Source of the DNA: Actinomycetospora sp.
Lineage (GTDB): Bacteria; Actinomycetota; Actinomycetes; Mycobacteriales; Pseudonocardiaceae
DNA length: 44,024 bases
Reading direction: 5' to 3'
Assembly: GCA_029266415.1 (NCBI GenBank)
Contig: JAQSWW010000029.1
Location: 1 to 44,024, forward strand
In this document: positions 1-44,024 of the stretch, in pieces
Layout: every line of letters starts with the position of its first letter
How positions within the stretch are numbered: position 1 is the stretch's first letter
Notes under the pieces: model-generated
Told to the model about the DNA's origin: nothing
The model's input: only the letters and a program-made list of their open reading frames with translations
The model's database searches: none
Position numbers and translations under genes: made by a program

Positions 1-118
1 GGTCGATCGTCACGGCCTCGACGTCGGCGGTCTTCATCATCGCCTCGATGCCCGCGGCGAGCGCCACCACGCCGCGCGTCTCGAGGATCCCGATCGCCCC
101 GCTGCCCCGTTCGGCCAC
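1..118 (-). CDS. BMC-H microcompartment shell protein (second copy), 3' end cut by window edge
   Basis: Reading leftwards from a GTG at 118, the first 39 codons give AERGSGAIGILETRG and AGIEAMMKTADVEAV, which is the start of a BMC domain (compare the GMVETKG...AADAMVKSA region of PduA). The family forms hexameric tiles of a protein shell around enzymes. The start follows the stop of the preceding shell gene by two bases, and a GGGGAG ribosome site lies inside the end of that gene, so the two are translationally coupled. The rest of the protein, and probably the vertex (BMC-P) and trimer (BMC-T) proteins and an aldehyde dehydrogenase, would lie left of the window. The fragment is short, but the motif match is clear. 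Confidence 0.85.
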   Translation of the reverse strand, partial: MAERGSGAIGILETRGVVALAAGIEAMMKTADVEAVTID

Positions 119-120
119 GA

Positions 121-411
121 CTAGCTCCCCACCATCGACATGTCGCCCGCCAGCGCCTGGACCGGCGTGCACGGGCTCGCGAACACGATCGACTTCACGG
201 TGCGCCCGGAGACCGCGCGGGCGACCTCCTCGCCGACCTCGACGGCCTCCTCGACGGTCGCGAGGTCGCCCGTGACCGCCACGGCGACGAGCCCGCCGCC
301 GAGCCGCACCGCCCCGCGCACCTCGACGTCGGTCGCCTTGACCATGGCGTCGACCGCGTCGAAGACGGGCACGAACCCCTCGGCCTCGATGAACCCCACT
401 GCCCGTGCCAT
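121..411 (-). CDS. BMC-H microcompartment shell protein
   Basis: A 96-residue protein of full PduA/CcmK length. Visible family features are VGFIEAEGF at the N-terminus, DAVDAMVKATDVEV (first helix) and the pore-loop region RLGGGLVAVAVTGD, where PduA has KIGSGLVTVIVRGD. The pore residue is therefore Gly instead of the Ser of PduA, which would give a more open central pore (inference). The usual C-terminal IPRPH-type stretch is replaced by SIVFASPCTPV. Its ATG overlaps the stop of the dioxygenase alpha gene as TGATG, with a GGAGGAG site just upstream, so shell and enzyme are made from one mRNA. Role: hexagonal facet tile controlling metabolite passage. Confidence 0.93.
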   Translation of the reverse strand: MARAVGFIEAEGFVPVFDAVDAMVKATDVEVRGAVRLGGGLVAVAVTGDLATVEEAVEVGEEVARAVSGRTVKSIVFASPCTPVQALAGDMSMVGS

Positions 412-1238
412 CAGGTCTCCTCCTGGTTGCCCCACCACACGACCGCCGCGCCCGTGCCCCAGATCGGGCCGTAGGCGAGGACCTCGCCGGGCCGGTCGAC
501 CGCCCCGGCTCCGTCGAGGAACGCGAACGCGCGGAACTGGCTGTCGGCCTGCGCCGCCTCGCCGAACTGCGGGCTCATCGCGAGGACCTCGGCGCGGTCG
601 CCGGCCCGGATCGCGTCGAGGACCTTCCGGTTCCAGCGGTCGTGGACGTCCTCGACGCGGTCCTCGGCCGGGGTGATCCAGCGCCCGGTCAGGCCCGAGG
701 ACAGCCCGCTGACCGCGACCACCCCGAGCCGGCGGCCCAGGTCCCGCGCCGCCCGCACCCCGGCGCCCGCGACCGCGGCCATCGCCGAGGGGTCGGCGTA
801 CAGGTTGCACGAGACCATCGCCCAGCGGCCCTGGTTCCGTGGGTCGAGCAGGCGGGAGGCGACGATCGTGCCGGTGTCGACGGGGAAGCCGTCGTAGAGC
901 GTGCGGCGGGCCTGCATCCCGGCGGCGTCGATCGCGTCGGCCCAGCGGTGGGCGAGCTCGGTGTCGACGGCGAGGTCGTGCTCGAGGTGGCCGAAGTCGT
1001 AGCGGTACCAGTTCTCGTCGGTGCGCCGGCCGCGCAGCCGCGCGTCGCACTGGACCTGGTGCCCGAGGACGGTGAACCACTGCGTCGAGAGCAGGAGAAC
1101 GGTGTCGACGCCCGCGGCGCGCAGGCGGTCGCCGACGGTGCGGGTCGCGGTCGCCAGCTCGGCCCAGCTCGGGGCGGGGTCGCCGGCCAGGAGGTGCGGC
1201 ATCGCCGGGACGAGCGCCGCGGGGATCACGGGACCCAC
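411..1238 (-). CDS. 2-aminophenol/catechol dioxygenase, non-catalytic alpha subunit (LigB family)
   Basis: A 275-aa member of the LigB class III extradiol dioxygenase family. It parallels the beta subunit along its length but lacks the metal ligands: where beta has APHPPH this protein has PAMPH, and where beta has HAPHWITM it has STQWFTV. That is the pattern of the alpha subunit of 2-aminophenol 1,6-dioxygenase (AmnA type), a structural partner in an alpha2beta2 enzyme. The GTG start at 1238 lies 13 bases inside the end of the beta gene and its stop overlaps the shell-gene ATG, so the four genes form one tightly coupled operon. The enzyme opens the ring of 2-aminophenol or catechol between the substituted carbon and its neighbour. 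Which substrate is natural cannot be read from the sequence. Confidence 0.85.
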   Translation of the reverse strand: MGPVIPAALVPAMPHLLAGDPAPSWAELATATRTVGDRLRAAGVDTVLLLSTQWFTVLGHQVQCDARLRGRRTDENWYRYDFGHLEHDLAVDTELAHRWADAIDAAGMQARRTLYDGFPVDTGTIVASRLLDPRNQGRWAMVSCNLYADPSAMAAVAGAGVRAARDLGRRLGVVAVSGLSSGLTGRWITPAEDRVEDVHDRWNRKVLDAIRAGDRAEVLAMSPQFGEAAQADSQFRAFAFLDGAGAVDRPGEVLAYGPIWGTGAAVVWWGNQEET

Positions 1239-2206
1239 TCCACGACGGCGTTGCCGGTGGCGATGACGGTGCCGTAGGCGAGGACGTCACCGGCGATCGC
1301 GGGCCAGCCCATCGCGGCGAGCAGCCAGGTGAGGCTGCCGGCCTTGGTCTCCGACGACGTCGCCTCGATGTGCTTCGGCACCGCGTCGCGCAGCCGCGAG
1401 GTCGGGCCCTCGCGGATCGTCTGCAGCAGCTCCATGTCGCCCGCGTACTGGGCGTGGGTGAACGGACGCTCGACACCCATGTCCTCGGGCAGCTCGGGCT
1501 CGGTGTCCCAGTGCAGGTGCGACAGCGAGTTCGACGCCAGCAGCACCGCACGCCGACCGGTGCGCTCGATCGCGCGGCGGGTCGCGGCGCCGAGCGTCTC
1601 CATCTCGGCGAGCGAGGCGTCGGAGTAGTAGTACGGGTTGTTGTTGGCCGAGAGCGAGACGACCGCCAGGTCCCAGGTCGGGTTCGCCAGGTGCAGCGCG
1701 CCGATCGTCGCGTAGTCGACGCGCACGCCCTCCTCGCGCAGGGCGCTGGTCACCAGGCCGGCGCTCGCGCCCTCGTCGACGATCGCCTCGGCCAGCTGGA
1801 CGTCGGTGCGGAAGTCGTAGTGGTAGCGGAACAGGTGCGGGAAGATCGGCTCGACGGAGATCCCGCGCGGGTTCGGCACGCAGTTGACGTGGTGGCCGAC
1901 CATGGTGATCCAGTGCGGCGCGTGCACCACGAGCACGTCGGGGCGGTGGGCGCGCAGCCGGCGGCGCAGCTCCTCGTAGCCCCAGCGCAGGACCTCCCAG
2001 CCGCCCGTCGAGCGGGGCTCGTTCTGCGGCGGGTTCTCCGCGTACACGAGGTGCGGCGGGTGGGGCGCGAGGTAGCCCGCGACGATGCCGGCCTTCTGCT
2101 CGCCCGACGCGCGGGCCGGCGCCGGGGCCGGGCCGGCGGGCGTCCCCGCCGCACGCCGCGCACCGGACCGGCTGCTGCCGGCCGGGACCTGGAAGACGCG
2201 CGCCAT
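1226..2206 (-). CDS. 2-aminophenol/catechol dioxygenase, catalytic beta subunit, with BMC-targeting-like N-terminus
   Basis: A 326-aa LigB-family protein. The catalytic domain starts near residue 40 and keeps the iron-binding motifs APHPPHLVYAENPPQN (His49, His52) and VVHAPHWITM (His95, His98), closely resembling AmnB. Ahead of it are about 38 extra residues: a short MARVFQVPAGS segment, then a linker rich in Ala, Pro, Gly and Arg. N-terminal encapsulation peptides joined by such linkers are how cargo enzymes enter BMC shells, so I read this as shell targeting (inference). The start is supported by a TAGCGT -10 box (2220-2215) ending eight bases before the ATG, making the mRNA leaderless. First gene of the shell operon; an IclR gene is divergent. 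Confidence 0.87.
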   Translation of the reverse strand: MARVFQVPAGSSRSGARRAAGTPAGPAPAPARASGEQKAGIVAGYLAPHPPHLVYAENPPQNEPRSTGGWEVLRWGYEELRRRLRAHRPDVLVVHAPHWITMVGHHVNCVPNPRGISVEPIFPHLFRYHYDFRTDVQLAEAIVDEGASAGLVTSALREEGVRVDYATIGALHLANPTWDLAVVSLSANNNPYYYSDASLAEMETLGAATRRAIERTGRRAVLLASNSLSHLHWDTEPELPEDMGVERPFTHAQYAGDMELLQTIREGPTSRLRDAVPKHIEATSSETKAGSLTWLLAAMGWPAIAGDVLAYGTVIATGNAVVEWVP

Positions 2207-2214
2207 GCCGGCGG

Positions 2215-2220
2215 ACGCTA
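2215..2220 (-). promoter_or_regulatory. -10 box of the dioxygenase/shell operon (leaderless)
   Basis: TAGCGT on the minus strand, eight bases before the ATG at 2206. It matches the actinobacterial TAnnnT consensus and the same hexamer precedes other starts in this window (18838 minus, 33459 plus). No Shine-Dalgarno sequence lies between it and the ATG. Confidence 0.55.
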
Positions 2221-2249
2221 GGGCGGGCGGGCGACCCGGACCCAGCGTC

Positions 2250-2270
2250 GTGTCCCGCAGGGCTGGACAC
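2250..2270. promoter_or_regulatory. Inverted repeat in the divergent dioxygenase/IclR promoter (operator candidate)
   Basis: GTGTCC (2250-2255) and GGACAC (2265-2270) form a perfect 6-bp inverted repeat with a 9-bp spacer. The right half, CTGGACA (2263-2269), is repeated at 2279-2285 up to the first base of the IclR start codon. Its location between the two divergent genes suits IclR autoregulation and control of the shell operon. Confidence 0.45.
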
Positions 2271-2284
2271 GGTGGGGACTGGAC

Positions 2285-3136
2285 ATGGCTGCCTGCGCTG
2301 CGGAAACTCGGCCGATGGTGTCCGCGGTCGGCAAGGCGGCCGCCCTGCTGCGCGCCTTCGACCCCGGCGTCGACGTGCTGTCCACCCGCGCCCTGGCGGC
2401 CCGTACCGGCATCGCCCGCTCCACCGTCCACGTGGTCGCCGCGACGCTGGCGGCCGAGGGGCTCCTGGAGACCGTGCCGGGACGCGGGTGGCGGCTCGGA
2501 CCCCTGCTGGTCGGCCTGGCCGGCCAGATCATCGAGCGCACCGGGCTGGTCGCCGCCGTCGAGGGCTCCCTCGGAGGTCTGCTGCGCGTGGCCGGCCAGG
2601 AGGTCCACGTCGGGCAGCTCGTCGGCGGGTGGCTCGTCTACCTCCACCGCGAGGCCGGGCCGATCCGGGCGCCGATGGACAATCGCGTCGGCCTGCGCGC
2701 CCCGGCCTGGCGGGGCGGCTGCGGGAAGGCGGCGTTGTCGCGGCTGGAGCCCGCGGAGGTCGACGAGCGGGTCGCACGGCTCTGCCGCGACGAGGGCGTG
2801 CCCGCCCCGGACCCCGCCGCGCTCGCCGACGAGCGGGCCGCCGGCCGCGCGGCCGGGTACGTGGTGTCGTCGTCGTTCCAGGCGGGCCGCACGTCCGTGG
2901 CCGCCGCGGTCGTCGACGGCGACGGCCGTCCCCTCGGGGGACTCTCGGTCGCCGGTCCGACGACGCTGTTCCCCCGGGCGGTGCTGCGGCGGACCGCGCA
3001 GGACGTGGTCGCCGCCGCGGACCGGGCCCGGCTCGCCGTCCGCGGACCCGGCGCCGCGGCCCCGGTGGTGCCGCGTCGACGGCGCAGTCCCCGGCGCAGT
3101 CCCACGGAGCGGAACGCGGTGGTTCCACCACGGTGA
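2285..3136 (+). CDS. IclR-family transcriptional regulator of the BMC/meta-pathway locus
   Basis: 283 aa. Residues about 14-75 form the IclR winged helix (VSAVGKAAALLRAF, then ALAARTGIARSTVHVVAATL), followed by the effector-binding domain. The gene lies between the shell/dioxygenase operon (divergent) and the acetaldehyde dehydrogenase operon (same direction), so it is the natural candidate regulator of both. Two features are odd. The effector domain is short on recognisable IclR signature residues near its end, and the protein finishes in a basic tail (RRRRSPRRSP) whose codons overlap a GGAAC/GTTCC inverted repeat at 3111-3126, in front of the next operon. The start could also be the ATG at 2315. 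Confidence 0.82.
   Translation: MAACAAETRPMVSAVGKAAALLRAFDPGVDVLSTRALAARTGIARSTVHVVAATLAAEGLLETVPGRGWRLGPLLVGLAGQIIERTGLVAAVEGSLGGLLRVAGQEVHVGQLVGGWLVYLHREAGPIRAPMDNRVGLRAPAWRGGCGKAALSRLEPAEVDERVARLCRDEGVPAPDPAALADERAAGRAAGYVVSSSFQAGRTSVAAAVVDGDGRPLGGLSVAGPTTLFPRAVLRRTAQDVVAAADRARLAVRGPGAAAPVVPRRRRSPRRSPTERNAVVPPR
3111..3126. promoter_or_regulatory. GGAAC-6-GTTCC inverted repeat ahead of the aldehyde dehydrogenase/aldolase operon
   Basis: Perfect 5-bp arms, GGAAC at 3111-3115 and GTTCC at 3122-3126, inside the last codons of the IclR gene and about 32 bases before the ATG at 3158. A weak -10 (CACAGT, 3146-3151) lies six bases before that ATG, so the repeat would cover the -35 region. Similar GGAACG elements lie at 13751, 18855, 28976 and 33411. 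Confidence 0.4.
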
Positions 3137-3157
3137 TCGCCGGTGCACAGTGACGCC

Positions 3158-4066
3158 ATGAGTGCGCCCGCGAAGGTCCCGGCCGCGATCGTCGGCCCGG
3201 GCAACATCGGCACCGACCTGCTGGCCAAGCTCGCGCGCAGCGCGCGGATCGAGGTCACGGCGATGGTCGGGGTGGTCGAGTCCGAGGGGCTCGACCGGGC
3301 GCGCGCGATGGGCGTACCGGCGTCGGCGGACGGGGTCGACTGGCTGCTCGCGCAGCCGACCCTCCCCCGCATCGTCTTCGAGGCCACGTCGGCCAAGGCG
3401 CACGCGGCCAACGCCCCGCGCTACGCCGAGGCCGGCATCCGGGCTATCGACCTGACCCCCGCCCACCTCGGGCCGATGGTCTGCCCGGCGGTCAACATGC
3501 CCGACCACCTCGACGCCCCGAACGTCAACATGATCACCTGCGGTGGCCAGGCGACGATCCCGATCGTCGCCGCCGTGTCCCGCGTCGCGCCGGTGGCCTA
3601 CGCCGAGATCGTCGCGTCGGCCGCCTCCCGCTCGGCGGGGCCGGGGACGCGGGCCAACATCGACGAGTTCACCGCGACCACCGCACGGGCGGTGGAGGAG
3701 GTCGGCGGCGCCGAGCGCGGCAAGGCGATCATCATCCTCAACCCGGTCGAGCCGCCCATGATCATGCGGGACACCGTGTTCTGCTCACTGCCCCCGGACA
3801 CCGAGCACGACGCGGTGGCGGCCTCGGTGCACGCGATGGTCGAGCGCGTCCAGCAGTACGTCCCGGGCTACACGCTGCGGGCCGAGCCCCAGTTCGACCC
3901 GCCGTCGGAGAAGTGGGGCGGGCAGGGGCGAGTCGCGGTGTTCCTCGAGGTCAAGGGCAACGGCGACTTCCTGCCCGAGTACGCCGGCAACCTCGACATC
4001 ATGACCGCCGCGGCCGCGCAGGTCGGCGAGCTGGTGGCGGCGGACATGACGGAGGTGGCGGCATGA
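3158..4066 (+). CDS. mhpF: Acylating acetaldehyde dehydrogenase (meta-cleavage pathway)
   Basis: 302 aa, close to the family's 310. It converts acetaldehyde, NAD and CoA to acetyl-CoA, as the last step of the catechol/2-aminophenol meta pathway. The Rossmann motif [15 protein letters not shown] is at residues 10-24 and the catalytic cysteine is in [12 protein letters not shown]. The next gene is the matching aldolase; in DmpFG/BphJI-type complexes the two bind each other and pass acetaldehyde through a tunnel. I chose the ATG at 3158 because a -10-like CACAGT ends six bases before it; an in-frame GTG at 3143 would add only five residues. I see no encapsulation-peptide-like extension at either end, so location inside the shell is not indicated by sequence. 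Confidence 0.92.
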
Positions 4067-4100
4067 AGCGGAGCGGAACTGCCGCGGTGAGGACAGCGGC

Positions 4101-5135
4101 GTGAGCCGGCCGGAGATCGCCCACGACGTCCGCATCACCGACACGACCCTGCGCGACGGCTCCCACGCCCAGGCCCACCAGTTCACCGTGGAGCAGGTCC
4201 GCGACACCGTCCGCGCGCTGGACCGCGCCGGGGTGGAGGTCATCGAGGTGACCCACGGGGACGGGCTGGGCGGCTCCAGCTTCAACTACGGCTTCTCCCA
4301 CACCAGCGAGCTCGAGCTCATCGCCGCTGCCCGCGAGGAGGCCACCCGGGCCCGGATCGCGGTCCTGCTCGTGCCCGGCATCGGCACCGTCGAGGACCTG
4401 CGCCGCGCCCGCGACGCCGGCGCCGACATCGTGCGCGTCGCCACCCACTGCACCGAGGCCGACGTCTCCCCCCAGCACTTCGGGGTCGCCCGCGACCTGG
4501 GCATGGAGACCGTCGGGTTCCTCATGATGGCCCACCGCACCTCGCCGGAGGACCTGGCGAAGCAGGCCCGGATCATGGTCGACGCCGGCTGCCAGTGCCC
4601 CTACGTCACCGACTCCGCCGGCGCACTGCTCATGCACGATGCCCGCGCCCGGTTCGAGGCACTGCTCGCCGAGGTCGGCGACGAGGCCTGGGTCGGCTAC
4701 CACGGCCACCAGAACCTCTCGCTCGGCGTCGCGAACTCGGTGATCGCCGCGGAGGTCGGGGTCAAGGAGATCGACGGCTCCCTGTGCGCTCTGGGTGCCG
4801 GGTCCGGGAACTCCCCCACCGAGGTGCTCGCCGCGGTGTTCGACCGCATGGGCATCGCCACCGGCCTCGACGTCACCGCCCTGCTCGACGCGGCCGAGGA
4901 CGTCGTGCGCCCCTACCTGCACCGCTGGCCCAAAATGGACCGCAACGCCATCACCCAGGGCTGGGCCGGGGTCTACTCGTCGTTCCTGCTGCACGCCGAG
5001 CACGCGGGCGAGCGCTACAAGGTCCCCGTCCCCGACATCCTGCGCCGCTGCGGCGAGCTCGGCCTCGTCGGCGGCCAGGAGGACATGATCATCGACGTCG
5101 CCCTCGAGCTCGCCCGCGAGCGGGAGCAGGGCTGA
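4101..5135 (+). CDS. mhpE: 4-hydroxy-2-oxovalerate aldolase (meta-cleavage pathway)
   Basis: 344 aa, full length for the DmpG/BphI/MhpE family. It splits 4-hydroxy-2-oxovalerate into pyruvate and acetaldehyde. The HMGL-like TIM barrel begins with [14 protein letters not shown], which holds the metal-binding Asp and catalytic His. [20 protein letters not shown], a GYHGHQN metal/substrate motif and the C-terminal communication domain that docks the dehydrogenase follow. GTG start with an AGGA site nine bases upstream, 34 bases after the dehydrogenase gene. The two genes and the following tautomerase are clearly one operon. Confidence 0.93.
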
Positions 5136-5137
5136 GC

Positions 5138-5539
5138 GTGCCGGTCCTGGAGGTCCACCTCGTCGAGGGCGACCACGCCCCCGCGGCGATCGCCCGCCTG
5201 CTGGAGGCCGCGAGCCGGCGCTACGCCGAGGTGCTGGAGTCACCGCTCGAGCGCATCCGGGCCTACGCGACGCTGCACCCGCGCGAGCACTGGGCGGTCG
5301 GCGGCGCGACGGGCGGCGCGCCGGCCCCGTACTTCACCGCGGTCGTCCTCGAGGGCCGGCCGGTCGAGCAGCGCCACCGCCTCCTCGCCGACCTGACCGA
5401 CCTGCTCGTCGACGTCCTCGGCGCGACCCGGTCGCGGGTGCGGGGGCGGATCATCCAGGTCCCGCCCGACGACTGGGGAATCGGGGGCGTGCCGGCCTCC
5501 GGGGCGCGGCGGGACGAGATCGCCGCACGGGGAAGATGA
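5138..5539 (+). CDS. Tautomerase-superfamily protein (fused two-unit form)
   Basis: 133 aa beginning with GTG then Pro (VPVLEVHLVEGD), which leaves the catalytic Pro-1 of the tautomerase superfamily after Met removal. It is about twice the length of 4-oxalocrotonate tautomerase and shows two beta-alpha-beta units (residues 1-60, and 66-115 containing YFTAVVLEGRPVEQRHRLL), so it is a fused form like cis-CaaD or related enzymes. Next to the aldolase and dehydrogenase its likely task is isomerising a 2-hydroxymuconate-type dienol in the meta pathway. It starts two bases after the aldolase stop, and its own stop overlaps the next ATG (ATGA). A separate single-unit tautomerase is at 25757-25960. 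Confidence 0.75.
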   Translation: MPVLEVHLVEGDHAPAAIARLLEAASRRYAEVLESPLERIRAYATLHPREHWAVGGATGGAPAPYFTAVVLEGRPVEQRHRLLADLTDLLVDVLGATRSRVRGRIIQVPPDDWGIGGVPASGARRDEIAARGR

Positions 5540-7209
5540 CCGGCCGCGAGCGCGGCGCCGCACCCCGGCGGGCGCTCGACCGCGGTCGCGAGTCCTTCCG
5601 CCGGAAGAGGTGGCAGGAGGCCTACGCCGAGCTGTCGCACGCCGACGACGAGGCCGGTCTCGGGACCGCGGACCTCGAGCGGCTCGCCACCGCCGCCTAC
5701 CTGACCGGCCGGGACGGGGTGTGCGACGCGCTGCGGGAGCGCGGTCACCGCGAGTGCCTGGAGCGCGGCGAGGAGGTCGCGGCAGCCCGCTGCGCCTTCT
5801 GGCTCGGCTTCGGTCTGCTGCTGCGCGGCGAGGAGATCCGGGCCGGCGGGTGGCTGGGTCGCGCACGCCGGCTGCTGGACGAGGGCGGACACGACTGTCC
5901 CGAACAGGGCTACCTGCTGGTGCCGGCCGCGTTCGCGCAGCTGGGCGCGGGCGATCCAGCGGCGGCGCACGCCACGTACGAACGGGTCGGCAAGCTCGGT
6001 GAGCGCTTCGGCGACCCGGACCTGTGCGCCTTCGGACGGCTCGGGCGGGGCGAGGCGCAGGCCGCGGCGGGCAGGTTTCCCGAGGCCGCGGCGTTGTTCG
6101 ACGAGGTGATGGTCGCCGCCACGGCGGACGAGCTGTCACCCGTCGTCGCCGGCATCGCCTACTGCGCGGTGATCCAGGCCTGCCAGGAGATCCTCGACCT
6201 CCGGCGGGCCCGGGCGTGGACCTCGGCGCTGACGCAGTGGTGCGCCGCGCAGCCCGACCTGGTCCCCTTCCGGGGCCAGTGCCTGGTCCACCGGGCCGAG
6301 ATCCTGGTGCTCCAGGGGGCCTGGTCGGAGGCCGCCGCAGCGGCCGGTCAGGCCTGCGAGCGCCTCGTCGCCCTCTCGGATCGCCACGAGGCCGAGCCGT
6401 CCGGGCACCCGGCGGCGGGCGGGGCGTTCTACCAGGTCGCCGAGCTGCACCGGTTGCACGGGCGGGTCGCCGAGGCGGAAGCGGCGTACCGCGAGTGCTC
6501 CCGGTGGGGCCGCCAGCCCCAGCCCGGGCTGGCGCTGTTGCGACTCGCGCAGGGCCGGGGTGACGTGGCGGCCGCGGCGTTGCGGCGCGCGCTCGCGGAG
6601 GCGCCCGCACCCGACCGGTCGGCACTGCTGGCCGCGCTGGTCGAGGTCCTGCTGGCGGCCGGCGACACGCGAGCGGCCCGCGCCGCGGCGGACGAGCTCG
6701 CCGTGCTCGCCGCACGGTCGGACGTCGAGCTGCTGCGGGCGACGGCGGCTCAGGCGTCGGGCGCCGTCCTGCGCGCGGAGGGCCGGCCGGTGGACGCGCT
6801 GGCCACCCTGCGCGCGGCCTGGCGGGGGTGGCACCAGCTCGACGTCCCCCACCACGCGGCCCGGGTTCGGGTGCTCCTCGCGATGACCTGCCGGGACCTC
6901 GGTGACGACGACGCCGCGGAGATGGAGCTCGACGCCGCCCGGCGGGTGTTCGCCGCACTCGGTGCCGCACCCGACCTCGCCCGGGTGGCCGCGCTGAACC
7001 GCGCGGTGGACCCGGTGGGCGGCCTGACCGAGCGCGAGGTGCAGGTGCTCCGCCTCGTGGCGACCGGCCGGACCAACCGCGTCATCGCCGCGGACCTGGT
7101 CCTCAGCGAGAAGACCGTCGCCCGGCACCTCGCCAACATCTTCGCCAAGGTCGGCGTGTCCTCCCGCGCGGCGGCCACGGCCTACGCCTACGAGCACGGG
7201 CTCGTGTAG
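5536..7209 (+). CDS. LuxR-family regulator with helical (TPR-like) sensor region
   Basis: 557 aa. Residues 1-480 are Ala/Arg-rich helical repeats resembling TPR or MalT-type superhelices (for example AELSHADDEAGLGTADLERL). The C-terminus is a clear LuxR/GerE helix-turn-helix: LTEREVQVLRLVATGRTN, then IAADLVLSEKTVARHL and IFAKVGVSSRAAA. There is no Walker ATPase, unlike the larger regulator at 34911. The ATG overlaps the tautomerase stop (ATGA), so it is cotranscribed with the lower meta pathway and may respond to it, but it also precedes an unrelated flavoenzyme. The inducer is unknown. Confidence 0.8.
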   Translation: MTGRERGAAPRRALDRGRESFRRKRWQEAYAELSHADDEAGLGTADLERLATAAYLTGRDGVCDALRERGHRECLERGEEVAAARCAFWLGFGLLLRGEEIRAGGWLGRARRLLDEGGHDCPEQGYLLVPAAFAQLGAGDPAAAHATYERVGKLGERFGDPDLCAFGRLGRGEAQAAAGRFPEAAALFDEVMVAATADELSPVVAGIAYCAVIQACQEILDLRRARAWTSALTQWCAAQPDLVPFRGQCLVHRAEILVLQGAWSEAAAAAGQACERLVALSDRHEAEPSGHPAAGGAFYQVAELHRLHGRVAEAEAAYRECSRWGRQPQPGLALLRLAQGRGDVAAAALRRALAEAPAPDRSALLAALVEVLLAAGDTRAARAAADELAVLAARSDVELLRATAAQASGAVLRAEGRPVDALATLRAAWRGWHQLDVPHHAARVRVLLAMTCRDLGDDDAAEMELDAARRVFAALGAAPDLARVAALNRAVDPVGGLTEREVQVLRLVATGRTNRVIAADLVLSEKTVARHLANIFAKVGVSSRAAATAYAYEHGLV

Positions 7210-7331
7210 CTCGCTGCACCGAACGACCCACAAGCCCTCGCACGACCTGCACATCCCGCCCGATGCGGCGCCGGGCCCGCGGTTCCTACCGTCGTGGAGT
7301 CCCGAGCCACCCGCGTCGAGGTGAGGCACCG

Positions 7332-8756
7332 ATGTCACCACCCACACCCACCGCCCTGAGCATGACCCCCCTCGACGAGGTCGCGGACCGGCTCCGGGCC
7401 TGCCTGCGCGGCGCGCTGCTCCGCCCGGGCGACGAGGGTTTCGGGGACGCGACCCTGCTCTGGAACGGGATGATCGCCAAGACGCCCGCCCTGGTCGTTC
7501 GCCCGACCGGGACCGCCGACGTCGTCGCCGCGGTCGACGCCGCCCGCGAGCACGGCCTCGCGCTCTCGGTCCGGGGCGGGGGCCACCACATCGCCGGCAC
7601 CGCGCTCGTCGACGGCGGGCTCACCCTCGACATGTCAGCGCTGCGCGGGGTCGACGTCGACCCGGTCGCCCGGACGGCGACGGTGCAGCCCGGGTGCGTG
7701 CTCGGCGAGGTCGACCGCGAGACCCAGCTGCACGGACTCGCGACCCCGCTCGGCTTCATCTCGGAGGTGGGGGTGGCGGGGCTGACGCTGGGCGGCGGCT
7801 TGGGCTATCTGAGCCGACGGTTCGGGTGGACGGTCGACAACCTCCTCGAGGTCGAGATCGTCACCGCCGACGGCCGGGTCCGGCGGGCGAGCCGGGACGA
7901 GTCCCCCGACCTGTTCTGGGCGATCCGCGGGGCCGGCGCCAACCTCGGCGTCGTCACCTCGTTCACGTTCCGCTTGCACGAGGTCGGCCCGATCGTCCAA
8001 GGCGGGCTGATCCTGTGGCCGTTCGACCGCGCCGACGAGGTCCTCGCCGCGTACCGCACGATCGCCGCCGAGGCGCCCCGGGAGCTCAGCGTCTGGATGC
8101 TGATGCTGCACGCCCCGCCGGCACCGTTCGTCCCCGAGCCGTGGCACGGGCGGAAGGTCTGCGCCATGGTCGTCTGCTTCAGCGGCGCCCCCGAGGGCGC
8201 GGACGCAGCGCTCGCACCCCTCCGGGCGCTGCCCGACCCGGTCGTCGACCTGGTCGGGCCGATGCCCTACACCAAGGTGCAGTCCTACCTGGACGACGGC
8301 GAGCCGAAGGGCCACCACTACTACTGGAAGAACGAGTTCGTCGCCGAGCTGACCGACGAACTGCTCGCGACGACGCGGGACCTGTTCGCGGAGTGCCCGA
8401 TCCCGGAGGCCGAGATCGGTTTCCTCCACCTCGGCGGAGCGATCGGCGACCACGACGGTGACGACGGCGCCGTCGGCAACCGGGACGCCCGCTTCGTCTT
8501 CGGCATCACCGGTATGTGGGAACCGGGGCACCCGGGCGCCGAGGGGTTCCCCGGTTGGGTGCGGACCGGGTGGGAACGCGTCCGGCCGTTCTCGACCGGT
8601 GGGAACTACGTCAACTTCCAGACCGCCGACGAGGGCGACGAGAGGGTGCGGGCGACCTACGGTCCTCGGTACGACCGTCTGGCCCGCATCAAGCAGACCT
8701 ACGACCCGGACAACCTGTTCCGGTCCAACCGCAACGTCGAGCCCCGCAGGTCCTGA
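7332..8756 (+). CDS. FAD-linked oxidase, berberine-bridge (BBE) type
   Basis: 474 aa. The PCMH-type FAD domain spans about residues 50-225, with RGGGHHIAGTAL carrying the His (85/86) that usually binds the flavin covalently. The FAD-binding glycines are in LTLGGGLGYLSRRFG, and the BBE C-terminal segment contains NYVNFQ and YDPDNLF. The Cys that gives a second covalent bond in some members is not seen (ISEVGVAG at that position). Such enzymes oxidise alcohols, sugars or natural-product intermediates; the substrate cannot be inferred. The ATG follows a GAGGTGAGG site. A TACCGT element about 40 bases upstream may be its own -10. Confidence 0.85.
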   Translation: MSPPTPTALSMTPLDEVADRLRACLRGALLRPGDEGFGDATLLWNGMIAKTPALVVRPTGTADVVAAVDAAREHGLALSVRGGGHHIAGTALVDGGLTLDMSALRGVDVDPVARTATVQPGCVLGEVDRETQLHGLATPLGFISEVGVAGLTLGGGLGYLSRRFGWTVDNLLEVEIVTADGRVRRASRDESPDLFWAIRGAGANLGVVTSFTFRLHEVGPIVQGGLILWPFDRADEVLAAYRTIAAEAPRELSVWMLMLHAPPAPFVPEPWHGRKVCAMVVCFSGAPEGADAALAPLRALPDPVVDLVGPMPYTKVQSYLDDGEPKGHHYYWKNEFVAELTDELLATTRDLFAECPIPEAEIGFLHLGGAIGDHDGDDGAVGNRDARFVFGITGMWEPGHPGAEGFPGWVRTGWERVRPFSTGGNYVNFQTADEGDERVRATYGPRYDRLARIKQTYDPDNLFRSNRNVEPRRS

Positions 8757-8766
8757 CGTCCATGCC

Positions 8767-8796
8767 TTGCGTGGTATATACCGGTTGAAGCATACT
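8767..8796 (+). promoter_or_regulatory. Promoter with palindromic operator for the ArsR gene
   Basis: TTGCGT (8767-8772) and CATACT (8791-8796) with an 18-base spacer resemble -35/-10 boxes, and the GTG start follows seven bases later. Between them GGTATATACC (8773-8782) is a perfect 10-bp palindrome, unusually AT-rich here and typical of ArsR operators. Autorepression by the downstream ArsR protein is the simple reading. Confidence 0.6.
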
Positions 8797-8803
8797 CGGC
8801 GCC

Positions 8804-9142
8804 GTGACCACCGAGCCCGACGCCGGGACGTGGACGGCCCTGGCGGACCCGCACCGCCGGGCCGTGCTCGGCCTGCTGCGGGAGCGGCCCCGGGCCGTCG
8901 GCGAGCTCGTCGACGCCCTGGACCTCAGCCAGCCCAGCACGTCCAAGCACCTGCGGGTGCTGCGCGAGGCGGGTCTGGTGCGCGTGCGCGCCGACGCCCA
9001 GCGCCGGGTCTACGAGGTCGACCCGGCCCCGCTGGCGGCCCTCGACGCCTGGCTCGCGCCCTACCGGCGAATGTGGTCGGACAGCCTCGACGCCCTCGCC
9101 CGGCGCCTCGAGGAACACGAGACCCGAGAGGACCCCGCATGA
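8804..9142 (+). CDS. ArsR-family transcriptional regulator (no metal site)
   Basis: 112 aa winged-helix repressor. DPHRRAVLGLLRERPRAVGE is followed by the recognition helix LSQPSTSKHLRVLREAGLV and wing RVYEVD. No Cys residues are present, so this is not a metal sensor. It belongs to the ArsR branch found in front of SRPBCC (AHSA1-like) genes. Its stop overlaps the ATG of such a gene (ATGA), making the usual two-gene operon. Leaderless start: -10 CATACT, seven bases, GTG. Confidence 0.88.
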   Translation: MTTEPDAGTWTALADPHRRAVLGLLRERPRAVGELVDALDLSQPSTSKHLRVLREAGLVRVRADAQRRVYEVDPAPLAALDAWLAPYRRMWSDSLDALARRLEEHETREDPA

Positions 9143-9639
9143 GCGCCACCGGCACCTACCTCGAGATCGAGGGCCGCCCGGCCCTGCGCTTCGAGCGCCG
9201 CCTGCCGCACCCGCCGGCCCGCGTCTGGACGATGATCACCGATCCGGACGAGCTGGCGACCTGGTTCCCGGCCCGGGTGCACGTGGACGCGTGGGAGGTC
9301 GGCCGGAGCGTCCGGTTCACCTTCGACGGCGAGGACGGCGAGACCGCCGGCCGGGTCCTGGCCGTCGAGCCGGTCCGCCGGCTCGCGCTCGACTGGGAGG
9401 GCGACGAGCTGGTCTTCGAGCTCGCCGGCACCGACGACGGCACGCTGCTGACGTTCACGACGCTGCTGGCCGAGCGCGACACCGCCGCCCGCAACGCCGC
9501 CGGCTGGGACGTCTGCCTCGACGCCCTCACCGGCGCCGCGGTCGACCCGCCCTCGACCGGGCGCACCCCGCCCTGGGAGGAGCGCTACCAGGAGTACGTC
9601 ACGGCCGGCGTGCCCTCGGGCGCGGGGATCCCGGGCTGA
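9139..9639 (+). CDS. SRPBCC (AHSA1-like) ligand-binding protein
   Basis: 166 aa. START/Bet v1-like fold recognisable from LRFERRLPHPPARVWTMITD, the conserved PDELATWFPA segment and the C-terminal GWDVCLDALTGA. These proteins hold hydrophobic ligands in a cavity; in this operon type they are thought to act with the ArsR regulator, but a precise role is not established. ATG overlaps the ArsR stop. Confidence 0.85.
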   Translation: MSATGTYLEIEGRPALRFERRLPHPPARVWTMITDPDELATWFPARVHVDAWEVGRSVRFTFDGEDGETAGRVLAVEPVRRLALDWEGDELVFELAGTDDGTLLTFTTLLAERDTAARNAAGWDVCLDALTGAAVDPPSTGRTPPWEERYQEYVTAGVPSGAGIPG

Positions 9640-9657
9640 GCCGCCAGACTGCAGCCC

Positions 9658-10383
9658 GTGACCGACCCGCTCGCCGCGCTCGACGCGGGCCCCGAGGTGT
9701 CCGACGTCGACCTCACGACGGCCGACCCCGAGCGGGTGCGCGAGCGGCTGGACCGCGGGCACGGGACGCCGTGGGTGCTGCGCCGCTGCGTGCTCGAGGA
9801 GCTCGACCTCCCCGGCGTCGACCTCGCCGGCGCGACGCTCGACCGCCCGCAGGCGGCGGGCGTGCGGCTGCGGGGCGCGGTGCTCGACGGGGCGCACGTG
9901 GACGGCGGGTCGCTGGCCGGCGCCGACCTGCTCGACGCCGACCTCACCGACGCCGTGCTCACCGGCGTCGACCTCTCGCGCGCCCGGCTCGTCGGCGCCC
10001 ACCTCACCGACACCGCGTTCCGCGACTGCCGCATGGTCGGCGCCGACCTCTCGGGCCGGCGCGACCTCGCGGTCACGTTCACCGTCGACGGCTGCTCGCT
10101 CGCGCTGGCCCGCCTCGCCGACGCCCACCTGCGCGGCTGGCGGCTCGACCGCGTCGACCTCTCCGACGCCGACCTCTCGGGGGCCGACCTGCGCGACGTC
10201 GTGCTCACCGCCAGCAAGCTTCGCGGCACCGACCTCCGCCGCGCCCGCCTGACCGGCGCCGACCTCCGCGGGGCCGACCTCGGCGAGATCACGCCCGAGA
10301 CGCCGGCCGTGCTGCGCGGCGCGATCGTCTCCACGGAGCAGGCCGCCGACGTGTGCCGCGCGCTGGGCCTGCAGGTGGTCTAG
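9658..10383 (+). CDS. Pentapeptide-repeat protein
   Basis: 241 aa. From about residue 40 to 220 it is built of A(D/N)LXX-type repeats, for example LAGADLLDADLTDAVLTGVD and LSDADLSGADLRDVVLTA, which fold as a right-handed four-sided beta helix. Some family members mimic DNA and bind gyrase; others have no known role. The GTG start has a CAGACT -10-like box (9645-9650) seven bases upstream, so it is probably leaderless. It converges with the formyltransferase-like gene; the stop codons overlap by three bases at 10381-10383. Confidence 0.85.
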   Translation: MTDPLAALDAGPEVSDVDLTTADPERVRERLDRGHGTPWVLRRCVLEELDLPGVDLAGATLDRPQAAGVRLRGAVLDGAHVDGGSLAGADLLDADLTDAVLTGVDLSRARLVGAHLTDTAFRDCRMVGADLSGRRDLAVTFTVDGCSLALARLADAHLRGWRLDRVDLSDADLSGADLRDVVLTASKLRGTDLRRARLTGADLRGADLGEITPETPAVLRGAIVSTEQAADVCRALGLQVV

Positions 10384-11321
10384 GTGAGCCGGTCCCCGGG
10401 GCGCAGGACCTCGGCGGGCTCGCACGCCCGGTCGCCCACCAGCAGGCGCCGCGGCCGGACCCACGCGTCGGCGGTGGCGACCACCGGGCCCTCGTCGTCC
10501 CGGTCGACCTCGCCGGGGACGTGGCCGGCCGACGACCGTCCCGTGGCCTCCGCGCGCAGGACGCCGATCTCGTCGCCGTCTCGCCCCGTCCGGGGCGTGC
10601 CCCACGGGGAGGGGTAGGGCCCGTAGTCGCAGGCGCGCAGGAACGCGAGGACCTCGTCGGCCGGCGCCGACCACGGCACCCGACCGTCGTGCGGCACCCC
10701 CCGCCCGTAGTACCGGCGGGCGGCGAGGTCCTGCGGGTGCCGCGGGATCGCGTCGGGCCCGGCGTCGAGGTGGCCCAGGAGGCGGTCGACGAGCTCCTGC
10801 CCCCGGGCGATGCACCGCACCGAGACGGTGAGCCCCGTGTCGTCCGGGGTGATCGGGAACCGGACCTCCTCGACGACGTCGCCGGTGTCGATCCCCGGCT
10901 CCATCCAGTGCAGTGTGACGCCGTGCTCCTCGTGGCCGCGGGCGATCGCCCAGCTCGGGGCGTTGAGCCCCGCGACCTCGGGCAGCGGGCCGGGATGGAG
11001 GTTGAACGCGCCGACCCGGGGCGCACCGAGGACCTCGGGGCGCACGAGGTGCAGGGAGTGGACGTTGAGCAGGACGTCGACACCCCGCGCGCGGAGGTCG
11101 TCGGCGAGGCCGGGGTCGCGGACGCGCGCGGCGGGCAGCGTCGGCACCCCGAGCTGCGCGGCCGTCGACGCGACGGTCACGCCGGCCCCCTCGGCGGGGC
11201 TCGCCGTCAGGACGACGGCCACGTGGTGGCTGCTGCGCGCGACGCGCTGCAGCGTGCGCACCCCCGCGGCCTCCTCGGCGACGAGTGCGACCTCCACCGG
11301 CGCCACCCCCTCCCCCGACAT
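10380..11321 (-). CDS. Formyltransferase-family protein (methionyl-tRNA formyltransferase-like)
   Basis: 313 aa. The formyltransferase core spans about residues 60-190 and keeps the catalytic Asn-His pair and Asp in NLHPGPLPEVAGLN and MEPGIDTGDVV. The C-terminal third (GEVDRDDEGPVVATADAWVR) resembles the OB-fold domain of Fmt/ArnA. There is no def gene beside it, so this is probably not the housekeeping fmt but a paralogue that formylates or deformylates another amine or sugar using a folate cofactor. The start is uncertain: GTG codons just after a GGGGGAGGGG run at residues 6 and 9 are alternatives to the ATG at 11321. Confidence 0.78.
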   Translation of the reverse strand: MSGEGVAPVEVALVAEEAAGVRTLQRVARSSHHVAVVLTASPAEGAGVTVASTAAQLGVPTLPAARVRDPGLADDLRARGVDVLLNVHSLHLVRPEVLGAPRVGAFNLHPGPLPEVAGLNAPSWAIARGHEEHGVTLHWMEPGIDTGDVVEEVRFPITPDDTGLTVSVRCIARGQELVDRLLGHLDAGPDAIPRHPQDLAARRYYGRGVPHDGRVPWSAPADEVLAFLRACDYGPYPSPWGTPRTGRDGDEIGVLRAEATGRSSAGHVPGEVDRDDEGPVVATADAWVRPRRLLVGDRACEPAEVLRPGDRLT

Positions 11322-11381
11322 GGGTACCAGGAGGGGAGGTACGGCCAGGAACCGGGCATCGGCTCCCGGCAGACTGGCCGC

Positions 11382-12200
11382 GTGCGCGGACCCCTCGCCC
11401 TCGTCGCCGGCCTGCTCGTGGTGGGTGTCGTGGCCCTGGTCGCGGGCCTGTGGCTGTTCCAGCGCCAGCTCGTCTACCTGCCCTCCCCCGGCCCGGTCCC
11501 GCCGGCGGCGACGGCCCTCCCCGGCGCCGAGGACGTCGTCCTGACCGCCGCCGACGGGCCGGCGCTGGGCGCCTGGTTCGTCCCGGCGCAGGGGCCGCGG
11601 CGGGACGTGACGGTGCTGGTCGCGAACGGCAACGCCGGCGACCGGTCGCTGCGCGCGCCCCTGGCCGCGGCGCTGCGCGCGGAGGGGCTGGACGTCCTGC
11701 TGTTCGACTACCGCGGGTTCGGCAGCAACCCGGGGCGCCCGAGCGAGGACGGGCTGCTCGCGGACGCCCGCGCCGCCCGGGACCACCTCGTCCGCGAGCG
11801 CGGCGTCGCGCCGGAGCGCCTGCTCTACCTCGGAGAGAGCCTGGGCGGGGCGGTCGTGGCCCGGCTCGCGACCGAGGCGCCGGTCGGCGGGCTGGTGCTG
11901 CGCTCGCCGTTCGTCGACCTGCCGTCGATCGGCGAGCGCCTCTACCCGTACCTGCCCGTGCGGTGGCTGCTGATCGACCGCTTCCCCGTCGCCGAGCCCG
12001 TCGGCCGGGCCCGGGTGCCCACCACCGTCGTGCTCGGGGAGGCGGACAGCCTCATCCCGCCCGCCCAGAGCCGGGCGGTGGCGCAGGCGGCGGGCGGCGA
12101 GGTCGTCGCCGTGCCGGGCGCGGACCACAACGACGCCGTGCTGGGCCATGGGCCGGCTCTCGTCGACGCGGTGGTCCGGCGGGCGGAGGCGCTGGGCTGA
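11382..12200 (+). CDS. Membrane-anchored alpha/beta hydrolase
   Basis: 272 aa. One N-terminal membrane segment (about residues 4-26) is followed by an extracytoplasmic alpha/beta hydrolase domain. The nucleophile elbow GESLGG gives Ser153, the acid is in LGEADSLIPP and the His in GADHND. DYRGFGSNPGRPSEDG is typical of the BEM46/ABHD13-like branch. Substrate unknown. GTG start, with CAGACT (11370-11375) six bases upstream. Confidence 0.85.
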   Translation: MRGPLALVAGLLVVGVVALVAGLWLFQRQLVYLPSPGPVPPAATALPGAEDVVLTAADGPALGAWFVPAQGPRRDVTVLVANGNAGDRSLRAPLAAALRAEGLDVLLFDYRGFGSNPGRPSEDGLLADARAARDHLVRERGVAPERLLYLGESLGGAVVARLATEAPVGGLVLRSPFVDLPSIGERLYPYLPVRWLLIDRFPVAEPVGRARVPTTVVLGEADSLIPPAQSRAVAQAAGGEVVAVPGADHNDAVLGHGPALVDAVVRRAEALG

Positions 12201-12207
12201 GGTGTGA

Positions 12208-12239
12208 GCGCCTTTCCGTGTCGGGGCACGGGGAAGCGC
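12208..12239. terminator. Hairpin between convergent genes (bidirectional terminator candidate)
   Basis: Arms 12208-12220 and 12227-12239 pair over 13 positions with one mismatch and two G-U pairs, around a 6-base loop. It sits between the converging hydrolase and SDR genes. Confidence 0.5.
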
Positions 12240-12254
12240 GCACGAGACCGAAGG

Positions 12255-13016
12255 TCAAAGGCCCCGCCGCGCCCCCATGTCCAGGGCCAGGGTCGAGCCG
12301 GTGAGCGCGGCGGCCTCCGGGTCCAGGAGGGTCGCGACGGCCCAGCCGACCTGGTCGGGGGTCACGAGCGCGCCGAGCGGGGACTCGGCCCGGCGCTCGG
12401 CGAGGATCTCCTCGACGTCGACCCCGCGGGCCGTCGCGCGGTCGGCGGACAGCCGGCGGAGGCGGTCGGTGTCGGCGGGGCCCGGCGCGACCAGGTGTGC
12501 GGTGATCCCCCGGGGGCCGTGGTGGTCGGCGAGCTGGCGGACGAGGTTGGCCAGCGCGGCGTTGGTGACCCCCGCGCCCGGGACGTGCGGGGAGGGCTCG
12601 GCGCCGTAGTGCCCGCCGAGCGCGACGAGCCGCGAGCCCTCGCCCAGCCAGGGGTCGGCGGCCCGGACCAGACGCAGCATCCCGCCGACCTTGAGCGCGA
12701 CCGCCGCACCCAGCGCCGCCGGGTCGACGGTGTCCAGCGGGCCGACGGCGGGGAGCCCGGCGGCCTGCACCACCATGCGCACGGGCGCATCCCGCGCCGC
12801 GAGGGCCTGGGCGATCGCCGGGCCGGCGGCGTCGTCGGCGATGTCGGCGGTGCACGTCAGCACGCCCTCGTCGTCGGCGTGCAGCGCCGCGAGCGCCTCG
12901 CCGGACCGGGCCACGGCCAGCACCGGCACCCCGCGGGCGCGCAGCCGGCGGACGATCGCGCCGCCGAGGGCGCCGGTCGCGCCGACCACGACGGCGAGGG
13001 GCTCGGCCGGGCTCAC
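12255..13016 (-). CDS. SDR-family protein with degenerate active site
   Basis: 253 aa. The Rossmann nucleotide motif is intact (AVVVGATGALGGAIVRRL), and the fold continues to a normal C-terminus (GSTLALDMGARRG). The usual catalytic Tyr-x-x-x-Lys is missing: where family members read Y-x-x-S-K-A-A-L, this protein has AGVTNAAL. It may bind NAD(P) without being a standard dehydrogenase. Its GTG overlaps the stop of the upstream HAD gene by four bases. Confidence 0.8.
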   Translation of the reverse strand: MSPAEPLAVVVGATGALGGAIVRRLRARGVPVLAVARSGEALAALHADDEGVLTCTADIADDAAGPAIAQALAARDAPVRMVVQAAGLPAVGPLDTVDPAALGAAVALKVGGMLRLVRAADPWLGEGSRLVALGGHYGAEPSPHVPGAGVTNAALANLVRQLADHHGPRGITAHLVAPGPADTDRLRRLSADRATARGVDVEEILAERRAESPLGALVTPDQVGWAVATLLDPEAAALTGSTLALDMGARRGL

Positions 13017-13678
13017 GCCGCCACCGCGAGGCGCAGCAGGTCGCGCGCCTCGGCGAACGCCGCGCCCGGGTCCTCGAGGTCGACCCACACCGTGGTCAGC
13101 CCGGCGGCCCGGGCGCCGGCGACGTTGCCCGGCATGTCGTCGAGGAACACGACGTCGGCCGGGTCGGGGTCACCGAGCGCGGAGAGCGCGAGCGCGTAGG
13201 CCCCGGGGTCGGGCTTGAGCACGCCGGTCAGCGAGCCGTCCACGAGCGGGTCGAAGAGCGAGAACAGGGGGTGGCGGGTGAGGTCGGCGTCCTCGTGGAA
13301 GGCGGCCAGGTCGTTGGTCAGCGCGGCGACCGTGCGCCCGCCCCCGGCGGCGTCCCGCATCAGCGCGCGGGCCTCGGGCCGGACGAGCCCGTCGACGGCG
13401 AGGGCGTCCTCGTCGTAGAGCAGCGCCATCAGCGCCGGGATGTCGGTGCCGCCGCCGGCGAGGACGCCGAGGCCGGCGGCCCGCTCGGCCCAGTAGGCGC
13501 GCTCGGCGAGCGTGCCCGCCAGCGCCAGTTCCCACCGTGGGTCGGGCACGGGGCCCAGACGTCCGCGCCGGTCGGTCTCCCCCGCCAGCTCGGGACGCCT
13601 CCCCCCGAGCAGCGCCATCATCTCGTGGCCCGAGCGCAGGACCACCCCGCCGATGTCCAGCAGCAGCGCGGGATCCAC
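13013..13678 (-). CDS. HAD-superfamily hydrolase
   Basis: 221 aa. HAD motif I is LLLDIGGVV (nucleophile Asp, but Gly instead of the second Asp, as in YihX-type FDLGNV phosphatases). Motif II is VAALTND, the Lys is in LTGVLKPDPGAY, and motif IV is VVFLDDMPGNV. The cap-type insertion follows motif I. It is probably a small-molecule phosphatase or dehalogenase-like enzyme; a link to the phosphorylated intermediates proposed for the neighbouring dikinase is possible but unproven. GTG 13678 was chosen because TAGGGT (13691-13686, minus) lies seven bases upstream; longer readings run into promoter DNA. Confidence 0.8.
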   Translation of the reverse strand: MDPALLLDIGGVVLRSGHEMMALLGGRRPELAGETDRRGRLGPVPDPRWELALAGTLAERAYWAERAAGLGVLAGGGTDIPALMALLYDEDALAVDGLVRPEARALMRDAAGGGRTVAALTNDLAAFHEDADLTRHPLFSLFDPLVDGSLTGVLKPDPGAYALALSALGDPDPADVVFLDDMPGNVAGARAAGLTTVWVDLEDPGAAFAEARDLLRLAVAA

Positions 13679-13735
13679 GGCCGCGACCCTAGGCACCCCC
13701 GGCCGGCGCCCCCAGCGGTCCGTTCGGGGGCGCGC

Positions 13736-13775
13736 AACGTTCGCGTTGGCGGAACGTGTTGCTTGCATCACAAGC
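13736..13775. promoter_or_regulatory. Operator-like repeats upstream of the dikinase operon
   Basis: Two nested signals lie in the 146-bp divergent region. First, GCAAC-GTTCGC...GCGGAAC-GTGTTGC (13734-13761) is an imperfect inverted repeat containing the recurrent GGAACG element (13751-13756). Second, GCTTG (13761-13765) and CAAGC (13771-13775) form a perfect 5-bp inverted repeat with a 5-bp spacer. An IclR-type regulator is the likely binder. Confidence 0.4.
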
Positions 13776-13824
13776 TTGATCGGATGAACGGTGACCGGGC
13801 GCTCATCGTTCGAGGAGGAACCAG

Positions 13825-15612
13825 ATGGCCAACGTGGTGCCGGTGGACGAGTTCGCCACGGGCGAGTGGTACCCGGGGTTCAAGCCCGAGCACTTCGAGA
13901 TGCCGTACATCGTGGACGGGGCGAGCCCGTTCCGGCCCGGCGACGAGCAGGGCTTCTGGTTCCTCGACTTCCACTGGTCGCGCGGGCTGACCCCGCTGGC
14001 GGCGACGCTGTGGAGCGGCGACGGGTACTGCTGGGGCACCCAGCACGCCGCCGAGTCCCTGCCGCTGCCGCCCGGGCGCGGGATCACGGCCCGGTTCGCC
14101 GGCACCCACCTCTACGGCTGCGCCCTGCCCGAGACCGATCCCCGCGAGATCGGCGCCCGCGCCAACCGCATCGCGACCAACCTGCCCCATTTCCTGCACA
14201 ACTACCGCTCGATCTGGGACGCCGGCCGCGACGAGCTCGAGGCCACCTGGCAGTACTTCCGCGGCGTCGACTTCGCCGGCACCCCCGACCTCACCGGCCT
14301 CCTCGGCCAGGCGCGGCGGTACCACAAGCGCTCGATGGAGATCCACTTCGGCGTCATGTACCCGATGCTGGCCAACTTCCTCGGCTTCTACGGCGCCTGC
14401 GCCGACATGGGGATCGACCCGGGCGACATCGGCAAGTTCCTCCAGGGCGAGGACACCAAGATCATGGAGACCGACCGCGAGCTCTACCGGCTCGCGATGC
14501 GGGCGCGCGCCGCCGGGCTCGCCGACGTCTTCGAGACCCACGAGCCCCACGAGCTGCGCGCCGCGCTCAGGCGCCACGGCGGCGCCGCCTCGACCTGGCT
14601 CACCGAGTTCGACGACTTCCTGCAGGTCTACGGCTGGCGCCAGGAAGCCACCTGCGACGTCGGCGTCCCGAGCTGGATCGAGGACAACACGATCCCGCTC
14701 GGCCTGGTGAAGACGTTCCTCAAGAAGGACGACGCCCACGACTTCGAGGCCGCCTCCCGCAACGCGCTCGCCGAGCGCGCGGAGGCGATCGAGAACGCGC
14801 GGTCGGGGCTGACGCGCGAGGAGCAGGCCGTCTTCGACGCCGGCCTGCAGTCCAACCAGGAGGCCAACTTCCCCTGGTGGCAGGACGACCACAACTACTA
14901 CATCGACCTCAAGGTCATGCTGCCGCTGCGGTGGGGGTGCCAGGAGCTGGCGCGGCGCGAGGGCGCCGACCACCAGGACGACATGCTCTACCTGTTCTGG
15001 CCCGAGCTCCTGGACGTGGCGAGCGGCCGCGCGCCCTACTCCGGCGAGCTGCGGAGCCTCGTGGGCGAGCGCCGGCAGTACTTCGACCACTGGCGCGCCA
15101 AGCGCAGCGAGATGCCCAAGGTGCTCGGCACGATCCCCGAGGCGGTCGAGGACCCGGTCCTCATCGAGATCTTCGGGCTGAACCCGGGCTCGATCAAGGC
15201 CGTGCAGAACCCGGACGCCGCGAAGCAGACGGTGATGAAGGGCGTCCCGGCCGCCAAGGGCACCGCGCGCGGCATCGCCCGCGTGCTGCAGTCCTCCGAC
15301 GACCTGCACCGCCTCGAGCCCGGCTCGATCCTGGTCTGCGAGTCGACGTCGCCGAACTGGACGCCCGCCTTCGGCAAGATCGCCGGCGCCGTCTGCGACG
15401 GGGGCGGCATGCTCTCCCACGCCGCGATCGTCGGGCGCGAGTACGGCGTCCCCACCGTCACCGCCGTCGGCGTCGCCACGCTCTCGATCGGCGACGGCGA
15501 CGAGATCGAGGTCGACGGCTCCACGGGCACCGTCACGATCCTCACGAAGTCCACCACCACTGCGGACACGACGGCGGACACCGCGGCGGCCCCCGCGGGG
15601 GTCGCCGGGTGA
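13825..15612 (+). CDS. Dikinase phosphohistidine subunit (phenylphosphate synthase alpha-like)
   Basis: 595 aa. The C-terminal part is a PEP-utilising swivelling domain whose phosphorylatable residue is His532 (GGGMLSHAAIVG), preceded by a GVPAAKGTARGIARVL strand. Residues 1-400 are a substrate domain with MetSer and aromatic-rich stretches such as GFWFLDFHWSRGLTPLA. Split dikinases of this shape are known from phenylphosphate synthase (about 70 and 40 kDa subunits) and the phosphotransferases that activate hydroxyacetophenones. The family moves the beta phosphate of ATP through His to a phenolic hydroxyl. Strong GAGGAGG site before the ATG. It is followed by its ATP-grasp partner. The exact phenol cannot be read from sequence. 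The C-terminal 20 residues are a Thr/Ala-rich tail. Confidence 0.8.
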   Translation: MANVVPVDEFATGEWYPGFKPEHFEMPYIVDGASPFRPGDEQGFWFLDFHWSRGLTPLAATLWSGDGYCWGTQHAAESLPLPPGRGITARFAGTHLYGCALPETDPREIGARANRIATNLPHFLHNYRSIWDAGRDELEATWQYFRGVDFAGTPDLTGLLGQARRYHKRSMEIHFGVMYPMLANFLGFYGACADMGIDPGDIGKFLQGEDTKIMETDRELYRLAMRARAAGLADVFETHEPHELRAALRRHGGAASTWLTEFDDFLQVYGWRQEATCDVGVPSWIEDNTIPLGLVKTFLKKDDAHDFEAASRNALAERAEAIENARSGLTREEQAVFDAGLQSNQEANFPWWQDDHNYYIDLKVMLPLRWGCQELARREGADHQDDMLYLFWPELLDVASGRAPYSGELRSLVGERRQYFDHWRAKRSEMPKVLGTIPEAVEDPVLIEIFGLNPGSIKAVQNPDAAKQTVMKGVPAAKGTARGIARVLQSSDDLHRLEPGSILVCESTSPNWTPAFGKIAGAVCDGGGMLSHAAIVGREYGVPTVTAVGVATLSIGDGDEIEVDGSTGTVTILTKSTTTADTTADTAAAPAGVAG

Positions 15613-15632
15613 CCGCCGCCCCGGAGGTAGCC

Positions 15633-16772
15633 ATGACCCTCGCCGGACCGACCGACACCACCGACCCCGCCGACGGCACGGACGCCGTGCACAGCTGCGA
15701 GGCCGTCGTCTGGCTCGACGAGGTCGACCCCGAGCGGGCGATCCGCGCCGGCGGCTCGAAGATGGGCCGGCTCGCGGAGCTGTTGCGCTCGGGGGTGCAG
15801 GTCCCGCAGGGCTTCGCCGTGACCGTCGACGCCTACGCGCGGCACTGCCGCGAGTCGGGGCTCGACGACCGCATCGACGCGGTGATCATGCGGCTCGGCG
15901 GGTCGCCGGACGACGCGGCGGTGGAGGGGGCGTCGGCGGAAATCCGTGCGATGTTCCGCGAGACGCCGGTCTCGGAGCACCTCACGAGGCGGCTGACCGA
16001 GGCCTACGAGGAGCTGTGCCTGCGCTGCGTCGACGTCAACGTGCCGGTGGCGGTGCGCTCGTCGGCCACCGGCGAGGACGCTGCCGACGCGTCGTTCGCC
16101 GGCATCTTCGACACCTACCTCGGGGTCTCGGGCATCGACCGCGTGCTCGACGCCGTGCGCAACTGCTGGGGCTCGCTGTTCACCGCCCGCGCGCTGGCCT
16201 ACCGGCTGCGCCAGGGCATCAGCCACCACGCGATGCCGATCGCCGTCGGGGTCATCGAGCTGATCCACGCCCGGGCGTCCGGCGTGGCGTTCTCGGTGCA
16301 CCCGGTGACCGGCAAGGCCGACCGCATCGTCATCGAGACCAGCTGGGGCTGGGGCGAGGCGATCGTCCAGGGCCTCGTCGACCCCGACCACGTGGAGATC
16401 GGCAAGTCCGACGGCCGCGTCCTCAAATACGACGTCGCGCACAAGCGGATCGTCTCGGCGTTCGACTTCGCGGTCGGCGCGGTCACCGAGATCGACATGC
16501 CGGCCAAGCTCGCCGACCGGCAGGTGCTCGACACCGAGCAGATCGAGGCGATCGCGTCGGCGGTGCGGTCGATCGAGGACCACTACGGCCACCCCGTGGA
16601 CGTGGAGTGGGTGATCAGCCGGCACCGGCGCCCCGGCGACCCGGTCTGCATCGTGCAGACCCGCCCGGTGACGGTGACCGCGGCGCCCGAGGAGGCGGCC
16701 CCGGCGGCCTACGACCCGGTGGCCCTGGCCCAGAAGTACCTGTTCTCCGGCCGGCCGATCCCCGGCCGGTAG
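15633..16772 (+). CDS. Dikinase ATP-grasp subunit (PEP synthase N-terminal domain-like)
   Basis: 379 aa. This is the ATP/AMP-binding half of PEP synthase as a separate protein: AGGSKMGRLAELLRSGVQVP, VAVRSSATGEDAADASFAGI, ASGVAFSVHPVTG, ETSWGWGEAIVQG and DVEWVI are all in family order. It would phosphorylate His532 of the alpha subunit. The ATG at 15633 has GGAGG five bases upstream; an in-frame GTG at 15609 overlaps the alpha stop but lacks its own site. A third, CBS-domain subunit as in Thauera phenylphosphate synthase is absent, as are UbiD-type carboxylase genes, so the product is probably not carboxylated anaerobically. Confidence 0.85.
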   Translation: MTLAGPTDTTDPADGTDAVHSCEAVVWLDEVDPERAIRAGGSKMGRLAELLRSGVQVPQGFAVTVDAYARHCRESGLDDRIDAVIMRLGGSPDDAAVEGASAEIRAMFRETPVSEHLTRRLTEAYEELCLRCVDVNVPVAVRSSATGEDAADASFAGIFDTYLGVSGIDRVLDAVRNCWGSLFTARALAYRLRQGISHHAMPIAVGVIELIHARASGVAFSVHPVTGKADRIVIETSWGWGEAIVQGLVDPDHVEIGKSDGRVLKYDVAHKRIVSAFDFAVGAVTEIDMPAKLADRQVLDTEQIEAIASAVRSIEDHYGHPVDVEWVISRHRRPGDPVCIVQTRPVTVTAAPEEAAPAAYDPVALAQKYLFSGRPIPGR

Positions 16773-16776
16773 CCGT

Positions 16777-18096
16777 GTGACCCCCGACCGCCCAGGCGTG
16801 ACGCCCGGGCGGCGGGGGAACACGCGCTCCGTCGCGCACGACCGGACGGAGGACACCATCAGCTCGTCGGCCGAGACCACCACCGGGACGACCGGCTCGG
16901 GGCAGCGCGGCCAGCGCGGGCTGCGCGGACCCGCCGCGGCCGCCGTCGTCGCGGGCGCGTTCCTCGTCACGATGCTCGGCGCGACCCTGCCGACGCCGCT
17001 CTACCCGATCTACGAACGCGAGCTCGGGTTCGGCGGGGTCATGGTCACGGTGATCTTCGCGGCGTACGCGGTCGGCGTCACCGCGGCGCTGCTGCTGTTC
17101 GGGCGGCTCTCCGACCAGGTCGGACGTCGGGCGGTGCTGCTGCCGGGGCTCGTGCTCGCCGCGGTCTCCAGCGCCGTGTTCCTCGTCCCCGACAGCATCA
17201 CCGCGCTGTTCGTGGGCCGGGTGCTGTCGGGCCTGTCCGCCGGCATCTTCACCGGCACGGCCACCGCGGCCCTGGTCGACATGGCCCCGGAGGGCCGCCA
17301 GAACCGCTACAGCCTGCTCGGCGCCGCGGTGAACATGCTGGGGCTGGGCCTGGGTCCCGTCGTCGCCGGGGCGCTCGCGGAGTACGCCCCGGCGCCGCTG
17401 TACCTGCCCTACCTCGTGCACATCGGGATGGTGCTCGTCGCCGGCGTGGCCGTCTGGATGATCGCCGAGCCGATCGAGACCCCCGAGGGCCCGGTGCGCT
17501 GGCGGCCGCAGACCGTCTCCGTGCCGCCCGAGGTCCGCGGGGTGTTCGTCCGCGCGGCCATCGCCGGGTTCGCGGGGTTCGCCGTGCTGGGGCTCTTCAC
17601 CGCCGTCTCCCCCGCCTTCCTCACCCAGGTGATCGGGCAGCCGGACCACCTCGTCACCGGCCTCGTCGTGTTCACCCTGCTCGGGGCCTCGACGGTCGGG
17701 CAGGTCGGGTCGTCGCGGGTCGGCCTCCGCCCGGCCCTGCTGATCGGCTGCGCCGCCCTCGTGGCCGGCGTGCTCGTCGTCGGCACCGGGCTCGCCCTCG
17801 CGACGCTGTGGGTGCTCGTCGCCGGGGCCGCGGTGGCCGGCCTCGGGCAGGGCATGGGCTTCCGCGCCGGCCTCGGGGCCGTGAACGCCGGCAGTCCGCC
17901 GGAGCGGCGCAGCGAGGTGGCGTCGAGCTTCTTCCTCGTCCTCTACGTCGGCATCTCGCTGCCGGTGATCGGCGAGGGCGTCGCCTCCGCGGCGTTCGGG
18001 CTGGTCACCGCAGGCGTCGTCTTCGCCGGGATCGTCGCGGTGCTGGGCCTCGTCGCCTTCGTCAGCCTGCTGCGGCAGCGCCCAGTCGCCGCGTGA
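16777..18096 (+). CDS. MFS transporter, probably for an aromatic substrate
   Basis: 439 aa by the longest reading. Twelve membrane segments begin near residue 53 (AAAAVVAGAFLVTMLGATLP); the MFS signature between helices 2 and 3 is GRLSDQVGRRAVLL. The N-terminal 50 residues are polar, low-complexity and partly encoded by the hairpin at 16788-16812, so the true start is probably later. The best ribosome site, GGAGG at 16848-16852, sits five bases before an ATC codon at 16858, which would give 23 residues before helix 1. Its position after the dikinase suggests uptake of the compound that enzyme phosphorylates. It converges with the IclR gene, overlapping by 35 bases. Confidence 0.85.
   Translation: MTPDRPGVTPGRRGNTRSVAHDRTEDTISSSAETTTGTTGSGQRGQRGLRGPAAAAVVAGAFLVTMLGATLPTPLYPIYERELGFGGVMVTVIFAAYAVGVTAALLLFGRLSDQVGRRAVLLPGLVLAAVSSAVFLVPDSITALFVGRVLSGLSAGIFTGTATAALVDMAPEGRQNRYSLLGAAVNMLGLGLGPVVAGALAEYAPAPLYLPYLVHIGMVLVAGVAVWMIAEPIETPEGPVRWRPQTVSVPPEVRGVFVRAAIAGFAGFAVLGLFTAVSPAFLTQVIGQPDHLVTGLVVFTLLGASTVGQVGSSRVGLRPALLIGCAALVAGVLVVGTGLALATLWVLVAGAAVAGLGQGMGFRAGLGAVNAGSPPERRSEVASSFFLVLYVGISLPVIGEGVASAAFGLVTAGVVFAGIVAVLGLVAFVSLLRQRPVAA
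16788..16812 (+). terminator. Hairpin after the dikinase operon
   Basis: CCGCCC-A-GGCGT and ACGCC-C-GGGCGG pair into an 11-bp stem with one mismatch and a 1-base loop, 15 bases after the dikinase stop. There is no T run, as is usual at this GC content. It overlaps the start of the longest reading of the MFS gene, which argues that the true MFS start is downstream. Confidence 0.5.
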
Positions 18097-18838
18097 TCAC
18101 CTCGGCGGTGTCGGTGACCAGGGTCGTGTAGCGGCGCAGGGTCGCGGCGGCCGCCCGGTCGACCGGGACCGCCACGCTCACCGCCGCCACCGCCTCGCCG
18201 GCGCCGTCACGGACCAGCGCGCCCACCGACACCACGCCCAGCCGGCTCTCCTCGCGGTTGTCGGCCCAGCCCCGGTCGGCGATCTCGCGCAGGCGCCGGC
18301 GCAGGGTCGCCGGGTCGGCGATCGAGTGCGGGGTCGGGCGCTCGGGTGTCCAGTGCGCGAGCCGCGCGTCGAGCTCCTCGGGCGGCAGCGCGGCGAGCAG
18401 CACCTTGCCCGTGCTCGTCGTCGTCGCCGGCAGCCGCATCCCGACGCGGGCGAAGATCCGCAGGGTGTGGGGGCTCTCCAGCCGCTCCACGTACACCGAG
18501 TCGAGCCCGTCGAGCACCGCGAGCTGCACGGTCTCCCCCGTGGCGTGGCGCAGGCCGGCCATCGCGGGCATCGCCGCCTCGTGCAGGCCGACGTGCGGGG
18601 CGACGCTGGCGCCGAGCTCGTGGACCGCGAGCCCCAGCCGGTAGGTGCCCGCGGGCCCGCGCTCGAGCAGCCGCTCGTCCGCGAGCGTGGCCAGGAGCCG
18701 GTGCACGGTGCTCGTGCCCAGCCCCAGCCGGCGGGCCAGCTCGGCCACGCCCAGCTCGCGGTCGGCGATCGAGAACTCCTTGAGCAGGCGCGCGGCGTTG
18801 CGCACCGAGCCCAGCTCCCAGCTCGGCCGTCCCGCCAT
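18062..18838 (-). CDS. IclR-family transcriptional regulator
   Basis: 258 aa. Winged helix at residues 9-70 (VRNAARLLKEFSIADRELGV, LGLGTSTVHRLLATL) and the effector domain with VYVERLESPHTLRIFARVG, STGKVLLAALP and SVGALVRD. Full family length. It lies between two MFS genes, converging with one and following the other, so it may control aromatic uptake. Leaderless start: TAGCGT (18851-18846, minus), seven bases, ATG; a GGAACG element directly upstream (18855-18860) may be its operator. Confidence 0.9.
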   Translation of the reverse strand: MAGRPSWELGSVRNAARLLKEFSIADRELGVAELARRLGLGTSTVHRLLATLADERLLERGPAGTYRLGLAVHELGASVAPHVGLHEAAMPAMAGLRHATGETVQLAVLDGLDSVYVERLESPHTLRIFARVGMRLPATTTSTGKVLLAALPPEELDARLAHWTPERPTPHSIADPATLRRRLREIADRGWADNREESRLGVVSVGALVRDGAGEAVAAVSVAVPVDRAAAATLRRYTTLVTDTAEVITRRLGAAAAG

Positions 18839-18870
18839 GCGGGACACGCTAACCGGAACGTGCGGCGCCG

Positions 18871-20151
18871 TCAGCGGACCGACGCCAGCTCCCGCCGCAC
18901 CGCCAGCGAGAGCCCCGCGGCCACGACGCACAGCGCGCCCGCCGACCACCACGCGCCGTCGTAGGTGCCGGTGACGTCCCGGATCAGACCGGCGCCGACC
19001 GCCGCGATCGCCGAGCCGATCTGGTGGGCGGCGAACACCCAGCCGAAGACGATGGGCGCGCGGGACCCGAAGCGCTCGCGGCACAGGGCCACGGTCGGCG
19101 GCACCGTGGCGACCCAGTCGAGGCCGTAGAAGACGATGAACGCCCACAGCGGCGGCGCCGCGGTCGGCGCGAGCAGGAACGGCAGGAACGCCAGGGACGC
19201 GCCGCGCAGCACGTAGTAGGCGGCGAGCAGCTTGCGCGGGTCGACGCGGTCGGTGAACCAGCCCGAGGCGATGGTGCCCACGACGTCGAACACGCCGACC
19301 ACCGCCAGCAGCCCGGCCGCGGTGGTGGCGGGCATGCCGTGCTCGTGGGCGGCGGGCACGAAGTGGGTGTTGAGCAGCCCGACCGTCGTCGCCCCGCAGA
19401 TCGCGAACCCGCCGGCGAGCAGCCAGAACGTGCCGGTGCGCGCGGCGTCGCGCAGGACGGTGAGGGTGCGACGGAAGGCGCCGCCGACGACGACCTCCTC
19501 GGGCGGCTCCTCGCCCGGGTCCGCGCCGTGGGCGACGGTGCCGACGTCGGCGGGCCGGTCGCGCAGGAACAGCAGGACCAGCGGCACCACGAGCAGGGCG
19601 CCCGCCGCGATGAGCAGCGACGCGCCCCGCCAGCCCACCGACCCGGCGAGCGAGGCCATCAGCGGGAGGAACACCAGCCCCCCGGCGGCCTGGGCGGCGG
19701 TGAGCACGCCGGAGACGAGCCCGCGCCGGCGCACGAACCACCGCCCGGTGACGACGGCGACGAACGCCAGCGCCATCGACCCCGTACCCACCCCGATGAG
19801 CACGCCCCAGAGCAGGACCAGCTGCCAGACCTCGCCCATGAACACGGTCAGCCCGCTGCCCGCGGCCACGAGCACCAGGGCGATCGACACGACGCGCCGC
19901 ATCCCGAAGCGCTCCATCAGCGCCGCCGCGAAGGGCGACACGACGCCGTAGAGCAGGAGGTTCAGCGACACCGCCGACGAGATCGTCGCCGTCGACCAGC
20001 CGAACTCGGCGTGCAGCGGGTCGATGAACACCCCGGGCGCGGAGCGGAAGCCCGACGCACCGAGGAGGGTCACGAACGCCGTCGCGGCCACCGCCCACGG
20101 CCACGCGGACGTGTGGCGGCGGATCGGGCGCACCGGGGCGGTCTCGGTCAC
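18871..20151 (-). CDS. MFS transporter (OxlT/monocarboxylate-like)
   Basis: 426 aa with twelve predicted membrane segments. Helices 1 (WPWAVAATAFVTLLGASGFR) and 2 carry the oxalate/formate antiporter-type pattern PGVFIDPLHAEFGWSTATIS. A long cytoplasmic loop rich in acidic residues (PGEEPPEEVVV) divides the halves. This subfamily carries carboxylates, including aromatic acids. The downstream IclR gene begins 33 bases after its stop. Divergent from the GlxA-type regulator with 72 bases between starts. Confidence 0.87.
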   Translation of the reverse strand: MTETAPVRPIRRHTSAWPWAVAATAFVTLLGASGFRSAPGVFIDPLHAEFGWSTATISSAVSLNLLLYGVVSPFAAALMERFGMRRVVSIALVLVAAGSGLTVFMGEVWQLVLLWGVLIGVGTGSMALAFVAVVTGRWFVRRRGLVSGVLTAAQAAGGLVFLPLMASLAGSVGWRGASLLIAAGALLVVPLVLLFLRDRPADVGTVAHGADPGEEPPEEVVVGGAFRRTLTVLRDAARTGTFWLLAGGFAICGATTVGLLNTHFVPAAHEHGMPATTAAGLLAVVGVFDVVGTIASGWFTDRVDPRKLLAAYYVLRGASLAFLPFLLAPTAAPPLWAFIVFYGLDWVATVPPTVALCRERFGSRAPIVFGWVFAAHQIGSAIAAVGAGLIRDVTGTYDGAWWSAGALCVVAAGLSLAVRRELASVR

Positions 20152-20223
20152 GAGGGTCGATCATGCGGCGCCGGGACCCGGCAGACCAGTGGCCCGAACG
20201 CCACCTCGTGCAAGAATCCGGCC

Positions 20224-21192
20224 ATGTCCGGCCCTCGCCACGTCGTCGCCGTCCTCGCCCTGCCCGAGGTCATCGGTTTCGACCTGCAGATCCCGCCCCA
20301 GGTCTTCGGCGCCGCCGAGGCCGACGGGCAGCCGCTCTACGACGTCCGCGTCTGCGGGTTCGACGAGCGCGTGCCGACGACGGCCGGGTTCTCGCTCCTG
20401 CTCGAGCACGGTCCGGAGACCCTGGCGGTCGCGGACACCGTCATCGTCCCGGGCACCCGCTTCGCGCCGGCCCGTCGCGAGGGCGTCCTGCCGGCCGACG
20501 TGCAGGCGGCGCTGGACGCCGTCCCGGCCCACGCCCGCTGGCTCTCGATCTGCACCGGGGCGTTCGTGCTCGCCGCCGCCGGGCGCCTCGCCGGCCACCG
20601 CGCCACCACCCACTGGGCCCACGCCGACGCCCTGCGCCGCCTGCACCCGGACCTCGAGGTCGACGAGTCCGTGCTGTTCGTCGACGACGGCGACGTCGCG
20701 ACCTCCGCGGGCCTCGCCGCCGGCCTGGACCTCTGCCTGCACGTGCTGCGCCGCGACCACGGCGCCGAAGTGGCCAACGCCGTCGCCCGCCACCTCGTCG
20801 TGGCACCGTGGCGCGACGGCGGTCAGGCGCAGTTCATCGACCGCCCCCTGCCGGCCGACCGCGAGGGCTCCACGGGGGCGGTGCGGGCGTGGGCGCTGGA
20901 GCACCTCGACGCCGAGCTCGACGTCGCCGGGCTCGCGGCGCGGGTGTCGATGAGCGTGCGGACCTTCACCCGGCGCTTCCGCGCGGAGACGGGCACCTCG
21001 CCGCACGCGTGGCTGGTCGCCCAGCGCGTCGCCCGCGCGCGCCACCTGCTCGAGGGCAGCGACCTGCCCGTCGACCGGGTGGCCGCGGCCGCCGGCCTCG
21101 GGACCGCCGCCTCCCTGCGGGCCCACCTCGCCGACGACGTGGGCCTCTCCCCGCTGGCCTACCGGCGGCGCTTCCGTCGCACGGGCGCCTGA
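20224..21192 (+). CDS. GlxA-type regulator (DJ-1/PfpI domain plus AraC helix-turn-helix)
   Basis: 322 aa. The N-terminal DJ-1/PfpI domain (residues 5-175) has the nucleophile elbow SICTGAFVLAAAG and ATTHWAHADALR. The C-terminal AraC domain (about 215-320) has LAARVSMSVRTFTRRFRAET and VDRVAAAAGLGTAASLRAH. Such proteins are transcription activators that sense small molecules or amino-acid derivatives. Leaderless start: AAGAAT (20212-20217), six bases, ATG. Divergent from the MFS gene, which it may control. Confidence 0.9.
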   Translation: MSGPRHVVAVLALPEVIGFDLQIPPQVFGAAEADGQPLYDVRVCGFDERVPTTAGFSLLLEHGPETLAVADTVIVPGTRFAPARREGVLPADVQAALDAVPAHARWLSICTGAFVLAAAGRLAGHRATTHWAHADALRRLHPDLEVDESVLFVDDGDVATSAGLAAGLDLCLHVLRRDHGAEVANAVARHLVVAPWRDGGQAQFIDRPLPADREGSTGAVRAWALEHLDAELDVAGLAARVSMSVRTFTRRFRAETGTSPHAWLVAQRVARARHLLEGSDLPVDRVAAAAGLGTAASLRAHLADDVGLSPLAYRRRFRRTGA

Positions 21193-21196
21193 GGCT

Positions 21197-21214
21197 CCGT
21201 ACACCCCTGTACGG
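21197..21214. promoter_or_regulatory. TetR operator site 1
   Basis: CCGTACA-CCCC-TGTACGG, a perfect 7-bp inverted repeat over 18 bases. It shares its CCGTACA/TGTACGG arms with site 2, whose first base lies 26 bases further on. It is just downstream of the previous gene's stop and upstream of the tetR -10. Confidence 0.75.
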
Positions 21215-21222
21215 TGCCGATT

Positions 21223-21240
21223 CCGTACAGTACTGTACGG
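21223..21240. promoter_or_regulatory. TetR operator site 2 overlapping the -10 box
   Basis: CCGTACAGTACTGTACGG is a perfect 18-bp palindrome ending four bases before the ATG of the TetR gene. The internal TACTGT (21231-21236) is a good -10 box eight bases before the ATG, so bound repressor would block the promoter of its own leaderless mRNA. Confidence 0.8.
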
Positions 21241-21244
21241 ACGC

Positions 21245-21847
21245 ATGGCGGCGGAGAAACGGCAGCTCACGGCCCACGACTGGGCCGCGGCGGCGCTCGC
21301 GGCGATGGGCCGGGGCGGGGCGGCGGCCGTGGCCGTCGAGCCCTTGTCCAAGGTCCTCGGCGCCACGCGCGGCAGCTTCTACTGGCACTTCTCCTCGCGC
21401 GGCGACCTGGTCCGCGCCGCGCTCGCGCTCTGGGAACGCCGCGAGACCGAGGACGTCATCGCCGGGGTCGAGGCCGTCGAGGGGCCGCGCGAGCGTCTCC
21501 GGACGCTGCTGCTCGGCGCCCTGCAGAAGACCTCCGGGCCCGGGGCCGACGTCGAGCTCGCCCTGCAGGCCAGCGTGGACGACGCGGACGTCGCCGAGGC
21601 GCTGGCGCGGGTCACCGCGCGGCGCCTCGAGTACCTCGCCGCCCAGTTCGCCGCGCTGGGCCACGACGACGAGGCCGCCCGCGAGCGCGCGGTCATGGCC
21701 TACAGCGCCTTCCTCGGCCACGCCCAGCTCGTGCACGCGACGCCGTCGCTCGCGCCCTCCGGCAGCGGGCTGGCCGGGTACGCCGACCGGTGGATCGCCC
21801 TGCTGGTCGAGGACGCGCCCGTGACGGCCGCCGGGGGTGCCCGGTGA
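21245..21847 (+). CDS. TetR-family repressor
   Basis: 200 aa. Helix-turn-helix at residues 28-60 (VAVEPLSKVLGATRGSFYWH, then FSSRGDLVRAAL), followed by a helical ligand domain. It is probably self-regulated through the two palindromes just upstream. Its stop overlaps the GTG of the next gene (GTGA), which encodes a membrane protein, the likely regulatory target. Confidence 0.9.
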   Translation: MAAEKRQLTAHDWAAAALAAMGRGGAAAVAVEPLSKVLGATRGSFYWHFSSRGDLVRAALALWERRETEDVIAGVEAVEGPRERLRTLLLGALQKTSGPGADVELALQASVDDADVAEALARVTARRLEYLAAQFAALGHDDEAARERAVMAYSAFLGHAQLVHATPSLAPSGSGLAGYADRWIALLVEDAPVTAAGGAR

Positions 21848-22680
21848 GCGCGGTGGGCCGGGCGCTGCAGGTCGTCGCCGTCGGCCACGCCGCGGTCGGC
21901 GTCCAGCAGTACCGCGACGTCCTCGCCGACGCCGCCCGGGATGTGCGGGAGCGGGGTCCCGGTGCGGTCGTGGGCGCCGTCGGGGACCGGGGCGACCGCG
22001 CGACCGCGTTCTGGTTCCTGCTCGCCGCGCCCGCCCTGTGGACCGTCGGGCGCACCGTGACGCCGGGCGACCGTGCCGCGGGCGGCGTCCTGACGGCCCT
22101 CGGCGTCACGGGCAGCGTGCTCGTGCCCACCAGCGGGTTCCCCGTCGTCGCCGCCCTCGGCGCCTGGGCGGCGCTGGGCCGCCCGCCCGCGACCCGACGG
22201 TCGCACGAGGAGGTGACCGAGCACGTGGGCGTCGCGGACGCCCCCGCCGCGGTGCGCGCCCGCAGCACGCTGCACGACCCCGCCTACCTCGACCACGACG
22301 TGCTCGCCACCGACCCGGGCCCGTGGACGCCCGAGCAGGTGGCCCGGGTCATGTTCGAGGACGTCGGCGGCGCCCGCGCCCGGGCGATCTGGCGGACGCT
22401 GATGCTGCGTATCGACCCCCGGCCGTCCCCGGACCGCGTCGCCGGGTGGCGCATCGACGGCGCCGGCGACGACTGGATCCGCCTCCACGCGGAGACCTGG
22501 TGGGGCCGCGCCCAGCTGATCGTCCACCACGGCGACGGCCACCTCGCGCTGACCACGGTCATGGCCTACGACCACCCGGCCGCGCCCGCGATCTGGGGCG
22601 CGGCGTCGGCGGTGCACCGCCGGGTGGTGCCCGGTCTGTTGCTGGCCACGCGCCGGGCGATCGAGCGGCGACGCGTCTGA
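21844..22680 (+). CDS. Membrane protein with DUF6463-like N-terminus and DUF2867-like C-terminus
   Basis: 278 aa. Residues 1-115 contain about four hydrophobic helices (VGRALQVVAVGHAAVGVQQY, FWFLLAAPALWTVGR, VLTALGVTGSVLVP, FPVVAALGAWAALG), resembling DUF6463. Residues 130-278 are soluble and resemble a DUF2867/SRPBCC-type domain (WRIDGAGDDWIRL, LIVHHGDGHLALTTVM). The combination looks like a fusion of two genes often found near TetR regulators. Function unknown; family assignments are from memory of patterns. Translationally coupled to tetR. Confidence 0.65.
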   Translation: MSAVGRALQVVAVGHAAVGVQQYRDVLADAARDVRERGPGAVVGAVGDRGDRATAFWFLLAAPALWTVGRTVTPGDRAAGGVLTALGVTGSVLVPTSGFPVVAALGAWAALGRPPATRRSHEEVTEHVGVADAPAAVRARSTLHDPAYLDHDVLATDPGPWTPEQVARVMFEDVGGARARAIWRTLMLRIDPRPSPDRVAGWRIDGAGDDWIRLHAETWWGRAQLIVHHGDGHLALTTVMAYDHPAAPAIWGAASAVHRRVVPGLLLATRRAIERRRV

Positions 22681-22685
22681 GGGCA

Positions 22686-22737
22686 TCCCGCGGAGCGGGA
22701 CACCAGCCTTCTCCCGCCCCGGGCGGCTCCCTAGCGT
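22686..22737 (+). promoter_or_regulatory. Promoter region of the Rieske oxygenase with inverted repeat
   Basis: TCCCGC-GGA-GCGGGA (22686-22700) is a perfect 6-bp inverted repeat. TAGCGT (22732-22737) downstream is the same -10 hexamer used by other catabolic promoters in the window. The GTG start is at 22770 with its own GGGAGGG site, so this mRNA has a leader of about 25 bases. Confidence 0.5.
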
Positions 22738-22769
22738 CGGGATCACCGCCACACACCCGGGAGGGCACC

Positions 22770-24119
22770 GTGCTGACCGCCGAGCAGAACGAGGAACTCA
22801 CCGCCGTCGAGGCCGGCACGCCGATGGGCGAGGTGCTGCGCCGCTACTGGTACCCGGTCGCGTTCACCCGCGAGCTCGAGGAGTTCCCCGTCAAGCGCGT
22901 CGAGCTGCTCGGCGACTTCTTCGCGCTGTGGCGCTCGCCGTCGGGGAAGTACGGGATCATCCCGGAGCCCTGCCCCCACCGGAAGGCCTCGATGGCCTAC
23001 GGCGTCGTCGAGGGCGACGGGCTGCGCTGCCCGTACCACGGGTGGAAGTTCGACACCGACGGCGCGTGCACCGACCAGCCGGCCGAGAAGGACAACACCA
23101 ACTTCCAGGAGCGGGTGCGCGCCACCGCCGGGAAGGTCGAGGAGCTCGGCGGGCTGGTGTGGGCCTACGTCGGGCCCGACCCGGCCCCGCTGCTCCCGCG
23201 CTTCGACGTCTACGTCATGGACGGGTTCCGCGACATCGGCTGGGCGGACATCCCCTGCAACTACGTGCAGGTCATGGAGAACGCCGTCGACCCGCACCAC
23301 GTCGAGCACCTGCACGGGCGCTACTTCGAGTTCATCGGCCGGCACGAGGGCTTCGAGGCGCCGGCGTCGTTCGGCAAGAAGCACCAGCGCATCGGCTTCG
23401 ACGCCTTCGAGTGGGGCATCATCAAGCGCCGCGTGCTGGCCGGGGCGAGCGAGGACAACGACGACTGGAAGGTCGGGCACCCCCTGGTCTTCCCCTACAA
23501 CATGCGCGTCGGTGGCGGCGGCATCCACCAGATGCAGATCCGGGTGCCGATCAACCGCACCACCACGCGGTTCATGCTCTACACCGTGCACGCCCCGGAG
23601 GGCTACGAGCCGGTGGCGCAGCAGGCGATCCCCGACTACGAGATCCCCGTGTTCGACGAGCGCGGGAACCACGTCGTCGACTACGTCGAGGGCCAGGACA
23701 TCATGGCCTGGGTGACCCAGGGCCCGATCACCGACCGCACCACCGAGCACCTGGGCCGCTCGGACATCGGCGTGGCCATGCTGCGCAAGATGTTCCGGCA
23801 GGCGATGCAGGCCGTCGCCAAGGGCGAGGACCCGCTGGGCACGATCCGCGAGCCGCACGAGCGCATCGACCTGCCCTGCGAGAAGGACAAGTTCCACGCG
23901 GGCGCCGCGGAGTTCGCCCTGGACTTCTGCGCCATGGGCTCCACGCGCCACTCCCCGGCGCTCGAGACCATCCGGTCGGTCCACATCTCCGCGGCCGACC
24001 GGGTCGCCGCGGACAAGGACGCCGGACGCCCGTCGTTCACCCCCGAGGGCGGCATCGGCACCGCCACCCTCGCGCCCGGCACCGACGCGCAGGTGGACTC
24101 GGGGCTGATCCCCCGGTGA
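22770..24119 (+). CDS. Rieske non-heme iron oxygenase, alpha (oxygenase) subunit
   Basis: 449 aa. The Rieske [2Fe-2S] ligands are Cys68, His70, Cys87 and His90 (PCPHRKASM, RCPYHGWKF). The mononuclear iron motif is NAVDPHHVEHLH. Length and the early Rieske domain fit the phthalate/vanillate-type alpha-only oxygenases, which hydroxylate or demethylate aromatic acids and phenolic ethers. It may convert an aromatic substrate to the catechol or aminophenol cleaved by the dioxygenases here; the substrate is not known. No small (beta) subunit or reductase gene is in the window; a Rieske ferredoxin is at 25410-25760 on the other strand. Confidence 0.88.
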   Translation: MLTAEQNEELTAVEAGTPMGEVLRRYWYPVAFTRELEEFPVKRVELLGDFFALWRSPSGKYGIIPEPCPHRKASMAYGVVEGDGLRCPYHGWKFDTDGACTDQPAEKDNTNFQERVRATAGKVEELGGLVWAYVGPDPAPLLPRFDVYVMDGFRDIGWADIPCNYVQVMENAVDPHHVEHLHGRYFEFIGRHEGFEAPASFGKKHQRIGFDAFEWGIIKRRVLAGASEDNDDWKVGHPLVFPYNMRVGGGGIHQMQIRVPINRTTTRFMLYTVHAPEGYEPVAQQAIPDYEIPVFDERGNHVVDYVEGQDIMAWVTQGPITDRTTEHLGRSDIGVAMLRKMFRQAMQAVAKGEDPLGTIREPHERIDLPCEKDKFHAGAAEFALDFCAMGSTRHSPALETIRSVHISAADRVAADKDAGRPSFTPEGGIGTATLAPGTDAQVDSGLIPR

Positions 24120-24355
24120 CCGTGCCCGACGGCTCACCCGGAGCGCGGGTCGACCGCCGCTTCGCCGCCGACGTCGAAGCCCACCGCCGCGACGCCCCGC
24201 GCTTCTGCCCGGCGTGCGCGCGGGACCTGGGGCTCGCGAACGAGTTCTGGGAGGGCGACCAGCGCCGCTTCTACTGCTGGTGCGCGACCTGCGACTGGAC
24301 CGGCGAGATCACCACGACCGGCGGGACGGCGCTGGGCCACGAACCCGATCACTGA
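24116..24355 (+). CDS. Small zinc-ribbon-like protein coupled to the Rieske oxygenase
   Basis: 79 aa, starting with a GTG that overlaps the oxygenase stop (GTGA). Two Cys pairs, FCPACARDL and YCWCATCDWTGE, 30 residues apart, suggest a structural zinc or iron site. I do not recognise a named family. Its tight coupling suggests a role with the oxygenase, for instance assembly or electron transfer, but this is conjecture. Confidence 0.65.
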   Translation: MTVPDGSPGARVDRRFAADVEAHRRDAPRFCPACARDLGLANEFWEGDQRRFYCWCATCDWTGEITTTGGTALGHEPDH

Positions 24356-24390
24356 TCGTCGCGCCCAGGAGATGCGGCAGGCTGCGTCGG

Positions 24391-25281
24391 TCACCTCTCC
24401 GCGGTGATGTTCCAGCTGGTGAGGCTGCCCCGGTCGATGGCGACGCCGTCGGCCGCGGTGAGCGACCAGGCGCCCGAGACCGGCTGACCCACGAGGGGCG
24501 CGAGCGGGCTCCCCGGTTGGCGGCTGTCGAGCTGCAGGTTGAGGTTCGGGTTGGCGCGGGTGCAGTCGTTGCTGTCGGCCAGCGTCACCTCCTGGCCCTG
24601 CGGCGAGCGCAGGGTGACGACGAGGTCGCAGGTGTAGGGGTGCGTGATCGACACCCCCACCTGGATCGCCGAGACCTCGCCCGAGCCGTCCAGCGTGATC
24701 GTGTCCGTGACGCCGGCGGGGCTGGCGTCCGGGATCGGGAGGGCGCGCTGCGACGCGCCCGTCACCGGGCCGCTCGCGCCGAGGCCGACGAGGAGCACGA
24801 TCCCCACCACGACGAGGACCAGCACCGCGAGGCCGCCGAGGATCCAGGGCAGCGCCTTGTTCTTCTTGGGCGGCTGGCCGTAGCCGCCGTACCCGGGCTG
24901 GCCGTACGGCTGCCCGTACGGGGGCTGCCCGTAGCCCGGCTGGCCGTAACCCGGTTGGCCGTATCCCTGCTGGCCGTATCCCTGCTGGCCGTATCCCTGC
25001 TGGCCGTAGCCCTGCTGGCCGTAGCCCTGCGGCTGGCCCGCGCCGTAGTACGGCTGCGGCCCGGACTGCCCGTACCCGGGCTGGCCGTAGCCCTGCTGCT
25101 GGCCGCCGTAGTAGGGCTGCGGGCCGGACTGGCCGTACTGCCCCGGCTGCCCGTACTGGCCCTGCTGCTGCCCGCCCCACGCCGAGGGGTCGGCCTGCGG
25201 GCCGTACTGCGTCGGCTGGGAGCCGAACGATTCGTCGCGCTGGGGGTCCTCGGACCCGGAACCGCCGAAGGGGGAGGACAC
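24391..25281 (-). CDS. Membrane-anchored P-domain protein with Gly/Gln/Tyr/Pro repeat region
   Basis: 296 aa. An N-terminal low-complexity region of GYGQQ/GQPGYGQ repeats (residues 25-140) is followed by one membrane helix ([20 protein letters not shown]). A C-terminal beta domain like the P/homoB domain of proprotein convertases follows ([38 protein letters not shown]). No protease domain is attached. It is probably exposed outside the membrane. The GTG at 25281 is preferred: TATGCT (25294-25289, minus) lies seven bases upstream, the leaderless pattern seen elsewhere; an ATG at 25293 is the alternative. A broken relative lies at 41300-41572. Function unknown. Confidence 0.78.
24955..25035. 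repeat. 15-bp tandem repeats in the P-domain gene
   Basis: The unit CTGGCCGTATCCCTG recurs five times in a row, the later copies with GTAGC for GTATC. It encodes the GYGQQ repeats on the minus strand. The copy number may vary between strains by slippage. Confidence 0.75.
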
Positions 25282-25409
25282 GCGCGGGAGCATACGGTCC
25301 GTGGGGGACGCCCACGCCCCACCCCGAGACCGCGATCGCTGGGCCGTCCGGGTGACGTCCGGGGTGGCAGACGCGAGGACCGGGCGAACCGGACGAGCCG
25401 GGCCGGCGA

Positions 25410-25760
25410 TCACTCCCGCGCGTGGGCGCGCAGGCGCTCCGACCACGACATCGGCCGCGGGGGCTCGCCGACGTCGGCGTAGGTCACGCCGTCGATCTCG
25501 CGGACCGGGTGGACGCCCAGGACGTGCTGCGGGGAGGTGTCGCACGCGCCGGTGTCGAGGTCGAAGCGGTACCAGTGCCAGGGGCAGACCAGGACCCGGT
25601 CACCGTCGTCGCCACGCACCCAGCCCTCCTCGAGCGGCCCCCCGTTGTGCGGGCACCGCGCGTCGACCACCCGCAGGCCGTCGGGCAGCGCGAGCACGAC
25701 GAAGCGCCGGCCGTCGTCGCTCTCGACGACGCCCGGCCCCTCGACGCGCACCAGGGTCAT
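25410..25760 (-). CDS. Rieske [2Fe-2S] ferredoxin
   Basis: 116 aa. Ligands Cys36, His38, Cys59 and His62 ([25 protein letters not shown]), with no other domain: an electron carrier. It may serve the Rieske oxygenase at 22770 or reactivate the iron of catechol 2,3-dioxygenases, the task of XylT-type ferredoxins, although those are plant-type proteins. The ATG overlaps the stop of the tautomerase gene (ATGA), so it is cotranscribed with meta-pathway genes. Confidence 0.88.
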
Positions 25761-25960
25761 CGCTTCCCGGACGCCCGGAGCTCGGCCAGCGACTCCCCGC
25801 CGACGAACCAGTGCTCGGGCTCGCACTCGGTGACGACGACACGCACGTTCCCGGCGGGCGCCCCGACCGCGCGCGAGACGGCGGCGGTCACCTCCTCCCC
25901 CAGCGCGGCGAGCTGCTCGGGGCTGCGGCCCCGGGCGAGGGTGATCTGCACGAGCGGCAC
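25757..25960 (-). CDS. 4-oxalocrotonate tautomerase
   Basis: 67 aa, the classic single-unit size, starting with Met-Pro so that Pro-1 is the catalytic base (MPLVQITLARGRSPEQLA). It isomerises 2-hydroxymuconate to 2-oxo-3-hexenedioate. GTG start with a GGAGG site about 11 bases upstream. It belongs to the same gene block as the decarboxylase that uses its product; the gap of 55 bases holds repeats and may contain an extra promoter. Confidence 0.9.
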   Translation of the reverse strand: MPLVQITLARGRSPEQLAALGEEVTAAVSRAVGAPAGNVRVVVTECEPEHWFVGGESLAELRASGKR

Positions 25961-25979
25961 GGTCGGCCTCCGTTGCTAT

Positions 25980-26019
25980 GTGAGCGGAATTCGCGGCTAT
26001 CACCGGGAAGATCGCTCAC
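25980..26019. promoter_or_regulatory. Inverted repeat between tautomerase and decarboxylase genes
   Basis: GTGAGCG (25980-25986) and CGCTCAC (26013-26019) are perfect 7-bp arms 26 bases apart. The interval contains GCGGAATTCGCGG, reminiscent of the GGAA/TTCC motif at the other catabolic promoters. It may be an internal operator or a hairpin. Confidence 0.35.
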
Positions 26020-26777
26020 GTACAGGCGAGCTCGACCGTCCCGAGGCGGTCGATCGAGACGGTGACGACGTCGCCGGGGGCGACGGGGGTGGCGGCGGTG
26101 AGGCCGCCGGAGAGCACGACCTCGCCGGCGGCCAGGCCCTCGCCCGACGCGGCGAGGCGGCGCACCAGCCAGGCGACCGCCGCCGCCGGGTGACCCAGCG
26201 ACGCCGCGCCCGAGGCCGTGGCCACGAGCTCGCCGTTCTTCTCCAGCAGCACGCCGACCAGCCGCACGTCGATCCCCGCCACGGGCACCGGGGTGCCGAC
26301 GACGAACCGGGCGGCCGAGGTGTTGTCGGCGACGACGTCGGCCATCGTGAAGCGGTAGTCCCGGAACCGGGAGTCGAGGATCTCGATGCCCACCGCGAGC
26401 CCCGACGTCGCGGACAGCACGTCGGCGGCGGTCACGTACTCGCCCGCGAGGTGGCGGCCCAGCACGAAGACGATCTCGGGCTCGGCGCGGGGCTGGATCA
26501 GCTCGCCGGTGCGCAGCGGCGCGCCCAGGTCCAGCGCGGCGGCACCGGGCAGGAACCCGAACACCGGGTCGGACACCCCGACCTGGGCCTGCTTGGCCCG
26601 CGACGTCACGCCCAGCTTCCAGCCGACCCGGGGCCCGGCCTGCTCGCGCAGCACGCGCTGCACGGCGTAGCCGGTCTCGAGGTCGAGGTCGGACACGTCG
26701 TCGGTGAGCGGGTCGATCGCGGTCCGTCCGGCGACGGCCTTGGTCAGCCGCGCCGCGAGTTCCTGCACGTCGGCCAT
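26016..26777 (-). CDS. 4-oxalocrotonate decarboxylase (2-oxo-3-hexenedioate decarboxylase)
   Basis: 253 aa, FAH/hydratase fold. It is assigned to the decarboxylase rather than the hydratase branch by GWKLGVTSRAKQAQVGV, GFLPG and the run LDSRFRDYRFTMADVVADNT, which parallels DmpH/XylI. The acidic metal ligands are in PRAEPEIVFVLG. It turns 2-oxo-3-hexenedioate into 2-oxopent-4-enoate plus CO2 and usually forms a complex with the hydratase. One base separates it from the hydratase gene. Confidence 0.88.
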   Translation of the reverse strand: MADVQELAARLTKAVAGRTAIDPLTDDVSDLDLETGYAVQRVLREQAGPRVGWKLGVTSRAKQAQVGVSDPVFGFLPGAAALDLGAPLRTGELIQPRAEPEIVFVLGRHLAGEYVTAADVLSATSGLAVGIEILDSRFRDYRFTMADVVADNTSAARFVVGTPVPVAGIDVRLVGVLLEKNGELVATASGAASLGHPAAAVAWLVRRLAASGEGLAAGEVVLSGGLTAATPVAPGDVVTVSIDRLGTVELACT

Positions 26778-26778
26778 G

Positions 26779-27564
26779 TCAGCCCTCCACCCTGATCGTG
26801 ACCGGACCGAGCCGGTCGAACTCGGCCCGGAACACGTCGCCCGCGGCCAGCGGCACGGCGGCGTGCAGCGCGCCCGTCATGATCAGGTGACCGGGCTCGA
26901 GGGCCACCCCGACCTCGCCGAGCACGTTGGCCAGCCAGGCCACGACGGCCAGCGGGTCGCCGAGCGCGGCCGCCCCGGCCCCGGTGTCGACGAGCTCACC
27001 GTTGCGCGTGAACGTCATCCCGATCAGCCGGGTGTCGAGCCCGGCCAGCGGGACGAGCCGCGAGGACACCGCGACCGCGCCGTTGGACGCCATGTCCGCG
27101 ACGGTGTCGGCGAGCTTGATGCGCCAGTCGGCGATGCGGGAGTCGACGATCTCCATCGCGGCCGCGACCCCGGCGACCGCCGGCGCGACGTCGGTGGGCG
27201 TGACGCCCGGGCCCTGCAGCCGCGACCCGAGGACGAACACGATCTCGGCCTCGACCTTGGGCGCGATGAAGCGCGACAGCGGGATCGCGTCGCCGTCGCG
27301 GTAGACCGTCGACGCGAGCACCGGGCCGTGGTCGGGGGTGTCGATGCCGATCATCTTCTGCATCGCCGCCGACGTGACGCCGACCTTGTGCCCCACGACC
27401 CGGTCTCCGTCGGCGAGCAGCAGCGGCACCAGCTCCTGCTGGATCGCGTAGCCGTCGGCCATGTCCAGGTCGGGCTCGGCGTCGGTGAAGGGCGCGATCG
27501 GCACGCGGGTGCGGCGCGCCTCGTACAGCGCCCGCGCCTTCGCGGCCGCGTCGGTGACGGGCAC
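26779..27564 (-). CDS. mhpD: 2-oxopent-4-enoate hydratase
   Basis: 261 aa, FAH/hydratase fold. Family features: GHKVGVTSAAMQKMIGIDTP, a PKVEAEIVFVLG metal site and DSRIADWRIKLADTVADMAS, as in MhpD/DmpE. It adds water to 2-oxopent-4-enoate to give 4-hydroxy-2-oxovalerate, the substrate of the aldolase encoded at 4101-5135. The GTG start overlaps the stop region of the upstream IclR gene without a gap. Confidence 0.9.
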   Translation of the reverse strand: MPVTDAAAKARALYEARRTRVPIAPFTDAEPDLDMADGYAIQQELVPLLLADGDRVVGHKVGVTSAAMQKMIGIDTPDHGPVLASTVYRDGDAIPLSRFIAPKVEAEIVFVLGSRLQGPGVTPTDVAPAVAGVAAAMEIVDSRIADWRIKLADTVADMASNGAVAVSSRLVPLAGLDTRLIGMTFTRNGELVDTGAGAAALGDPLAVVAWLANVLGEVGVALEPGHLIMTGALHAAVPLAAGDVFRAEFDRLGPVTIRVEG

Positions 27565-28395
27565 TCAGCTCTCCTTCTCGAGCAGGGGGGGTGCGACGCG
27601 GAGCGCAGCGGAGCCGGCGCCGTCGACGACTGCTTCCGACCAGCCCAGACGCCGGGACACGGCCTCGCCGGCCTCGACGACGGTGCGCGCCAGGCGCTTG
27701 CGGTGCATGGCCTTGAACCGGGTGACCGGGGCCCCGATCCCGATGGCGGCGACGACGGCGCCGCGGACGTCGCGGATGGGCGCGGCGAGCGAGGCGATCC
27801 CGAGCTCGCGCTCGTCGACGGCGTCGGCCCAGCCGCGGGCGCGCACGGTGCCCAGCGCCCGGCGCAGCTCGTCGGGGTCGGTGATCGTGTGCGGGGTGTG
27901 GCGCTGGAGCGCCGCGGTGGCGAGGAAGCGCTCGCGCACCGGCTCGGGCGCGAAGGCCAGCAGCACCTTGCCCGAGCTGGTGCAGTGCACGGGCACGCGC
28001 CGGCCGGTCTCGGTGAACAGGCGCAGGGCGTGGCTGGACTCGAGCCGGTCGACGTAGACGACGTCGTGGCCGTCGAGCATGCCGACCTGCGCGGACTCCC
28101 CGGTCTCCTCGCGCAGGTGGGCGAGCACGGAGCCGGCCGCGGCGTGCAGGTCCATGTGGACGCGGACCGCCTCGCCGAGCTCGAACACCACGAGGCCCAG
28201 CCGGTAGCCGCCCGTGCCCGGGTCCTGCTCGACGAGGCCCTCGGCCGCCAGTGTGGTCAGCAGCCGGTGGACCGCGCTCTTGCCCAGCCCCAGGCGCCGC
28301 GCGAGCTCGGAGACCCCCAGCGACTCCTCGCGCGTGAGGAACGCCTTGAGTAGCCGGGCGGCGTTGGTGACGGTCTGCAGCGGCGCATCGCTCAC
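27565..28395 (-). CDS. IclR-family transcriptional regulator of the meta-pathway block
   Basis: 276 aa. Winged helix at residues 7-68 (VTNAARLLKAFLTREESLGV, LGLGKSAVHRLLTTL) and effector domain with VYVDRLESSHALRLFTETG, SSGKVLLAFAP and RELGIASLAAPIRD. It is similar in layout to the IclR at 18062-18838 (VERLESPHTLRIF there, VDRLESSHALRLF here), suggesting paralogues. It lies in the same operon as the hydratase, decarboxylase and tautomerase; the catechol dioxygenase operon is divergent. Its GTG overlaps the stop of the frameshifted gene upstream. Confidence 0.9.
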   Translation of the reverse strand: MSDAPLQTVTNAARLLKAFLTREESLGVSELARRLGLGKSAVHRLLTTLAAEGLVEQDPGTGGYRLGLVVFELGEAVRVHMDLHAAAGSVLAHLREETGESAQVGMLDGHDVVYVDRLESSHALRLFTETGRRVPVHCTSSGKVLLAFAPEPVRERFLATAALQRHTPHTITDPDELRRALGTVRARGWADAVDERELGIASLAAPIRDVRGAVVAAIGIGAPVTRFKAMHRKRLARTVVEAGEAVSRRLGWSEAVVDGAGSAALRVAPPLLEKES

Positions 28396-28938
28396 GCCGG
28401 CTCCCGGGTGAACGCCTCGAGGAGCACCTTGCGCACCCCGTCCGGATCCGGCGTCGCGCCGGGCCGCAGCGAGGCGTCCACGGCCTCGCCGACGGCCGCG
28501 TCGTGCGGGCGGATCGCGCGGGCGAGCAGCACCTGGGCGCGCGGGAGGCCCGCGACCGCGGCGCCCTCCATCTCGTCGACCAGCGCCTCCGATGCCGAGC
28601 GCGCCCCGGACCTCCTCCGACGCCGGCCCCGCCGACTCGTCGATGAGCCCCAGCGCCGGCACGACCACCGGATCGTAGAACCGCACGGTCCACTCGAGGC
28701 CCTCGAGCGCGCCGGAGAGCTCCACCTCCTGGCCGCGCGGCGGCCCCAGCCTCTCGGTGGTCGCGAGGACGTGCAGGTTGCGCGCGCCGACCGCGGCGAC
28801 GGTGAACCGGCCCGCCGCCAGCAGCGGCAGCCGCCCCTGCACCGCGGGCGGGAACGTCGACGCCTGCTTGAGGTACGCGCCGTGGATGCCCTCGACGTAG
28901 CCGGCGACCGCGCGACGCATCGCCATCGGATCCGCCAC
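28392..28938 (-). pseudogene. Unknown protein gene interrupted by a one-base frameshift
   Basis: From the GTG at 28938 (GGAGG at 28951-28947) one frame runs MAMRRAVAGYVEGIHGAY ... VVVPALGLIDESAGPASEEV to about 28600. A second frame then continues cleanly from SASEALVDEMEGAAVAGL to KVLLEAFTREPA and a stop overlapping the IclR start. The total of 547 bases is one more than a multiple of three. Rejoined, it would encode about 182 aa. I do not recognise the family. As first gene of the meta-pathway block it may have a catabolic or transport-linked role. A sequencing error, a real mutation or programmed frameshifting would all fit; I see no slippery heptamer, so the first two are likelier. Confidence 0.7.
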
Positions 28939-28962
28939 GCCCACCACCTCCGTCAACCCCCC

Positions 28963-29019
28963 GCGTTCCGGAAAGCGGAACGCCTGTGCTTCCTAGCGGA
29001 ACGCTAGGGCGGTTAGCGT
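28963..29019 (+). promoter_or_regulatory. Catechol dioxygenase promoter with two palindromes
   Basis: GCGTTCCG-5-CGGAACGC (28963-28983) is a perfect 8-bp inverted repeat. Directly after it CCTAGCG-GAA-CGCTAGG (28992-29008) is a perfect 7-bp inverted repeat, and TAGCGT (29014-29019) is the probable -10 box of the dioxygenase operon starting at 29064. The sites lie between divergent catabolic operons and suit an IclR regulator. The GGAACG core matches elements near 3111, 13751, 18855 and 33411. Confidence 0.6.
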
Positions 29020-29063
29020 CGCGGAGTCAAGGAAGCTCGGCCCGCTCGAGAGGGAGCCGCCGC

Positions 29064-29978
29064 ATGGGGATCCTGCGCCTGGCCCACGTCGACGTCCGCA
29101 CGCCCGACCTGGACCTGTCGACCGCGTACTACACCGAGGTGATGGGCCTGCAGCAGGTGGCGCGCACCGAGGACACCGTCTACCTCAAGTGCTGGGACGA
29201 GGAGGACCACCACTCGCTGCGGATGCGCTACAACCCGCGGACGGGCCTGGACTCCTTCACGTTCCGCGTCGAGCAGGAGGACGACCTCGCCGAGTTCGAG
29301 AAGAAGGTCGAGGCCTACGGCTGCCCGACGTCCCGGGTCAGCCGCGGCGGCGCGATCGGCCAGGGCGAGTCGATCCGCTTCGAGGTGCCGTCCGGCCAGA
29401 TCATGGAGCTGGTCTGGGACATCGAGAAGACCGGCAACATCCTGGGCAAGCGCAACCCCTCGCCCACCCCGCCGCCCGACCTGCCCGGTATCGCGCCGCC
29501 GCGCATGGACCACATGCTGGTCAACGCCGAGGAGGTCGCCGAGGCCGCGAGCTTCTTCATCGACGTGCTCGGCATGCGGATGACCGAGCAGGTGCTCGAC
29601 GGCAACGGCCACCAGCTCGGCGTGTGGCTCGCGGGCAACACCCACTCGCCGCACGACATCGCCATCGTCAACGGCCCGAACGGCGCGCTGCACCACTGGG
29701 CGTACTGGCTCGACGACTGGGACCACGTGCGCAAGGCCGCCGACACGCTCGCCTACAACGGCGTCCAGATCGACCAGGGCCCCACGCGCCACGGCGTCAC
29801 CCGCGGCAACACCATCTACTTCTTCGACCCGCTCGGCATCCGCAACGAGGTCTTCACCGGCGGCTACTGGGTCGACCCCGACACCGAGATCCTCACCTGG
29901 ACCGAGGACAACTTCGGCAAGGGCCTCTTCTACTACGAGAACGTCGTCAGCCAGCGGTTCCTGCGGATGCACACGTAA
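29064..29978 (+). CDS. Catechol 2,3-dioxygenase (type I, vicinal oxygen chelate fold), copy 1
   Basis: 304 aa, two VOC modules. Iron ligands by alignment to XylE-type enzymes are His150 (PPRMDHMLV), His211 (GALHHWAYW) and Glu262 (IRNEVFTGGYW). It inserts O2 beside the catechol hydroxyls (meta cleavage) to give 2-hydroxymuconic semialdehyde. It is unrelated in fold to the LigB-type dioxygenase at 411-2206. Followed 12 bases later by a second copy. The start has a GGGAGCCGCC leader; a GTG upstream would lengthen it, but TAGCGT at 29014 implies a leader of about 40 bases. Confidence 0.92.
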   Translation: MGILRLAHVDVRTPDLDLSTAYYTEVMGLQQVARTEDTVYLKCWDEEDHHSLRMRYNPRTGLDSFTFRVEQEDDLAEFEKKVEAYGCPTSRVSRGGAIGQGESIRFEVPSGQIMELVWDIEKTGNILGKRNPSPTPPPDLPGIAPPRMDHMLVNAEEVAEAASFFIDVLGMRMTEQVLDGNGHQLGVWLAGNTHSPHDIAIVNGPNGALHHWAYWLDDWDHVRKAADTLAYNGVQIDQGPTRHGVTRGNTIYFFDPLGIRNEVFTGGYWVDPDTEILTWTEDNFGKGLFYYENVVSQRFLRMHT

Positions 29979-29990
29979 GGGGAGACGACC

Positions 29991-30929
29991 GTGGCCACCA
30001 CCTCCGACCGGATCATCCGGCTGCAGCACGTCGAGGTCCGGGTCCCCGACCTCGAGCTCGCCACCGCCTACTACACCGAGGTCCTGGGCCTGATCGAGAC
30101 CGCCCGCGACGAGCGCGACGGCGCCCCGCGGGTGTTCCTCAAGTGCTGGGACGAGCGCGAGCACCACTCGGTGATCCTGCGCGAGGCCCCCACCTACGGC
30201 CTCGACCACATGTCGTTCAAGCTCAACGAGGCCTCGGACCTCGACCACTTCACCGCCAAGCTCGAGGCCGCCGGCGTGCCGGTGAAGCGCTATGCCGCCC
30301 GCGAGCTCGGCCCCGGCTGGGGCGAGGCGATCCGCTTCGACTCCCCCTCGGGCCACCTGGTCGAGCTGACGCACGGCACCGAGCGCATCGGCAACATGCT
30401 GCCGCGCACGAACCCGCCGCCCCGGCCGCAGGACCTCATCGGGATCGCTCCCCCGCGCCTGGACCACCTGTTCGTCATGGCCGAGGACGTCGAGGCGTTC
30501 ACCGCGTTCTTCTGCGAGCTGCTCGAGTTCCGGCTCACCGAGCAGATCCTCGCCAACGACGGCCACCAGCTCGCGACGTTCCTCGAGCACTCGCACACCC
30601 CGCACGACATCGCGGTCATCACCGGCCCGAACGGGGCGCTGCACCACTTCGCGTTCTGGCTCGACGACTGGAACGGCATCCGCGACGCCGCCGACACGCT
30701 CGCCTACCACGGGGTGAACATCGACGTGGCGCCCACGCGGCACGGCGTCACCCGGGGGTACACGACGTACTTCTTCGACCCCGCGGGCAACCGCAACGAG
30801 CTCTTCACCGGCGGCTACTGGGTCGATCCCGACTTCGAGCCGATCACCTGGACCGAGGAGGAGATGGGGCGCGCCATCTTCTACTACCACCGCCAGGTCA
30901 ACGAGCGCTTCTTCACGGTGCACTCGTGA
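29991..30929 (+). CDS. Catechol 2,3-dioxygenase (type I, VOC fold), copy 2
   Basis: 312 aa. Iron ligands His159 (PPRLDHLFV), His219 (GALHHFAFW) and Glu270 (NRNELFTGGYW). It aligns with copy 1 throughout (HVDVRTPDLDLSTAYYTEV and HVEVRVPDLELATAYYTEV) but has a 9-residue insertion near residue 40 and many substrate-pocket differences, so it is an old duplication, probably with a different preferred catechol. GTG with GGGGAG eight bases upstream. Its stop overlaps the GTG of the phosphatase gene. Confidence 0.92.
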   Translation: MATTSDRIIRLQHVEVRVPDLELATAYYTEVLGLIETARDERDGAPRVFLKCWDEREHHSVILREAPTYGLDHMSFKLNEASDLDHFTAKLEAAGVPVKRYAARELGPGWGEAIRFDSPSGHLVELTHGTERIGNMLPRTNPPPRPQDLIGIAPPRLDHLFVMAEDVEAFTAFFCELLEFRLTEQILANDGHQLATFLEHSHTPHDIAVITGPNGALHHFAFWLDDWNGIRDAADTLAYHGVNIDVAPTRHGVTRGYTTYFFDPAGNRNELFTGGYWVDPDFEPITWTEEEMGRAIFYYHRQVNERFFTVHS

Positions 30930-32092
30930 CGGGCATCGACCAGGGTCCGGCTCCGCTGCGCTCCGCGTCCCTCGACGACCGGCCCGACGCGCGCGCGGTC
31001 CACCGGTACGAGGCCCCGGACTACCTGTCGCGCTACCGCGCGCGCCGCGGGGACGCAAAGGCGCCGGAGTCCGACCGGGCGAGCGCCGCGGCCGCGCCGG
31101 CGGCGCCGGAGGCCCCGCCCGAGGGCAGCCAGAAGACCGATCACGGGGGCCTGCCCCTGTACCTGCGCCGCTTCCGCGACCGCGGTGGGGTCGGCGCGAC
31201 CGGGACCGTCGAGTACGACGGGAAGCACTTCACCCCGGAGCTGGCCGAGGCCAGCCGGGGCAAGGAGATCGCCGCCCCGATCGAGCGCCGCGCGTCGGAG
31301 AAGATCGTCTGCGAGATCTCGATCATCCGGCACGGCATCACCCAGGGCTACTCCACCGACGCCGGCCTCACCCCGATGGGCGGCTGGCAGGCCCACCGGC
31401 GCGGCCACGAGCTGGCGCGCCGGTTCGACGCCGGCGACCGGGTGCGGCTGGTCTGCGCGGACACCAACCGGGCGCGCCAGACCGCCGACCAGCTCTACCG
31501 CGGGGTCACCGACGGGCTGCAGATGTGGGGCATCGACGCCGAGATCACCGAGAAGGAGCCGATCCCCGAGCTGCGCAACTTCGGGGTCTGGACCCCGGAC
31601 GGCCTGCGCGACGTCACCTCGGCGTTCCGCCAGTACCAGGCCACCAACGAGACCCTCGAGCGCCTGGCCGTCGGCGACCGCCCGCGCTGGCTCGTCGAGA
31701 TCGACCGCTTCTACCGCACGCAGCTGGGCGGGGCGGACCCGATCCAGGAGTGGCTGACGGTCCCGATGATGTACTTCGAGCCGCCGGCGATGTGCGTGCG
31801 CCGCTTCTGGCGCGGGTTCCACCGGCTGATCACCGAGTCGACGCAGCCCGACGGCTCGATCAGCCACCGCCGGATCCTCGCCGCGACCCACTCCGGGCCG
31901 ATGCGCGCGTTCGCCACCTGGGCGCACGGCTACGACCCGGGCGAGCCGCTGAACACCGAGGAGATCCGCGTGAAGGTGCGCGAGGGCGCCCGCAGCGCCT
32001 TCGTCTCCTACCGCAACCGGGTCACCGAGGTGAACGTCCCGCCGCCCGACGAGTTCCCGAGATGGGAAGACGCGGGAGGCCTGCCGTCGTGA
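30926..32092 (+). CDS. Histidine phosphatase (phosphoglycerate mutase superfamily) with extended N-terminus
   Basis: 388 aa. The catalytic core begins with IIRHGITQGY (Arg135, nucleophile His136); CADTNRARQTADQL carries the second Arg and ATHSGPM the second His. About 130 residues precede the core: an Arg/Tyr-rich segment (APDYLSRYRARRG, residues 30-42), an Ala/Pro/Glu linker (45-68) and another basic amphipathic stretch (LPLYLRRFRDRGG). The N-terminus could be a shell-targeting or partner-binding peptide. The gene overlaps the dioxygenase stop by GTGA. A phosphatase in a catechol-cleavage operon is unusual; it may remove the phosphate added by the dikinase at 13825-16772 (inference). Confidence 0.82.
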   Translation: MTGIDQGPAPLRSASLDDRPDARAVHRYEAPDYLSRYRARRGDAKAPESDRASAAAAPAAPEAPPEGSQKTDHGGLPLYLRRFRDRGGVGATGTVEYDGKHFTPELAEASRGKEIAAPIERRASEKIVCEISIIRHGITQGYSTDAGLTPMGGWQAHRRGHELARRFDAGDRVRLVCADTNRARQTADQLYRGVTDGLQMWGIDAEITEKEPIPELRNFGVWTPDGLRDVTSAFRQYQATNETLERLAVGDRPRWLVEIDRFYRTQLGGADPIQEWLTVPMMYFEPPAMCVRRFWRGFHRLITESTQPDGSISHRRILAATHSGPMRAFATWAHGYDPGEPLNTEEIRVKVREGARSAFVSYRNRVTEVNVPPPDEFPRWEDAGGLPS

Positions 32093-32904
32093 GCGTCCTG
32101 TCCCTCCCCCCGCTCGACCTCGACACCGGCGGCCCGCCCGAGGACGACTCGCCGCTGCGGTCGGTGTCCACCGCCGTCGCGGTGCTCGACTGCTTCGCCG
32201 ACGAGGCCGAGCTCGGCGCCACGCGGGTGGCCGCGCGCCTGGGCATCGCCAAGAGCACCGCGTGCCGGATGCTCGCCGCGCTGGCCACCGGCGGGCTGCT
32301 CGAGCGCACCGGCTCGGGCCGCTACCGCCTGGGCCTGCGGCTGTTCGAGTACGGCCAGCTCGCGGTGGACCGGCTCATGCTGCGCGACGTGGCCCTGCCC
32401 GCGATGGGCGACCTGCGCGAGCTCCTGCGCGAGACCGTGCAGCTCGGCGTCCTGGTGGGCACCGACGTGCTCTACGTCGAGCGCACCGAGGCCGCCGGCA
32501 TGAACGTGCGCTTCCGCAGCGAGCACCGCCGCAACCCGGCGCACTCGTCGAGCACCGGGCGCGTGCTCGCGGCCGCGGACCCGGCGCTGGTCACGGCGAT
32601 CCTCGAGCGGGGCCTGCGCCGGTACACGCCGTTCACGGTGGTCGACCCGCTGCGGTACCGGCAGATCCTCGCCCAGACCCGCGAGCAGGGCTACGCGACC
32701 TCGCGCGAGGAGTTCGAGCCCGGCTGGTCGTCGCTCGCGGCGCCGATCACACTGACCCGGGGCGGGCGCCCGCACCCGGTGGCGGCGCTGTCGGTGGTCG
32801 GCGTGACCTCGCGCGTGCTCGGGCCGCGCAAGCCCGCCGTCGTCCAGGGCCTGCGCCGCGCCGCGGCCCGCGTCTCGGCGGACCTGGAGCGCGCGCGCAG
32901 CTGA
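32089..32904 (+). CDS. IclR-family transcriptional regulator of the catechol dioxygenase operon
   Basis: 271 aa. Winged helix at residues 24-85 (LRSVSTAVAVLDCFADEAEL, LGIAKSTACRMLAALA) and effector domain (VLYVERTEAAGMNVRFRS, SSSTGRVLAAADP). It starts within the phosphatase stop (GTGA), so it is the last gene of that operon and would be autoregulated with it. It is more distant from the other three IclR proteins than the pair at 18062 and 27565. Confidence 0.9.
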   Translation: MSVLSLPPLDLDTGGPPEDDSPLRSVSTAVAVLDCFADEAELGATRVAARLGIAKSTACRMLAALATGGLLERTGSGRYRLGLRLFEYGQLAVDRLMLRDVALPAMGDLRELLRETVQLGVLVGTDVLYVERTEAAGMNVRFRSEHRRNPAHSSSTGRVLAAADPALVTAILERGLRRYTPFTVVDPLRYRQILAQTREQGYATSREEFEPGWSSLAAPITLTRGGRPHPVAALSVVGVTSRVLGPRKPAVVQGLRRAAARVSADLERARS

Positions 32905-32911
32905 CCCGGCG

Positions 32912-33346
32912 CTACGGCTTCGGGTCCAGCACGAACACCGGGATCTCGCGGCTGGTGTTCGCCTGGTAGTCGGCGTAGGGCGGGTACACCGCGACGGCGC
33001 GCTCCCACCACCGCGCCCGCTCGTCGCCGGACACCTCACGGGCGACGTAGGTGCGGGTCTCGATGCCGTCCTGGAGCGCGACCTCGGGGTACGCCCGGAT
33101 GTTCGCGTACCAGACGGGGTTCTCGGGCGCCCCGCCCTTGGACGCGACGACGGCGTAGCTCCCGTCGTGCTCCACGCGCATCACCGGGGTGTAGCGCAGC
33201 TTGCCGGTCTTCGCCCCGCGCAGCGTCAGCAGGACCACCGGGGCGCCGCGGACCTCGACGCCCTCCGTGGTGCCGTTCTGCACGATCGTCTCGGTCTGCT
33301 CGCGGACCCAGCCGGTCGGACTGGACTCCACCTGGTTCTCGGTCAC
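32912..33346 (-). CDS. Deazaflavin (F420)-dependent nitroreductase-family protein
   Basis: 144 aa of the Ddn/split beta-barrel type. [20 protein letters not shown] and [20 protein letters not shown] are family hallmarks. These actinobacterial proteins use F420 to reduce quinones or nitro compounds. The GTG at 33346 is selected as the first residue compatible with family length; longer readings lack homology. Nearby aromatic metabolism makes quinone detoxification plausible. Convergent with the IclR gene, 7 bases apart. Confidence 0.87.
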
Positions 33347-33390
33347 GCCCCCGACCAACCCCGACGCGGGCGTCGTTGTTCCGAGGTGAC

Positions 33391-33450
33391 CGCGCGTGTT
33401 CGGCTGGGAGGAACGCGGTGGTGCCGAGCGCGCAAGGGCGCTCCTAGCGT
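33391..33450 (+). promoter_or_regulatory. Promoter of the MetE-like gene
   Basis: TAGCGT (33445-33450) ends eight bases before the ATG at 33459, giving a leaderless mRNA. Upstream, GTTC (33398-33401) and GAAC (33411-33414) with flanking GCG form an imperfect inverted repeat resembling the IclR-type motif at other catabolic promoters. Confidence 0.5.
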
Positions 33451-33458
33451 CGGTGACC

Positions 33459-34616
33459 ATGCAGCGCAGCACCGACCGCGTCCTGACGACCCACGTCGGC
33501 AGCCTCGCCCGCCCCGAACCCCTGCTGGACACCATGCGGGAGAAGGAGCACGGCCGGCCCTACGACCACGACCTCTTCGCCCGGCAGGTGACCGAGGCCG
33601 TCGCCGACGTCGTCGCCCGGCAGCGCGAGGCGGGGATCGACGTCGTCACCGACGGCGAGATGGGCAAGGTCAGCTTCGCGACCTACATCCAGCGCCGGCT
33701 CGACGGCTTCGCCCCCGACTCGGGCGAGCGGCTGCTCCCGCCGTCGTGGCAGGTGGAGATCGACGCCTTCCCCGAGTACTACGAGGGCTACCTCGGCAAG
33801 TACACGAAGACGGTCGCGCCGATGCAGAGCATCGCCTGCGTCGGGCCGGTCCGCTACACCGGCCACGACGAGCTGCAGACCGACATCGCCAACCTGCACA
33901 AGGCCCTCGCCGGGGTCAGCGGCGTCGTCGAGGCGTTCATGCCCTCCACCTCGCCGCGCGGGTTCGGTCGCAACGAGTACTACGCCTCCGAGCGCGAGTA
34001 CTACGAGGCGGTCGGCGAGGCCCTGCGCGAGGAGTACCTGGCGATCGTCGACGCGGGGCTGCTGCTCCAGGTCGACGACCCGTGGCTCATCGAGATCCTC
34101 TCGGACCCGACCCTCGACGCCGCCGAGCGCGACCGCACCGCCCGCGAGCACGCGGAGATCGTCAACCACTCCCTGCGCGGCATCCCGACCGACCGCGTCC
34201 GGCTGCACACCTGCTACGGCCTCAACCACGGCCCGCGGATCCACGACATCGGGATGGCCGAGGTCGCGCCGTACATGCTCGGCATCCAGGTGGGCGCCTA
34301 CTCGTTCGAGGTGGCCAACCCGCGGCACATGCACGAGTGGAAGATCTGGCAGGAGCTCCCGCTGCCCGACGGCGCGGTGCTGATCCCCGGCCTGCTCGGC
34401 CACGCCCAGAACTACGTGGAGCACCCGGAGCTGATCGCCGACATGATCGGCTGGTACGCCTCGTGCGTCGGGCGGGAGAACGTCGTCGCCGGCGCCGACT
34501 GCGGGTTCTCGTCGCGGGCGAGCTACTCCCCCGAGGTGCACCCCACCGTGGTGTGGGAGAAGTTCCGGGCGCTGTCGGCGGGCGCGGCGATCGCCACCGA
34601 GCGCCTCTGGAGCTGA
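33459..34616 (+). CDS. MetE-like zinc methyltransferase family protein
   Basis: 385 aa resembling the C-terminal catalytic half of cobalamin-independent methionine synthase and the epoxyalkane:coenzyme M transferase group. [17 protein letters not shown] opens the barrel; the zinc motif is [11 protein letters not shown] and the final Cys is in [12 protein letters not shown]. Single-domain members act in several methyl- or alkyl-transfer reactions, some in catabolism. The nearby motif shared with catabolic promoters hints at co-regulation, for instance removal of methyl groups from methoxylated aromatics, but I cannot show this. It is not the housekeeping MetE (too short). Confidence 0.78.
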
Positions 34617-34620
34617 GCGC

Positions 34621-34690
34621 CGGGAAAGGGGAGACGGGGCGAGCCGGCATCCCCCCGGAGCAGGCTCTGCAGCCCCGCCTCCCCTTCCCG
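34621..34690. terminator. Large imperfect hairpin after the MetE-like gene
   Basis: Arms 34621-34640 and 34672-34690 are reverse complements except for one extra base and one mismatch. An inner stem GAGCC/GGCTC (34641-34645, 34663-34667) extends the structure. It starts four bases after the stop codon and is the main feature of the 294-base gene-free stretch to 34910. Confidence 0.55.
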
Positions 34691-34893
34691 TCGCGCGCCC
34701 GGCCGCAGGGACCAGGGCGAGCGAGGACGTCCGAGCGACGACCCCCCCATCATCCCCGACGACCGTCGTCCCGCCCTCGTCACGAAGCTTCGCCGATCAA
34801 CCAGCGCGGCCACATCAGCAGAAATGACTAGGCCGCCCGGCGGCGACCTCCACCGCTGGACGCCGCGCCCGGGGGCCGCCTAGCGTCCTCGGG

Positions 34894-34914
34894 ATGCCGG
34901 GGTGGTGGGGGTGA
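34894..34914 (+). other. Possible six-codon leader ORF (MPGWWG) coupled to the LuxR gene
   Basis: ATG at 34894, eight bases after TAGCGT (34881-34886), opens six codons whose TGA overlaps the GTG at 34911. If translated from a leaderless mRNA it would couple ribosomes to the regulator gene. Confidence 0.35.
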
Positions 34915-37900
34915 CGGACCCGGCCGGCGACGCGGTGTGGCGCGCCGCCGACGCCGCCGTGCTGGCCCGGTGCTGGGAGCGGGCGTGCCGGACGGGCGCG
35001 CTGACCGCTGTGGTCACCGGCGACGCCGGCGCGGGCAAGTCGCGGCTCGTGCGCGGGCTGGCGGCGCGCGTCGAGGCCGAGGGTGGGCTGGTCGTCTCCG
35101 GCGCGGCCGTCGACGTCGGCGAGCAGCTCCCGCTCTGGCCCGTCGCGACCGGCCTGCGCCGTCTGCTGCGCACGCCCGACGACGCCCCGCCCGCCGCCCG
35201 GACCGCGCGCGACGTCCTGGAGCAGGGACGCGCCGAACTGGCCCCGCTGCTCGAGCCCGGACCGGCTGCGCCGATGCCGTCCGGCGGGCACCTGCTCGAG
35301 CTCGTCCGGCGCGTGCTCGTGGAGCTGGCCGACGCCGCGCCGGTCCTCGTCGTCGTCGACGACCTGCACTGGGCCGACCGCACCACCCGCGAGCTGCTGG
35401 TCTCGCTCGTCGCCCACCTCGGCGAGGAGCCCGTGCTCGTGGTGGCCACCGCGCGCTCGGACGCCCTCGACGCCGGCCACCCGCTGCGCCGGATGCTGCC
35501 GGAGCTGGCGCGCGATCGTGCCGTGCGCACCCTCGAGCTGGGCCCGCTGCCCCGCGAGGACGTCGAGGGCATCGTGCGGCGCGAGGGCGGCGACGACAAC
35601 CTCGCGGCCCTGGTGTGGGACCGCTCCGGGGGCAACGCGTTCATCGTCGCCGAGACCCTCGCCGCGGTGTCCGAGGGCGCCGCCGACGGCCTGTCCCCCG
35701 GCCTGCGCGGGTTGGTGCTCGGCCGTCTCGCCGGCCTGTCCCGCCGCGCGCAGACGGAGGTGGCGGCGCTCTCGCTGGGCGAGGAGCCGGTGGCCCACCG
35801 GCTGCTGGCCGAGGTGGTCGGGGCCGACGAGGACGACCTGCTGACCGCCCTGCGCGAGGCCGCCGAGGCGGCGATGGTGACCGTCGACCCCCAGGGCGAG
35901 GCCTACCAGCTGCGCCACGGGCTGATGCGCGACGTCGTCGCGGGCGAGCTGATGCCCGGCGAGCGCCGCAGCCTGCACCGGCGCTACGCGCTCGCGCTCG
36001 AGACGGCGATGGGGCCGGGCGGCGCGGACACCGCCGCGACCGGCACCGCCGATCCCGCGATCACGCTGCGGTGGGCCCACCACTGGGCGCGGGCCGACGA
36101 CCCGGAGCGGGCACTGCCCGCCGTGGTGCACGCCGCCGACGTCGCCGAGCGGATGCACGAGTTCGGCACGGCACACCGGCACTGGATGGCCGCCCTCGAG
36201 CTCTCGACCGAGCGCGCGACCCCGGCCGCCGGCCTGCTCCCGGGGCGGACGCCCCGCGCCCTGCCCCCCGCCGACCGCGACGCGGGCGTGCTGCTGCGCC
36301 ACGCCGCCGACACCGCCCAGCTCGCCGGCGAGTACGACGCGGCGGTCACCCTCCTGCGGCGGCTCGTGCCCGACCCCGCCCGCGCGAGCGCCGGCGAGCT
36401 GCCCGCGGTCGTGCGGCTGGGCCGCTCGCTGCTCGACGCCGGGCGCACCGCCGACGCGGTGGCCGTGCTGCACGACGCCGGGCGCACCGCGGGCCGGGCC
36501 GGGAACGACCCGTCGCTGGCCTCGGTGCACGCCGCGTACGCGGAGGCGCTGCTGATCACCGGGGACGTCTCGGGCGCCCGGCAGGAGGCCGAGCGTGCGC
36601 TGGCGGTCTCCCGCGCCGGCGGCGAGCAGGCCGAGCAGGCGCCGATGCTGGCGACGCTCGGGTTCGCGCTGGCCTACCTGGAGAACCCCGACGCCGGGCT
36701 CGCCGCCGTCGCCGAGGGCCTCATGATCGCCGAGCGCAGCGGGGACCCGGCCGCGGTCGGGCGGGCGTACCAGGCGTGGGCGGACCTGCTCTCCGGCCCG
36801 CTCGGAGAGCTGCACGAGGGCGTCGAGATCGCCCGCCAGGGGGTGGCGCGGATGCGTGACCTCGGGCTCGCCCGCTCGGTCGGTGTGCGCCTGCTGGCCA
36901 CCGCCGCCAACGGTCTGTTCCGGCTCGGGCGCTGGTCGGAGGCCTCCGACGCCGTCGACGAGGCCTGGGCGCTGCGGCCGACGGGCGCGGACGCCCTCGA
37001 GGTCCGCCTCTCCCGCTGCCGGCTGCAGGTGGGGCGCGGCGAGTTCGTCGAGGCCGACGAGGACCTGCGCGCGGTCGACCTGCTGGCCCTCGACGGCACG
37101 GGCGAGGACGCGCCGCCGGCCGGGGCGCCCGACGACCCCGACCCCGACGCCGACGCCGACGCCCCCGTCGCGCCCCGGCGCGGGACGGTCGCCTCCCGCT
37201 ACCGGGTGCCGCTGCTGACGCTGCGCGCGGGCATCGAGATGTGGCGTGGACGCCCGGACCTCGCGCGCGACCTCGTCGCCCGCGGCCTCGACGTCGCCGA
37301 GCACACCCCGGACGACGTCTTCCTCGTCGCCCCGCTGGTATGGCACGGGCTGCGCGCCGAGGCGGAGGCCGTCGCCCACGGCATGGCCACCGACCGCGCC
37401 GCGATGGAGCGCCTCGGCCACCACGTCACCCACCTCGAGGGCCGGGTCCCGCACACCGTGCCGGCGCTGCGGCGCACCGTGCTCGCCTACGTCCACATGT
37501 GCCGCGCGGAGGCCGGCCGGGCGGCGGGCGCCCCCGACCCGGTGGCGTGGGGGAAGGTCGCCGAGACCTGGAGCGGGCTGCTGCACCCCTACCCCGCCGC
37601 GTACGCGCTGCTGCGCCGCGCCGACGCCCTGCTGGTCACCGGCGCGCGCCACGGGGACGCGGCGCGGGTGCTGCGCGCGGCGGCCGAGACCGCCGCCGCG
37701 ATGGGCGCCCGCCCGTTCCTCGACGAGATCTCGGCGCTGGCCCGCCGCGCGCGCATCGACATCGCCCACGCCGGCGACGCGGTCGTCACCGGCGGCTCGG
37801 TCACCGCCGCCCGCGGTGCCGCCGAGCGCCGGGCCCCCGAGCTCGCCGGGCTCACGCCGCGCGAGCACGAGATCCTCGCGGTCCTGGCCGAGGGCCTGTC

Positions 37901-38075
37901 CAACCGCGAGATCGCCCAGCGCCTCTTCATCAGCGAGCGCACGGTCGCCGTGCACGTCTCCCGTGTGCTCACCAAGACCGGCACCCGTTCGCGCACCCAG
38001 GCCGCCGCCCTCCTCCAGCGGGTGCGCGCGCGTCCCACCAGACCCGAGAGAGGTCGCCGTGCCCGAGAAGGCTGA
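34911..38075 (+). CDS. Large ATPase LuxR-family regulator (LAL/MalT type)
   Basis: 1054 aa. ATPase at the N-terminus: Walker A GDAGAGKSRLVRG (about residues 35-47) and Walker B VLVVVDDLHWAD. A long TPR-like helical sensor follows (about 420-960), then a LuxR helix-turn-helix (LTPREHEILAVLAEGLSN, FISERTVAVHVSRVLTK) and a short basic tail. Such proteins switch on secondary or catabolic gene sets in response to a ligand. The GTG start may be 34902, 34905 or 34911; I prefer the last because of overlap with the leader ORF. A short acidic Asp-Pro repeat (DDPDPDADADAP) lies in the sensor. The DUF5995 gene overlaps its end. Confidence 0.87.
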   Translation: MTDPAGDAVWRAADAAVLARCWERACRTGALTAVVTGDAGAGKSRLVRGLAARVEAEGGLVVSGAAVDVGEQLPLWPVATGLRRLLRTPDDAPPAARTARDVLEQGRAELAPLLEPGPAAPMPSGGHLLELVRRVLVELADAAPVLVVVDDLHWADRTTRELLVSLVAHLGEEPVLVVATARSDALDAGHPLRRMLPELARDRAVRTLELGPLPREDVEGIVRREGGDDNLAALVWDRSGGNAFIVAETLAAVSEGAADGLSPGLRGLVLGRLAGLSRRAQTEVAALSLGEEPVAHRLLAEVVGADEDDLLTALREAAEAAMVTVDPQGEAYQLRHGLMRDVVAGELMPGERRSLHRRYALALETAMGPGGADTAATGTADPAITLRWAHHWARADDPERALPAVVHAADVAERMHEFGTAHRHWMAALELSTERATPAAGLLPGRTPRALPPADRDAGVLLRHAADTAQLAGEYDAAVTLLRRLVPDPARASAGELPAVVRLGRSLLDAGRTADAVAVLHDAGRTAGRAGNDPSLASVHAAYAEALLITGDVSGARQEAERALAVSRAGGEQAEQAPMLATLGFALAYLENPDAGLAAVAEGLMIAERSGDPAAVGRAYQAWADLLSGPLGELHEGVEIARQGVARMRDLGLARSVGVRLLATAANGLFRLGRWSEASDAVDEAWALRPTGADALEVRLSRCRLQVGRGEFVEADEDLRAVDLLALDGTGEDAPPAGAPDDPDPDADADAPVAPRRGTVASRYRVPLLTLRAGIEMWRGRPDLARDLVARGLDVAEHTPDDVFLVAPLVWHGLRAEAEAVAHGMATDRAAMERLGHHVTHLEGRVPHTVPALRRTVLAYVHMCRAEAGRAAGAPDPVAWGKVAETWSGLLHPYPAAYALLRRADALLVTGARHGDAARVLRAAAETAAAMGARPFLDEISALARRARIDIAHAGDAVVTGGSVTAARGAAERRAPELAGLTPREHEILAVLAEGLSNREIAQRLFISERTVAVHVSRVLTKTGTRSRTQAAALLQRVRARPTRPERGRRAREG

Positions 38076-38808
38076 GAAGAACCTGGCCGCGCTGGCGAAG
38101 CTGGCGGAGCCGCGACCCACGACGGTGCCGAAGGTCGTCGACGTGCTCGCGCGCCTCGCCGAGCGGGCCGCGGCGCTGGGGCCGCGGGGTCACGACGACG
38201 GCATCGCCTGCTTCACCCGCCTCTACCACCAGATCACCGTCGACGTGCTCGACGGCTACCGGGCGGGCGAGCTGTTCTCCTGCCCCGGCGACTTCATCAT
38301 CGAGCTCGACGTGGCCTTCGCGCGGCGCTACCTCGACGCCCTCGTCGCCCACACCCGGCGGTCGGCCCCCGAGTGCTGGGAGCTGCTGTTCGACCGCCGG
38401 CAGGACGAGGACACCGAGCCGTGGCGCTTCGCGGCCGCCGGCGTCAACGCGCACGTCAACTTCGACCTCGCCTTCGCCCTGCTCGACGTCTGGGAGAACC
38501 ACCGGGTGCCGCTGGGCACGCCGCGCCAGCAGTACGACGACTACCTCGCGATCAACACGATCTTCGAGCGCAACATGGACGAGCTCTGCAACTCCTTCGA
38601 CGCCCCGTGGTCGGACGTCGGCGGGCACGGGTCGGTCTTCGACCGGGCGGGCAACGTGCTCGGCGACATCCTCGTCACCGGCACCCGCGACCTGGCCTGG
38701 ACCTTCGCGGAGCGGATGTGGCGCCACCGCGGAGAGCCCGACTACCGCGTGGTGCCCGAGGCCACCCTGGACCGGCTGGCCGCCGGCCTCGGGCGCGCCC
38801 TCATCTGA
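38059..38808 (+). CDS. DUF5995-family protein
   Basis: 249 aa. It matches the DUF5995 pattern in GIACFTRLYHQITVDV, FAAAGVNAHVNFDLAFALLD and YDDYLAINTIFERNMDEL. His and Asp residues in these conserved helices could bind a metal; the fold is helical. Function unknown. GTG with GAGAGAGG upstream, overlapping the preceding regulator by 17 bases. Confidence 0.75.
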   Translation: MPEKAEKNLAALAKLAEPRPTTVPKVVDVLARLAERAAALGPRGHDDGIACFTRLYHQITVDVLDGYRAGELFSCPGDFIIELDVAFARRYLDALVAHTRRSAPECWELLFDRRQDEDTEPWRFAAAGVNAHVNFDLAFALLDVWENHRVPLGTPRQQYDDYLAINTIFERNMDELCNSFDAPWSDVGGHGSVFDRAGNVLGDILVTGTRDLAWTFAERMWRHRGEPDYRVVPEATLDRLAAGLGRALI

Positions 38809-38831
38809 TCGTCGGCCGTACCCTCGGCCAC

Positions 38832-39794
38832 GTGCCCCGCGTCGCGCCCCCGCTCCCGCCGCGCGACGGGCTCGACCCCGCCCGGGTCCGCCTGCCCGAC
38901 GAGGGACCGTGGGCGACGCTGCGCGACCACCTCGTCGACCGCCTGCCGGTGCCCGCCGAGCGGGTGGACGCGATGCTCGCCGAGGGCCGCATCGTCGACC
39001 ACGACGGCCCGCTCGCTCCCGACGCGGCGTTCGTGCCGCGGGCGGTGGTGTGGTTCCACCGCGACCTGCCCGACGAGGCGCCCGTCCCCTTCGCCCCGGA
39101 GGTCGTGCACCGCGACGACGAGATCGTCGTGGTCGACAAGCCGCACTTCCTCGCCACGATCCCGCGCGGGCGCCACGTGCGCGAGACCGCGCTGGTCCGG
39201 CTGCGCCACGGCCTCGGGCTCCCGGCCCTGAGCCCCGCGCACCGGCTCGACCGGGTCACCGCCGGCCTCGTGCTGTTCGTCGTCGACCCCGCCCGGCGCG
39301 GCACGTACCAGAACCTGTTCCGCGACCGGCGCGTCGAGAAGGTCTACGAGGCGGTCGCCCCGCACGACCCGTCGCTCGCCCTGCCGCGGGTGGTCCGCAG
39401 CCGCATCACCAAGGAGCGCGGAGTCCTCACCGCGCAGGAGGTGCCCGGCGAGCCGAACGCCGAGACCCTCGTCGAGCTGATCGAGGCCCGCAGCGACCCC
39501 GCCACTCCCGCCCGAGCCCGCTACCGGCTCACCCCGCGCACCGGTCGCACCCACCAGCTGCGGGTCCACATGACCTCGCTGGGCCTCCCGCTGCTCGGCG
39601 ACCCCTTCTACCCGCAGGTGCGCGACGTCCCGCTCGACGACTTCCGCGCGCCGCTGCAGCTGCTCGCCCGCGAGCTGGCGTTCCCCGACCCGCGCACCGG
39701 CGAGGTGCTCCGGTTCACCAGCCGACGCACCCTGCAGGCGTGGGACGACCCGGAGGGCTGGGCGGCCGGACCAGGACCAGGACCGACGCCGTGA
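38832..39794 (+). CDS. RluA-family pseudouridine synthase
   Basis: 320 aa. The catalytic Asp is in the motif AHRLDRVTAGLVLF; VVVDKPHFLATIP and TGRTHQLRVHMTSLGLPLLG are family blocks. It isomerises uridines in rRNA or tRNA; the specific site is unknown. A small N-terminal region before residue 95 may be an S4-like RNA-binding part. Leaderless start: TACCCT (38819-38824), seven bases, GTG. Its stop overlaps the next GTG. Confidence 0.9.
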   Translation: MPRVAPPLPPRDGLDPARVRLPDEGPWATLRDHLVDRLPVPAERVDAMLAEGRIVDHDGPLAPDAAFVPRAVVWFHRDLPDEAPVPFAPEVVHRDDEIVVVDKPHFLATIPRGRHVRETALVRLRHGLGLPALSPAHRLDRVTAGLVLFVVDPARRGTYQNLFRDRRVEKVYEAVAPHDPSLALPRVVRSRITKERGVLTAQEVPGEPNAETLVELIEARSDPATPARARYRLTPRTGRTHQLRVHMTSLGLPLLGDPFYPQVRDVPLDDFRAPLQLLARELAFPDPRTGEVLRFTSRRTLQAWDDPEGWAAGPGPGPTP

Positions 39795-40306
39795 CCGACA
39801 CCGATCCCCTGATCGTCTCGGCGCTGCTCGACGAACACACCCAGGCCGAGCTCGACGCGCAGCGCCGGCGGTTGTTCCCGTCGCGGCGGCTCGTGGTCGG
39901 CGCGCACCTGACGTTGTTCCACGCCCTGCCGGGCGAGCGCGCGGACGAGGTCGTCGCGGCGCTGGACGAGGTCGCGGCCCGCCCGCCGATCGCCGGCCGG
40001 GTCCGGGCGCCCTTCGCGCTCGGACGGGGCGTCGCCTACCGGATCGAGGCCCCGGGGCTCGACACCGTGCACGCGGCGATCGCCCGGCGTTTCGCCGGCG
40101 ACCTGACCCGCCAGGACAGCCGGCGGCCGCACCACCACGTCACGGTGCAGAACAAGGTCGACCCCGGGACGGCGAAGGCGACGCTCGCCGAGCTCGTCGC
40201 GTCGCACACGCCGTACCCGGCGACGGTCGTCGGCCTCGCCCTCTGGCGCTACCGGGGCGGCCCGTGGGAGGCGGTCCGGGAGTTCCCGTTCCGCGGCGAG
40301 GGCTGA
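39791..40306 (+). CDS. 2H phosphoesterase (2'-5' RNA ligase-like)
   Basis: 171 aa with the two H-x-T motifs of the superfamily at His39 (AHLTLF) and His115 (HHVTVQNK). These enzymes act on cyclic phosphate ends of RNA or on nucleotide 2',3'-cyclic phosphates. Coupled by overlap to the pseudouridine synthase, which suits RNA metabolism. Confidence 0.85.
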   Translation: MTDTDPLIVSALLDEHTQAELDAQRRRLFPSRRLVVGAHLTLFHALPGERADEVVAALDEVAARPPIAGRVRAPFALGRGVAYRIEAPGLDTVHAAIARRFAGDLTRQDSRRPHHHVTVQNKVDPGTAKATLAELVASHTPYPATVVGLALWRYRGGPWEAVREFPFRGEG

Positions 40307-40338
40307 TCAGCGGGACGCCGGCGGGGCAGGACGGCCGG

Positions 40339-40440
40339 GTGCCCACGGTGCCGCCGCTCGACGTCCCCGCGATCGCCGCGCCGATGGCCGGCGGTCCCTC
40401 GACCCGCGCGCTCGCGGCGGCCGCGGGCGGGGCGAGCGGG
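40339..40440 (+). pseudogene. N-terminal remnant of a nitronate monooxygenase gene
   Basis: The frame from the GTG reads VPTVPPLDVPAIAAPMAGGP then STRALAAAAGGASG. This closely matches the start of nitronate monooxygenase (2-nitropropane dioxygenase) proteins, whose FMN barrel begins LDVPVVAAPMAGG with STPALAAAV. It is only about 34 codons long; the following DNA does not continue the family. A decayed fragment left by a deletion. Confidence 0.6.
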
Positions 40441-40474
40441 ATGCGGCGACGGCGTGACCATCCGCCGAACGCAG

Positions 40475-40509
40475 GACGCGCCCGCCCCCGAGGTGGGGAC
40501 GGGCGCGTC
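40475..40509. terminator. Strong hairpin terminator
   Basis: GACGCGCCCG (40475-40484) pairs perfectly with CGGGCGCGTC (40500-40509), extended inward by CCCC/GGGG. It lies 14 bases beyond the stop of the minus-strand DUF6131-like gene. Confidence 0.7.
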
Positions 40510-40523
40510 TGGTCCGGGTCGGG

Positions 40524-40679
40524 CTAGAAGTACGTCTTCCGACCACCCACGCCACGCCCGACAGCGCCGAGGATGGTGAGGATGAGGCCGACGACAGCCA
40601 GGATGGCGCCGATGGTGGTGATGATCTGGATGCCGAGCAACACCCCGACGATGATCAAGATGACGCCGAGAACGATCAA
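40524..40679 (-). CDS. Small two-helix membrane protein (DUF6131-like)
   Basis: 51 aa from a TTG at 40679, with GAGGAG five bases upstream: [40 protein letters not shown] and a short basic tail [11 protein letters not shown]. Two hydrophobic helices fill the protein. A longer reading from 40724 adds a polar stretch without family resemblance. Function unknown. Confidence 0.75.
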
Positions 40680-40736
40680 GGTGACTCCTCTGCCGATGGC
40701 CGACCGGACGGCCGGGCCTGCCAACTACCCGAGCGC

Positions 40737-41297
40737 ATGACCCAAGACACCCCACGTTCGGACCATCTTTGGGTCGTGCATTCGCGCCACACCGCGTACG
40801 CCGGGCGCACGCTGCGAGTGGAGATGGAGGACGTTACTGCTCCGGCAGGCGACCGCTTCGCATTTGATCGGGCAATATTTTCCCGCGTCGCGGTCGCGCT
40901 GGTACTCGACGCGCAGGACCGGGTGCTCGTCCTGCGGACCCATCGCCACGTCATCGACCGCGAGGGCTGGGAGCTCCCGGGCGGGATCGTCGAACCCGGC
41001 GAGGACCCCAGCGTCGCCGCCTCGCGCGAAGCGGCCGAGGAGACGGGCTGGCGCCCCGACGGCCCGGGCCGCACGCTCGTGGCGTTCGAGCCGCTGCCCG
41101 GGAGCGCGGAGGCGCCGATGTCGGTGCACGTGTGGACCGGCGCCGCGCCCGGCGAGCTCCCGCTCGATCCGCACGAGCCCGGGCACGCGACGTGGATCCC
41201 GTTCGCCGAGGCCGTCCGGCTCGCCCTCGCCGGCGAGATGCTCGGCGCCGGCTCGCTCGTCGGCGTCCTCGCCCTGCAGGCCGAGCGCACCACCTGA
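40737..41297 (+). CDS. NUDIX hydrolase
   Basis: 186 aa. Complete Nudix box: [14 protein letters not shown] then [10 protein letters not shown], with the catalytic REAAEE. Upstream [20 protein letters not shown] and downstream [11 protein letters not shown] resemble ADP-ribose pyrophosphatase-type NUDIX proteins. The first 40 codons are less GC-rich than neighbours (for example CATTTGATCGGGCAATATTT near 40861), a hint of a different origin. Its end abuts the decayed P-domain gene on the other strand. Confidence 0.88.
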
Positions 41298-41299
41298 GC

Positions 41300-41572
41300 C
41301 CCGCCACTCGCCCCCGGCCTCCTCGCCGACGAACGGGGCGAGCGGGCTGCCGGGCGCACTGCGGCGCCGACCGGCTGCAGGTCGCCGGGTCCGCGACCGT
41401 GATCGCGGTGCCCTGCGGCGAGATCAGCCGGACGGTGAGGTCGCCGGTGCAGGGGTGGCTGATGGCCGGGCGGGCCGTGGCCGGGTGCACCGTACGGCGC
41501 CTGTCCGTAGGGGGCCTGGCCGTAGGGCGCCGTGCCCGGCGGGTACCCCTGCTGGCAGCCGGGTCGGTACAT
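41300..41572 (-). pseudogene. Decayed paralogue of the P-domain/GYGQ-repeat protein
   Basis: Three frames together recall the intact protein at 24391-25281. The start MYRPGCQQGYPP leads into APYGQAPYGQAPYG repeats. A second frame gives AISHPCTGDLTVRLISPQGT and AITVADPATC, matching [19 protein letters not shown] of the intact gene. A third frame gives PGSPLAPFVGEEAGGEW, matching [17 protein letters not shown]. The membrane helix is missing and at least two frameshifts are needed, so it is not functional. Confidence 0.75.
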
Positions 41573-41761
41573 CGTCGGTGCGCCCGGAGCCGGGGCTCGA
41601 CCGTGCACCGCGGTGTTCCGGTCGGACTCGGCGACCCGACCCACGACGGCCGTGGGCCGCGCCGACGCGTCGTCGGCGGCGAACCGGAGGGCGGGTGTCG
41701 GTGCTCACCGTCCCGCTCCGGGAGTGACCGGCGTCGCTCACCACGAAAAGCTATGACGTCC

Positions 41762-41767
41762 TACTAT
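41762..41767 (+). promoter_or_regulatory. Candidate -10 box upstream of icmF
   Basis: TACTAT in a locally AT-rich stretch 35 bases before the ATG. The rest of the 230-base region from 41573 holds no gene or repeat that I can recognise. Confidence 0.35.
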
Positions 41768-41802
41768 TTCCCCCGAGGCGCCGACACGGACTGCGAGGAA
41801 CG

Positions 41803-44024
41803 ATGACGGACGAGCTGTACGTCCCGACCCACCCCATCCGCTTCGTCACCGCGGCGAGCCTGTTCGACGGGCACGACGCGGCGATCAACATCATGCGGCG
41901 CATCCTGCAGCGCCAGGGCGCGGAGGTGATCCACCTCGGGCACAACCGGTCGGTCGACGAGGTCGTCACGGCCGCGATCCAGGAGGACGCCCACGGCGTC
42001 GCGATCAGCTCCTACCAGGGCGGGCACGTCGAGTACTTCTCGTACCTGGTCGACCTGCTGCGCGAGCGCGGTGCGGGCCACGTCAAGGTCTACGGCGGTG
42101 GCGGGGGCGTGATCGTCCAGGAGGAGATCGACCGGCTGCACGCCCACGGCGTCGCCCACATCTTCTCCCCCACCGACGGCCAGCGGATGGGCCTGCCCGG
42201 GATGATCAACACGATGATCCGGGCCTGCGACGTCGACCTCGGCGCGCAGCCGCCGTCGAGCTGGGACGGCGTGTTCGCCGGCGAGCCGGCGACGCTCGCC
42301 CGCGCGCTGAGCGTGGCCGAGGCCGGGGCGCTGCCCGACGAGGTCCGCGAGCGCGCGGCGTCGACCGTCGAGGGCAAGGCCGTCCCCGTCCTCGGCATCA
42401 CCGGCACCGGCGGCTCGGGCAAGTCGTCGCTGACCGACGAGCTCGTGCGCCGGTTCCGCCTCGACCAGGAGGACAAGCTCCGGATCGCGGTGCTCGCCGT
42501 CGACCCCACCCGCCGCAAGGGCGGCGGCGCGCTGCTCGGCGACCGCATCCGCATGAACGCCCTCGGCGGGCCGCAGGTCTACGTCCGCTCCATGGCCTCG
42601 CGCGGCAGCGGCGGGACGCTGCCCGAGCACCTGGGCGACGCGATCGCCCTGCTGCGCGCGTCGGGCGTCGACCTCGTGATCGTCGAGACCCCGGGCATCG
42701 GCCAGGGCGACGCGGGCATCGTCGACCACGTCGACGCCTCGCTCTACGTCATGACGCCGGAGTTCGGGGCGGCATCCCAGCTCGAGAAGATCGACATGCT
42801 GGACTTCGCCGACGTCGTGGCGATCAACAAGTTCGAGCGCCGCGGCGCCGACGACGCCCGCCGCGACGTCGCCCGCCAGCTCGTGCGCAACCGCGACGCG
42901 TTCGGCGCCTCGTGGGAGGACATGCCGGTCTACGGCACCAGCGCCGCGACCTTCCACGACGACGGCGTCACCGCGCTCTACGGCCACCTGCGCTCGCTGC
43001 TCGCCGAGCACGGGATGTCGGTGGGCGAGGGCCGGCTGACGATCCCCGACACCAAGACGTCCACCGAGTACGCCGCGACGATCCCTCCGGAGCGCGCCCG
43101 CTACCTCGCCGACGTCGCCAGCACCGTCCGCGGCTACCACGAGCGCACCGAGGCGATGGTCGCCGCGGCCCGGCGCCGCGCGGCCCTGCGCACGGCCGTC
43201 GAGGCCCTCGGCGACCGCGACGGCGGCGAGCTGCCCGCAGTGCTCGCGGAGGCCGAGCGCGACCTGCCCGGCGACGCGGCAGCCCTGCTCGACGCGTGGC
43301 CCGAGACGGTCGAGGCCTACGCCGGCGACGAGATGGTCGTGCACGTGCGCGACAAGGAGCTGCGCACCCAGCTCACGCGGGAGACGCTGTCGGGCAACAA
43401 GGTCAACCGCGTCGCGCTGCCGCCGTTCACCGCCGACGAGGAGATCCTGCGCTTCCTGCGCCGGGAGAACCTGCCCGGGCACTTCCCGTTCACCGCCGGG
43501 GTGTTCGCGTTCAAGCGCGAGGGCGAGGACCCGGCGCGCATGTTCGCCGGCGAGGGCGACGCGTTCCGCACCAACCGGCGCTTCCACTACCTCTCGCAGG
43601 ACTCCCCGGCCAAGCGCCTGTCCACCGCGTTCGACTCGGTCACCCTCTACGGCCACGACCCGGCCACCCCGCCCGACGTCTACGGCAAGGTCGGCACCTC
43701 CGGGGTGTCCATCGCGTCGCTGGACGACATGGAGGTGCTCTACTCCGGGTTCGACCTGACCTCGCCGACGACGTCGGTGTCGATGACCATCAACGGTCCG
43801 GCGCCGGCGATGCTCGCGTTCTTCCTCAACGCGGCGGTCGACCAGCAGGTGGACGCGTTCACCGAGCGGGAGGGCCGGGCGCCCAGCGAGGACGAGCGCG
43901 CGGAGCTCGCCGAGCACGCCTACCGGAACGTCCGCGGCACGGTGCAGGCCGACATCCTCAAGGAGGACCAGGGCCAGAACACCTGCATCTTCTCCACCGA
44001 GTTCTCGCTGCGGATGATGGCCGA
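41803..44024 (+). CDS. icmF: Fused isobutyryl-CoA mutase IcmF, 3' end cut by window edge
   Basis: The first 740 residues of a protein of about 1080. The B12-binding domain comes first (VTAASLFDGHDAAINIMRR, GAEVIHLGHNRSVDEVV, ISSYQGGHVEYF), then a MeaI-type GTPase chaperone domain (Walker A GITGTGGSGKSS; VIVETPGIGQGDAGIVDHVD; NKFERRGADDARRDVA), then the substrate mutase domain (FAFKREGEDPARMFAGEGDAFRTN cut by the edge of the quote, SLDDMEVLYSGFDLTSPTTSVSM). It interconverts isobutyryl-CoA and n-butyryl-CoA, with the GTPase loading and repairing the cobalamin. ATG with a GAGGAA site five bases upstream. Pivalyl-CoA mutase is a close relative that cannot be excluded. Confidence 0.93.
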   Translation, partial: MTDELYVPTHPIRFVTAASLFDGHDAAINIMRRILQRQGAEVIHLGHNRSVDEVVTAAIQEDAHGVAISSYQGGHVEYFSYLVDLLRERGAGHVKVYGGGGGVIVQEEIDRLHAHGVAHIFSPTDGQRMGLPGMINTMIRACDVDLGAQPPSSWDGVFAGEPATLARALSVAEAGALPDEVRERAASTVEGKAVPVLGITGTGGSGKSSLTDELVRRFRLDQEDKLRIAVLAVDPTRRKGGGALLGDRIRMNALGGPQVYVRSMASRGSGGTLPEHLGDAIALLRASGVDLVIVETPGIGQGDAGIVDHVDASLYVMTPEFGAASQLEKIDMLDFADVVAINKFERRGADDARRDVARQLVRNRDAFGASWEDMPVYGTSAATFHDDGVTALYGHLRSLLAEHGMSVGEGRLTIPDTKTSTEYAATIPPERARYLADVASTVRGYHERTEAMVAAARRRAALRTAVEALGDRDGGELPAVLAEAERDLPGDAAALLDAWPETVEAYAGDEMVVHVRDKELRTQLTRETLSGNKVNRVALPPFTADEEILRFLRRENLPGHFPFTAGVFAFKREGEDPARMFAGEGDAFRTNRRFHYLSQDSPAKRLSTAFDSVTLYGHDPATPPDVYGKVGTSGVSIASLDDMEVLYSGFDLTSPTTSVSMTINGPAPAMLAFFLNAAVDQQVDAFTEREGRAPSEDERAELAEHAYRNVRGTVQADILKEDQGQNTCIFSTEFSLRMMA

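Follow-up and report, generated by a model that had tools for sequence, protein, structure and literature searches.

Two candidate phosphorylative modules in an aromatic-catabolic island of Actinomycetospora sp.

We analyzed a 44,024-nucleotide stretch of DNA from the soil actinobacterium Actinomycetospora sp. (contig JAQSWW010000029.1, here C10 of genome G000; hereafter the window) and proposed that it carries two phosphorylative modules within one aromatic island. Module 1 (13013-34616) contains a two-subunit dikinase, a Rieske oxygenase, two catechol 2,3-dioxygenases (C23Os) and a predicted histidine phosphatase (HisP), and Module 2 is the operon of an ARO microcompartment. We assigned this reading, jointly with the following order of steps, a probability of about 0.55. 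In this scheme, a phenolic substrate would receive a phosphate from ATP by way of the swivel histidine of DikAB, and the aryl phosphate so formed, an anion, would be hydroxylated or O-demethylated by the Rieske oxygenase. The phosphatase encoded with the C23Os, possibly assisted by a HAD-family hydrolase, would next free a catechol, whose ring C23O would open, with the lower meta pathway leading to pyruvate and acetyl-CoA. The substrate and the regiochemistry, like the step order, are proposals.

Codon scores predicted 48 genes in the window; the Pfam scan took in 42 of the 48 proteins, two BMC genes were profile-scored separately, and four small proteins were left out. The dikinase, the Rieske oxygenase, the C23Os with the phosphatase, and the ARO shell genes were all found where the original prediction had placed them, and the aromatic island exceeded the range of 13825-32092 that it had considered, with lower meta genes at 3158-5539 and 25757-27564. 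The genes of Module 1 were as follows.

13013..13678, minus strand, HAD-family hydrolase (PF00702), a second phosphatase candidate, divergent from DikA
13825..15612, plus strand, DikA, large dikinase subunit, 595 aa (PF00391, PEP-utilizers mobile domain, E 4.7e-23)
15633..16772, plus strand, DikB, small ATP-grasp dikinase subunit, 379 aa (PF01326, PPDK_N, E 4e-95), starting 20 bases downstream of DikA
16798..18096, plus strand, MFS transporter (PF07690), possibly for substrate uptake, 25 bases 3' of DikB
22770..24119, plus strand, Rieske oxygenase alpha subunit, phthalate-dioxygenase-like (PF00355 and PF19301)
24116..24355, plus strand, small Cys-rich protein without a Pfam match, overlapping the Rieske gene by 4 bases
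25410..25760, minus strand, Rieske ferredoxin (PF00355)
25757..25960, minus strand, 4-oxalocrotonate-type tautomerase (PF01361)
26016..26777, minus strand, 4-oxalocrotonate decarboxylase-like protein (DmpH; top NCBIfam model TIGR03218, under its cut-off)
26779..27564, minus strand, 2-oxopent-4-enoate hydratase-like protein (DmpE; top NCBIfam model TIGR03220, under its cut-off)
29064..29978, plus strand, catechol 2,3-dioxygenase 1 (TIGR03211, 355.8 bits; equivalog cut-off 320.2 bits)
29991..30929, plus strand, catechol 2,3-dioxygenase 2 (TIGR03211, 362.7 bits, also above the cut-off)
30926..32092 (start predicted), plus strand, HisP, predicted histidine phosphatase with an N-terminal extension (PF00300), overlapping the second C23O gene by 4 bases
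32089..32904, plus strand, IclR regulator (PF01614 and PF09339), overlapping HisP by 4 bases
33453..34616, plus strand, MetE-like protein (PF01717), recurring near the dikinase

The co-occurrence of these genes was addressed in 100 genomes of the family and 298 of the order. At thresholds of E <= 1e-200 for DikA and E <= 1e-15 for HisP, DikA orthologs occurred in six family genomes and HisP in eight, including all six with DikA, as the original prediction had anticipated for dikinase and phosphatase. Counted by genus, DikA was present in 3 of 46 and HisP in 5 of 46, all three being shared (p 7e-4, uncorrected for descent, with counts dominated by few lineages). The Rieske oxygenase and C23O joined them in relatives: G037 showed DikA, DikB, a MetE-like gene, two C23Os and HisP in a row, with a second dikinase adjoining its Rieske gene, and G190, from another family, carried C23O-C23O-HisP-DikB-DikA-Rieske-small protein-HAD on one strand with lower-pathway genes alongside. 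Rieske, DikA, DikB, reductase and HAD genes were also together in G161, with no HisP match at E <= 1e-15. Because dikinase and phosphatase co-occur and the G190 genes form one run, these results supported a single pathway. Alternatively, the genes could be neighbours rather than partners, the dikinase serving one aromatic pathway and the Rieske oxygenase and C23O another, all gathered in one catabolic island. This would fit the window, where the gene predictions assign the dikinase, the Rieske oxygenase and the C23Os to transcription units of their own, separated by regulators and transporters; it would also fit G121 (one of five Rieske-bearing genomes of the order sample), which carries lower meta genes, a Rieske gene (54%) and its small companion protein and gave no DikA match at E <= 1e-40, as well as G056, with a related dikinase (39%) and no Rieske oxygenase or C23O recognized in the fetched stretches. 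However, the arrangements in G190 and G037 are contiguous, and HisP is rare (3 of 298 order genomes), yet wherever HisP was seen linked to C23O, that locus also encoded a dikinase; we therefore considered mere proximity unlikely.

The genes flanking the dikinase were less uniform. The HAD hydrolase adjoined DikA in G042, G075, G098 and G037 too and was separated from a dikinase by no more than roughly 3 kb in G039, G161 and G190; it was missing beside DikA in all six ARO-bearing loci of named Actinomycetospora that show that place (L064, L065, L066, L147, L149 and L152). A MetE-like gene stood near Module 1 in G037 (reading frame broken close to its 3' end), G039, G098 and three named Actinomycetospora, and an MFS ortholog followed DikB in A. 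callitridis, whereas A. cinnamomea and A. lutea showed none at that place.

The catalytic motifs of the oxygenase and phosphatase were intact. Rieske and mononuclear-iron motifs were conserved in all eight aligned oxygenase rows, and the closest solved structures were 7fjl, a phthalate dioxygenase, and 7fhr, labelled a putative phthalate 4,5-dioxygenase. Enzymes of this type are known to take anionic aromatics. The small Cys-rich gene lay directly 3' of the Rieske gene in all 12 Rieske loci examined, G121 among them. HisP scored 33.6 bits against His_Phos_1 (cut-off 21.7), its best stretch covering only 68 of 194 profile positions; Arg135-His136-Gly137, Arg182 and His322 were invariant across 11 homologs, and its fold matches were of the histidine-phosphatase/phosphoglycerate-mutase kind. 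The Arg-His-Gly motif, the second catalytic His and the fold place it in histidine phosphatase branch 1. Its gene overlaps that of C23O, not those of the dikinase or Rieske oxygenase, and thus fits a late dephosphorylation. This arrangement argues against a trap or detoxification system, in which phosphorylation would keep the phenol inside the cell until the phosphatase re-released it, and oxygenation would act on the free form. Such scavenging has been proposed for HpeHI (PMC12167813), and the MFS gene 3' of DikB would suit it, but we regarded it as improbable here. For the lower pathway, no clear hydroxymuconic semialdehyde dehydrogenase was found in G000 (best match 45%).

The best reading of Module 1 is an upper pathway that phosphorylates its substrate, oxygenates it with the Rieske enzyme and removes the phosphate before meta cleavage, a variant of the Cre/Hpe logic. 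The route had been predicted to be new; its full sequence of steps was indeed not found in print among open-licence PMC papers, but phosphorylating before oxidizing is not new in principle, because CreHI begins aerobic 4-methylphenol catabolism in the Corynebacterium glutamicum 4-cresol pathway by phosphorylation (PMC12167813, PMC9618137, in part), likewise as an aerobic first step. The Rieske-linked dikinases of G190 and G037 were sister to dikinases beside P450-like genes (support 100/99). After phosphorylation, the Cre pathway reportedly proceeds by P450 oxidation of the methyl group and then dephosphorylation, and we know of no Rieske oxygenase or C23O in it. A molybdenum-hydroxylase analogue of phosphorylating and then oxidizing is said to exist in 3-hydroxypyridine dehydrogenase HpdA; with a different oxidase and ring, it is a parallel to Module 1, not a relative. 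Dikinase subunits also adjoined a molybdenum hydroxylase in G118 (subunit Pfam-tested), G161, G004 and annotated Thermomicrobium roseum. The Hpe pathway of Rhodococcus rhodochrous GD02 shares with Module 1 a two-component dikinase divided into ATP-grasp and swivel/substrate subunits, aerobic operation and later phosphate removal by a phosphatase; as described in PMC9618137 and PMC12167813, it uses biotin-dependent HpeCBA carboxylation, NagD-like HpeD and a beta-ketoadipate end, whereas Module 1 has a Rieske oxygenase, HisP/HAD and meta cleavage. If the Rieske enzyme takes aryl phosphates, the phosphate would serve as an anionic tag that can be taken off again and through which simple phenols become acceptable to a phthalate-type oxygenase; this would bear on why such pathways start with phosphorylation, a question left open in PMC12167813.

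The dikinase itself was divided between adjacent genes, with the ATP-grasp domain (PF01326) on DikB and the swivel domain (PF00391, the only Pfam domain of DikA) on DikA together with a putative RPH-like substrate domain; DikB2 and DikA2 of the ARO operon were divided likewise. The swivel motif Gly-Gly-X-X-X-His was present, and the catalytic His532 was invariant in 24 of 24 aligned homologs. The original prediction called this dikinase phenol-activating. A two-subunit dikinase is present, but the label is overstated, since DikA shared no more than 26-29% identity with the fourteen large subunits aligned from the canonical group, in which groups are named by genomic context rather than from characterized sequences. 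This falls short of the roughly 45% identity among characterized two-component large subunits (PMC12167813, in part). In the tree, a long branch led to the divergent clade of the window DikA; its substrate can thus be taken as phenolic with less confidence than in the canonical group, and DikAB would only presumably activate a phenol. It seemed very improbable that the dikinase is a PEP synthase relative serving central metabolism or that, like rifampin phosphotransferase (RPH), it inactivates an antibiotic. DikB scored best against PEP synthase ATP-grasp domains, and the DikA model (low confidence, mean pLDDT 55.7) matched RPH best in Foldseek (5fbt, E 9.7e-15). However, the Pfam scan recognized a PEP/pyruvate-binding (barrel) domain in neither subunit, which as far as domain content goes speaks against use of pyruvate only; two positions ahead of the swivel His, all 24 rows have Leu or Met, as opposed to the regulatory Thr of PEP synthases (PMC12167813, in part); and close DikA orthologs sat among aromatic-catabolism genes in every locus fetched.

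As originally predicted, neither carboxylase type occurred in the window: none was among the 42 scanned proteins, and tblastn gave no match at E <= 1e-6 to biotin carboxylase or Hpe-type carboxyltransferase. Both were also absent from 19 stretches around Module 1 loci of relatives, the source locus L118 being positive. Phenylphosphate synthase PpsAB shares the split dikinase and ATP-dependent activation of an aromatic (PMC12167813, in part), and the aniline phenylphosphoamidate synthase of Desulfatiglans anilini shares two-subunit ATP-dependent activation and extends it to an arylamine (PMC7500099, in part); both systems are anaerobic and carboxylate next. UbiD gave no match in G000 (84.5% complete) and was absent from 7 of the 10 genomes searched, lying in the other three on contigs other than that of Module 1. 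Hpe-kind carboxylase genes adjoin other dikinases, for example in L118 and annotated Rhizobium leguminosarum. The least probable reading is that the module belongs to an established pathway of phosphorylation and carboxylation (Pps/UbiD or Hpe type) with its carboxylase elsewhere in the genome: a Hpe-type carboxyltransferase lies on G000 contig C91 (81%), another occurs in A. cinnamomea (G367), and G161 gave a weaker, partial match, but the C91 gene appears paired with its own dikinase, a dikinase-like match about 3 kb away, and seven of the 10 Module 1 genomes searched (G042, G075, G098, G037, G039, G190 and G368) have the module without a carboxyltransferase at E <= 1e-40.

Module 2, listed here with the lower meta genes next to it, lies at the left end of the window contig and runs on into contig C221 (22-base exact end overlap).

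2..399, minus strand, two BMC-H shell genes (PF00936, above cut-off)
411..1229, minus strand, ARO ring-cleavage dioxygenase alpha subunit (PF02900)
1226..2206, minus strand, ARO ring-cleavage dioxygenase beta subunit (PF02900)
2315..3136, plus strand, IclR regulator of the ARO block (PF01614 and PF09339)
3158..5539, plus strand, acetaldehyde dehydrogenase and 4-hydroxy-2-oxovalerate aldolase (both passing NCBIfam cut-offs), and a tautomerase (above the Pfam cut-off, below NCBIfam ones)
C221, continuation of the ARO operon: BMC-P, DikB2, DikA2, HAD2 and RidA-like genes, through to HisP2

Together, the window and C221 placed an ARO dioxygenase beside two BMC-H and one BMC-P genes, as in the ARO of Micromonospora rosaria, which also has an IclR regulator (PMC10470539, in part); the dioxygenase beta subunit of the window was 94-95% identical to those of the nearest Actinomycetospora ARO loci. 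The ARO precursor had been called unknown, and PMC10470539 likewise states that the upper pathway and natural substrate are unknown, naming HyuB in the main text as the sole possible upper-pathway enzyme. Supply of this precursor by Module 1, as originally suggested, was unsupported, because all three sampled ARO-less congeners (G042, G075 and G098) keep the module and a separate dikinase is encoded in the ARO operon itself. The ARO block is cleanly present or absent, its flanks lying 168-185 bases apart in three congeners, and any meeting of the two modules would be conjectural.

Of 32 ARO loci returned, 16 had DikA2, 13 had HyuB and none had both. The M. rosaria locus carries HyuB and AldDh without a dikinase, whereas the Pseudonocardiales type carries dikinase and HAD without HyuB, the pair usually following the shell genes immediately. 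Nine ARO dikinases formed one clade (support 100/100), and DikA2 was 43-50% identical to most canonical groups, G269 being an outlier. In the family sample, all three genomes with ARO dioxygenase (3 of 100) had a dikinase in the locus, and named strains, for example A. cinnamomea DSM 45771 and A. callitridis DSM 101857, carry the dikinase type. The dikinase-carrying ARO microcompartment is therefore best read as an unrecognized subtype, and its dikinase-HAD pair, in this genus and other Pseudonocardiales, would be the likely activating step of the upper pathway; occurring in half of the loci returned, the pair offers a concrete, assayable candidate. More tentatively, there may be two ARO forms (HyuAB and dikinase-HAD), the latter phosphorylating a phenol or arylamine so that the shell enzymes receive a 2-aminophenol or catechol precursor that is charged and trapped, next to a dikinase module that feeds a Rieske oxygenase acting on aryl phosphates. 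No oxygenase was recognized beside the ARO dikinase in C221. AldDh was not recognized among the genes of C10 or C221, the best G000 match to the G037 AldDh being 45% on C156, and the stretches fetched for the 16 dikinase-type loci contained it in five cases. No DikB2 was seen in L087, and in L071 the dikinase lay upstream of the dioxygenase.

The gene set of the original prediction, a two-subunit dikinase, a Rieske oxygenase, catechol 2,3-dioxygenases (C23Os), a phosphatase and bacterial microcompartment (BMC) genes, was borne out in full by the window, which is the entire contig C10 of an assembly of 4.73 Mb in 306 contigs (G000; 84.5% complete). Genes were predicted by codon score, and DikA, DikB and HisP are names coined in this analysis. 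The features are as follows, those from 13013 to 34616 being referred to as module 1:

2-399, BMC genes
13013-13678, HAD hydrolase
13825-16772, dikinase, large (DikA) and small (DikB) subunits
22770-24119, Rieske oxygenase
29064-30929, two C23Os
30926-32092, histidine phosphatase (HisP), with a 4-base overlap with the second C23O

In a Pfam scan, the swivel (PEP-utilizers) domain was the sole domain found on DikA and ATP-grasp the sole domain on DikB; the PEP/pyruvate-binding domain was absent from both, and a PEP synthase role was rejected for that reason. The same division between swivel and ATP-grasp subunits is found in the split two-gene dikinases HpeHI, CreHI and PpsAB, as described in PMC12167813. 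The swivel His was conserved in all 24 aligned DikA homologs, each of which has Leu or Met in place of the regulatory Thr of PEP synthases. DikA shared only 26-29% identity with the fourteen large subunits of the canonical group in that alignment, the groups being named by genomic context. In a 32-row tree, DikA and seven other rows were set apart by a long branch, and this split of the window clade from the other 24 rows was flagged by the tree tool as unsure because it joins long branches. The AlphaFold model of DikA was weak (pLDDT 55.7) and served for fold matching alone, in which the six best matches, at low confidence, were rifampin phosphotransferase. By its sequence, DikAB is predicted to act like a small-molecule dikinase, and we infer from the context that its substrate is a phenol. 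A plasmid search matched three distant dikinases (27-28% identity), and the many weaker DikA matches in the family genomes were mostly to the swivel domain alone.

We addressed the distribution of module 1 in two overlapping samples, 100 genomes of the family and 298 of the order. DikA orthologs (E <= 1e-200) were found in six family genomes (G000, G042, G075, G098, G037 and G039), four of which are congeners, and HisP (E <= 1e-15) in eight, namely G041, G057 and all six with DikA; thus, the co-occurrence of dikinase and phosphatase, proposed earlier as a check, held in 6/6 cases. The phosphatase comes after an ARO-type dikinase in G057 and lies ~190 kb from a carboxylase-type dikinase in G041. 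Across the order, DikA-like genes (E <= 1e-40) were present in 16 of the 298 genomes, HisP (E <= 1e-15) in three and the Rieske gene (E <= 1e-70) in five (G000, G042, G161, G190 and G121), and in four of these five the dikinase shares a locus with the Rieske gene. G121 is a counterexample to this linkage: it combines the Rieske gene with a small protein, a reductase, a LigB-type dioxygenase and lower-pathway genes, and showed no dikinase match at E <= 1e-40. Counted by genus, co-occurrence gave p = 7e-4 in the family and 0.009 in the order, values that ignore shared descent.

Module 1 is conserved across relatives. G075, G098, Actinomycetospora cinnamomea, A. callitridis and A. lutea all carry the dikinase, the Rieske gene, lower-pathway genes and the run C23O-C23O-HisP. 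The stretch fetched from G042 stops within the first C23O, and HisP lies just beyond. G037 carries a single row, DikA-DikB-MetE-like-C23O-C23O-HisP, in which the MetE-like reading frame is broken near its 3' end. It also has a second dikinase, oriented oppositely, with the Rieske gene and small protein behind it. In G039, the Rieske gene, HisP, HAD and MetE-like genes are divergent from DikAB. G190, from another family, has C23O-C23O-HisP-DikB-DikA-Rieske-small protein and then HAD, all on one strand, and its dikinase falls in the canonical group of the tree. G161 holds the Rieske gene, DikAB, a reductase and HAD together, with no HisP match at E <= 1e-15.

Several other genes recur at these loci. 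A small protein with two Cys-x-x-Cys-like pairs (24116-24355) stands right behind the Rieske gene in 12/12 Rieske loci inspected, including dikinase-free G121. It could be a metal-ribbon protein that partners the oxygenase. A P450 lies between the Rieske gene and ferredoxin in G075 (L045:4703-5890), with a similar gene in G098; none like it was recognised in the window. MetE-like proteins recur close to dikinases (33453-34616 in the window, L050:17578-18743, L154 and L155), the window copy retaining a His-x-Cys motif; methyl transfer or O-demethylation chemistry is our guess for them. A third dikinase type in A. chibensis, accompanied by an inositol-monophosphatase-family protein and MetE-like genes, has a similar counterpart in G056.

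The catalytic residues of the HisP superfamily were kept in all 11 aligned sequences. A HAD hydrolase adjoins DikA in G000, G037 and the three congeners without ARO (G042, G075 and G098), and in G039, G161 and G190 a distance of no more than about 3 kb separates it from a dikinase. Beside DikA it was missing in 6/6 ARO-bearing loci of named Actinomycetospora that show this place, and these species carry another HAD gene, HAD2, in the ARO operon, so that HisP is more constant than HAD in accompanying module 1. Both HAD genes occur in the window genome, HAD2 lying at L056:6565-7272. HAD and HAD2 might substitute for each other, and the pattern may point to a single HAD acting for module 1 and the ARO operon alike. 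The C23O-linked HisP also bears an N-terminal extension, predicted to be disordered (residues about 31-86), with two copies of P-x-Y-L-x-[RKH]-[YFH]-x-x-R. Among 484 predicted proteins scanned, the motif occurred in eight, each of them a HisP of the C23O-linked type. It could serve in docking or targeting; its carriers include G075, G098 and G190, the first two of which gave no match to the ARO dioxygenase.

In the route that we propose, with a step order inferred from gene coupling, DikAB would form an aryl phosphate, which the Rieske oxygenase would oxidise by ring hydroxylation or O-demethylation, either of which could yield a catechol monophosphate. The best solved relatives of this oxygenase are the phthalate-dioxygenase-type enzymes 7fjl and 7fhr. 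HisP, perhaps with HAD, would then free the catechol, and C23O together with the DmpH/DmpE-like, aldolase and acetaldehyde dehydrogenase genes would finish the pathway. The window lacks a hydroxymuconic semialdehyde dehydrogenase. Enzymes 79-81% identical to that of G037 occur in A. cinnamomea, G161 and G075, and G000 has only a 45% relative.

In the Cre pathway, the later steps are a P450 and then a phosphatase, and a similar phosphorylation-first step is known for 3-hydroxypyridine. As described in PMC12167813, aerobic 4-cresol catabolism (Cre) starts with phosphorylation, which in Pps and Hpe precedes carboxylation; PMC7500099 describes two-subunit, ATP-dependent activation of an amine in D. 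anilini. Thus, the novelty originally claimed for phosphorylation, oxygenation, dephosphorylation and meta cleavage does not extend to phosphorylation as a first step, but our searches of open-licence PMC papers turned up none in which a dikinase of this kind is coupled with a Rieske oxygenase and meta cleavage, or with a microcompartment.

A carboxylase route for module 1 was rejected after searches for UbiD, carboxyltransferase and biotin carboxylase. As predicted, neither carboxylase type lies near the module: searches of the window and of the fetched stretches surrounding module 1 gave no biotin carboxylase or Hpe-type carboxyltransferase. UbiD was absent from G000 at its 84.5% completeness and from 7 of 10 genomes searched, including one-contig G042, and in G075, G161 and G190 it is on contigs other than that of module 1. 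The same holds for the Hpe-type carboxyltransferase of G000 (C91, 81%) and A. cinnamomea (G367, C22); G161 gave a weaker match, and none was found (E <= 1e-40) in G042, G075, G098, G037, G039, G190 and G368. On C91 (about 14459-20450) the carboxyltransferase is near another dikinase-like match, and G000 probably also has an Hpe pathway. Dikinases in other genomes accompany Hpe-type or biotin carboxylases, molybdenum hydroxylases or P450-like genes, which suggests a plug-in activation step for several chemistries. Dikinase genes adjoin molybdenum hydroxylase subunits at L116, L117, L123 and L164, the actinobacterial loci among these also having genes that look as if they could serve hydroxypyridine/maleamate degradation; L119 and L126 have two-subunit dikinases within apparent polyketide-type biosynthetic clusters.

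The microcompartment has a dikinase of its own. The right end of contig C221 (L056) matches the left end of C10 across 22 bases, and in named Actinomycetospora the split BMC gene is intact and the same gene order contiguous: ARO beta, alpha, BMC-H, BMC-H, BMC-P, DikB2, DikA2, HAD2, RidA-like, more genes and HisP2. The beta subunit shares 94-95% identity with its counterparts in A. chibensis, A. callitridis and an uncultured Actinomycetospora among the matches listed, from which G000 itself is most likely an uncultured member of this genus. A contig scan with the beta subunit, covering 80 candidate stretches, gave at least 32 ARO loci; among the matches listed, DikA2 was present in 16 of the 32, HyuB in 13, both in none and neither in three.

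ARO loci by upper-pathway gene, among the matches listed
DikA2 (16): eight Actinomycetospora, Pseudonocardia spinosispora, P. asaccharolytica, P. acaciae, two Kibdelosporangium, three other MAGs
HyuB (13): ten Micromonospora or Verrucosispora; more distantly, one Streptomyces, Microtetraspora and Nocardioides
Neither (3): L083 (contig ends after BMC-P), L093 (fragment), L085 (Amycolatopsis)

These counts are skewed by lineage, 10/13 HyuB loci being Micromonospora or Verrucosispora and 8/16 dikinase loci Actinomycetospora among the matches listed, and the HyuB matches at L086, L089 and L091 are only 29-33% identical. Among the same matches, DikB2 and HAD2 each occurred in 15 of the 16 DikA2 loci (in the remaining one, L087, the sequence breaks off within DikA2; no DikB2 is visible there and its HAD is not assessable), and HisP lay inside the fetched stretch at seven. 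In P. spinosispora the dikinase is upstream of the ARO dioxygenase. Nine ARO dikinases formed one clade with support of 100/100 in the 32-row tree. The ARO BMC of the dikinase type brings its own dikinase. According to PMC10470539, HyuB, as a possible candidate, is the sole upper-pathway enzyme identifiable in the ARO locus, and the main text never mentions kinase, dikinase, phosphatase or phosphorylat-.

The proposal that module 1 feeds the ARO BMC was not sustained. In G042, G075 and G098, DUF4383 and acetaldehyde dehydrogenase, which flank the ARO block, are 168-185 bases apart; in A. chibensis the same flanks are separated by about 11.4 kb, which runs from IclR1 to the small gene preceding DUF4383, and the block is a unit. 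All three congeners without ARO retain module 1; thus, the module is not dependent on the BMC, and a role as dedicated supplier of the ARO shell was rejected. DikA (88-92%) was found in all seven named ARO-bearing Actinomycetospora searched, the genus's eighth ARO locus (a MAG) being left out, and stands on the contig of DikA2, 11.6-15.6 kb off. Among the other 12 ARO genomes searched, one had a close DikA (71%; L070, the G037 genome).

The Actinomycetospora ARO block also includes an FMN-dependent dehydrogenase, an NTF2-like protein and an alpha/beta hydrolase (L056:3526-6054). Distant from the ARO locus, contig C38 of G000 has an extra BMC-domain gene (L001; 20526-20753), perhaps of a second compartment, whose neighbours resemble genes for a PucR-type regulator and an alcohol dehydrogenase. 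At 41803-44022 of the window, a large IcmF-like mutase, which is B12-dependent and includes a MeaB-type GTPase domain, is interrupted by the contig end.
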